From positions 454,952-518,951 of the forward strand of contig FN649740.1 of NCBI GenBank assembly GCA_000310025.1: DNA of 64,000 nucleotides, read 5' to 3'. Both the position numbers and the translations under genes were made by a program. Below the pieces are notes generated by a model. That model had not been told where the DNA came from. It saw nothing but the letters and a program-made list of their open reading frames with translations, and searched no databases. This document shows, piece after piece, positions 1-64,000 of the stretch (position 1 is its first letter; every line of letters begins with the position of its first letter). This DNA comes from Ectocarpus siliculosus (taxonomy: Eukaryota; Sar; Phaeophyceae; Ectocarpales; Ectocarpaceae).

Positions 1-560
1 CACCTTAACATACATTAGGTCGTTCACTTGGGCAATGCTTTGGATTTGGTTGGGGCGCCTGGTGGATGGGTCTTTTTTTTTGCGGGGTTTCTTCCCTTCC
101 CCCCCCCCCCCCCCCGGGGTTTGGGGGGGGGGGGGTAGAGACACGAGGATGAACAACTTTCGTGTGCACTCATGTAATGACTTACGTGCCAGACTGCGTG
201 ACGACCTTTTCATCAACAGAACATCACAACAGAGTGATACTCAGATGATAACGGCCGGACGACTCCATGGATGACGACGACGACGATGGTTTCACCACAG
301 AGCAAGAAACGACACGTCCAAGGCAACGAAACACAGACAACAAACACAACCCAACTAGATGCCCGTGTTCCGAAGCATCCTTGCAGGAGGGAGAGCAAGG
401 TTCAGATAGACCTCTCGCAGGGAGCAAACAACAAACACGCTTATTTCCGCACCAACGCGACAAAACACACACACACATACGCATTGACACAAAACACCAA
501 ACACCAAACACATCAACAGCCAAAGCAGCGGAACAGCAACAACTCCCTCTCCCTCCTTAC
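1..560. other. Left edge, inside or beyond the myosin gene; no exon found
   Basis: I see no further myosin exon here. The stretch has a poly-C run followed by a poly-G run (about 100-135) and a CA-rich segment (about 460-520). Since the myosin head is only about one quarter complete at 561, this is probably intron, with the remaining exons to the left of the window. Confidence 0.5.
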
Positions 561-3500
561 TTCGCGGGGAGAAGGCGGTAATCGCTCCGCTCGCGTGCGC
601 TCGTTCCCTCGAGCAGGTAGTGCATCACGTGGAAGCACCGCTCCCCCGGCGCCTGGCCCGTCACTCTGCTCTTCTCCAACAGGTAGTTGGTCACCTTGCC
701 GCCCCTCAGCATACCCTGCACCACACAGAACAGCCAGTTTGCCCACGATTAGACGGGCCATTCGGTAGAGAGCGAGTGGTCTCTTCAGGGCGGAAGCAGC
801 AGCCAGCGCACTGGTGTGTTGTTATCCTGATCGATTGATTGGTCAGTCTGTTCCGCAGCAAGGTCTGCGGTGTGGGGGAGACTTATGTAGATCCTGCTCT
901 TCGGGTGATGAGGTGCTTCAAGAGCGCGTTCGTTTGACGGGTGACGATTTGTTTAACCAGCCCCTTGTTCCAACCAGCGACGTCTATCTGTTACGCCTCC
1001 AAGCACACAGCAGTTCATGACGATCACAATATTCTGCATGTTTTGGGAAACCAAGAGTAAACATCTGTCGTCTTATCAGATGCTTGACATTTTAATACCG
1101 CCTTCCGCGTGTTTTGGGCACGCGGGCCGTCTGTGTCGCTCTCCTCCGTGAGATACGGTACCGCCACCTTGACCCTCTCCGCCTCAACACCAGGACTGCC
1201 AGACGCCAAGCTCTTACACGCGTACCTTGAAGGTGAACTGCAACTCCATGTACTTCCCGAAGCGCGACGAGTTGTCGTTACGGATGGTCTGCGCGTTGCC
1301 GAAAGCCTCGAGGATGGGGTTGGACTCCAAGAGGTGCCTCTGGACGCCCTCCATCGTGGCTTTCTGCTCCCGCCGGCCATGAAGTGGAACCAGAACGTGC
1401 ACGCGCGTGTAAGGAAACCCGTGTGTGGTGCATACAGCAGTAGACTATTGTAAGGCTGCTCCCAAGATGTTCATTTGGGTCGGTGTTCCTGTGTTGTCTT
1501 GTGAACTGATCTTGAATAGTCAAGCGAATTGGTGGAAAATCGCGATCGGTACATGAAAGAAGCTGAAAATATGCAGGTGGCTTTGATTTTCGTGTAGACT
1601 AGGCATGACAAAACAAGTGTCACGAAATGTGTAAAGTACTTGTACTAGTATAAAGGCGACAAAAGCCAACCCGACAGACCCAGATACAAGTCTCTGACAT
1701 CTCTTCTTCGCGTCTGTCGACAGAAAGACGCACAAAAACCGCTTGGAAAGTCGAAATAACTCGTGTCATGCCTGTTCGACCAAGGTTATCCCTCGAACAG
1801 GTAGTTTTTCTGTGAAGTTATGTTTATTTTCTAAAAATGCCGGGGAGTGGTGGAGTGCTGATCAACCTTGAGAACCTCGCTTGTCCCTTTTCGTCGACTT
1901 CACCGCACCTGCGTCTCGCTCGAGGTCCCCACGGTGGTGACGAAGTGCATCAGCTGCTTGGCCGCTTCCGTCTTACCCGCACCGGACTCCCCCGTAACGA
2001 TGACGCACTGGTCCCTGGAGTCGGCTTGCAAGCTCTTGTATGCTTCCGCCGCCACGCGGTAGATGTGCGGGGCCATGAAGTCGCCACCCCCCTGCACAGG
2101 CAGTGTTAAGCAGTGCAAAGCAGTGCCAAGTGGCAGAGCAGAGTAAAGCAGAGCAAAGCAGGGAAGAGAAGAGCAAAGAAAAGCAGAGTAATGCAGAGCA
2201 GAACAGAGCAAAGTAGTAGAGCAGCAGAGTAAAGCAGAGCAAGAAGAAGCAAAGCGAAGCAGCGCGAGAGGTTGGAGGTGCGGGGTTTCTCCGAAGGCTT
2301 GCGCACCGTTTCGTCGGGCGCGACTGCGGCGGCATCGGTGCCGTCCCCGCTACCGGACGGTACGTACCACGCAAGAATCGCTTCGATTTCATGGAATGGC
2401 TACCACCCTGTCGCAGCTAATAGCGGTCAACCGGACGTGTGACAGATAGCTAGCGAAGACAGAGCCGAGAGTAAGCCGCGGGCCTAGGACTGTTGTTCAG
2501 AGCTACAACAACCGCACCGCACCTAACGCGGCCTCCCGCCCAACCGAAACCAGGCACAGCAGTAGCCGCTACGGCCACACTACCGTTACACTGCTGTTAC
2601 AAGCTACCATTATTGTGCTACGCGTTTTCGAAGCACGGCTGGATGGCACAATCCAATAGAGTACCTTTCGGTGGTAGTAGTCCCTGACGCCCGACGTGTA
2701 GATGCCCTTGCCCCCCATGCTGAGCTGCTTGTAGGGATTCACGGCGATCAGCACCGGTCCGATCGAGGTGTACATGTCTCCCTTCTCGCACCTCGTGCGG
2801 AGAACCTGGTGACGGACATCGCGTGGCCCCGAGATGCGCAGCAACGGTACAGTAGCAGAAGGAGGAGCAGGAGTTGTGTGCGTTGTCGGCTAGGGGGAAG
2901 GGCAACGGTGGAAAGAGCGACCGGGTGGCGTAAGCTTATGGGGATATGCAATGTGGAGCAATCATTCTGGTAAGGGCGGGGAATGCTGCCCCGGGAGTGT
3001 TTTTTTTTCAGTATATGGTACGTGGTTTAGAGACCACAGGCAGGCAGGATTCTTGAGGTTCTTCAAAATATCGCTGGGAGGAGAATGCTTGCCATGGTTC
3101 AGCGTATGATAGTCCAGGCCGTGTAAGAACCCCCCTATAAACGTAGGCGTGGTTGTTTTGGACCCGCACGGCCGACACATGCCGCCAGCTTCGCCGGTCG
3201 GTGCGAGACGTGTGTTGTGTTGACTCAATTGTCGGGTGGGCGCAAATTTTCCGCACAACGGAATGGCGTTGAATGAAGCTTTCGGCGTTCAAAAATATCA
3301 TGATCGGGTGTGGGGAGTGGTGGGGGTGTTCTCATGCGCGGAATACGATGAATTGCGTTAAATGAAAGTGAGGAGATGTGACACTTCACACAACCACACC
3401 GTGGGTGATACCCTTAGACTCTAGCGGATGTGGATGACGTCGGGCGCACTCTGCGCGTCCCCCGTCCTCCGTTGACGGGTCAGGTCAGGTCAGCCCTTGT

Positions 3501-6500
3501 CTTCACCATGACACCACAGCAGTATTGTAACGTCAGCGTCGAGCCGTACGAAAACACCTCCCTTCCACTGGGCAAACAACGGCCGAACCGTCGCGGTGAC
3601 CCGCAAACTGGACTGACTTTGTTGGATTTCCACAACAGGGCATGTGCGAGTGGAGAGATAGACAAAAGAGAAAGAGAGAGGGTGTGTGTCAAGAGAGAGG
3701 CGTTTTCGTACAGCCCAACGCTGATGTCACCATACCATTTATGGTAGTGCCGCGCAGCTTGCCGGATGTCTTCCCGCGGCGTGTGTGAGCGCGTGAGTTA
3801 CACCTACGGCAGTAACCTGAATTTGGGTCGATCGTTTGCTTGCTCGCCGTTGGGTTGGAGTGTGTGTTTGCGTGTTCATCAACCAATCACACCAAACCGG
3901 TCTCATTTCATGATGTCTGTCTATGGTTGTAAAAGATGCAAAAGGTGGATGTATGTGCCAGACGCGTCCCTAGGTACTACTGCTGTTCGTGTTCTGTCGT
4001 GCAGCGACGTGGAGGTTGACGTTCGAGGCCCGAAAGTGACTAGGTGTTTTCAGACAAAAAAAGTAGGCCGAGGAAAAAAAAGAAATGGTATTATGCGTAC
4101 AGTCGGTGAGTAAAAAGTAAGTAATAATAGTCGATGGGTATACCAACCGGATTGTCGGGGATCAAAAAGGACAAAAAAATGCTGTTGCGGCCTTGTGCGC
4201 CGCGGTGATGTTGGCCCTCGAGACTTGCAAGAAAATTCGTAAAACCTCATGTTCATGCTGTGCATGGGCCCTGGCCATGTTGCCCAGGGGTCATACCGGG
4301 ATTTGGAGTTGTTCCACTTGCTCACTGGAGGTGGCCGCGAGGCGTTATTCCAGGACTAACTGCTGCTTTTTATTTTTCCTTTTTCTTCACTTTTCTTAGA
4401 TCCCCGGAGACGTCTACTTACAGCCCCTGGTGTGTGTGTTGTTCCTTTTGAACATCTGTCCCGATCTGTTGATTGCTCCTGCGGTGATCGTGTTCAGCAA
4501 ACACTACCGATCAGCTCCTGGGGATAGTTCGAGGATGTTGAGGCAGCAACTCGGATATAACCTCAAGCCTGTGATGTTCTGAAAGGATTCGGTCGATCTG
4601 CAATGGCTGCGGCGATGTATTATTAGCGACGACATCCAAAGCGTTGCCGAGTTCATCAAGACGAGTGTACAAGCTACGCCACAGCTGCTGAGTGTGTGCT
4701 CCGAGACATGCATAATATGTAATCAAGTGATGCCTCCGGAGTGAGCCCTCCAGAGTGGGCTCATAAATGCATACTACTTTATTATATGCATATTTACAAA
4801 AGCATAATTGCTCACTTTGACGAACTTGGGGCAAGTTTCAGTTGTGTTGGCCCTTTTTATCCCCCCGCTCTGTTCGAATGTTTGTAATGTTAACCGTTCA
4901 TATGTATGCATACCAATGGTGTTCACGTCATCCTCGTGATGGGCGCGTTCCGAAACTACAGTAAGCAGCCCCTTTCATGTACGCCTACTTATTTAGGCAT
5001 AGGCATATTCAGGACCTACCCCCTACCTGAAAATAGACTATTCATCTAAAATTTTTAGCCTGAGGCCAAGCGCTGAATGCTGCTTGCCTCCGTCTACTCC
5101 ACACAAGTCAACCTTTGTCTAGTGACGGCAGCCATGCAATCATGCGATGGATGCCGCGCTTATATCTTACTCTTGGAGTACACTTCGTACTCCGTATGCA
5201 GCTCGCCTGGCAGCATTATCCATCGGAAATGGACGCAAATGACGGCGTGTGTGCTCTCTGCTGGTGTCTACTGCTGCTGCTGTACGCCTAATAGTGAAGA
5301 ACAGGAATTCGGTTGATATGCCATTCCTTCCTCTGTTTGTGTTTTCATGGGTGGTCTCCGTGAGAAGCACGGCCACCATGAAAGAAAGCCGCGGCTCCAT
5401 GTCAAGACAGGAGAGAGAGCAGGATGGAAAATTTTGAGCAGCAGCAGGGCTAACAAACTATTTTCTCCTATTTATTTTCTGAGGAAACGCGGAAGGTTTT
5501 CGGTTTTTTAATTTTTTCTGCGAGGAAGGTTGGCAACACGGGTGGTGGATAGATGGATGTTTTCGCTAAAGCGTTGTGGCTGGTGCGCCTTGGGGCCTCA
5601 CGTGTATGGACGTACTGTAAGTTAAATCCGTCCACGGGCAGCGGTGAATTCTTTCTCAACGTCAAACGGAGCATTGAGCATTCTACCAGTAACGATGTTG
5701 ATACTATGCATATGTACCGGAGTTCATGGAATGTTAGAGAGGAGGTTCGATTTCGAAAATCGGCGGTCGGGTCGGGACTCTTTTTTTTTTTCCCCGTGAG
5801 AGGACAGACACCGTGTGCTGGGAAGGAAAAGAATGCCGGAAGTGCAGCGGTCAACTCATGCTCCGCCCCATCTCTCGACTACGAGTGGACAATAGAGGAC
5901 ACAGCAGAAGCAGCGCATATGGATGAAGAGAACACAGCAGTACGAGTAGTTATCGCTGATTGCGGACAGCTCGGCGTTTTCAAGCGGTTCATGCGGACAC
6001 ATCTAACCACGAGCTATAATGTCTCATGTGAGAGGCGCCGTCATGACAGCAAACAGCAAACCGGAAAAATACGGGGGAGATCGGTTGACACATTTCGTCC
6101 GTATTGTGTGCGGTTGCTCTTGACCATGCGTGCGTTCACGCGCGAGGCAAGCCATCCTCCTTGGCCATGAGCAACAGGCAACAGACGTACACTTAACAGC
6201 GACCCCGAACTACAGCAGCAGCAGCGAACATTGACAGACGCATGTTGCATCGGCTATAAAAAAAGTGTCCGTGTGCCGCCGTCGAGCCAAGCCATGAATC
6301 GGAACATCCGAAGCGGGCTTGATGCACACGCCTGGGAAATCACCACCGAGACACCGAGAAGCCTCTCCCGTCCTCCGTTCTCACCTCGACGATGCCCTCA
6401 TTGCTAACGTTCTCGAGCAACACCAAGTCATCCACGCTTCCCCTCGAGTTCACTTTGTCGTAAAACTGAGAATAGTCGATGGCATCCAAAGCCTTCGCCG

Positions 6501-6609
6501 CGCCGCGGGCAGCAGCGCGCGGAGGCGAGCCGCCGGGGACGCGCCCCGCCTTCCCGGACGCCTGCTTCTTCTTCTTCTTGCCCCAGAGCGAACCCTTGCG
6601 CCCCCTCAT
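561..6609 (-). CDS. Class-I-like myosin heavy chain, N-terminal motor part (partial, 5 exons seen)
   Basis: Actin-based motor ATPase. Exons in transcript order: 6609-6385, 2805-2665, 2091-1909, 1363-1226, 715-561; all junctions seen are GT-AG and in phase. Exon 1 begins at ATG 6609 with a short basic stretch (KKKKK) and ends in [17 protein letters not shown]. Exon 2 continues with [14 protein letters not shown]. Exon 3 carries the P-loop [12 protein letters not shown]. Exon 4 carries switch [11 protein letters not shown], after [16 protein letters not shown]. Exon 5 carries YLLEKSRV and [15 protein letters not shown]. The order and spacing match the myosin head, and the very short N terminus with VDD-LL fits class I better than class II or V (family knowledge; class is inferred). 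Intron 1 is about 3.6 kb (2806-6384) with no gene recognised in it. The 3' part of the gene is outside the window. Confidence 0.88.
1775..1838. repeat. Dispersed repeat, copy 1
   Basis: About 60 bp containing TTCGACCAAGGTTATC, CTCGAACAGGTAGT and TCTGTGAAGTTATG, ending in TTTTCTAAAAA. Related copies lie at 12951-13015 and, more diverged, at 13674-13776. All three are in non-coding DNA. Confidence 0.65.
2100..2262 (-). repeat. Degenerate short-unit repeat in myosin intron 2
   Basis: About 160 bp of imperfect AGCAGAGTAA/AGCAAAGC-like units. On the gene's strand this is an almost pure pyrimidine/TGC tract that ends right at the acceptor at 2092-2093, so it forms an unusually long polypyrimidine tract. 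Confidence 0.7.
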
Positions 6610-7172
6610 GGCTCGCACGCAGCTCGGCCGAGAGGAGAGAGGGAGGGATCAAATCAGAACAATACGTCCCTCTCCTTGCTAAGTAGCGACGGCGTACTGC
6701 GTTCGTGCTAGGAGCAACCGCTCCGAATGACAAAGGCACTGACGGGATGTTCAGCAGTAGCTCAGACTCGGGCTGGCCGATCCGTACGCCTCGCGAGGCT
6801 AGAGCGTGCAAAAAGCGGGGTTACGCCTGTGTTTTTATCCACAGCCCTCCGGCAGCGGTGGGTGTGCGGACGTGCGTATTCTCGAGACACCAACCACGCA
6901 CTGCCCTGTGGTTATTTTGAAAAGAAGCTTTGGTGAAGAGAGAGCAGTGCAGACGTGCAGACCATCAACCGAAAAAAAAAACTGGGCAACAAGATCAGGT
7001 GGGATTCCTACAGTCCTTTACCGACGAAATCACCCCGCTCTCTCCATATCTCTCTCTCCTCCACACCAGCACGTGACCAAATCTACAGCATGTTGGCAAT
7101 GCGTTCCTCCTCTCTCTACCACACTCATTGCGTTTGTTCAGACGTGAACATGGACGACACATGTACCCGCGA

Positions 7173-7174
<2 letters not shown>

Positions 7175-7233
<59 letters not shown>
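7175..7233. repeat. (GA)n microsatellite
   Basis: About 58 bp of nearly pure GA dinucleotide. Confidence 0.95.
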
Positions 7234-7234
<1 letters not shown>

Positions 7235-8282
7235 CAGATCATGCGGTGAACCAATCAATAGATACGGGAGACAGATCATCATCGCGTGTCCAGGAGAGCA
7301 GCAGCAGCAGAGCAGCAGCAAAGCAGCAGCATCTGCTGGGCGCACTGCAAAGTCTGGTCATGTCCACACTCACAACCTCTAGGCGCGATAGAGGGGAGAC
7401 GAGCCCACCGACAAACAATTAAAAAGGCGATTTCAATGCTGCCGGTCCCGAAGAAAACATACACTTACAGCTTGGGCACACATACATTGTAGAGCAAGTG
7501 TACGCATTTGACGGAAGCACTAAATCTGGTGTGAATTCGAATGTTCGAATCCCAACGGGTCAACGTGATGCAAATATTATTATATTATTCCACATTTTTT
7601 TTTGTCTACCGCAGTAAGGCACGCGCCGACGCTTTTGCGGCAAGGCAGGCTGAGAATCTTAATCTTCTCGCAACGACAAACGAAGAAACGCCTTCAACAA
7701 GACTTCAGAAAAAGATACACTACTGTAAAAACCGGGGGAATTGGAGACTTGGTGTACAAATCATATAATATTATAACAACAGCAGTTACCAGTGTAGAGC
7801 TGCACTGTATTCCCCCTGTGTGGACAAGGACAGCAAGCCCACCCTATCACCCTATTTGCCATTTAGACGACAGGACGTACACATGCCTTCGAGCGGAGTA
7901 CACATGACTATCTCGAACCCATCGAGCATCTTCTAACTTCCACAATAACCTCTTGATCTAATCACATTGCTGCCGCTGCTGTGGGTCATGTTGGCAGCTG
8001 TGTTCCCGGCGTCACCGGTGTTCTATTCCACATCCCGTCGTTTCGTCGGCGGTACGAAAGTTGGCCTGTCTGAGGGACATACCTACAAAGCTGACACAAG
8101 GCACCCGGTACTGGAGATCCCGACAATGAACTACAGTTTTTACACCTCATCTAAATGCATACATACTGCTGTATGCATACGCTCCAGAGAACGAAATCGC
8201 AGACAGCAGACATGGATGGTCTAATAAATAACTAAACCAGAAATTAGAATAATGCGGGATAAAGCGGCTTCGCAACACACGC

Positions 8283-8388
8283 CAGTTTATGTTTGGAGTA
8301 GGTTGGAGAGTTTGTTGGTGAACATCACTCGCATCCGATGCGAATGATGTTGACCTACAAACTCTCCAACCTACCTCAACATAAACAG
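8283..8388. repeat. Long imperfect palindrome (hairpin), arms about 52 bp
   Basis: The left arm (8283-8335) and right arm (8337-8388) are reverse complements with few mismatches. Shared pieces include TAGGTTGGAGAGTTTGT and AACATCA-TCGCATC. The apex is GCATC-C-GATGC. The loop is almost absent, so a transcript would form a long stem. Confidence 0.85.
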
Positions 8389-8622
8389 ACGGGGTCTAAA
8401 AAACTCAGTCGACCTTCACGCCTGTGCAGCCTCACCACAAGGTTAAACTACGCCGACATCAATGTCCCAATGCCAACTAATAATGCTTACCTTGCGAACT
8501 CTCCACATCTACTCAGCAAAAACTGACGGGTCTAAAAATCAGTAGACCTTCACGCCTGTGCAGCCTCAAATGAACGGGTGCTATACACCCAACGATTGAA
8601 AAACAATGTCCCAATGCCAATT
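8388..8622. repeat. Direct repeats flanking the hairpin
   Basis: A block of about 45 bp at 8388-8433 (starting GACGGGGTCTAAAAA, ending GCCTGTGCAGCCTCA) recurs at 8525-8568. A second shared block, AATGTCCCAATGCCAA, occurs at 8461 and 8605. The second block pair sits at the same relative spacing, so this is a diverged duplication of roughly 140 bp. Confidence 0.75.
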
Positions 8623-9384
8623 CCATCTGGTACAGGAGTGTATCCCACTCGCAAAGTCGTCAACACGGTCTTCTCTCTCGAAGCTGCGTAATGTCTCCAG
8701 CTTTTCTTGCCGCAGTCTGCTACAGCAACAGAGCAGCACAACCACCTAGTTACGACGTACTAACCAACCGGATGAGAAGCACGCCGGGAAAGCAAACGGC
8801 AAGGGCCGTCGGGAAGAAGAGAAACCGAGGGGGGGAGGGGGGGGGGCGACGACGGGAAGAACAGCAGTGCCATCAAAACGCGATGTCGAAATGATTCGAT
8901 ACAAAGTGCTAACCGCTAACGGCTCTCGTCGTGTGAACACACCGCTGCATCGACGACAATTAACAAAACGGAAGTGCAACAGGGGAAGAGAAAGGCGTGT
9001 TCCACCTTCAAAACCTTTGCCAGTCCTCGCAATACCCGTCCGTCGCGTACGGACAACAGAGTATTACGCACATGGACATGCCCGCCCGACTCGCCGTCGC
9101 GGCGGCCCTTGCGTATACCCCACACCAACCCGACTCAGAACTGCTGCCTCTCCCCTGCGCTAAATAAAAACCAAGCCACCGAATCAAACACGCACCTGGC
9201 ATACATAAGATATAGCGGCCGACCACGCCGAGACCAATCTCTTGTCCATACAAGCCCCCCCCCCCCCCTCCTCTGCGAGCGCGGGTGAATCGAGTCCACA
9301 CCCGTAACACGGCCAAGCTGCTCAAACGACGGAAGCAAACCAGACCACCTTCGGCCTTCACGAAACCCACCATGCCTCAACGCC

Positions 9385-11193
9385 TCAACACCTCCCCCTC
9401 GCAATCCCACCGCCTCCGCCCCCACCGCGCCCGCCCCTTCGCCCCCACCCCCCACCCCTACCCCGGGGCCCCGCTGCACCCCAAGGCCCGCCGCCTCGAT
9501 GGGGAGGAGATCGTTTTCGACGCGGCAAGTCAAGGTGGTTCTGCGGAGATGGGAGCCCCAGGTGGGGGGGGGGTCCACGGCCGGCGCTTGGCCCCGGCAG
9601 GGGTGGGGGTGACAGTGGTGACATCGGGCTGCCGGGGGGGGGGGGACTCATGTAAACGCTTGCCGTAGTCGGTAGACCATTGGGGACGGGGGGGCTGTAG
9701 AGGGGTGCTGGGAGAGGGGCGAGCGACACGCCCGCTGATATCGTTGCTCTCTGGTGGGCGTTGAGGAGCAAGTTGGTAGCGGTCTCGGTGACGATGCTCG
9801 ACAGGAAGGCGATGGTGGCGTCGCCGTGAGGAGCCGACCGGATCAGCCGAAGGACGGGGTTGTCGGCTGGCTCGCCCGAGCCCCCCTGTGGCTGCAGCAC
9901 GTGGTTGAGGAGGAACTCCACCACGGTGAAGGTTTGGAGGCGGAGCTCGGAGGGGACGGGCACCTGGGAGGGCGAGAGGTTCATCGGAGGGTGTAAGGAT
10001 GATTGTCGACCCCACGGGCGTCACCTCTTGGGCAAGACCGCAGAATGGGCAAAAGGAGGTACCGCTGCACTGCCTCTTTACCTTCTTTCCATTGGCTGCA
10101 AACAGCGCGGTGTGCCGGTCCTGCCGCATGGTTTGGAACCCAGCAATCACACCGCAAAGCCTGAAACCGTCAAGAACCTCCCTGGCACCTGGAGCAGACT
10201 ATGCAAATACAGCTCCTGCCCCATGCACTTATTCCTCTTCGGAAAGCACCGACAACAGCACCGCCGTGCACCAACCAAACCACAGCCTACTCACCACTTC
10301 CATGACCACGCGTTCAGCCCCCGGGGGAGCACCGTCGAAGTGCTTCCGCAGCATGGACGAGCCGTCCAAAACGCTGTCGAGAAGGGCGCACCGTTCGGGA
10401 CAGCCGGTCGCGACTGCTGAAAAAAATCGCGCCTCGTCTTCGCCGAACGCACCCGCGAAAGCCCTCGACGAGAAGCTGAGCGCACCCCCCCGGAGGACGT
10501 TTCCCTGGAACTCCCTGAGGCGTCCGTCGAACTCGCGCACGACCTGGCGTTTAAAGTGTTTCGGGGATGTCGTGTAGCCATTGTTTCGGTAAAAAGTAAC
10601 TGGCCAACACGGCTCAAAATGTAGGAGTCGTTTAAGTCAGCATGTGGGGGGAAAGTAGCGGCATTGACGTGCTGCCACCGCCGCCCACGTACGTACAAGT
10701 CGTTTCGCTGACACCGCGCGAAAAGAAAACATGGGCCCGAGTGGCACCGACTGCTATCCATTCGGCCGACGGGCGTCGTGGCTAGCCGCAGCGTCTTTCG
10801 CGGGTAGCGTTTTTCGTTCACATGTGCTAACGATGCTGACGTTTTTAGAAACGAGGTGACATCACCCCAATAACGTCTCCGCTCCCAAAACTCAATTCAG
10901 CAGCGACCCCCAAAAATAACAGCATGCAGTTCCAAACGTGCTGCAAAAGCAAAGGCAGAGCCACCAAAGATCTCCAAGCGCGCACCTCGAGGGGGTCTCG
11001 GTCCGAACCGTTTGCGGCACGCGACAGCGGAGGAGGAGCAGGGGCATCGCCCTGCATTGGTTGGGCCGCACCCCCACCACCTTGTACCCTATCCGCGTCG
11101 CGTTTAGCAATCTGCGTGAGCCTTTGGCGAAAAGCACAACGGCCGGGGGAGGGGGAGATCTCCTTAGAAGATTGCTGTATGATGTTGACTTCT
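9385..11193 (-). CDS. Four minus-strand exons of unknown function, probable C-terminal extension of the RNase III gene
   Basis: Exons 11193-10866, 10543-10295, 10177-10082 and 9963-9385 (stop at 9385) join in phase with GT-AG borders. The first exon is the least certain. Its start completes the split Arg codon left by the RNase III exon ending at 11658, so with that gene the seven exons give 620 codons exactly. Visible features are a hydrophobic stretch near the end of the first exon (ALPLLLQHVWNCMLLFLG), compact helical-looking exons 2-3 (REFDGRLREFQGN; GVIAGFQTMRQDRHTALF), then a Pro-rich and Arg/Gly-rich tail. I recognise no domain. It could instead be a separate gene whose first exon I missed. 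Confidence 0.5.
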
Positions 11194-11584
11194 CTTTGGA
11201 GGTAAGTTTTCGGCGGGACAAGGGGGACGGAGGACTAGAGGCTAGGACGATACTACATGGATTTGGCCACAATGTCGAATGTTTCCTGGTACTGTAAAGG
11301 CTGCGCGTGTGTCCGAGAGCCAAGCCGCTGCCGCAATACATCCATGGGCACAGCGCCAAATATTATTATCGGATGCTACGTCGTTCTTGCTCACCAAGGT
11401 CGTACTGGGGAAACCCCCGAAAAAATGCCACTGTTGAAATATTCAAAAGAGATTAACCAAACCTCATCTATACGAGAAGCGCGCACTACACCTGGAAGGC
11501 AGAGGTCCATGCCCGATTTCCAACCGTAACCAAAACGTGCAGCAGCTACAGGACGTGCCAACCGTGCGGCGGTCGAAAAAAACA

Positions 11585-11608
11585 CACACACACACACACA
11601 CACACACG
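11585..11608. repeat. (CA)n tract
   Basis: Short CA dinucleotide repeat in the intron after the third RNase III exon. Confidence 0.85.
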
Positions 11609-11657
11609 ACACCCTGCGGCTGCTGCAGTCGTAGACCAGGCGGCGATTGCTGATTAC

Positions 11658-12753
11658 CTGTGCGCGAGGTTCATAAGCTTGCGGGGCTCCTCCGCCGGCG
11701 GCCTCGGCGGCGTGTGCGTGTGCGTGTGCGTGTGCGGGTGACGAGGGTGCGGCGGCTGTCGTGGCTCCTGTAATCGCCGGCCGTGCTTGTAGGACGGGAT
11801 GACTCTGGCCAGGATGGCGTGAATCGGTTCGAGGTCTGAGCATCCCCCGGCATCGACGTAAACGGCACCTGTCCACGGAAGGAAGAAGTTTGTGGGATGA
11901 TGATGATCACACCGGGTAGGGCAAAGAGAATAGGGCGTGCCAAAGGGCGTGCCATACGACGGCCGCTGCTGCTCCAACACCACCATGAGGAGCGGGCGGG
12001 AAATTTCGGGTTGACTGGCCCAAACCTACTGTTACGCCTGGCCAACCTTGCCAGCCACATACGAAGGAATCGAGGTTTGCTCTGTGCAGTGAGTAATGAA
12101 AAAGCACGCTGTGTTTCGTGGTGTGGCTGCGGCCGGCGACCTGCCGTGGACATCATCGGGGTGCGATGTACACTACCCACGAAAAAGTTAAGAAGTTGCT
12201 TCGACAAAGTAGTGACGGCAGTGGCACCATGGATCACTTTGCAGGCACAGGATGATTTGTTTGGAGAGACTCGATATTTGTTATGGTTCATCTCGGTGTT
12301 GATTGAACAAGCCAAAGAGAAAAAATCGCCGTCGTAACATACACAAGGGTAACTCACCCAAAACAGCCTCGAAGCAATCCGCAAGAATCTTGGTCCCTCC
12401 CACCGGTTGACCGTGCCCGATGCGAAGATAAGGTAACTGTCAAAGGCAACATCGGATCCCATACTTAGCGCGCGGGGACTTGTAACATGGTCAAGCGCGA
12501 GCAGAAATATTGTTATTGAGGAGGATGGTCAAGCCGTTGAACGGTCAAAAACGATACTGGCGGGATTCCATGCATGCTGGAAGACCAGAAAATACGAGGC
12601 GAGAGAGCCGACCTCTGGATACACAGGCAACGCAACAACCCACCGGACCCTTTTTTGGCACATGGTGGCATGCAGTGGAATTGCATACCCGGTCATGGGC
12701 CGTGGAGAGGAGACAATGGTTGGTTGTAGATGCACCGCACTGCCGCAGCAATC

Positions 12754-12808
<55 letters not shown>

Positions 12809-14321
12809 CAGTAGCAGTAGCAGTAGCAGTAGCAGCCCAGCTGTGAATAGTTGCTTGCGCGAACATTGACTCCCCAAGAGTTCAGCATGCCAAGGGACGT
12901 ACTATAAACACTATTTCAATACGCCTACTGAAAAGACTTCAACACATCCCTTTCGACTGAGGTTATATCTCGAACGGGTAGTCTTTCTGTGAGGTTATGT
13001 TTACTTTCTAAAAAACACTATGTGCGTCTCTTGCAAAGTACGTGTGTTGTCATATTGTGTGCTTTGTCTGTTGACTGGGCGGCTTCGCGAATGGGGCCAT
13101 GTAACTTCTCGACACGTCGGTGGACTAACTCACGGCGGCTCAACATCCGCGAAAGGAATGCGATTCACGGCACAGCAGTGCAACGATTATTCTCGCGCGG
13201 TCAGCACCGAAGCAGTCGCTATGGTTGAAATTCTGAAATTCTAAAATTTTGGCCTCGACGCCTCGACTTCGTAGCGTACTGAAAGTCATTCCATGCTTTA
13301 TGCTCGAGGAGTTTCAAATGAGTCGCCTCGACAAACTGCTTTCCATACTCTGGCCTACATCGATGTAACCTATTTAGCATTCGTGCATGATACTGTACCC
13401 TGCTGTGTCAACGCTTTGAGACATTTCTCGAGGCCCCGCCTCCGGTGGGGGGTGCTTGTTTGGTGTCTCGTGTACAGCATTACCTTCCCAAAATGAACGT
13501 GCTGGCGTCGAATCTATTCTGTGCCCTGCAGGGGGTGTGGGTTGTGGGTGGTATGGACTGACATAGAAACTAACTTTTTTCTCCGATTCACTCTTTGCAA
13601 AGAGTGAGCCAAAGCTCATGACCAACAGCAAGTTCTTATTTCCCCACTCACTGCCGTAAACGCTTCAATAAGCCCCTTTCGGTTTAGGTACATTGCACGT
13701 TATCTCGAACGGGTACTGTAGTCGGACCGCTGTAGTCTGTCGGGGCTTCTATGCATATTGTTAACTTCTAAAAACCGCAGCAGAAAAAAATGCGATAACC
13801 TCCTTGAAGCTGCCCATACAGGTATGCATATGATGCACGTTCCGACTTGCGAACCCTGCCATCTTCTACACCAACACAAGCTTCCGAACAAAGGGAACGG
13901 GACGTGTCTACCCTCCTCCCTCTTTCGAACTGCCGCCAGCATAGCAGCACTAGCGGTCACCAAATTCTGGCATTACTTATAGCAGCATGTCATTCTCTCT
14001 CACCAGATTCAGCTGTCGAGCAAACGACTCGCAAGCGTGGGAGTCGACGAAGCGCTGCCTAGTTGCGGAGAGTTGTCCTGAGGACCTCCTCGAGCCCTTT
14101 GCCGAGCGAAACAGCCAGGAAGAGACCGCCAGCTGGAGGACAGAGTCGCCGAGCCACTCGAGCTCGTCGAAGTCCCCCGACGCTGTGTGGGTCTCGTTGC
14201 AGAACGAGCGATGCGTCAAGGCCGTGAGCAGGAGTCGCCTGTCCCCGAAGCAGTAGCCCAGCGCGTGTTCAACTGCAGGGAGCGAGTGCTGCAAAAACGC
14301 GGCCTCATCTCTCGTAGCCAT
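11658..14321 (-). CDS. Ribonuclease III domain protein
   Basis: Cleaves double-stranded RNA (family knowledge). Exons 14321-14004, 12436-12358, 11868-11658, joined in phase (0, 1). ATG at 14321. The first metal-binding motif is DELEWLGDSVL (residues 52-62: Glu55, Asp59), after ALTHRSF. The second is ILADCFEAVLGAVYVDAGG (Asp126, Glu129). The spacing of 67 residues is close to the usual value, so all four catalytic acids are present. Exon 3 ends in a His/Thr/Pro-rich stretch made by a GTGTGC repeat. No double-stranded RNA-binding domain is evident. The last exon ends in phase 2 and fits the exons at 11193-9385. Target and compartment are unknown. The gene is head to head with the S28 peptidase gene. 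Confidence 0.85.
12755..12834. repeat. (AGC)n/(AGT-AGC)n trinucleotide repeat
   Basis: About 80 bp of pure AGC that grades into alternating AGT-AGC at its right end. It lies in intron 1 of the RNase III gene (12437-14003), so it is not translated in my model. Confidence 0.9.
12951..13015. repeat. Dispersed repeat, copy 2
   Basis: Shares CTCGAACGGGTAGT, TTTCTGTGAGGTTATG and TTTCTAAAAA with copy 1 at 1775-1838, in the same orientation, and lies in an RNase III intron. Confidence 0.65.
13674..13776. repeat. Dispersed repeat, diverged copy 3
   Basis: Keeps CCCTTTCGG, TTATCTCGAACGGGTA and a terminal CTTCTAAAAA, but the middle differs from copies 1 and 2. Confidence 0.45.
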
Positions 14322-14657
14322 TACGCCACCGCAGCGCAAGCGGTGGACGACTCTTCTCGTCTCCCCTAGGTATGTCTTTTGTGTGTCTTCTTCGCTCTCG
14401 AAGCAGCCGTGTAGCTTGTCGTGCTGTGCTGCTGCAGGTGTGTAGGTGAAAATGTGGGTGTGCGTGTCGCCTTGCCGCCGTGCATGGTTGCCCATTGCCC
14501 ATGTTGCTCGTAGCATACTAGTACGTACCGACCAATATCGAAACACGGAGCCCCCGACAGAAGACAGAAACAGCAGCACAGGAAACTCATTCTGCATTGC
14601 TCTGCAGTGCTGTCTGTGGTCTGCGGCAGTCCTTTGACGTGCATTCGCACTAAGAAC
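14322..14657. promoter_or_regulatory. Divergent intergenic region, RNase III / S28 peptidase
   Basis: 336 bp separate the two start codons on opposite strands, so this must hold both 5' UTRs and both core promoters, or one bidirectional promoter. I see no clear TATA box. The role is inferred from gene geometry only. Confidence 0.5.
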
Positions 14658-17600
14658 ATGCGGATACCTGTTTACCTTCTAGCTGGCCTCGGACTCTCAA
14701 CATGCGCAACAGGGTGAGTTCGAGTCAAGAATCCAAACGAAACCCATCGACTATCACAAAACGAGCAGTTGCAGACGAGGCGCCGCACTCACTTCAACCA
14801 TTTTCACGTCACGCACCAGAGAGCAAAGAGGGATAAAGGAGAGCCGTTTCTTTCTCATAGGGCCTGGTCATATGGTCTCCTAGAAGGAGCACTGCTGACC
14901 TGGGGGGGTAGTGCACCGAGGCGTGTAATTCGTGGTTTACCCTTCCGTTAACAGGTTGCCCAGGCTGGGTGTCGATGGGCCTATTCGTGACGACCCTGGT
15001 GCTGCTGACTCGGCGGAGGGTCTCGTCGCAGCCGCGGCAAGCCGTCTGGGTGCATTGCTGGATCCGCTGGTGGACAATGGTATCCCTCGTGGTGATGTCG
15101 AAGAGCTGTTCGTGGAGCAGCGGCTCGACCACTTCGACAGGCAGAATTCGAGGAAATTCCTGCAGCGGTACTTCATCAACAAAAAGTGAGCGAATTGTGA
15201 ACAGCGGCGCAGTGTTGTGTGTCAGCTTCACGGTCCCTATGTCGGGTACTTCCCGTGTATTGTATTGCATGTTGACTGGGATTGGACGCTTCGCATGTGC
15301 GTGCTTTGTGTACCGTGGCTGCCACGACGCTGAACTGGAGAGCTCGTTCCTCTGTGAGGTCTTGAATATAGGTCTCTCATGTCATATTTGACTATTATGT
15401 GCCGCAGTAGTAAATTGCGGAAGATACCACACCCCTGGGGCGACTTTCGAAGCTCGACTATTCTGCCGTACCCTTGTTTTCGGGAATGGACATACCACGC
15501 CCATCTCACCACATGCCGTACACTCTTTCCGCGAAGTATGCTACGTGTTTATACCACCCGTGCTGCAAGGATAGCAACGGCAGCTGTGCGCCGTTGTCTG
15601 TGGTTTCCCCCCCCTCGCGCCGAAGTTTGTGCTACAATATTAATTGAGACCGTTGCCGACCCGCGCAGCTCAGGCAGCCCTACATATCTCCAAATCTCCA
15701 CACAGCTCCAAACCAACGCATCCTCAACCACAGCCTATTCGCTGTTATGCCGCACACTATGGTAACTAACCCACCTGTCACGTCATCGACTAGCATATAC
15801 CTATGGAAATACGTAAATGCGGGGTTTCAGTATGACAAACAAGGCTTTCATGACCACGCCCCCGCCCACCGCCCCGAAGGTATTGGGCAGGGGCAAGCTC
15901 GGGGGCCCCGGTGTTTCTGTGCGTTGGGGGCGAGGGGCCTCCTCTCGAAGCGAACGTACTGTCGGAGAGCGTGCACTGCAATGACATGCTGGAGCTTGCG
16001 CCGGAACACAATGTAAGCTGCGGAACCGTGTTGTGGAACATGCTTCGGCATTAGACTCTTTCTGTTGGTGGCGGTGATGGTGGTGTTCGCGTTGGTATTG
16101 TAGTGCTGTTGTTGTTGTTGTTGTTGTTGTTGTTTTTGTCGTTGTTGCTGGTTGTGATGGTATCCTTGTTATTTCGTTTGAGACTGTTGTTTCCAATGCT
16201 ACGCTCTTCTTGTCGCCGTGGGTGCATGTGTGGTTGCGGCTAAACTGTCGTTGGTGTTGCTGTTGATTTTGATGCCATCTCCTTTTTCCTCTTGTTGTTG
16301 TCATCAAAATCAATGTTGTTATTGCTGTTGCTGTTGTTGTTGACCTTGATGCCGTCCTACGCTCTGTTCGGGTTCCCCAATCCGGCCCCTTGATGGTCGC
16401 ACGGTGCGTTTTCCTTATCCTTGTGCTAGGCTCTCGTCTTGGCGGTGGAACACCGATATTACGGCAAGAGCAACCCTGGAGATGTGAGTCCATCCATTCA
16501 TCATACTGTACTCAGGGAAGTTGTATAGCTTCCACGCGTGAACGCTGCCAACATTATTATGCTGCTTACGGTATAGATCGGAAGGATCGAGCACTAGCAT
16601 GATCGGGGGGGGGGGAGGGCGTATGTTTACCACGGCATCATTCCATTTCCATGGCACGGCAGTAGCCGGAAACGGTGATATCACACGCGGCGGCTTCTGT
16701 CGCAAGCATTTGACAGCACGATTCCGGTCAATCTGAATTTGTTGCTTCGTCTCCCGTGGGAACACGTGGGCCAGGGTGAAGGCTGACTGTGTGCGTACAT
16801 GCGATGCTGCTCCGGGTTAAGTTGGGGCGATGCTGCTGCTTCTCTTATTCTTGCGCCCGAAATGTCCCATCAAGCTACGCTGCCATCACTGTGTTCTCGC
16901 TGTCTCACCTTGTTTCGGGATGTTGTCGTGTTTCGTCTTCTATGTGTGCACGGAGTCTGGCTTGCCGTCGCTCTAGGAAGTTTTTTTGACCATCATCCCT
17001 ATCTGAGGCGAATCGCTATTTTTCTCGTTGTTGAAAGTACGCCTGGGTTACGGACGCGTTGTTGATCGGTCGGTTACACCACCCCAACGGAGGCAAACCC
17101 GCTGCTTTGTAAAAAACACCGAGTACCATATGCTTTCATCCCCTGTGCGCTCGCCCTTGTTCAGGATTGGGCAACAGACTCGCTGCGCTGGCTTAGCAGC
17201 CAACAGGCGCTGGCCGACCTGTCCAGCTTCCACGGGTTCCTTTCCGACAAGGAGGGATTGACCGGAGCCGAGAAATGGGTTACGTGGGGAGGTAGGTTTG
17301 CGGGTACTCACGGGACGCCGCTGCCAAACGTACGCGGGTATGTTTTCGTGCTTGAGTACGGGGCCACGACTGAATGTCCCCAATCGTAAAAAGTGTGCGC
17401 CTCGAGTCATGTCATGGAGTCTTGAGGCACGCCCTACTCTTTGCCAGTTTTTTTGCGGCTTCAGTTATGTTCTGTACAGATTTGTTCCTCGCAATATTTG
17501 CTCGCATGTTTTCTGTTCTGCTCTTCACGTTTCTGTCGTAATTTTGGCCCCAGGGTCCTACCCCGGGATGCTTGCCGGCTGGGCTAGGCTTAAGTATCCT

Positions 17601-17787
17601 CACTTGTTCCACGCTGCCGTGTCCTCCTCCTCGCCCATGAAGGCACAGCTCGACTTCCCGCAGGTGATCTTGCGTTGTTGTGCTCTATCTCCCTTTCTCT
17701 CTCTCTCTGTGTATATATGTCTCGTTGTTATTCTTGGTGACGAGCATGTTCATGGCCTAATTGTGAATTGGTGATCTCGGTCGTTGT

Positions 17788-17840
<53 letters not shown>

Positions 17841-20800
17841 TCTCGTTGTTATTGTTCTGAGTGACGAAAAGGATGTTCATGGCCTAGTCATTTTCAATTG
17901 TATGCGCATGTTTGTTGTCATTGTACTTGTACATGTTTTCGTTGTTCCCGTTTGTTTTACGGTTAGTGTTGGTGGTGGTGGTGGTGGTGGCCGTTGTCGC
18001 TACATCAACTCGTTTCTCGAGATGTGGTGCCCATCGCTCTACGCGGCCTTGTCACCCCGTGAGATTGCGGTTTTCCCGCTCCTGTGTGGATTGTACCACC
18101 TCCACCGCGGTTCGAGTCGGACTCTACCGCTGTTGTCTTCATGTTGTCGTTTGATGGTTGTTCCAGTACGCCGAGGTGATGCGAGACTCGCTAGCAAGCG
18201 GAGTGGACGGCGTTGGGGGCTCCGAGGAGTGCGCGTCAGCTGTGGAAGCAGGTACGTATTTCCTTCTTGTCGTAGAGGTGAAGGTCACTGCGGAGTGAGT
18301 GTAGGCTACGCCTAGTGTGACGACTCACGCCCCTGGGTGCTCCCGGTGCACACCGTACAGGCACATGGCATTCTGCGGCGCCCCTTGCTCATGGCATGCT
18401 TGGGAAACAGTCTGGGTAGTGCTCGCCCGATCTTGGTCATCTCGTGCGTTCGGTTGGGACTCTGACAACAATCGATGATAATGTCTGGTGCCTAATGGCA
18501 CGGGCTTAGCTTGCCGTGCTTCTTTTCCCCGTTGTTGAGCCTGCGGAGGAGCATCATCCTCGTGCCTACAGAGACGGATCTCGCCCTTGTTGCTACTTTC
18601 GTTATTTGAGCTGTCTGCATCCTATGGCTGGTGCACATGAGGAAAGCGCGGCTCTTCTCTCTCTTGCCTATCTGCCGCGTGCAGGTGCTCTGGTTCGCTA
18701 ATATTTTCTTCCGTTTCGTTTCTTTGCTCTGCAGGCCATGCGTCGATCGGAGAACTATTGCTGACGGAGGAGGGGCAACTAGAGCTAGTGGCGTGAGTCT
18801 GAATTCTGTACGCGCTGCTAACGTGTGATTGCTCGGATGAGGTTGAAAACACGTTTCATTCTTCCTCTGTGGATTTTTTTTTTTTTGGGGGGGGGGGGGT
18901 TGTGGAGTATATTCACGAGGTTTGAACACTGTCTTATTCTTCTGTGGATTTTTCGTGTTCGGAGGGGACGGTTAATGGGGCATCTTCCTGTACCCTGCTG
19001 GCCCGTTGCTCGCGCTGTCACACATGCCGCATACATGATCACATGGTCACATGATGATGCCGCCCGATGCATGCTGGATTTTTAGAGCTTGCGCACGCGG
19101 GGTACATGGGGCGAAAATCCTACAGTACGCAGACGAAACTGTCAAGGCGTCGCTGTGTGCGGGTGCCTACGAAAAAGATGGAGAGCCTACACACTCAGAA
19201 AACACAAATATTTCCGGGAAAACCCGGAATGTTTCGCTTGTAGAATAGCTTTGGTCGTAAGTTGTGATGGTTTCAGAGAAAGCTGGTATTGTAGGAGAGT
19301 GCCGCACTTTCGGCACTTGTTGTTTCAACGTGACATGACACGAAACCGGCACCGCAACCAACGTTCCGCAGAACGTTCCAGCTTTGCGACGCGTCATCTC
19401 TCCAAGACGAGGACGCCAGGGTGCTGTTTGCCGGGGATGGTGTGGTGACGCTGCCCATCCAGGGGAACGACCCTGCCTGCAACGGCATGGTTTGCAACAT
19501 CAGGGCGGTTTGCGAGATCATGACCGATGCCACCAGAGGCTCGGAGGCAAGTCGACTTTGTTTTACGTGCTGAGAGACCAGTTATCTATTTGTTGTTTGT
19601 TGCTATTGTTGTTGTTGTTGTTCATGATGATGATGATGATGATGTTGTCTAGAAACACAATGCAGACCTCGTCCGTGTGTACCTCCGTCGACAGCGGTAG
19701 TGACCTACAACAACCGTCCTTCACAGCCTGATGCAATCCGAAAAAGGTGACACAAGTGAATGAACACATGGCCCATAAAAAAGAGTCTTCCACTGCTGTT
19801 TATTCGCCCCCTTAGTTGCAAATATCTAATGCTGCTTTTGCTCGGACACATTGACGCACACCCAGGTGGAAAGGCTGGCCGCGATTCGAAAAATCCAGAG
19901 ATCCTCCGACGCAGAAGCGATAGAGGAGCCACGATCATCACCCTCACCGTGCGAAGTGTTCCCGCCCAAGGACATGAACACCGCTGCTGGCCGCTATGGT
20001 GGCCGAAGCAGAGAGCGCGGTGCGGGACTGCGGCGGGATTATCCCGGGCAAGAGATGAAACTGCTGGGGAGGTGGGCGATGGATCCTTCGGACCCCGACA
20101 GGGCGTGGCTGTACCAGACGTGCACCGAGTTTGGCTTCTATCAGGCGAGTCTGTTAGTCAGGTCCCCAATACATGTCAAGGGGGCCTAGCGGCCGAAACT
20201 AGCTGCTGCTGTTGTGTCTCTTGATTTTGTTCACGGTGATGTGAGATGGAAGTTGTAGGCGTCTTTTCACCAGCGAAACAAGTAAGAAATACACGATTTT
20301 TGGCTAGCAGATTGAATGGTGTGACATGCTGGCCGGCACGCTGTGTAGCGCAAAATAGACGGCACGTGTTCGTGGCGTCTCGTTCATAGTACGAAGGGGG
20401 GGGGGAAGACTGGAGGGCTTGGCGGGAAGAGCAACCCATGCCCACACCACCAGCAGCATCGCGATCACATTCTGCTTCATGGCCATGTGGTGGGGGAGCA
20501 GCACGACCTCTTGCGTGACGCACAATTTTTTTTTCATGTTTTTCCGCCGCTCCTGTCGGCTGCCTGCTTTTCGGCGTCGTCACCCCTTTGCCCTTTCGCC
20601 GTTTTCCACCGCTCTCTTTGGTGCAGACTTGCGAGGTCGGAACCCGGTGCCCGTTCACTCAGGGCCTTCACACCCTAGATCTTGATTTGGCCATGTGCGA
20701 GGAGGCCTTCGGGATAAGGGCGGAAGAGGTTCGAGAACAGGTTCGGCTCACGAACCTCTTCTACGGAGGGGACCGACCAAGGTACAGTAGTTGCGTCACG

Positions 20801-21922
20801 GTATAGAAGGCATAATACCCCCCTACCTGGGACCAGCCAACCCCCTTGACAACGATAGAGCCAATCATCTGCAACGGAGATAGTAAGTTTTTAGGACGGA
20901 GTTAATTTTTTTCCATGAAATCAATATTTGTACCTAACACAGAAAACAAGGAACAATGTTTTTTTTTAAGCACGCAAGACGTCTGTCTAGCTCTTGATCG
21001 TGGAAAATCAAGGTGCTGAGTAATGAATTGTCAACTTATTTATTTTCCCTCATCAAAGTTGGCCCCCGCTTGTTGTTTTTCCGGCATGCTTGTCGTACCC
21101 TTGCTGTAGCACCTGGTTCTGTATGGGTATGCAAACCAGTGTGTTCACTCATTTTATTCACAACTTGTTTTTGCTCTTGCGAGACCGCGAAAATCCTTGA
21201 CAAGGCGGCTGCTGCAGTTCTTGGCTGGCTGAACGGTAGATGCGTCTCTCCTCTTCGTACATCACCTCTTCTGCCCCTTAAGAGCCCGTTGTTTTCGTGC
21301 TGTGCTGTCTTTGTGCCGCACCAACCACTTTGCTATACGCAGAGGATCGCGGGTGATCTTCCCCAACGGTGCTATCGACCCGTGGCATGCTCTCGGTGTA
21401 CTCGAGACTCCCACTCCAGGCTTGCCGGCGATATACGTAGAAGGTGAGCACGTTTTCAAGCTCTAGTACTATGTACAGCGGCAAGGACTTCCGCGAAACC
21501 ATCCAATTTCGGTGAAAACAAGAAAGCTGTGCGTTTACAAGCTCACTAAATAGTGCCGTTGAATACGCAGCGATATCCAGTAGAGCTTGGAGAGAGGTGT
21601 TTCGTCTGGAGACGGACGTGTGGTCACTGATCAACGTGCCATACCCCCATGGCGACAAATATATGCCTCCCCCCGCCCCTCCACTCCGTCTTTTCGAGGA
21701 CGCGTGGTCAATTGCCTGACCGCTAAGGCATGCACAACATAAGAGTACGCCAACCACCCCCACCGCTCCAATTCGCCGTGATATTTTGTGTTTTTTTCAA
21801 CCATAGGTGCGTCGCATCACTTCTGGACGCACCCCTCCAAGCCCACCGATTCCCCCGACATCGTCAAAGCTCGCCACGTCATCTGGAACCAGGTCACGGC
21901 ATGGTTGGGTGAAGATGACTGA
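14658..21922 (+). CDS. Secreted/lysosomal serine carboxypeptidase, family S28 (PRSS16/PRCP-like), 559 aa
   Basis: S28 peptidases cut after proline or act as dipeptidyl peptidases in acidic compartments (family knowledge). Thirteen exons join in phase: 14658-14713, 14955-15185, 15880-16012, 16430-16483, 17165-17291, 17554-17663, 18167-18251, 18735-18792, 19372-19546, 19866-20144, 20627-20781, 21343-21443, 21807-21922. Exon 1 is a signal peptide (MRIPVYLLAGLGLSTCATG). Then come LDHFDRQN, PVFLCVGGEGP and VEHRYYGKS. The nucleophile is in GGSYPG (Ser202), the Asp in NGAIDPWH (Asp500), and the His in GASHHFW (His525 or 526). SSQQALADL and WLYQTCTEFGFYQ are further family marks, closest to PRSS16. 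Introns 9 and 10 begin with GC, not GT. Intron 3 is GTT-rich. Substrate unknown. Confidence 0.93.
16090..16350. repeat. (GTT)n-rich low-complexity tract
   Basis: Repeated GTT/GCTGTT units within S28 intron 3. Open frames on the reverse strand here are repeat-driven. Confidence 0.8.
17789..17837. repeat. (CT)n microsatellite
   Basis: About 49 bp of CT dinucleotide in S28 intron 6. A shorter CT run precedes it near 17694-17707. Confidence 0.95.
19622..19645. repeat. (ATG)n short repeat
   Basis: Eight or so ATG/GAT trinucleotides in S28 intron 9, directly after a GTT run. Confidence 0.8.
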
Positions 21923-23777
21923 TATGATGCCATGGCGGGGTTGCATGATGATATTTTAAGGAGTATCCCGGCGACGACGACACGATCGACGAGCTGCAGC
22001 AAAGCAAGCCGAACGCAGTCAATACAGACCCAAAGCAAAGCTACACAGAACCGCTGCTGTCTTGCAATCCTTTCTCGCTTTTTTGGCGCGCTGCAGCGCG
22101 GGGGCACAACAGTCGGGAAGGAAACTTGTCGCAGGGGGGGGGGAGGGGGGGGGCTGGTACGGAGCTTTGGCAGCTCCGGGAAAAGCTGTGAGGGGAGAAG
22201 GGGAGTGCAGCTGTTGCACAGCGAACCGCACGCTATGGCATTTTGTGTGTATCCTCACGAGTGGCATGGGTGACCGTTCCTCTCTGGATTGTATATATCT
22301 AGGTGTTTTTTTGGAGTTAACCGCGGGTTACCGTCTCGCCGACAGATGTCTCCTCCAGTGGATGGTTGCGGATTGCGCGATATACGCGCCGCGCCGTGCT
22401 CCCGAACCATATCTTCGAGATTATCGGCGGCGCGGTTAAAGAACGGGCGGTCAGATTAGGGCCTCACACTGGTTTGGATCAGCCTTAGCGGCCTTCCACT
22501 TTGTAGATAAAGAGGCATGTTTGTCTGGTATGGGTCTTGATCTTGCGGCTATGTAGGAGGGGTGTCGTACTTTTGTACGTAAGCAGACGTACATTGGGTT
22601 GGTGAAACTGCCACAGCAGTGGTGTGCCCTCCAATAGGGCGGGGTTGTGCCAGGCCGATTCACCCACCCGATAGCGGGTACCGGCACGACTCCAAGTATC
22701 ATACAACCTGAACGTTCTACTGCTTTGCCAGACAATTCACTCGCCCAATAGAAGGCATGTTTTTGGGGAAGGTGAAGGAGTGGTGTGGCCTCAAACCCAC
22801 GGCGAACGTAGTTCTCTCTTCTGCTGCGCCGCGTTTGTGTATCCGACCCGTTGGTGGAGAGCGGTGGATTGTTGCCGAACGATTTTTGGACGCCAGGCCT
22901 TTGTGGGCCTCGGGAGTGCGGGCGTTGTATGTCTTTGATGTGTACGTGTTTTCCGGGTTCGCGAACGAACGCCGTTTGCAACGAACGGCCAAAAAATCTT
23001 CTTTTCCGACTTTTTGTAGCTCCCGCCCGGCTCGAGAGAAGACCAAGTCAATGTCCCCATGTAGACTTGTGTGGCGTGTTGTGTTTGGAAGGTAGAATAT
23101 GTTTGAGTGCGAACAGACGCTTTTGTAGCTATCACGTCGTATGGGGGGGGTGTTGTGTTTTGTACGATGTCATTGTTCATGCCCAGGAAGACAGTATCGT
23201 CGTGCTCATCAGGTATCTAGGATACGGTTCTTTGCTGGTTAACACGCCATTGGCGCCACTGTTTTTTAAAGAGGGAATTACCCCCTGATTCGCGTCAGCC
23301 ACGGTCTAGACTACGCGGCTTTTTTACCTCGAAAAGGATGGGGCTTTTCGTGTCCGGTGCTTCGATAGCTTCGACACAGACGAACCACGCGCCGCCGTAG
23401 CTTTTGCAGTACTGAATTGTGGGATAACTGTTGGCACCCTTAAAAAACTTAAAACAAGGTTTCACAACCGCTTGGTTGTTGGAGGGCATGCATGTTGTGG
23501 GCGAAGGTAGTTGCACAGCTTTGACACGTGATGCCGCTAGGATCACCTCGCCGTGTAGGTACGTGCAATCCTATCCTTTGGTAAGCACGGGTTGCCCTTT
23601 ATCTGTGCGTCACGCTGTCGCGAAAACTCGATCCACACGTTAGCTAGACTACCAGAAGAAGTAGAGGGCAAAGCAACCGAGAGCTGTCGCCGGGTTGGTG
23701 TTTGGCCCGCTTCAACAAACACCGAAGAAATACAGCAGTGCTGTACAAATCTCTTCTACACTGGACAACGTCCCTCG
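21923..23777. other. Intergenic region, convergent gene ends
   Basis: Lies between the stop codons of the S28 gene (+) and the 183-aa gene (-), so it holds both 3' ends. I found no convincing coding exon. Poly-G patches lie at about 22133-22153 and 23142-23150. Two ACAGCAGT octamers occur near 22613 and 23732. Confidence 0.55.
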
Positions 23778-25610
23778 CTAGAGGTACTTCCACTTCTGCG
23801 CCAGTATCTCCTTTAGGCTTCCCTCGAACTTGTCGATCCCCTCCCGTTCCTCGGTGGCGTTCTTTCTTCTCTCCTTTTCCTGCCGACACCACACCACAAG
23901 AAAGGCAAACAGACGCCACCACAAGCAGCAGCAACAACCCCGCAGCAGAAGAGCGGCCGCCATTAGACCGACAGCATTGGAGTTGGAATCGGGTACTCTC
24001 GCCCCGACGTTGTTTCGCGCTGCTCCACTCGGTGGATTTCATGATCTTAGAGTGCTGCAAACATTCTTCGCCAGGCATGGGTTATCCGCACTCTACAAAC
24101 ATGCTGGGAAGCTATCCTACAGTATGTTTGTGAGAGTATGGTTGTTCAGAGGAGGTCAGCACTGTTCGGGGGTATTCGCAAGTAGCGATGTTCTAATGGG
24201 CGGAACATTTTTCGGGCTGACTTCTTTGGGCCAAGACTCACATGTATCGACTTTCATATGTATCGACTTTCTTTCATACCGTCAGCAAAGATCGGCGTTT
24301 GATTGCCAAATCGGGTGCAAAGGCCGCGTTCAACCCTCCTTGCAACCCCACGCCTGACGACGGAGCCGCCTTAGACTAGCCAACCGATAACGATCGCAAG
24401 CACTCCAAACACCAGTCCGTGTTGTCTCGCACTGGTTTACATAGTTTATATCCGCTTCGTCCGCTGATGTGCCTAACCTCGCTAAGCTATGAAACAGGAC
24501 TGCAATCCTAGATCGACTGCAGTAGATGCTAAGAGTAGTGTAACCTGTGTAAACGGCAAAGAGACGCCAAGCAAAGCAAGAAAGCCATGAAAGGAGACTA
24601 AAACTCACGAGTTGTGCAGCCACGACCCGCCCCGCCTCTCTCGACTGGCGAGCCTCCCTCCTGCCCAAGAGGGCGCACGTGTACTCCGAGCGGCGCTGCG
24701 TGGTATCAAACTGCTGGGGCTTGAGGCCGGCGGTGGACCGGGATAGAACCTCCCGAGACATCGGGCGGCCTAGCTGGTCGCACGAGGACGAGAAGGGGCG
24801 AAGGGCGGGGCCCTGGAAGGAAGAGGAGGTGGTGCCGGGCCGTGTAGCTCGCAGCCCTTGGCGGCTCCACATCGGTCGTACCTGACGACGGCGTATTGCA
24901 GAAGGGGGGGGGGGGGGGGCATGTGCTGATCGTTTTGTCTCGCGGAAGGAGCGGCCTCGAGTTGTGGGGAAAAGACATGTGGGCAAGCGGCAGCAACGCG
25001 TTCTCGGTTGTATCTAAACGCCGTTCGATCATTGACTACGCACTCATTCTCGAGTCGGGAAGGAGGCTGTACGAGCGTGGGGAGGCGGGCTCGGGGGGGA
25101 CATACAATAGCTGCGGGTGTGTAGAGTACCACGTGTGTCAACCGGTGGCCATGGGTGCACGAAGGATAGGGCTACACGTTTTGGTGTCGTTTGAACAAGA
25201 AAATCCGTCAGGGGCTCGTTGATGGCAATCACCGAGAGGAGGAAGGGTAGGGGGGGGGATCGAGAGCAAATCGTGTGTTGGGGGGGAGGCTCCATCGGAA
25301 ACATTCCGGCAACGCGTTAGAATCGCAAGCAGACGTTCTTGTGTACGTTAAAGGAAAATGATAAATTAAAAGCAGCAGGCGAAGACAAAAGACACGTGTT
25401 TCTGCACTCTACAATTTTCAAGTCGAGTTTTACCTCAATGCCCGAGCCGTCGCGATCGGCCTCCTGCCCTTGGTTGTTGTTGCGCGGCGATCCCTCGTCT
25501 GTGAAATCCTCGGTCTCCCAAGACTGACCGAACCTCGACCTTTGCGAAGGTAGCTGAACAACGAAAAGAAGTAGGGGAAGGAAAACGAGAGTGTAGGAGA
25601 TGAACAACAT
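23778..25610 (-). CDS. 183-aa protein with hydrophobic N terminus, unknown function
   Basis: Three exons, 25610-25434, 24881-24609 and 23879-23778 (TAG), join at phase 0 with GT-AG borders. ATG 25610 opens a strong hydrophobic segment (SYTLVFLPLLLFVVQLP, residues about 5-21), which reads as a signal peptide or membrane anchor, followed by an acidic/polar stretch (ETEDFTDEGS). Exon 2 is Arg/Ser-rich (REVLSRSTAGLKPQQFDTTQRR). Exon 3 is a charged helix ending in EGSLKEILAQKWKYL. I do not recognise the family. The N terminus could also be the first part of a plastid presequence. Coding status rests on clean phases, splice sites and composition, not homology. Confidence 0.6.
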
Positions 25611-27179
25611 CTACGTGTTGAAGGTTATCAAGGGGTGCTTGACAAACTACAACGGGGGACGCTGGTGTTTGTAATACTCCGTCCGTTTCTTACAATCCGG
25701 AGCTTAGACCTTCCAACAAATTACTAAAACCGAATTGATGTGTCTGCCAAGGGTTTTGGTGGACGGGGAATGGGGTCAAGGTTCGGGAAAGGAGATTGGA
25801 CTTGTCATCTCTCAGGCTTATCGTGACGCATTTTTCTGTCAGCGACGAAATGGAACGAATAAATCTTTGATGCCTTCATCTTGTTGTCAGCAACGACCAC
25901 GCACCACGACTTATGAAACCTTTTCGTTCTATCCACGAGAGCTCATCTTAGCGTTGATTCCACACCTACGAGTGTTCCCTAGCCCCCCCTCTTGACTACA
26001 AAAGGTGCCAGTGGAAGCAAACACCCGCAACTCAGCTCTCCAACGAACGTTTTCCAGAATAAGACCACCCAGAGGTCTTGAAAGGAGCCATCAACACCTG
26101 GAACGTGCCACTAGAACATGTCCCAACCAATTCTCATGCATGACGTTGTCCGCCCAACACGGTGGCGAAACTTTCGCTACCCAAGCGAAGAAGAAACCGT
26201 GCAGCCTCCTCTCACCGGACAAGAGCGGCTGGGTCTTGTGGCGCTCCCGCCGCATCTGCTGGTCCCTCGCAGGCAAGCCTTCACCGTGCCCAAGGAACCC
26301 CCGGTGCCCTCCCCCCACTCCATGCTGACCCTCGAGCTCTCCCTGCCCCCCCACGTCAGGCAAGGGGTGGGCGACAGGGCTCGAACGTGCCCGGGCGAGT
26401 AGCCCACGGTTCGCGGGCGAACGGAGTCCAGTCGGGTGTCGTAGAAATCCGGGGGGTCGATTTCAGGGGAAACTCGCCTTGTTGTATATGGCGTGTGAGT
26501 CGGTGAAGAATTCAGAACGGGTGGGGGGGGGGGTTGGGAGTGGGGCAGGAGTTGTGCGAGGGTTTACACTGTTCTCCTTGAAGGGGGGCGGAATAGTAGG
26601 TAGGGTGCACTGCTTTCCTTGGAGACAAAACTTTCAGATATCGAAAGGAGCCTGTTATGCTGAGATCATGATAGGTTTGTCACGCGGGATGAACGGGGAT
26701 AACTACAGCTTAACAGCCGTAGAAGGTGGCATCGGCCGGCGACGAACACCTTGTGATGCACGCTGGGAGGTACAAGGATAACTTGGAAGGGGTCATCTGT
26801 GACTACGTTGCTGTTCCTTTTGTGTGCCGAAAGCATTCCATTGCATCCCTGCCCGAACCTGTGCGCAGGCGATACGTAGGCTTGGGAACTTGCACTACGC
26901 AATTGCGAACTCCTCCCCGAACACCGTACTTACGACCATCGATCCTCCGCCGCTCAACGCTCTCTTCACTTGCATTTCGACAAGGGCACCACCCCAGAAG
27001 CTGTTCATGACGAGATTTGGCAGTTTCGCTTTCTTCGTTGTCGAGCACTTGCTACGCCGTACATCGACGTGCTCGGAGCGAACGCTTGAACGTAATACTT
27101 CAGAGTTTCGGCTATGCTATGATAGCACGCAAATTGAAATCATAGCCCGATAGTCCTTCTAAGACCGCGACCGTTGTTC
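25611..27179. other. Intergenic, one doubtful open stretch
   Basis: About 26176-26403 is open on both strands and GC-rich. The plus frame reads LLVPRRQAFTVPKEPPVPSP and the minus frame reads PARDQQMRRERHKTQPLL. I could not connect either to a start or to neighbouring exons, so I leave it uncalled. Poly-G occurs near 26522-26536. Confidence 0.4.
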
Positions 27180-27960
27180 TCACGAGTAGGAGAAGCCTGA
27201 CTTGGGCGGGCAGGACTCATCCCTGATAGGGTGGATCTTGTCGAGGAAGCGCTTCACGGCGTGCATCTCTTCTGCGTAGTCCAGCAGCCCGCCTTCTTCC
27301 CGCTTCCTCCGGAAAACAACTGGATTCTTGTCTCACACAACAGCAACAACAACGCAATTAGAACAGATGTATAGCTTCTTAGCGTTCAAACAGGACAGCA
27401 GGACCTCGTGCAAACGTCGCGCGGGTCCAGTCGTGGATTCTCATCACACCAGGAACCCGAGGCACTGCTGCTGTAGGATAACACCGCCGTGGGCCCTCGT
27501 GCTACATACGCACACAGCCAACGATTTGGTGGCCGACAAAACCGGAACTGACTCCCCAACGCATTCCCTAGCTGGAAAAAAATCGTTGAATGCCCATTGC
27601 CCTTCGAATTCCTTCGTCTAATACCGAAAGGATCATGTTTGGTGAAGGCCAAAACATCTAGGGCTCCACACAAAACGCAGCAGAGCCCCATCATCCCGCG
27701 CCTACTCCAGCTACACCCTTTATTCGTGCACCTTATCAGAGAATGTTCGCGCCAACAACCAGACTTACCGTGGAAATTGTCGCCTTATGGGACAATACCC
27801 GTTGCGCTCGTTCAACCTCCTCCTCAACCACCCACGGGCTCACGTTCAGCCCTCCCAGCACTCCAGGCTTCTTAAACGTCCCTGGTTCAATGTTCGGCAC
27901 CCCTCGAGGCCCCCTCACCGAGCGCCTCGGTTTGGTTCTGACTTTCGAAGGCTCCATCAT
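27180..27960 (-). CDS. 104-aa protein of unknown function
   Basis: Two exons, 27960-27769 and 27302-27180 (TGA), join at phase 0. The donor is a perfect GTAAGT; the acceptor is AAG. The start is ATG-ATG at 27960; I took the first. The N terminus is basic (KVRTKPRRSVRGPRG), followed by GTFKKPGVLGGLNVSPWVVEEE. Exon 2 is an amphipathic-looking stretch (DYAEEMHAVKRFLDKIHPI) and ends CPPKSGFSYS. No signal peptide or membrane segment. I do not recognise the family. The stop codon overlaps a possible GTGAGA donor, so a further exon cannot be excluded. Confidence 0.55.
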
Positions 27961-30168
27961 CGTGGGCGTGTGTCCACGGAGGCAGGCGGGTTTGTCTGGG
28001 GGGTAGTCGACCGTTTGAGGTGGCAGGTTGTTCCTCTGGGCTCGAGCGAGACTTTTGGCCGAAACAAGCTTCTTCGCACGACGATCGATGATGGGGACCT
28101 ATTTTGTCGAAATTTGGGTGGTGAAGGGACAAGGTGAGGAGATTCTTTGGGTAAGGCGTCGAAAGCAAGTGCTGACCACTCACGGCATGTACGGCTGACA
28201 CCGCACAAATCATTTTGTCGTGGTATGTTTGCGTGGTCCGTTTGTTTGGATCTTCGGTACGAATCATGCAGTCAATCGATAGTTCAGCGAGCGCATGTTT
28301 CTTTATGCGGGTGTGAAAGGTTCCGTAGGTTCTCGCCAACACAACAGGACTGCACCTTGCAACGTCAATGCTCGCTGTTAAGTGAACGTGCGCCAAGCAG
28401 CGCGCAACCCACGCACGTGGAAACATGGGGCGGATGTTTGCGGCGCAACTACTTGCTGCGCAGGTACATCTGCTGTGGATGGTTCAGCAGACGGTATTCG
28501 GAGCAGGGGCCGCATGCCTGATGATGCGAAATAGATTACGCAAGCTTGCGAATCGAAGGATGGTGTGCTTACCCCGCTTGTCAATAGAAATGTCGGCATC
28601 CCTGAGCTGATGGCGCTGGCCAGAATAGTCTGGTTCAACGCGGTAGGTTCTGCATCGCCGCCGGCGTGGTCGGATTGGCTCGTGCGTGTATTCGAAGAGT
28701 TCTTGGCGCTGCTGACACCGCTGTCTAGTCTAGACGATACCATGGTCGGGAAGGGCACCGTCACGGTTGGTACCGTCGCTAGGACCTTTGACCGTGCATG
28801 CAGAACGAAGGAAAGTCTGCTGCTGCTCAGCGTCTGTTTGCTACTTTTGTTCCGTGTAGATTTCGCGATTGTACATGTTTTTAGCGTCGAGCGTTTCGTG
28901 TTTATCGAAACGCCGCCTGGAACTCCCCCCCCAAAATGCGGGACAACCGGGCTGCCTCACTATTTCCTAGTCAAAAGACGTTAGACAGCTTTACTCCACC
29001 TCATGTGGTAGCAGGTGTATCAATTTTATCTCTCGGGAGTGAAGATATTTGCTTTTCTGCACAAATATTGTAGAATGGATTATGCCCAACCGCACTCGCG
29101 TTCAAATTCGATGGCAAGCACCAAAGGGTCCGTACGGCGAAGAAGGTGGGACAAATAAGCTGTTTTGCTTTCTGTGTCACCTCGGCTGATACGTCAAACC
29201 AAACACATATTTATTGTGACCGAAAGGAAAATGCTGGCGCCAGAATAGATGCAACGAAAACGCACACACTGTGGGGTTTAAGGTTGTGTGTCTAAGCAAC
29301 GGCGTTGTTGTTCGCAACACGGTGAAATGTTCCAAAAATGTTCGTAGTGATTTTACCGAGAAACTTACCGCCCGCCCTCTGGTGGGGGTCCGGGTAAAAC
29401 GGCGTTTTTATTTTTACATTACAGTTGTACCGCCTTCGCCAAAACTGTTACAGCCGACAACCGCAAAAATCCATCTATATGCCGCCCATGCTCCACGTTG
29501 AAATGTCAGAACCAACAGAAAAATCGCTCAAGGGAATACACACGGACACACGCTTCAGCTCAATTTCCGGAGCCGTTGTTTGTTCACCGATCGAATTCTA
29601 TTCGCACCTCTGAGTTGCTAGGTGGGCAGGAGAAACTTTAACAATCGCCTTTCACATGGCCCCCTTTTGTGGCACCCTTGAACTGTTAGATGTACAGCAT
29701 AACCACTAGTATGCTATCAAGTCAGTGTACATATTTACACAAAAACCATGGCCAATGCCATCAATTTCTAACGTTGTACCACCCCCTCTAACTGCTCTAT
29801 TATAACTTTCCTGTGTCCTGTCGTGGCCTATTCCTCATTGTTCAGTGGGCGGCTCAAATGAACACAAAAACGCGCGCGTATCGCCTTTATGGCTTGCCAC
29901 GAACGGTGCCTGTACTGACCGAGAGGAAAGTACTCGACAAACGTGTGCTATTAATTGCTCCTTTCCGATATCTTGCCCCCGTATTAGTACCCCCGTGACC
30001 AAACATCAACGCGGCTCCCGACAAGTGGGAGTTGAGCTCTCTGCCGCTAACTTCACCCTGTCGCTCTTTTGCGACGAGAGTAAATCATCCTCGAAAGGAA
30101 GGAACTGCACCCTGTCGCTCTTTTGCGACGAGAGTAAATCATCCTCGAAAGGAAGGAAGGTCGTCGCC
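27961..30168. other. Intergenic region between 104-aa gene and WD-repeat gene
   Basis: No supported gene on either strand. It holds a tandem duplication at its right end (30054-30158). A plus-strand open frame near 28565-28984 lacks homology signals and I do not call it. Confidence 0.5.
30054..30158. repeat. Two-copy exact tandem duplication, 54-bp period
   Basis: 51 bp at 30054-30104 is repeated without change at 30108-30158. Each copy includes a small inverted repeat, GTCGC-TCTTTT-GCGAC. The array ends 11 bp from the stop codon of the WD-repeat gene, so it would lie in its 3' UTR. Confidence 0.9.
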
Positions 30169-33100
30169 CTACGCTTCAGGACCCTGGGCGTGTACCCTTA
30201 TCGCGTCCTCGATCTCCACCTGAAAAATCTTCACAAAATCAGAAACGCCCAGATCTTCTTCGCCCAGCAGCGCGGGGGCGTCGACCCATTTCCATATCTC
30301 AGGCTCTGATGTGCGGCGTGGTGTCAAGTTGTAATCGGAAGCATGAAAGGGGCCAAAGAGTAGGGCAGGGCAGGTCAGGTCAAACGGATCGAGAAGTCGT
30401 AGGCCGATTGTTGGTTCAATGAAAATTTTCGGTGTCATTCGAATGACGAGAGCCTTTGTCCTTAGCCAACTTGGACACACGAGTCCGTTGCGCGTTCCGT
30501 TTGGAACGGCCAGCGAGCCCCTTGTGGGCGACAGGGATAAAGCACACGGTTGCCTGCCCACAAAACTACAGGCGTGAATTCGACCATCCTCAGGAACTTT
30601 CCGACAGCCGTTGGCAAGTCGGGATTAACCGCTGGTAGATATGCGATATCTACCGCCTGTTGGCATGGGCATGCCGAGCCTCGCTGAGTCCCCCCTCGAC
30701 GCAACACCCTCGACGCAACATCTTCTTGACCCCTATCTTGGCCTAAGCCTCACCGGGGCTACCCGCCGTCGGTAGCGGGCTAGAGCTACCGCGACATTGG
30801 GACCCCTTCAACCGCTGCGTCTACAAAAGGAGCCTACGTCACCATGGAGGCGTAACGGTTGGGTTGAAACCGCTCGTTTTGATATTTTTCATGTTCAGCA
30901 TGATTCTCGATGATCGCACGGCACAAGAGAATTTACGTCGAACGAGGACGATAAACCATTGACACATTAGGAAAAGAGGAGTCTACAGCGTGTTTCATAG
31001 CATCCCACGGCGTCACATGCACCCGCGAGAACGTCACATCCAAAAATCATTAACCGACCATGTGCACCGTCTGTCAGACGAACCTGCGATATAGACCACA
31101 CTTTTATCAAGGTGCGCTGTCGCACTAAAAGTAGGAGTGAATACAACCGTACTTCAAGACCCGTCTTCGATCTCACCGGGCCAAGTCATCCACCACCGTA
31201 CGCTCCGACTGGTGTCGCCATTGGAACGATTCTCCGCGCTCGAGCCAGCCCCAACTTCCTGCGGCGCCGTGTGAAAAATGGAAGGTACGAACATGGGGCA
31301 GCGAGAGCGGGAAAGACGGATCCACGATGAGAGAGTACGGTGACGGGGTGGCAGATTCCGCTCCGATGGTAAGCTAGGCGCATCTCACTTCAACTCCCGT
31401 ACGTGCCAGGCGGCGGGGGGGAACGGGGTTTACTCATAATCGTGCATGCCGTAGTCGTTAGACGTATCCCTACAAAGCCGGGACGGAGCACGCCGGGTTC
31501 TCACCGGACCAGGCTTTCACATCACCCAGCGCGAAGCGCCGTGAGGTACTTAGGGGGGGGGGGGGCGTACTCATGCATTGCATGCCTGGCGGCTAGACCA
31601 TTTACCATGTCAAATTGGCCGTTCCGGGTGGGGGGGAAGTCTAGCCGTCAAAAGGTAAAACCCATGCGTGCTGCATGCGATGAATGTGCTTTTTCGAACC
31701 AACCGTGCCGGATGTAAGACGCAGTTCCATAATCCAAGATGCAAGCTTCTGTAAAAATTCTCGAGCAAATTTTGAATTCAACAAGCTTCCTGAAACCACA
31801 GATAGAGAAACAAACTAGGCCGCATGCTGCATGCTAACGTTAACCTTCATAACTCCGTGCCCCCCTCCTGTTGGGGGCAGCGAAAGGAAGCGATTCCATT
31901 GGCCAGGAGCTAGTCAACGTGGTCTATGCGATGTTGAACAATTAACACAAAACACGCACGCAGGAAAACACGCACCTTGAACAAAATCAGTTCGCAATTT
32001 GGACCTGCAACTCCTTGCAGGCGCAGCATTTCTGGCTCGGGCCAAGGATATGACGTGATGACTCTCGAAGATCCCATCTTCAATTGGCAACTAACTGCCA
32101 TTGGCGGAAACCAACCCAAACACAAGATTGGCGGCAGCAGAGTCGGAGACAAAGATAATCAGAAAATCTGGTATTACATGGCGTTATCGATGCCCCCTGC
32201 GCGCAGAGGTAGTCACAAATCAGGGCACTGCTGTGGTAGATGGCGTTATCGATGACCCCTACGCGCAGAGGAAATCACATATCAGGGCACTGCTGTGGTA
32301 GATGGCGTTGTCGATGACGATGACCTCTGCGCGCCGAATAATGGGGAGGCAGTATCTGGTGTGCAATGTAAGCTTTAGGTCAAACCTCACCGACACGGTA
32401 GCAGCAGCAAAGAGGGGGTCAGAACGATGGGTGTTGCGAAGGGATGACGAGGTAAAGCAGGCACAGACGGGCCCTGTGCGAGGAATTCGAGGCTTCTAAC
32501 GTGCACGCAACGCACGGCAAGCTTACGACCGACTCTCAGACCGCGATCGAGCCCATATACAGTTCCTTTTTCTGTCTGTGTTTTCCATGCACCCTACACG
32601 TCGAGACGTTGCGCCAAATGAAAGAAGTACAAAGACAAGAGCACTCACCTTCATCAAAGCTTCCCCGCCAGATCCTGGCACACTCCCCGCTCCCTCCTTC
32701 CGCGGCCACAACAAACACGCCTCCGCCATAGCCAGGGGACGCGTAGACCCTCGTCCCCGGTTGCCTTGCGACCGCACCAGCCTCTCCGACGTCGTCCGAA
32801 GAGGACGAGAGGGGACATCGGCAAGTGACGCTTCGATCTCGAAGGGACCGAATCGAAAGGACTGGGCCGTCGCCACTAGATTGTGAGTTCGACCCCAAAA
32901 CTACGAGGAGATGTACATCGGTCAGGTCTTCCGGGGCCTCCGGGAGGCTTTTGGACAGGGAGGTCGCCGTGGACGCTCCTGCTTGGGTGGCGAAACAATG
33001 GGGGGCGGGGGGATCTTTGAACTCTCAAAGGTAAGTTGGCAAGGGATCACCACGGCAGCGCGCCGGAGGTATTGCTGTACTTGCAGCAAGACATACAAGC

Positions 33101-35426
33101 TTTTTTTGTCTGTGGGAAAGAAAAAATTGCTTCTGTAAAATGGCCAAGCCAAGCGTATGAAGCCGCAGCAGATCGATGGACAACTCTACATTAAATACCA
33201 CCACAGCCATATTGCTCGGAGGTACACCTCGCATACTTATCGGTTGTACAGCTGCCCATCCACCGGAGGCTGACCCTGTTTTCTCACCTCCGAGAAGGAC
33301 CCCATGCACTATCGGGTACTCCGCGTACGCTCTCCACCCCCCGGCGCCAAGAGCATTTCCACACGGTGTCCCGTGGCCTTTTCGCCCGGCCTTCTCTCGA
33401 GCAGGGCGCGTGTACACGAGGACGGTTTCACGCGTGAAGAGAGCCAAGCGCTGCCATCTGACGTCAGCGCAGAACACCCCCCCTTCGTCGTCGTCACCCC
33501 CCCCGTAATCGCCAGCCAACTCGCCGGGCAGAAACGACAACCTTCGGTCGTTTTCGCCTGTCCTTTGCCCGACGCACTCCCCATCGTCGGGGGTTTCGAC
33601 GCCCGAAGAGGCGTCCCGCCAAGTGATGGCGAGGTCCAGCCCACCGTCTGGAGGGGCTGCAGCATCAGCACTGCCTGGCCCGCTATGTCGTCGGACGCAG
33701 GCCGCGATCAGGCCGTGATCATTGTCGACAAGGGTAACGTTTCTTGTAGGCCGCGGCGGCGTTGACGCCTCTGCGTCTGCCGACGCACCCGGGGACGCTT
33801 CGTCCGGGTGCCCAGATAACGCTTCTACTTCGATCTTAGGAGTCGGCGGCGGCAAGACGCAGGTGTCGCTGAGCATCGCGGCGATAGAAACGACATGTAG
33901 ACACAGGTCGGAGTCGTACAGAGCCACAAAACCGGGCCCCGCCGCCAGCCCATGGATCAAGTATCGCTCCGCGGTGGGCTCCTGCGTCACTCCATCCCGG
34001 CGGGACGCGGACACCGCCCCGCCTATCCTCCCACCCAGGCCCCGTTCCGCCAACACTTCGATCCCCGGCCCCATTGCCGGAGGGTAGGCTTCGCGGGGCG
34101 GCTCGGGCAGTGGGAACTCCTTCGCGGCGTTTCGAGGGGCGGGGAGCGTTGTCTCGCTGCCACGTTCGTCTTCGTCGGGATCTCCGCAAGGTCGTTTCGC
34201 GTAGTCGCCGGTCGTGGTGCAGTAGGTCGAAACGGCGACGTTGGTCGTAGAGGCATCGGAGGCCTTGCACCAGCACAAGAACGTCCCGTCCTGGTCCTCC
34301 AAGTTCTCTCGCCCCTTGCCACCACCTACCTTGCCGGGAGCTGCTGCCTCGCGCCATACTTGCTTCCACGCGCGCTTGCTGCCGACACCCTCGCCAGTGT
34401 CATTGTCGCCGCCGCCGCCGCTGCCGCCTGCAGTTACTGTACTAGTAGGAGCGCCTGCAGTTGCTGCATTAGTAGAAGCTTCGCAAAGACTTGCGTTTGG
34501 GGGAAGGACGGCGGCTTGAGCTGGAGCGGCTGGAAGGAAGAGCGCCATCTTTCCGTCCCAGCAAGCCAGTGCGAAGGTGGCGCTGTCGTTCGGAGAGAAC
34601 GAAAGCGAGGTCACCCGCGCCATGGGTAGCTATAGAGGCCGGCGAGGAAAGGGCGGGATATGGAAATTACCGGTGTCAGCATCAGAAAGGTTAGGGATGG
34701 GGCCATGCTGGAGCGTTTGTCGTTACCACATATGCTGGCTGCGACATCAGGAGCTTGACAGACTCAAAGGTGCTCACGCGAATGTTGACCCCCACTGCAT
34801 AGGAAGTTACATCGAACTGAGTTTTAGTTGCAAGAGCAGCGTGACGACTACAACATCCATACACCAACCAACTTCCACAACACTACGACATACAAGAGAG
34901 TGCCCAGGAGCAAAAGATCCTGCTAACGCCAACCATAATCACATCTCACCGCTACACTCCACAGAGCAGCTAAGTTCGAGTGACCCTCCTGTCCCGGTGA
35001 CGGCCGCATCGCGTGCAGCGCCTCATCAAACCCTCTCCCCTTGCCGCCCCCCCTGCGCGCAGCAGCCGGCTCCTTCTTCGTTGGGACATTCCTCCGTTGC
35101 GGGGGCGGCGGCGGTGGAGTAGGGGCCGCCACCAAGGCAGCAACGTCCCATACCTTAACGTGCCCGGTCATGGCCGCCGCGGCCACGAGAGAAGAGTCCG
35201 GAGAGAACGCCAGCGCTACGACCAGGTAACCTTGGAAGATGGTCGTGAGCGGTCGGCAGGTCGCCGATAGTTTCTCCGCGCTTGCATCAGCTTCATGACC
35301 TTCACCCAGTCCATGCTTCCCTTCTTCTGTGCCAACCTCCTCTTCCTTTGGTTGGCTCGTTATGTCTAACGCGCGGCACTCGATGCCAAAGGAGACGCCG
35401 ACTGCGATCAAGTAGGTCCCCCGCCA

Positions 35427-35465
<39 letters not shown>

Positions 35466-36044
35466 TGCCGCTGCAGCTGCCGATGATGCCACCGCAGGGT
35501 GCGAGTCCAGCAAGCTGCAGCACGCGACTGCCTTGCCTTCGGCACCATTGCTGCCCGTGTGCACCTCCGCCAGCCCAAGCGACGGCGGCACACCGCTGCT
35601 TGGCGGTCTTGGCGTACAGTTCTCTGCCGCGTGCTTGCTGCTGCTGTCCCCAACGAGCTTATCCGGACGTCGAGGCGACAAGAGCGGTGCTCGTGGTGAG
35701 ACCGCTGCTTTAGGATCTCGCCAATACGCCGTATAGCCAGACCGACGCAATACTACTACAAGGGCGCCATCGTGCGACCATGCGTGGTCTACGGGGACGT
35801 CTTTGCCTGCTGGAAAGGCGCCCGACTGCTCGCTGAGGCGAACTGGAGCGGCTGCAACAACAACCACCTCCTCCTCCGCAGCGGTGGATGCGGCGGAACC
35901 TCGCGTTGTTCCTGCTGCAGCGTCCGACACGAGATAAGGTCGGAGAAGGCCTCGCTCGGTGAGCAGGCTGAAGCCTCCTGGGAAGGTACACAGGCAGGAG
36001 GACAGAGACGAGCTCGCAGGGTCACCCACGACGAGCCGACTCAT
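30169..36044 (-). CDS. WD40-repeat-like protein, about 1,069 aa
   Basis: Six exons, 36044-34950, 34629-33228, 33023-32649, 32094-31976, 31258-31177, 30305-30169 (TAG), all join in phase with GT-AG sites. The frame stays open up to about 36116 without an ATG, so I chose ATG 36044; an upstream exon is possible. Beta-propeller-like strands are visible: DHAWSHDGALVVVL, YLVVALAFSPDSSLVAAA followed by GHVKVWDV, and ARVTSLSFSPNDSATFALACWDGK. Long low-complexity inserts occur, including poly-Ser from a CTG run at 35428-35463 and acidic/Gly-rich loops. The C-terminal exons are not obviously WD repeats and carry WPEPE twice. I cannot assign a subfamily. It would act as a scaffold (family inference). 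It is divergent from GatA. Confidence 0.78.
32178..32336. repeat. Tandem repeat, 62-bp period, about 2.6 copies
   Basis: Units begin at 32178, 32240 and 32302 with ATGGCGTT(A/G)TCGATG. The first two are near-identical full units and the third is shortened and rearranged. Each full unit contains the octamer ACTGCTGT. The array lies in intron 3 of the WD-repeat gene. Confidence 0.85.
35428..35463 (-). repeat. Coding (CTG)n repeat (poly-Ser in WD protein)
   Basis: Twelve CTG units on the plus strand, read as AGC = Ser on the coding minus strand within exon 1 of the WD-repeat gene. Confidence 0.9.
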
Positions 36045-36244
36045 CGGAGCACCCACCTGCCGCCCTGGCAACAACTGCTGCTGCTGCTGTGTGCTACTTG
36101 TACCCAACTTCTCCACCCCCCTCTCTCTCCCCGCCCCCCTAAACCATAACGCGTGGTTTTGCTCAACCGTTCGTGCAGGAAGCTTCCACTGTGCGGTCTA
36201 CGGTGAGTTTTTGAGAGTGTACTGCTGTGGTGCACACCAACACG
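36045..36244. promoter_or_regulatory. Divergent promoter region, WD-repeat gene / GatA
   Basis: Only 200 bp separate the two start codons on opposite strands. The octamer ACTGCTGT sits at 36221-36228, 16 bp before the GatA ATG. The shared-promoter role is inferred from geometry. Confidence 0.5.
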
Positions 36245-39200
36245 ATGCTGACCGCCTTGCTTGCCGCTACGGTAGTGCTGGCCGCTTCTTCTCCCGCGGA
36301 GGCCTTCCTGCCACCAAGATGCCCACGCCTTCCGGCAAATCATGCAGGAACAAGGTCAGCTACTGGGAAACATGAGACATGACACACGCTGGCGCGGGGG
36401 TTATAGGACGTTGTGGAGTGCCGGCCACGGTCTATTGTAACGTAGGTCTAACATTTACGGTAGAGAGATCCAAGTCTTCTTATTAACGTCCGGCTCAAGA
36501 TGTTTAGGTACTGGTCCAGTCGATTGCCTGTTTTACGCCTTCCCGGCGTTTTTACATGCAGTGTTCTAAAAGCGTGGGTTGCTCGCTGGAAGTCTATCTC
36601 CAGCCGGCTGTAGGACCAACTTTGAATTTAAGTCGTAAACCACAAGGACCATCGATGCTCATCGTGTACGTGACGCCAACTCTCCGTGTTTTGAATGGAC
36701 CACCCTACGCTGACCCCAGTGCTTGGGCCATGCTTACATGACGTCAATCCTCTCCAATACGGCTTATGGGTACTTTGCACCGCGTGCTGCAACCCGTGGA
36801 ACCAGCAAGAGAGGTGTTCCATCGCGCAGCGTTTTGAGGCGTGTGAAGTAATCAACCTGTCCAACCCGCCACGATGGCATACTCTTCGAACACTTACCAG
36901 TGGAGTAGTTCTTTCTTCGCCTACGCTTCACTCGCTCAACATTACATGATTTCACTAACAATCTCTGGAGACGTGACTTCTAGTCTATGTACTGCGGTTC
37001 ACGGTCCTTATCAACACGTACATTGCATAAGACAAACCAACCCAGATGCCCGCCTTCAACTGCTTTCACTCCACCCCTTGAAAACTACTCCATCAATGCG
37101 ACAGAGCTCCTAAGGCCGGCCAGGCGCCGTGCTCTATGTCGATGTCCACGGGGCCGTCCCCTCTCCTAGAGGCAGCGGAGGCGGTACGATCCGGGCGCGT
37201 CTCCTCGGAGGAGCTGGTAACCCAGGCTTTGAAAAGGCTGGAGGAGGTCGAGGGAGACGTGGGTGCCTTTCTGAGCGTGCAGGGCCGCGCGGCAGTGGAC
37301 ACGGCTAGGTCAATAGACCGGAAGGTAGGTGTTGGGTACATCCTCTGTGGATGCGCTGGCCGCGGAGTGTTGGAGTATGCGGGTGCTCGCTCCCTCCAAA
37401 GCACATCCGCACCGCAACCACAGAAGCTCTCGCTTAGAATCTCGCATCGTCATGTTCACTCGCTTGCACAACAACACCGCACCACATCGCAGCAGCTCAG
37501 CTTGGAAGCTTGGCTTCTCCTAGCACTCACAACTTCTTCCGTGTCCTTGGGTGGTGCGCGTCCTTTCGGTGTAAAGTGGAGGGCTCTCCTGGCGTGCCCA
37601 CTTTCGTGGCGGAAAACTCTTCAAAATCAAATCAGCCCTGGCCCACTCGGAACTCGTTCGATTCTAATCTTCATAAACTTCCACATCCCCCGTCGAAACC
37701 GATGGCGTTAGGTAGCCGAAGGGTGCAAAGAGACGCTGGCGCTCCCGCTGCTCGGTGTGCCCATGGGCGTGAAGGACAACCTGTGCACCGCTGGAGTTCC
37801 AACGACGGCGGCGAGTCGGATACTGGAGGGATACCGACCTTCGTACGACGCCTCTGCCGTGTCCAAGCTCAAGCTAGCGGGCGGGATCGCGGTGAGACAT
37901 GCGGAAACAAGTGTGAAAAGAGGGAGTCGTTCTCGACAGACGTTGGGAGATTGTAACTTTTTTGAAGGCGATCTCCGCACAGGTTGTATGTTCCCGTTGT
38001 TTGTTTGTTTTTGTCGACGTTCATATATCCTTCCCGGCTGCTGAGCGTTGAGCCCCATAGTTCCTTGCGACAATGGCCTTCTATCAATGGCCATCACCGC
38101 CGCTGTCAGACTATTTAACCTCGCTTCAATGTGTACCCAGTGAGTTGCTGATATCGGTACAATACTACATACCTACTGCTTTCGTTCGTACCCGTGGATG
38201 TCACTGTAGCTTGGCAAGACGAACATGGACGAGTACGGCATGGGATCGACGACGGAGACGTCGGCCTTCCAGGTCACGAGAAACCCGAGGAACATCGACC
38301 ACGCGCCCGGGGGCTCGTCAGGTGCGTCGTTGTGGAGACACAAACGGCTTGGTCTCGCTGACAGCACCTGTTTGCTGCCATGTGGCACTACCGTCGCCGT
38401 TAACGCTGTTGCTGTATTTTTGTTTTCATTTTGTGCGCAAACTTGCGCCCTCGGCTGTCCTCTCTTCCGCTCAAGCCCGTCCTGCACGGAAAAAGCAGAT
38501 GCAGCAACGTCACGGCTGTGCGGTCTACTAGCACGCATCAGTGTCGCACCAAGCATCGGTTCACTGCCTCAAAATTGTGTTTACCGTCGTCCCTTGTCCC
38601 GACCGGCAGGGGGCTCCGCGGCGGCAGTAGCGGCGGGTGTTGTCACGGGGGCCCTTGGTACGGACACCGGGGGCTCCGTGCGACAGCCGGCTTCCTGGTG
38701 CGGCGTCGTTGGGCTCAAACCTACATACGGACGGTGAGTGGGGATTGTTTGTTTTACTCGTCACCATGATTCCACAGCAGTGCTGGGCGCGACAGTAGAC
38801 AGTAACGGTGGCAACAACGCTGGTTGGTGGGCCTCGTCGGGCTCAAGCAAGTGTCTGCGGGGTGACCCACACAACGGTCTATTGTTTTTCCTCCTCAGCA
38901 TGCTTTCCCCCGTGTTGGTTGCGACAGCAATACAGCAGCAACCGATCAAAAGCTGTGTCACACCTAAAGAATGTCATGTTCAACCCACAGCGGTTTCCAA
39001 AGGGCGGGTGGATTTGGCTGGATATCAGGCAATGTACAGGGAGCTACTGTACACATGAAATTGCCGCGTTGCCGTCCATTGTTTTTCTCATGCTGGCAGT
39101 CTCAGCAGGAAGGGGTTGATTGCGTATGCGTCTTCGACGGACTGCATCGGCCCCATTGCGTCGTCGGTAGCCGATTGTGCCGCTCTGTTGGGTGCGGTAG

Positions 39201-42200
39201 CTGGGGAGGACAGGGCGGGAGACTCGACTGCCCTCCAACAACCTGTGCCGGACTACACCGCACTGCTCAAGGAGGTATGTTCACTTTTTCCCTCTTGGAT
39301 GGTCGACATTTGTTGCTGCTGTTTGTTGTTGGTGTTTTTGTTGCATGGCTGCGCCGCCGCTTCACCTTGCCCTGCTTGTGCGGTGGAACTTTCGTGTCGG
39401 GCCTGCTAGGTGGCAACAACTCGTTATGTTCGCTCCAAGCAGGAAAACATCTAATCGAATATGTACTCTATCTCAGTTTTTGTTGGTTTGTACTTTCTGA
39501 AAGACGACAGCAGTCCACCCAATCTCGTTCCGTGTATCCGACGTTCGATCGATATCCTTCTGTGCGAAAACACGTGACCGAATCGTGATGTTTTGCTCGA
39601 CAACGCGAATTTTCCTCTGTTTTTCGATCCGCCATCTGTATTTGTTGCGATCTGTCAGTCCGCGGCGTCTGGAGGCTCACGGCCATTGGAAGGGATCAAG
39701 GTGTGTTTTAATGATATCGGCTTCCGGAGGGGAAACATGTTGCTGCTGTTACCGTGCAACCACAATCACGCATGCACGGCCGTATCTGCAGGGTCGCCTC
39801 GGGCGTTCAGTGACCCGATTAGTTCATGTTGCACCCCTTCCGGGGATTACCGTGTTGGTAAACCGGTCAGTGGAACGGGGTCTATTTAACCGTTTGCACG
39901 CTGTTCGGAGAAGGTTGCACATGCGGGGCGGACCCGTTCTTGCTGTTAGACGATGCCTAGAAAGCACAAGATGAGGTTTGGGGTACGGTACGGTTATGTT
40001 GGATAATGTGTGTATGAAATGCAGGTCCTTAGTTTTGGTCTGGTTCCATGCCTCTACCGCTGCCATACTTGCATACGGAGGTCGCCGCAAGTAGTTTTCG
40101 AGAGTCTGGGATCATGCCTCATCAAGTCTATTGTTTTATCACCATCCCTCATGTACTACTTCTGTAACTTATTTTACTTTTGTTGGGTGGCGTGCAGATG
40201 GGGGTGATTCGGGAGGCGCTAGTGGAGCGAGTCCAGCCGGACGTTGCCGCAGCTGTGAAGGAGGCCATCGACGTAAGCCCTTTAAAGAATGATTGCGCTT
40301 TTTTTTTTTTGTCATTGTTTTCGATTTTGTGAAGTGCTTGTATTCAGCAGAGGTTGTTCTGGATATCGCAAATATCTCGAGCCAAGTGGTGCATACCAGG
40401 TAGCAATGATGCCAAATGGGAAGAAGCTCAAACGGATCGACTCGTGTGTACCAGAAATCAGGCAGAGAGGTTTCTGGGTCTTGACCAAAATCTTTGAGCG
40501 TGAATATGTTGCCTGTGTTCCCGCAAAGCTTTGCCTAGCGACGATCCACGTCTCATGGCTTTACGCGGCTATCGCTATGTGCAGGAACCTTGCGTGCGTC
40601 TTGAAAGTGTTCGTAGTGTCTTCGTTGCTCCGTCCACCCCACGCTGTGAGTGTCCCATGATAGATCGATGTGCAGTACGACACACCGCGATTGATTGTGT
40701 AACGCCTTTGCACCTTTGGACAATGGCGCGAACCTAAAATGCCGATGACACTCACGCTTGAAGTTTCACTAGCGAAGAGCTTTGCGTTTGTTTATGCTGG
40801 CCCTCCTGGTTGTTGATTGTCTCTGCGCGCATGGCTCAAGTGGCTTCGAAGCCAGCGTGCGTTGGGGTGCGTCCGCTGTACGGCGAAGCCGATGAGTGGA
40901 AAGTGATGAACAGAGGAATGTGGCTGGTTCAGTCGTATCAGTCATGTTAATCCCCTCCTCAGTTCTCTCCTCGATGCCTCCCCACTTGCCGATACGCTAA
41001 CCCTTTCCCCCTATCTTTCTCCCTCCTCTCTCTCTCCTCCCCCCTCCATTCCTCTCTTTTCTGTGCGCACTCTCTTTTCTTTTTCCAACCTCCTTGTGGT
41101 TACGATGATGATGTTATGTTGATGATCTGTCAGACGATGGCGTCCCTCGGGGCAGAGGTGACCGAGGTTTCCCTCCCGTCCCTCCCGGAGCAATGCGCCG
41201 CGTACTACGTCACCGCCCTGTCGGAGGCGTCGGCAAACCTTGCCAGATTCGACGGTATACGATACGGGTGAGGGGAAAACCCTTTTTATAAACCATACCA
41301 GGAAAAGAAGACATATATTGGTTGTGCCACGGTGTTTGTTTCGCGTTTCCGTGGAATGTAACTATGTTTCTTGAGTTTAGAAGTAAGCCACTTTTGTTTT
41401 GTCCCACAGATTGAAACCAAGGCCGGGCCGCACGGTCCGGATTTTTTTTTAAAGCGATGACAGGTTGCATGACCAATACGAGGGAGACGTTTACATCCAA
41501 CAATAGACGTCGCCGAGTCAAGGTGACTGTAGCTTGTCTCTTCGATGTTACAGCGGTTGACTGATTTGTTTTACGGCAGCTCTGGTCGTCCAGTCATCGA
41601 ACGCGTTACAAGTAGGGTAGCAAAAAACTACAGGTATGCAATACATTGTCATTACGTACATACCCATGTACTTCTTCGTACAGGAGGTGCCCGCAAGCCA
41701 TGGACGTTGCTACAGATATCTTCTCCCGTTGTCCACACCTCAAACTCGAGGCCATGTTTTCAGATTGTGGAGCGGTTGGACTACTAGCAGAAGCGCGTGC
41801 GCATGGAAACTTTGTTTTTGGAGGGGGACACTCCACCACGTAGTATTTGCCATTATCGGTGCGGTTTGTGCCACGAGGTTTATTCGCAAAGCCGCGCCCT
41901 TCAGCGCGCGTTCACCGACGGAAATGAGCACGTCCCTGGCACTTGCCAGCACTGGAATCACAACGCTGGTGCTTCGTGTTTGCTTCGTGTTTGGCACAAA
42001 GAACAACCCAATGACCTTGTCAATCACGTATGATACGGTTCCTGAGCGCATCTTGGAACTGTCCCGGTAGAGCGTGGGAATATGAGGACGGTTGTATGGC
42101 GATTTTTCTCGTCTGCTACCGGAATATTAGCGTCCGTCCCGTCGACTCCTTTTCTGCTGCAGAACTTGGACTCTTGTTTCTAGTTCAGCAAGACGCACGT

Positions 42201-45200
42201 GCCTGTTCGTTGCCACATTGGAAACGACACTTCCCACGCTGTAGGCAACGCAACTCCGAGGCAACTTCTTCCAAGGAAGCGATGCTCAAGAGCAGACACG
42301 ACGGCTTCGGGGCAGAGGTGTGGACGGCTGCTGCATGACATACTACTGTAGCAGAGGGTGCTGGGGTGCTACTTGGCGCACCTTTTTGGTGGGATGTACA
42401 ACGCCGCTTGATTGGGGTACTGTGACGTGTCGAAAAGGTTCGCCGGCTCTATTGGAAGCGTCTTGCGAGAGAGAGAGAGGGGGGGGGGCAACGGCGTGCA
42501 CCGTGGTGCGATCCGTCGTTTTTTTTGTCTCCCGCGGTGAGATGGTGGGAGATTGAAGGCCTGTTTGTGCCGAATGTGCTATTGTCGTATGTGCCAACCC
42601 CCATTTCCTTGATACGTAATCGCTGCCAAACATGATGTGTACGTCTTCACAGCGTCGGAATCGTCGATCGTAGTACTAATCCTGATCGATGCGGCGTTTT
42701 TTGTAAGCGATCACTGCCAACAGTACGTTCATGTCGCGAACCAGCCTCTGGATTGCCGCTATTATAGTGAGACCTACATCGCTGCTTTGGCGCTATCTTC
42801 ACCCGCAACGAACGACCACAAACAGGTTCGACAAAGGATTATTCTAGGAACTTTCTCCCTGTCTTCCGGGTATTCGGACAAGTACTACAAGCGGGCGCAG
42901 GCGATTCGCGAGGGGCTCTCCCGCGATTTTTCGACGGTTTTCGAGAAGCTGGACGTCCTTGTTTGTCCCACCGCGCCCACCACCGCGTACCGGTGAGAGA
43001 GGAATTGTTGATTGATTAGTTGAATATGGTACCAACGACCGGAGGGCTGTAGCTGCTGTGATCGGCGCCGACTAGTTAGCTCAATGTGTTCGTCCCATCC
43101 AATTCTGGCGGCAGTCTCAAGAGGAAGCGTTTTGCGCGACAACTGACACAAGATTGCATTGCTGTTGTGTGCCTTGAGCCGCCAGTTCCACCATGAGTGC
43201 TGTTGCAGACCGTCTCTCGCAGGAAGTCCAATGCTTGGATAGCAATGATGAAGAAGCCGAATTACATAGATCGGTTGGGGTGAAGTTTGGATTGCCCTTG
43301 GATAAGATGATTGTCGGGAACACGCCGAACGCAACATCCGTCAGGTCGAATTTTAGGTGGCAAAGAAATCGTTGTATTGTACATATATCCCGCGCGGACG
43401 ATGATGAGACCAATTTGCGTGAAATTTATGTTCAGGTTTTCGGGCGGCGGGGGGTTACTTCGGCGCCGTTCGAGGACAACGTTGTGTGATGCCTTGCTGG
43501 TTGCCATACTGTCTGTTTCAAGCGTGAAGACTTGTGGGCGAGAATACTAGCAGCCGCCCGCCTCACAGAAAGAACCTCAACCTTGCTGCAATTCAATGAC
43601 TGACGCATTCCTCTACCCGGTCCTACTTGAACACCTCACCCACTTCAGAGCTGATGCAATTGCAGCTGCTATCATTTCCGGCTGACGCGAAAAAGCAAGA
43701 CGAACTCACTCCCTAGTACAGTCGACGGTCCTCAATAGCGGTAGGTAGTGACAACAGACCTTGATACCGCTATTGAGGGCACTGTCGCTATTCTCAATAG
43801 CGGTACTATACCGCTATTCCTCAATAGCGGTATTAATACCGCTATTGAGGATGAGAGCGGCAACAACGCCGAAGCCATTCCTCAATAGCGGTATCAATAC
43901 CGCTTTTGAGGATTTGAGCGGCAACGAAGCCGTATTTTTTCACACACACTACGCTCGTTGGTGTCATGTGTTACCTACGCCATTGCGTCCAATAATACAT
44001 TCGTTGAGCGGCATGTTCATAGTTACTTCGAGTTAGTATTGACACCAGAGGAGTACTCTTGCACGGGTGTACTGTGCAGTATTGAGTTGGCTCAATCAGA
44101 AATCCTCACCATCGTGAGGATTTCTGCTGTACTGTACTGTACTGTACTGTAGTACTGTACTCTACAACTACGCCCCCACTAGCGTATCGTAGCAGAGCAA
44201 CGAACCGTACAGAAAACAGAATGATAGCAACGTTAAATCAATGAACCACAGGTGTAAACAAAACCACACATAGCGTACACAAAAAATGTTAACTGGAGCG
44301 AAAAAAAAAAGAGCAGACACTCCTCCCCTCCTACTGCTGCTGTGCTCGACCGACGCGGCTATGATTCAAGAAACATTCTCATGTCTGACTGCTGGACCGG
44401 TTTATTAGCGGCGTGGGCTGCGAGGAACGACATCTTGGCCTTGCGAAGAAGATGCTCAGCCTCGTCATTTCCAGCCGACTGTGCGTACTGCTCTAGTGGA
44501 CCTAAAAATTCCGACAGATCCGAGTCGGCGGCTGCGCCATCAACTTCCTACCCCCAGCACTCTCAACCTCCCCCGTGTTGTTCAGCTCCTCCTCGTCGGA
44601 GTCGGAGTCCTCTGTAAAGTTGTCATTTATCTGCTCATTGAGCGCCGCCTCCGCGTCCGCGGCGACCTCATCCTGCTCCTCTATTGTAGCTGCACCCCAA
44701 GACTCGACCTCCTCGATGGCTGCCGGGGTGGCGGGCATACTTACCCGGGACGATGCCGGGGTACGAGAGTACCTCGCACATCTCTGGGTCTTGTTCACCA
44801 CCTCCCCCCACCGCTACCTCCTTCATGCCCATACTGAGGTCATTGGGTGCAGCCGTCAGCCCCGCCACCCCTGTATCCTTATGACCTTTGATGCTCCCCT
44901 TGCCTTTGTCGTGCATTATATTATCCTTTTCAGCGGCACAATGCCGCTAAAAAGGATTCATTCCTCAATAGCGGCACAAGTACCGGTATTGAGGGATGCA
45001 TTCGTGCCAAGCGATTTTGTTGCCGTTATAGAGGGCATCTCGCTATTGAGGGCACAGTTATTGAGGACCGCCGACTATATGTACCATTAATTTTGTCAAG
45101 AAGAGGGGTCCAGCGACATGAAGGAATTCCAAACGGCTCACGTGTTGCGTTTTCCTTCAATGCGAACGCTCGCCGAACTCTGCCCAATCAAACAGGTTGG

Positions 45201-45745
45201 GGGAGTACGCTGAGAAGGGCGTGGGTGTTTACGCCGACGACGTTTTCACGACCCCAGCGTCTCTCGCGGGGCTCCCCGGGTTGAGCGTGCCTTGCGGGCA
45301 GGACCGAGCTGGCCTGCCGATAGGCGTTCAGTTAATGGGTGAGCGGACTCGTAGCGGTTTGTGGTTACTTTTGTGTGAGAAATGTTCGGATACAAGAGAT
45401 GTTGAGCTTCCGTTTGCTTGAGAGTCGGAGGGCGTTCAGTGAGCAAGAAGAGAAGCGCGACCGAAATCGTCGGATTATAAGCCCGCCGCAACCCAAGGCG
45501 CCTGGACGTCATTGCAACAGTTCGCCACTCGGCCTCTTGAAATCAAGCAACATCTTACGGATGCAAATGTCCCGCTCCAATCCCCCCGTCCCCCGCCCAC
45601 GACGCTTTCAGGACAATCATTGTCAGAAGATTTGCTCCTTAGGGTAGGGCAAGCGTACGAGTCCGCAACACCTTGGCATCGACAATTCGCGCCTGGGGTG
45701 TCTGCTTCTTCTCCGGCCGCGGCAGTGCCAGCGGGGGCAGCGTAG
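36245..45745 (+). CDS. gatA: Glutamyl-tRNA(Gln) amidotransferase subunit A, plastid-type presequence, 562 aa
   Basis: Amidase subunit that makes Gln-tRNA from Glu-tRNA in organelles (family knowledge). Thirteen exons in phase: 36245-36354, 37105-37324, 37712-37891, 38210-38321, 38610-38733, 39100-39274, 39659-39700, 40198-40272, 41134-41267, 42245-42317, 42826-42992, 45196-45338, 45612-45745. Exon 1 is a signal peptide ending [10 protein letters not shown], followed by a basic, Ser/Pro/Ala-rich stretch: the bipartite layout of heterokont plastid proteins. The catalytic triad is Lys131 (GVKDN), Ser206 (PGGSSGGS) and Ser230 ([10 protein letters not shown]), with exactly the family spacings of 75 and 24. 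[12 protein letters not shown] and DGFGAE are further marks. Intron 11 (2.2 kb) contains a transposon-like element. Mitochondrial dual targeting is possible. Confidence 0.95.
43731..43911. repeat. Cluster of 32-bp palindromes (CCTCAATAGCGGTA family)
   Basis: A perfect 32-bp palindrome at 43819-43850 (half-site CCTCAATAGCGGTATT) and a near-perfect one at 43880-43911. A shorter one near 43793-43818 and a split half-site pair at 43731-43777 complete the group. Diverged half-sites recur at the other end of the element (44930-45070). Confidence 0.85.
44126..44160. repeat. (ACTGT)n short tandem repeat
   Basis: Five or so CTGTA units, with an adjoining GTACTGTA, inside the transposon-like element. 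Confidence 0.8.
44356..44920 (-). pseudogene. Frameshifted 3' remnant of a possible transposase
   Basis: Reading leftwards on the minus strand, the open frame moves from one starting in [11 protein letters not shown], through an acidic linker, to one ending [19 protein letters not shown]-stop at about 44356. The joins need frame changes near 44745 and 44545, so the gene is broken, or has introns I cannot place. The acidic linker plus short basic/Phe tail resembles pogo-type transposase C termini. That resemblance is weak and the call is inference. Confidence 0.4.
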
Positions 45746-48700
45746 ATAGGGAGCGCCCCGGGTTTGACCCATTAACGAGCGCTTTTTAGCTGGGGTTCTG
45801 GCCTGTGAGAACAATCGGTTATCTTGCGATGCTCTGTGGCTTCGCGGGGTCGAACACCGTTATGTAGGTGGCAGCAGCGAGCCTCCTTGACGTCGTCGGT
45901 ACTTGTATTTTGGGGGTTTTAGGGGGAATCAACAGACACGTGGCTATTGTATGAATACGATGCAGCCGGAAGAAAGAATGAAGCTTATCTTGCGTGTTGT
46001 GTCTGTCACGAGTACCGATGGGCGCAACCTTCAACTCTCTTTTGATGATCATACCGTTCGGGGCCTTCTCAGCCACATGTTGAGGTGCCGTTACCATTCA
46101 CGAACGTGGTACATACTTTGCGTACATGACATGTGTTATCATCACATCCGTAACTTGGTATGTAGCAGTTGAGAATGTTGTACCCATTTACTTAAGTCGA
46201 CACACCGGGCTCTGCATGGTGTACTCTATGCGCGCTTTCAGCTTCAGCACTGCATATACATGCTGCTGCTGCAGACTGAGGCAGGAAATGAACAACGAGT
46301 GCTCGGAAAATTCAAATGCAAGTTCCTGAAGTCGAAACTGATGTAGTCTCCTGCCCCGCTTGCGAGCGGTTAGTGACCAACTCTGGGTGTAGCGCATCAG
46401 GCGACCTCCAGTATGGGCGGCAGAATTTTGGGTAGAGATGGGTCCGCGACCTATACTACTGACAGCAGTTTGTGCTGCAAAGAGAGTAGGACGATGGTCT
46501 GCTGAGAATATGGTCAACCACCACCGTGCGCCCCACCAAAAAATACGAACCCAAGGCCGCACGAAAGAAACCGTAGCAACAACACACGCCCTTTGAGAGA
46601 GCAGCCGTTGAACTGCTGTGTGGTAGCAACAGAGTACAGAGAGCAACACACCCACGCGTGACCGAAAAACATTCGGGTTTCTCGGCCCGTTTTGTCCCAT
46701 CCCGGCCGTTTGGCGGGCATTCCACATCCCCTCCAAGAGGCGTTCACGGTTCAACGGACTGCCCCCGCAGCGCACGTCCGAGCGGAAAGTGGAAGAGCCC
46801 AATATACACTGTACATCACAGCCAACGCGCGCATCAGGGCGAGAGAGGCAAACAAGAGCTCTCCCGAGGTCGTGAGCACTGGGAGACGTGATAAAGGAAC
46901 TTCTAACGAAGCTTCAGGTGTGCCAATCGACGATGGGAACGTATGGCAGTTGTTCAATCAAGAGAACGAGAGGAATATTGCTCGCGCCGAACCGACACAC
47001 AGGGGCCCCCGGCGCAGCCAAAATCTCCCTTTCAGCGAGAGCTCTGCTTGCCTTGCCTACAGTCGAACGGTGGTGTCATGCAATACCTGTTCTCGTCCGA
47101 TGCTCTACGGCGAGATAGTGTGGTAGGTGTAGAGCACGTGTATACGTTGTTGCAGGGCAAGCTGTGTGTGAGTGGATTGCTCTCACGCGGCAGCACACCA
47201 CTTCCGAGATCCGAGTTGTCTCCCATCCACGTTACTAAGGGCCGCCATACCCTCAGCAAAGGCCTAACGGCCTTGGCCTTTGAGCCCAGCACTTAGCCTC
47301 TGAGCTTTCCCGTAGTCGGTGATCGGTTGACGGCAGCCTTGGTCCCCCTCACGCTCGTTGGATGTGTTTTGAGCGTTTCACGAGGGAATAGAAGGTTTGT
47401 CCCGTCGTTGTCTGTGTGATTTTTGGCGTACAGCAGTGCCACAGCAGCAGTACAGCGGTGTACATAGACTAGCACTACGAAATCTTATAAGCAGTACATG
47501 CAGCATTGGAAGCATCGATGAAGTCATGAACGTACGGACAGCAGTTTTAGGTTTTCAGGTGTCCGTGCCGACTCCTTACTCTTGTCTACAAGTATGTAGA
47601 CTGCTGTTTGCCGGTCGGTGCATGGGCATCGTAAGGTCGCAGTTCGCAGTGGAGATAAAAAGTGGTATGCTATGTGTTCCGCGCGGGAGATTCCGAAACT
47701 CTTTTCCGCGCAGCTCATTGCACCCGGCAGTTTTCTGTTTTTGATGATGATGATGAACCGTAAACAAGTGTGTCGCCATCCCGTTGATGTTTAACTTAAC
47801 TTGGGGCTGTCCTACTACAGCAGTACGCCCTGCTGAAACGAAACCACGCACATAGCTATCTATATTTTTCCTAGTACAAAAAAAAGATGCGCCGCGTGCT
47901 ACTGCTGTACGTAGACGTGGGCTGTTCAGACACTGCCCCGCCTGCCGAGGGAAGTACAGTTGAAAATAGCACACGACAGAAACAGCAGAACTTTTCACCA
48001 TTCGCAGTTCAGGCGCGTTTCGATGAGGGAGATGATCCGATTCGAATGGGATCTCCCTCTTCGAAATGTTCCTGAATTTCGAATGGTCAGTGGTGCTGTT
48101 TCCGCCGCGCAAGATGTATTTTCCACTGCTGTTGTACTTGTCCTCGGCACGCCGGGCGGGCGGCCACCTCTTGTGCGGAACTGGGCGAGGTCCTGAAGTG
48201 GAGGAGGGGCGCCAATGCAGTTGTAGCGAAGACAGGCAGACAAACAAAAGCGAAAAACATATAGAAGGGCCGGAACAAGCCGAATCCGTGCAATACGAGG
48301 GTCAACAGAAACGAATGGACTGGCCAGTGCTTCAGCGCTTGGACTGCTGCAGTACGCGAGTACTAGTATTTTGTCAAGAATAGTCCAGGTTTCACGCCGA
48401 CAGACCCACAGCAGTAGCAGGACCTCATAAATCCAGGTGCATATGTAGGTTCATTCCAGAGGGAGGAAATAAAGAGAGAGAGAGGGAGGGAGCGGGCCAT
48501 AAAAACTGAAGTTTTTGCCGTTATGGAATAACAGCAGTAGAAACATCAAATTGCAGAGAAGCGGTCGTTGCAGTGGTACAGCAAGAGATGCCTTATTTTC
48601 AGGAGTCCCGCTATCAGCTGCTGTATTTCCGACTTCCGGCGAATCCATACTATGCGGGCACGTGAATGTAGGAGGCTGCGTTTCGATCTCTGTCGTTGTC

Positions 48701-49348
48701 ACTTTGAGTCGTCCGTCCGACTCAGCTTGCTTGTGCCCGAGAGACACGCTGTAAATCTAAGACACCCCACTGCTGTAAAGCCAATTTTGGGTGCGGCGCA
48801 CTGCACCGTTGTGTAGTCTGTCCTCAGAAGAACCCACGCACATGATAGCACGATACCATAGCTACGGCAGTAGAACCACACACCAGCAACGCGAGTTGGT
48901 GTTGCAGGGTTGAACGTGATACAGCAGTGCTGCTACGTATCAAAGCGTGGGGGTGCGGTTAGCTAGATAAAGATTGAGATGGAGGTAGATGCCCTATGTC
49001 CCATTGGTCTTGTGCTCCGAAGGAAGACTCGAAACACCGTTACGCATGACACGTCTTCGACGCCGCACAAATAGATGTGTAGACTGGGCGCCAAAATAGA
49101 TGGGACGAACACACACGTAAACCATAGAAGGACGTGACGGCTACGTTCGCTCCTGCGAGACCGCCCTCCGTGAATGCTTCTTCCACGACCCTGCTGCTTC
49201 CTCTGTTGTTTGTTTTCCGCCCCACCTGGCCCGCGCCACCCCGCTCGTCACTTATCGATATTCCGTTGTTTTCGGTGCATTGTTCGATCGCGCTCGTGGG
49301 GCAGCGGCACGAAGGGACTCGTTCCCGGTGTGGAGTAGGGGCGTTGCC
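45746..49348. other. Intergenic region between GatA and the G-gamma-like gene
   Basis: 3.6 kb with no coding exon I can support. It is the densest zone for the octamer ACAGCAGT/ACTGCTGT: 12 copies between 46462 and 48928, on both strands. A GA-rich patch lies near 48471-48492. Confidence 0.55.
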
Positions 49349-49924
49349 ATGTCGGAGACTACCCTTCAAAAAGTAGAGGCGGAGGTGCAGAAGCTTACGG
49401 CGGAGTTGGAGAGCCTGGAGCGAGCTCAGGTGTGCTGTTCTCTCTTTTTCTGGTAGCTTCGCGTGTGGCAAGAGAAAACAAGTGTTCCGGCCCTTGGCAA
49501 CGATGTGTCATTCCTGAACTCTGAGGTCGATCGTTTTGCGAAGAGACCAACACGTGCAAGGCGCTCAAGAGAGGGAGCAGGAGCAAAGGGGGTGACGGCG
49601 GTGGCACCGTATGGGTGAATTGGGGTGCTGGCTGCGCCGTGTTTCATTTGTTTTATTGGCGGTGTCCAGTTAGCCATACGCTTGTGGTACAAGCGAGCCA
49701 TACGCGTACATGTAGGTCACGGTGTGATTTTTCCGGTATTCGTCGTGCTAGGGGGGTACTGCTCTGCTGTATATGACCAACACCCTATGGACCCACTAGA
49801 TGTGATGTTTGTCACACTGCTGTAGACAAATATTCCCTGGATTGGATCGTACTGCGTGGTGTCGCCGCCCAACTAACCTAACCACCTCCCCGCCCATTCA
49901 CAACCTCGTTGATGTTATTGTGAC

Positions 49925-49968
<44 letters not shown>

Positions 49969-50109
49969 TCACAGATGTATTCAGTGGCCTTCGACAACCT
50001 GTTGGGGTACGTGAGCGAAACCCCCGAACCGTTCTCGTCCGCACCACCGGAGCCTAACTCCTGGCATGCGAATGTCGGAAGCGCCGGTGGCTGTTGCTCG
50101 GTATCGTGA
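49349..50109 (+). CDS. Candidate heterotrimeric G-protein gamma subunit, 71 aa
   Basis: Two exons, 49349-49429 and 49975-50109 (TGA), join at phase 0 with a GT donor and an AG acceptor preceded by a CTG run. Exon 1 is a 27-residue coiled coil (KVEAEVQKLTAELESLERAQ). Exon 2 continues AFDNLLGYV, then a Pro-rich linker with NSW, and ends GGCCSVS. The last four residues form a CaaX prenylation box with a second Cys before it, as in fungal gamma subunits that end CCxxM. Total length, N-terminal coiled coil, helix, Pro-rich linker and prenylated tail all match G-gamma (about 70 aa). Sequence identity is low in this family, so another small prenylated coiled-coil protein is possible. Confidence 0.6.
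49927..49963. repeat. (CTG)n repeat next to a splice acceptor
   Basis: About 12 CTG units that end 11 bp before the AG acceptor of exon 2 of the G-gamma-like gene, taking the place of the usual polypyrimidine tract. Confidence 0.9.
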
Positions 50110-52904
50110 TTGGAGGCCACCTCACAAACCACGTTGGCGAGGGGGTCATGAGTACGGGCGTATCGGGGCTACGCGGGAGATGCGAGAATTGCCGGAAGCT
50201 CCGTTGCAACTTCCGGCCGCTCCACGTCCGTTTGGCCACATTTCTGTGTCAAGGACGGCGTATGTGCGTTTTTTTTGCCGTGCTAGAGTTGGGCAGCTAG
50301 GCAGGAGGAGGTTTGGCGTGGGATTTCACCGATCGAAGGAGCCGGCAGAAAACAAAGTTGATGGTGAGAAGAAAACCGTCAAGTCAAGTCACACAAGGCG
50401 AGCGCGTATCTGTGTTGGCTCACGTAGCCAGGCTGGGTATACCGGCGGCGTTTGAAGGATGATCGGGGTGGTGGTGGTATGTCCTGCTAGCCAACGATGA
50501 GTTTGTGCATTAACGCCCGTTGTAGGAAGGTCCTGTATTGGGTGTTTCTTGTTTTTAGCTTCGCGCACAGAAAGTCACGGCTCTCGTCTCTGGGCCCGAG
50601 GTTAGGATCCAAAAGAGGCCTCGTTGCCTTGTTGTATGTTTTACTTTAAACCGAAGAGTAATGAGTTTCGGTGGCGCTTTTTCTCCACGCACGCCCCTTT
50701 TTTTTTTTTGTTGTTATTCTCCCACTGAGAGGGAGGGGGCGAGTGAAGGGGGAGACGCGGTTGGGTTCGGGCGGGCGCAGAGGCAGGGGCACAGCACAGA
50801 CTGGAAGGGTTCAGAGGTCGATGATCGATGTCGAGGGTTGACCTGGTGCTTGCTTGAGACGGAGTAGAGAGAGAAGAAACACTGAGGAGCGCAGCTTCGC
50901 GATTTTCGTTTCGTAAGCTGTCGAAGTGGCAGGGAAACGTATTGCGTTAGCCCGGCGTGTGTGTGTTATCATTCTCCATCCGACGGTGAAAGAAGGACAA
51001 CCGCCAGAAGCGGCGTACATAAAACGCATTTTGTGTTCGTTATGTTTGGTTTTCGTTTTTTTTCAAGGGTCTTCTCGCCGTAGGAAGTTATTTAGGTACA
51101 TTTCTTTTTTCGCTCCTCTGCGGTTGCAGCTTCTTTTTGGGAAATACGTTGAAAGCAACAGCTGGACGAATGCCTCTCGTACGCGTGTCATACGGAAACT
51201 ACAGCGCAAACTACAAGCGTAGTTTGAGGCAATGCATCTCTGATATCACGCGATGGCGGTGACTCGTCTGTTTCCACCGAAGGCGGTCGTCTGTGGATCG
51301 ACCAGACTTACCAGACTGCTGTTGAGTTGGTCCGACGCTTTGTGCCAGCGACGAGGAAACCGAGTGAGGATGAATGGGAACAAGAGTATACTGCTTCTTC
51401 TGCTGTCGGTTGGGACTCACGTACCTCAAGGCGGTATTGTACGAGAGCTACAGAGGCACCGACAGGAATGAGAAGGAAGTTTCGCACAATGAGCACAAGG
51501 CCGTGCTCACGGTGTCCTCCCACCACAACGAAGCTCCCTCGCGGGTATTGTATGTGTTCCTTTTTGCTTCATCGCTGAGCTTCACGACGTATGTATAGAT
51601 AGTCTGTATCCCGCCGTTGGCACTATGTGCAGTACGGGCACCATGCGTTCGCCACACGTTGCTAAAGGATTCTTGACTAAAAAAGTCATCATGGGAATGA
51701 CCATACATATCGACTGCTGCTGTGAGTGTGCGAGCGTAACTGTAATCCGTCACCAGAGGACCAAGAGGAAAACATGAAAACATAAACATAAACACCAACC
51801 ATCTCGCGTCTGTGTTGCACAGGGGGTGAGGCTCGGGCGTGCAGGGTATCGGACACATTACCCGGCATTTATTGTATGAAGGAGCAGCAGAGAAGGGCAC
51901 CCTCACGAAAACATCCGCCTGTCTCACGCTACGGAGCTAATTTAGATTGTAGCCTCCTATGGTTTTTCGCATGAAGGAAATCGTCAGAAGGTCGCATAGG
52001 TGGGTGGTACTGGCATGTGTCCTGGTCCTGCTCGCGCTGCCCGCCCCAACCATAATTGTGCCGACGGGGGAATAGCAGCCTCCGCTCCGCTGATCGGAAT
52101 CTTTTTAACCAATCGCAGCCCACAGATAATAGGGGGTGCGACGCGGCAAAGGGGGGGGGGGGGGGGGGGGGGNNNNNNNNNNNNNNNNNNNNNNNNNNNN
52201 NNNNNNNNNNNNNNNNNNNNNNNNNNNNGTGGGGGGGGGGGGGGGTTGCCTCTCTCTCGTTCAGGCTCACTTCCGATCATCCAAAATTCAGCAAGGAGGA
52301 CCAAGCGTTCAGCGGAGTTAGTTCTCCCCCCCTTCAGGAGTTGGTTAGTTGACCACTCCACTAAACCTGGCTTGACCCTGCCTGGGCGCCATCGATAAAA
52401 AACAAAAAAACAAGAAAAAACAAAAAAAAAAGACCACCACTCTCCGCCTCTCGCTCCCCTGCTCTTCGGGTTTCGCCAGGTGAGCGTTAGGAGCTGTGGC
52501 ATGGCCGGAGAGCTGACAGCTGTCACTGAATCGGGCTCTAGCTAGTGCTTGGTGAAGTTGTAGGGGCTGGGTGGTTGTGGCGTTCGGTGCTGCGCGGGTG
52601 CGAGTTGAGTGTGTGCGTTTGGAAAAGCCCAGCCGTTAGCGTGTTAGAACCACCCAGTTTTCTCGCCCTGGCCCGACGCAGGACGCACGACTTCGTCTTG
52701 TCCAGCTGGTTGACCGCTACTTGTGTCCTGTTGCCTGCTCTCTGCTGCCGCTGTCCGACGTGTTATTCCTGTGTACCCCTCTTTTCAGCCCAGAGCCCCC
52801 CCCCGCAAGTCTCCCGACTCTCCCTCAGCTGCCTCCCTCAGCGGCTCACCGTCAATCCACACACACACAAAAGCCTTCCGTCTGCTACAAGAGAGACGAC
52901 GGAC
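50110..52904. other. Intergenic region with an assembly gap, upstream of PABP
   Basis: No supported gene. It contains poly-T near 50699-50710, a run of undetermined bases at 52173-52228 with poly-G on both sides, and the CT/CA-rich presumed 5' UTR of the PABP gene (about 52790-52904). Confidence 0.6.
52173..52228. other. Assembly gap (run of N)
   Basis: 56 undetermined bases bordered by poly-G of about 20 bases on the left and 15 on the right. Open frames read across this gap are not real. Confidence 0.98.
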
Positions 52905-60098
<7,194 letters not shown>

Positions 60099-63000
60099 GC
60101 GAACACCAACGAACCGCGCAGTTGGAAGCGTTGCCACCAAGAACACCCGGCGGCGTAGTAGATCGTCTTGCGCCTCGGTCGCTGTTTCGATTGATTCGAG
60201 GGATCCTGGTTCGTTGGAGCGGACTCGTGCTGGTTGAGCTGTCCCCACCAACGCTCGCTTTCGACTACCTCACGTTTTGCCTGTAGGGGTAGTTAAGGTG
60301 TGCTCGTGGCTGTTTTGGTTCAATACCGTCCGAGTGTTTTTGAGTTGTACCAGTGCGAGGGGGGGAGGTCTGCGACAGGGTCAAATATGGAGGAGTCGGA
60401 ACCTTCCCCAGCAAGAGGGTACTGCTGTAGTAGCGCGGGTTGCGGATGGGCTTTAGTGCGCAAGCATGTTCCGTTGGCCACCCCGCTTGTTTTTCGGTCT
60501 ATACGGTACGCGTCTTCTGGTGGTTTTCTTGGTTACTTGTAGGCGTTTTTGCTGTCGTGTTGGCGTAAATTTTGTCGCTCCTTTTGGGGCGTCAAGTTGG
60601 TTGCCATCGTCACAGCACTGACTGCTGCTGTTGCTGCTTTCCCCTACGCTTGGTGCTTTTGCTTCGTTTTGTCTTGTTGGTTGTACCGCTGTCGGCCTTG
60701 TCGTGGGTCGTCTCTTGCTAACGCGGCCGGCCGCGCGTCTTGCTTCCCCCAAACCACGTTGCTGTTGTAGTTCAAAGCTCTTCGCGGGGGTGGAAAAAAA
60801 AAAACTCTTCTCTTCATTGGGTGGTTTGTTGTCGTGCTCGGGCCGCGGCATGGTGTATCACCCCTGTTTTCGAGAGCGAAAGGCTCGAGGCATCTTTCTG
60901 GCGCCACACCGGAAGCACTTCGTTCGCGTTCCTGGATGTCGTGCGTTCGTGATACTGTCGCCGATGCAATGCACACCAAGCAAGGCCGTTGCGCGTTCGC
61001 GCAGCACCTTTGTTTCCTTCCTGCGTCCATGCCATGAGCGTTTCCCTTTCCTTCGTTCGATGGAGTCTCTCATCTTATCATCCTGTGTTCACCCTGTTGT
61101 TCATGTATCCCTACCGTCGAAGCGGCAGTCGTGGGCCCGAGGAGGACTTCGAGTTTCCATGCCAACCGTCCTTCCTGACCGTTGTATGCGTGAAATCACG
61201 CTTTCCTTTGAACGAGTAGTCTTCTAGTCTTCATTGTTTGATTTCCCGCGCTACTACTACTGTTACAAGAACAGACTTAATTTTCGGAGGCATATTCATG
61301 TTCACAGATGGATGGCGGAAAGACAACAGCAGTCATTATTAGGACCTGTGTTACCCTGGCTGGTGAATCCAGCATTCATTGTATACATACCGAAAGGAAG
61401 GTGCAGCATCACAACACCACCGACGTCGACAGGAACGGGATGACCAAAAAGACGGAAGACAGAGAAGGTGTATGGATGTCAGATGTCCGAGTGCAGCCTT
61501 ACGACTGATTTGCTAACCCTGATTACACTCCTCCGTACCCTCATGGAGACATTCGCTCCGGATTTAGATACGTACGTGGTTGTGTGTGCCCTGTTTTTGT
61601 TGTTGAGTTGTTGTTTCTCTCACATTAATTAGCTCTATAATCCACAAAAATGTGGAGCCCGTGGTCGCAAAACCCGGCACATACGAGGCCCCGTTGAAAC
61701 AAGACAAGAATAGAGTACAAACCACTCGGACAAAGAAAACAAAATGATAAAAAGAAAAGAACAGCTACCGCACCGACCGGTCGAGAAAAGGAGCCCTAGG
61801 AAACCGATCAAAATAAAACAAGACAAAAATAAAGGCAGAAATAAAAAGGGAAAAAGGAGCGCTTTTCCCACACCCGCCTAAAAAATCAAAGGGTATCGTA
61901 CCAGCATCAGGCACTACGCACCAGGGCATGGGAGTACGGCATGTTGTGTACGTTGGGGACTCCTCGCTCACTATTACTTACTGCTGCTGTCCCGTTGTTC
62001 TTCTTGCACGAGGTATGCATACAGGCGGTAGATGAAATATGACAGAAGGGCCTCTTGGTCCACAGATAAGTCACGTCGAGTTGGCTTAGCGTTATTCACA
62101 ACAGTTTATTTTGATGCTCATGTGGTTGCGCAACACCCCGCTGCCCTCTTTTGCTTCCCCCGTTATTTCTCCCGCCCGAACACCACCCCGATGACCGTTA
62201 GCTGGTTAGCTGCCTATTATTGTGCCGAACCTTTTTTTTCTGTAATTCACGCGCGACACCTCACCCCGGTTGAAAAACGCCACAACGTTTTGAACCCCCC
62301 GGCCATCGAGAGATAATCCTGCCACCAGGATCACTTGGGCGTCAGGGGAACGCTGTCGCTGTAGTGGGACTACGCGGGGTGACGATGACGAAGTAGGCAG
62401 AGATTTTTCTTTTGGGTGTGCAGGGTATCGCTTGATCGGCGACTTGCCGTCGAAATCAGCGCTGAGCGTGGTTTTGGTTTGCGTGGCGCCAAAAGTCAAA
62501 CTGCAAACGGCGGTTAGCCTCTTGGTCACTTTTTCTAGGTGGCGGCGGGTAGAGAGGGCCCGAGGCCATGTCGTGGCTGGAGGGATCGCCGAAGCACCAG
62601 GGATCCAAGGCCAAGCCAGCACCGGGATCGAGTGCAAGAGGTTTGTGGTCGTCCTCTACGACCAGGTGCGAGACGACAACGAGCACCACCGCTCTGTTGC
62701 TGTGGAAGGATTAGCAACGTGTTCAATTCCTCTGCTGCTGCTTCTGCAACCCGTAGTTACAGAGAGGCCCTTATAGCTGAGCCTCCTTGCTCTCTCCGTT
62801 TTCTCTGTCTGATGGAGCCTTGCACGGAGCATTGCATGCGAACGGACTTATCTAGCGGCTGCTGCTTCGGCCGTTGCGTTTGTGGCCTTGCGACGCCGGT
62901 TGTATCTGACGAGGAAGGTGCATATACATTTTACATGCACACAGCCAGCACTACTTGTAAGCTCACTTGTCTCTCAACCCCTACTTTGAATTCCCCGAGA

Positions 63001-64000
63001 CGCGTTGATGGCCAAGAGGATGACACGGCTCTCCTACCATTGCCCCCGATCTAAACGACGTACAACGATCGACATCTAGTCTATGGTGATATGCACACAG
63101 CTGTACTACCTTTTTTTGCAGGCCCATGCGTCGCACGATGACGCGTGCCGGATGGCCGGTTAAAGTATATGCTTCGGGATTCGAAAAGTGCGTACCGTCT
63201 CTCACGACCTGTACCCTTGAGTCCAGCGGTGCCACACCTACTCTCACGTTTTTGCGAACACCCGCTTTGCAAGTTCTAGTACATATGGTTGCGGCCAAGC
63301 CTGCGTGGGTGCTGCTGCGCGCTAGCCGCGTACGCGTGCCACACAGCAGCGTGCCACATTCTGTGATTGGTCCTGTGATCCTGTGATACGAGGTGCTCAG
63401 AGAGCCAGTATCGCTGCGCAGCACTAAGGATGACTGGAATTGACACATTTTTCAACACAATTTTTCTTCGCGGGTCGTTCAAAAAAAATTACGAGTTTTT
63501 CAGTCCTTCGTTTATCTGAAAACAGATTTCCCACGGGTGCGCTTATACCTCAAAGGTACTTTTCATCATGAGAAGCACCACCGTGTCACGCCTGAGCCAT
63601 GCCGGCCAATGAAAGCACCTCAAATACATATATCTGATGGTGACCCTACCTGTCTGTTTGGTTCCCAATACGAGAAAATACACCTGTTTTGTGCAGGTAC
63701 TGCTGTATGTGTACGTTGGCGCGTAAACCCATTGGGACTGGTAGGGAAGTCGACCGGTAGATGTCGACGTGCTGCTGTGTATCCTTTCGGCGTGCTCTCT
63801 TCCTGCTTCCCTCTCGGGCGGCATGCATGAAACAAGAACATTTATCATTTCCAAAACCAAAACACGGCCGGTCTGATGAGAACGACTTAGAGGCATGTGT
63901 GTTTTCGGTCTCATGTCACACCACAAATTGTCAATACACATGCCCTCCTCCAACGTTTTGCCTTCATCCATGGCATCGGCAAAGAGCACAACTGACAAGA
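60099..64000. other. Right-hand region, no convincing gene
   Basis: Begins with the PABP 3' UTR. At 62541-62665 (+) there is a possible orphan exon (acceptor TTTTTCTAG, donor CAG-GTGCGA) with a frame reading HVVAGGIAEAPGIQGQ and ECKRFVVVLYDQ. I could not link it to other exons. Three ACAGCAGT/ACTGCTGT octamers occur, near 60421, 61325 and 63703. Confidence 0.45.

Follow-up and report, generated by a model that had tools for sequence, protein, structure and literature searches.

HIP1, the highly iterated octamer of cyanobacteria, is a perfect palindrome. The octamer studied here, ACAGCAGT (ACTGCTGT on the other strand), resembles it in being sharply defined, genome-wide and set in unrelated flanks, but differs in that it reads as a duplicated half-site and is mostly non-coding. 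The canonical footprint of Tc1/mariner elements is TACWGTA, and the Sleeping Beauty-type footprint, TAC(A/T)GTA, equals the unduplicated target proposed below in its best form, TACWGTA; unlike this footprint, the octamer has two CWG units and can do without TA on either side. De novo duplications arise when 4-nt Top2 overhangs are filled in and then joined by NHEJ (PMC11477040). As described in the available text of that source, these duplications (signature ID17) are like the octamer in that a short tandem duplication is ascribed to a staggered break that was filled in and end-joined; they measure 2–4 bp and come from a 4-nt overhang, whereas the duplication considered here is 3 bp long, has one fixed sequence and is present in tens of thousands of copies per genome. 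The NuwaI group of the PHIS (PIF/Harbinger-ISL2EU-Spy) superfamily is described, in the available part of PMC4482050, as having 3-bp target-site duplications of 5'-CWG-3', a feature common to both. Unlike NuwaI, the octamer shows no element between the two CWG, and the comparison concerns the duplication rather than terminal repeats or proteins.

The octamer was counted in a 64,000-nt stretch of the Ectocarpus siliculosus genome (the window) and in 25 further 10-kb loci, 20 of which come from one contig (C27) and two of which (L021 and L032) are entirely N. EsV-1-7 domains in the genome likewise point to a brown alga. Coding segments are the predictions of a crude 3-periodic HMM, seeded with exons guessed from Pfam matches and codon bias. 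The HMM and its counts omit L021, L032 and L038 (at least 5,000 N; octamer-free), and 5 of the 115 octamers, lying between the thresholds for coding and non-coding DNA, belong to neither class. Tandem copies were counted as they stand (four in L028, two in the window at 32227 and 32289). The window holds 38 exact copies between positions 1007 and 63706, with 22 on the plus and 16 on the minus strand. This is the number counted by eye in an earlier note on this DNA, in which five of ten example coordinates were exact and five were off by 1–9 bases. The copies are listed below; each was placed by an exact match to the octamer, except where another basis is named.

1007..1014, plus, putative A-CAG-CAG-T scar
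1434..1441, plus, putative scar, T before and A after
2556..2563, plus, putative scar
2590..2597, minus, putative scar
3516..3523, plus, putative scar
3979..3986, minus, putative scar
5934..5941, plus, putative scar
7779..7786, plus, putative scar
8165..8172, minus, putative scar
8861..8868, plus, putative scar
13172..13179, plus, putative scar
19792..19799, minus, putative scar
22613..22620, plus, putative scar
23732..23739, plus, putative scar
32227..32234, minus, putative scar, the first of a pair carried by a 62-bp tandem repeat
32289..32296, minus, putative scar, the second of that 62-bp tandem-repeat pair and so no independent event
36221..36228, minus, putative scar
38774..38781, plus, putative scar near predicted amidase exons
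39507..39514, plus, putative scar near predicted amidase exons
46462..46469, plus, putative scar, dense stretch
46612..46619, minus, putative scar, dense stretch
47430..47437, plus, putative scar, dense stretch
47538..47545, plus, putative scar, dense stretch
47600..47607, minus, putative scar, dense stretch
47817..47824, plus, putative scar, dense stretch
47901..47908, minus, putative scar, dense stretch
48125..48132, minus, putative scar, dense stretch, with inverted-repeat partner (copy alignment)
48408..48415, plus, putative scar, dense stretch
48531..48538, plus, putative scar, dense stretch
48769..48776, minus, putative scar, dense stretch
48921..48928, plus, putative scar, dense stretch
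49816..49823, minus, putative scar, dense stretch
51315..51322, minus, putative scar, dense stretch
53296..53303, plus, putative scar
53834..53841, plus, putative scar
60421..60428, minus, putative scar
61326..61333, plus, putative scar
63699..63706, minus, putative scar
46301..51400, no strand, dense stretch with 14 of 17 ACWGT-type sites duplicated (post hoc borders)

The excess had been put at 19-fold, which is right for a random octamer but falls to 2- to 2.5-fold against high-order Markov models, because such models absorb the motif itself. The copies expected on both strands of the window were 2.5, 5.2, 15.3 and 19.5 at Markov orders 2, 3, 5 and 6, respectively, and the observed 38 exceeds the last two as well. 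Across the genome (189 Mb), 51,927 copies were found against 7,247 of the reversed word, which removes the concern, raised in the earlier note, that the enrichment might be confined to this contig.

The octamer is very probably ACWGT with its middle CWG tandemly duplicated once (A-CAG-CAG-T). In predicted non-coding DNA (222 kb), the ratio of A(CAG)2T to ACAGT was 106/366 = 0.29, with a mean of 0.022 over 270 contexts and a runner-up of 0.0496. The window alone gave 38 duplicated to 84 unduplicated sites (0.45; context mean 0.023, runner-up 0.083). Genome-wide, YACAGCAGTR/YACAGTR was 24,902/71,821 = 0.35, the reversed controls of the two words numbering 1,684 and 77,207, and the control context YTCAGCAGAR/YTCAGAR was 1,413/57,514 = 0.025. 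Among exact two-copy 3-bp tandem repeats, A.CAG.T occurred 115 times and the next 30 times, and the trinucleotide contexts gave z = 34.2 for A.CAG.T and 4.5 for the next. With the expectation taken as the product of the row and column margins in the N(CAG)2N table, a smaller excess remained (106 vs 41.4 expected); the same kind of expectation gave 101 vs 23.0 for the window and 20 loci, the set also used for the octamer-neighbour counts.

ACAGCTGT, in which one W differs and nothing is duplicated, was at background (14 vs 16.4 expected; non-coding, both strands), and partial-duplication and base-addition products showed no excess over the 8 other flank contexts compared (7 of 15 were omitted because they can extend a CAG repeat or otherwise have a preceding G or a following C). 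Within the six inner positions, transition mutants were raised (109 observed, 72.3 expected) and transversion mutants were not (114 and 112.8), which reads as the ageing of exact originals. A(CAG)3T (11 copies) and A.CAG.CTG.T (14 copies; ratio 0.038 vs 0.008–0.024) were somewhat above the other contexts compared, which is not predicted by a single exact product. The counts and a few related copies support the view that most octamer copies are duplication scars; by extrapolation, the scar would occupy about 39,000–46,000 genome sites, assembly gaps ignored.

As reported earlier, the octamer was absent from exons in the window, with none of the 38 copies in HMM-predicted coding segments; in the window and 25 loci together, 4 of 115 lay in such segments. 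This deficit is mostly due to the scarcity of the ACAGT targets themselves in coding DNA, where 23 unduplicated ACAGT were found in 49.6 kb, compared with 366 in 222 kb of non-coding DNA. The scarred share did not differ significantly (4/27 coding vs 106/472 non-coding, p = 0.48). High coding ratios are also seen for other CAG contexts (GCAGT 0.14, TCAGT 0.11), so that the four coding octamers may be background.

Flanking bases vary between copies, as had been noted, without consensus beyond the adjacent positions except for a weak A excess at -11 and +14. The base before the octamer was T in 49, C in 28, A in 24 and G in 13 of 114 copies, and the base after it A in 47, G in 35, T in 18 and C in 14; this Y...R preference indicates a palindromic target with YACWGTR as its best form. 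The duplicated fraction ranged from 0.44 (T..G) and 0.35 (T..A) down to 0.07 (T..C). TACAGCAGTA was the most enriched non-simple 10-mer of the window and loci, but a 10-bp product was rejected, as the T and A on either side vary far more than the core does. A longer repeat as the source was rejected on the unrelated flanks. No orientation or spacing preference, paired or inverted, was detected among the 115 copies, and neighbours were oriented at random (49 different, 44 same). Scars are locally clustered: scar–scar neighbours numbered 36 vs 24.6 expected (10 of 2000 shuffles as high; tandem copies included), and the duplicated sites in 46301–51400, whose borders were chosen post hoc, compare with 24 of 105 in the rest of the window. 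Taken whole, the bin 44,001–48,000 holds 7 scarred and 12 intact sites. A genome search with 46.3–49.9 kb, in which very common words were skipped, returned six short partial matches in four places, none over an octamer.

Some related copies show both ACWGT states at one position, and these cases are few and mixed. The octamer at L018:2269 reads GGTACAGCAGTGAAGG and its 87% identical copy GGAACAG---TCAAGG, with one further substitution on either side of the gap; such ACAGT-bearing relatives, few as they are, indicate duplication where no repeat stood before. Among 15 left ends read of a ~180-bp MITE, 6 had ACAGT at the junction, 3 had ACAGCAGT and 6 fitted neither state, the 3/15 being biased in that the ends are best matches to a scar-carrying query; of 9 right ends, 4 had ACTGT and none the exact octamer. 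From these end states, ACWGT looks like the original form. The inverted-repeat partner of the octamer at 48125, within 47935–48076, has ACTGT, with an alignment gap of 6 bases, not 3. The octamer at L018:6987, in predicted coding sequence, has a 96% identical copy that reads ACGGTGGT and differs by three substitutions without a gap, and this octamer is probably no scar. At L018:7836/9974, in the L028 tandem and at 32227/32289, every copy carries the octamer, which is uninformative on duplication.

We propose, with a probability of roughly three in four, that the octamers are scars left where a sequence-specific 3-nt staggered cut was filled in before the ends were rejoined, or else target-site duplications of an element since lost. 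The original site would be the palindrome ACWGT. An enzyme would make its cuts in the two strands at a distance of three bases, on either side of CWG, e.g. A^CWGT on both strands, leaving a 3-nt overhang, and fill-in and joining would then give A-CWG-CWG-T. The cut ends may simply have been rejoined, or an element may have duplicated 3 bp of its target site on insertion and have left precisely at a later time. As ACAGCAGT lacks ACWGT, a duplicated site would no longer be a target, and the word mostly stops at two copies. Break repair usually yields a range of products, which counts against this proposal; deletions of the site are invisible to these counts. Put more specifically, and tentatively, a previously undescribed YA^CWGTR-specific activity with a 3-nt stagger, either a domesticated integrase or a traceless mobile element, may have marked about a quarter of its targets with essentially one kind of product, far more in some stretches than in others. 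That the enzyme was a transposase-type integrase with a CWG target, as in NuwaI of the PIF/Harbinger clan, is rather doubtful.

The two routes can be weighed separately. A NuwaI-like (PIF/Harbinger clan) cut-and-paste element, which would duplicate the 3-bp CWG on insertion at ACWGT and leave both copies behind when excised exactly at its ends, is unlikely in our judgement. Besides the shared duplication, 75 DDE_Tnp_4 matches in the genome (1 of 14 control genomes also matches) speak for it, as does the local clustering of scars, which local hopping would give, but tandem copies are counted in the clustering and the stretch at 46.3–51.4 kb was chosen post hoc. To leave no element bases behind, excision would have to be unusually exact, and a search of the sampled loci (well under 1% of the genome) for an inverted-repeat element flanked by ACWG...CWGT gave no exact and two weak matches. 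In the available parts of the sources, NuwaI is known only from animals (PMC4482050), and Ectocarpus Harbinger duplications are ANT and TNA, not CWG (PMC12477816). The other route, a free site-specific nuclease or topoisomerase-like enzyme making a 3-nt stagger at ACWGT with end-joining fill-in and never an insertion, is possible at somewhat less than even odds. It is favoured mainly by the exact +3 product, and the lack of elements inside CWG pairs in the sampled loci fits it too, but no enzyme of such specificity is known to us, cuts at tens of thousands of sites in the nucleus would come at a high cost, and coding DNA should be scarred, whereas its 4/27 may be background. Precedents are Top2, with the longer overhang (PMC11477040), and fill-in at complementary 3' overhangs, which also gives tandem duplications, from overhangs of at least 43 bases in the available text (PMC8355091).

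Explanations other than a scar at ACWGT fare worse. An excision footprint of Tc1/mariner- or pogo-like elements (CAG termini, TA duplications), or a transposase recutting such ends, is improbable: such MITEs are present, with the scar on the left ends described above, the TACAGCAGTA enrichment would fit, and 11,912 Mariner-Tc1 copies are annotated in Ectocarpus in the available text of PMC12477816, but T before and A after occur together in only 31 of 114 scars, making TA a preference rather than part of the product, and direct overhang joining would yield CAGCTG, whose count is at most a little above expectation (14 vs marginal 10.2). We give little credence to a selected binding site of a transcription factor, insulator or chromatin protein. 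It suits a sharp, orientation-free, mostly non-coding and locally clustered motif, but does not predict the alternation of ACAGT and ACAGCAGT in related copies, the tie between the octamer halves or a duplication ratio 13-fold above the mean of other contexts, and the substitution neighbours act like neutral decay. Polymerase slippage or a CAG-microsatellite background is scarcely credible. CAG repeats are common here and CAG-extending neighbours are raised (GCAGCAGT 48 vs 22.9, ACAGCAGC 87 vs 36.0), but other duplication flanks reach 0.019–0.066 vs 0.29 (non-coding ratios), and A(CAG)nT drops from 101 copies at n = 2 to 11 at n = 3. The flank-independent excess with more than two units expected of a microsatellite was not seen, and the context dependence contradicts slippage; plain CAG repeats, a background the earlier note wished removed, do not explain the excess. 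Of the origins suggested in that note, a mutational or insertion footprint is supported, while a splicing or RNA element is disfavoured: 56 of 115 copies lie between same-strand predicted coding segments, 30 sense and 26 antisense, and the window has no tRNA or Rfam matches. Phaeovirus integration was rejected, as it occurs at CC dinucleotides according to the available text of PMC13236599. A literature text search for the octamer found no scar description among the matches listed, which looked like primers or unrelated work, and a search for CAGCAGTA with Ectocarpus found none.

If the scar reading is true, the octamer is a genome-wide record of enzyme cuts in the DNA of a complex multicellular alga, and each scar would serve as a yes/no marker for strain comparison. 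Over-represented octamers in such genomes could then be read as mutation products, not as regulatory code. The finding would also indicate either a new kind of cutting activity or a so far unrecognised group of transposons outside animals.

An exact recount found 38 copies of the octamer ACAGCAGT in the window (22 on the plus and 16 on the minus strand), the same total that the earlier note had reached by eye; of its ten coordinates, five were exact and five were displaced by 1-9 bases. It had put the over-representation at about 19-fold; Markov models of order 2, 3, 5 and 6 gave expectations of 2.5, 5.2, 15.3 and 19.5 copies in the window, respectively. The whole genome (189.46 Mb, 492 contigs) held 51,927 copies (26,003 + 25,924 by strand), compared with 3,704 + 3,543 for the octamer read backwards, and the density in the window was about twice that of the genome. 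The word TATGCATA was also strongly enriched in the window (14 vs 2.5, Markov order 5), and a related sequence directly adjoins the octamer at 8165. EsV-1-7 domains were scored at least 150 times in the genome (880 candidates) and in 0 of 14 control genomes, a distribution that points to a brown alga, probably one of the Ectocarpales. The placement of the window in the genome set and its recognizable gene pieces are as follows:

C15:454952-518951, the window in the genome set
38210-38734, plus strand, amidase gene piece
57286-60283, plus strand, poly(A)-binding-type protein gene piece (RRM, MLLE)
34926-36197, minus strand, WD40 gene piece, match under its cut-off
1930-2109, minus strand, myosin-head-like exon, by eye from the translation

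Among the flanks of the (CAG)2 core in the window, A..T (38 copies) was the sole standout apart from contexts extending or bordering a CAG run (G..C 84, A..C 27, G..T 13, G..A 13); other flanks were rare (A..A 8, T..T 5, C..T 3, A..G 3). The bases before the octamer (T49 C28 A24 G13; n=114) were mirrored by those after it (A47 G35 T18 C14), and T before was paired with A after in 30 of 101 copies vs ~20 expected. At L018, one of the further loci (L numbers) sampled outside the window, the copy at 2269 was 87% identical to L018:25-205, where ACAGCAGT aligns with ACAGT across a 3-bp gap that is flanked on either side by a single substitution. Taken together, the restriction to A..T, the mirrored outer bases and this gapped relative suggest that the octamer is ACWGT with its CWG duplicated, and they make a binding site a less favoured reading. 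The L018:2269 family (411 candidates; 28 of 40 scored identical across the full query, the query itself counted) is young and repeated, so we count it as a single event that was multiplied.

To quantify the duplication, a(XYZ)2b was compared with aXYZb for every context in non-coding DNA, as predicted by a crude 3-periodic HMM. The ratio for ACAGT was 106/366 = 0.29, against a mean of 0.022 over 270 contexts and 0.0496 for the second-ranked; in the window alone it was 38/84 = 0.45 (mean 0.023), and with the preferred flanks 60/119. When duplication lengths of 2-6 were scanned, A.CAG.T reached a z of 34.2, the best dinucleotide context 9.5 and the next trinucleotide 4.5. The excess shrank to 106 vs 41.4, and in another sample 101 vs 23.0, under a stricter yardstick, the product of the row and column margins of N(CAG)2N. 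The genome-wide counts were in line with these ratios: YACAGCAGTR/YACAGTR was 24,902/71,821 = 0.35 (reversed controls, 1,684 and 77,207), compared with 1,413/57,514 = 0.025 for the control context YTCAGCAGAR/YTCAGAR; roughly a quarter of the genome's YACWGTR sites thus carry the duplication. As a plain word, TCAGCAGA occurred 5,349 times genome-wide. The 4-bp palindrome GTAC was duplicated 28 times vs 7.3 expected in the window and sampled loci (z 5.6 in non-coding DNA), perhaps a second, weaker type of scar.

Among related copies, the octamer at L028:1150 marks the left terminus of an inverted-repeat element of ~180 bp, for which the genome gave 334 candidates, 40 of them scored. We compared 15 left ends (13 plus L028 and L037) and nine right ends (7 plus the same two), picked as best matches to a scar-bearing query and so biased towards scarred copies. 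The left junction was ACAGT in six (L037, L044, L046, L047, L053, L054), ACAGCAGT in three (L028, L043, L048) and neither in six (L042, L051, L045, L049, L050, L052); L042 had ACAGT with an additional TAG, and L051 had ACAGCAGT displaced outward from the junction by a few bases. Four of nine right ends carried ACTGT (L028, L057, L058, L061), and an exact octamer was seen at no right end, so ACWGT looks ancestral and the scar derived. In the window, the octamer at 48125 faces ACTGT in its inverted-repeat partner within 47935-48076, but the two align with a gap of 6 bases instead of 3. A pair contrary to the duplication reading was L018:6987 (predicted coding) and its 96% identical relative, which has ACGGTGGT at the octamer and thus differs by three substitutions, without a gap. 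All copies had the octamer, with no single-CWG state, at L018:7836/9974, in the L028 tandem and at window 32227/32289, and only a weak, indistinct match was related to window 53834. The L028 tandem (6611-7002) is a 98-bp repeat with the octamer in four consecutive units.

The ~180-bp element belongs to a MITE family (L028:1154-1330; L037:4475-4664, minus strand; ends in L042-L061) that we take to look pogo/Tc1-like. Its inverted ends resemble CAGT(A/G)G(A/G)GGTCCCTGTTTAGTGCCGG, and some copies have a TA at either flank. At the left ends, the few bases directly internal to the terminal CAG are variable.

Predicted non-coding DNA held 106 octamers vs 14.7 expected (Markov 3), and predicted coding DNA held 4 vs 2.6. 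Single ACAGT was itself scarce in the latter, with 23 copies in 49.6 kb. The proportion of sites that were scarred did not differ significantly (4/27 coding vs 106/472 non-coding, p=0.48). The four coding copies may be background, given the high coding ratios of other CAG contexts (GCAGT 0.14, TCAGT 0.11) and the one relative differing by substitutions. No strand preference was seen among 56 assignable octamers (30 sense, 26 antisense). Scarring was dense at 46.3-51.4 kb, with borders chosen post hoc (14/17 sites vs 24/105 elsewhere in the window); the bin 44,001-48,000 had 7 scars and 12 intact sites. Scar-scar neighbours, tandem copies included, numbered 36 vs 24.6 (sd 4.0) under label shuffling, with 10/2000 shuffles as high. 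By similarity search, 46.3-49.9 kb was mostly without matches in the rest of the genome. A diverged inverted repeat (47935-48157, ~73% identical) lies within the scar-dense stretch, and inverted and tandem local copies of CCTCAATAGCGGTA / TACCGCTATTGAGG lie at 43786-43932.

Partial copies (CAG.AG, CA.CAG) and copies with 1-2 added bases showed no excess over eight other contexts. The CAG.CTG product (14, ratio 0.038 vs 0.008-0.024) and a third CAG unit (11, ratio 0.03 vs 0-0.003) were somewhat above these contexts. A(CAG)3T occurred 11 times and the two-unit form 101 times in a 242-kb sample; because ACAGCAGT no longer contains ACWGT, one duplication mostly exhausts the target. With palindromes excluded, transitions at the six inner octamer positions were raised (109 vs 72.3 expected) and transversions were not (114 vs 112.8), as expected of exact originals ageing through mutation. 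The end-position transitions GCAGCAGT (48 vs 22.9) and ACAGCAGC (87 vs 36.0) were elevated because they adjoin CAG runs.

These data support a mostly precise, palindrome-dependent and genome-wide duplication of CWG in ACWGT, to which we assign a probability of about 0.9. A 3-nt staggered cut is its probable origin: both strands would be cut at the target, the overhang filled in and the ends joined, leaving CWG twice. Such a route is described for Top2, which converts AATT to AATTAATT (PMC11477040), and either overhang polarity is possible, since fill-in of long 3' overhangs can likewise produce tandem duplications (PMC8355091). The cut could come from a NuwaI-like element, as NuwaI transposons, described to date from animals alone, make CWG target-site duplications (PMC4482050). 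The genome has 75 DDE_Tnp_4 matches; no convincing element was found between ACWG and CWGT in the window and sampled loci, and the passages of PMC12477816 on Ectocarpus Harbinger elements report only ANT and TNA duplications. Target-site duplication by such an element and cutting by a free nuclease without one are each less likely than not when taken separately. The octamer is a real, unusual and genome-wide feature of Ectocarpus siliculosus, and it is most likely a scar left by mutation rather than a code word.
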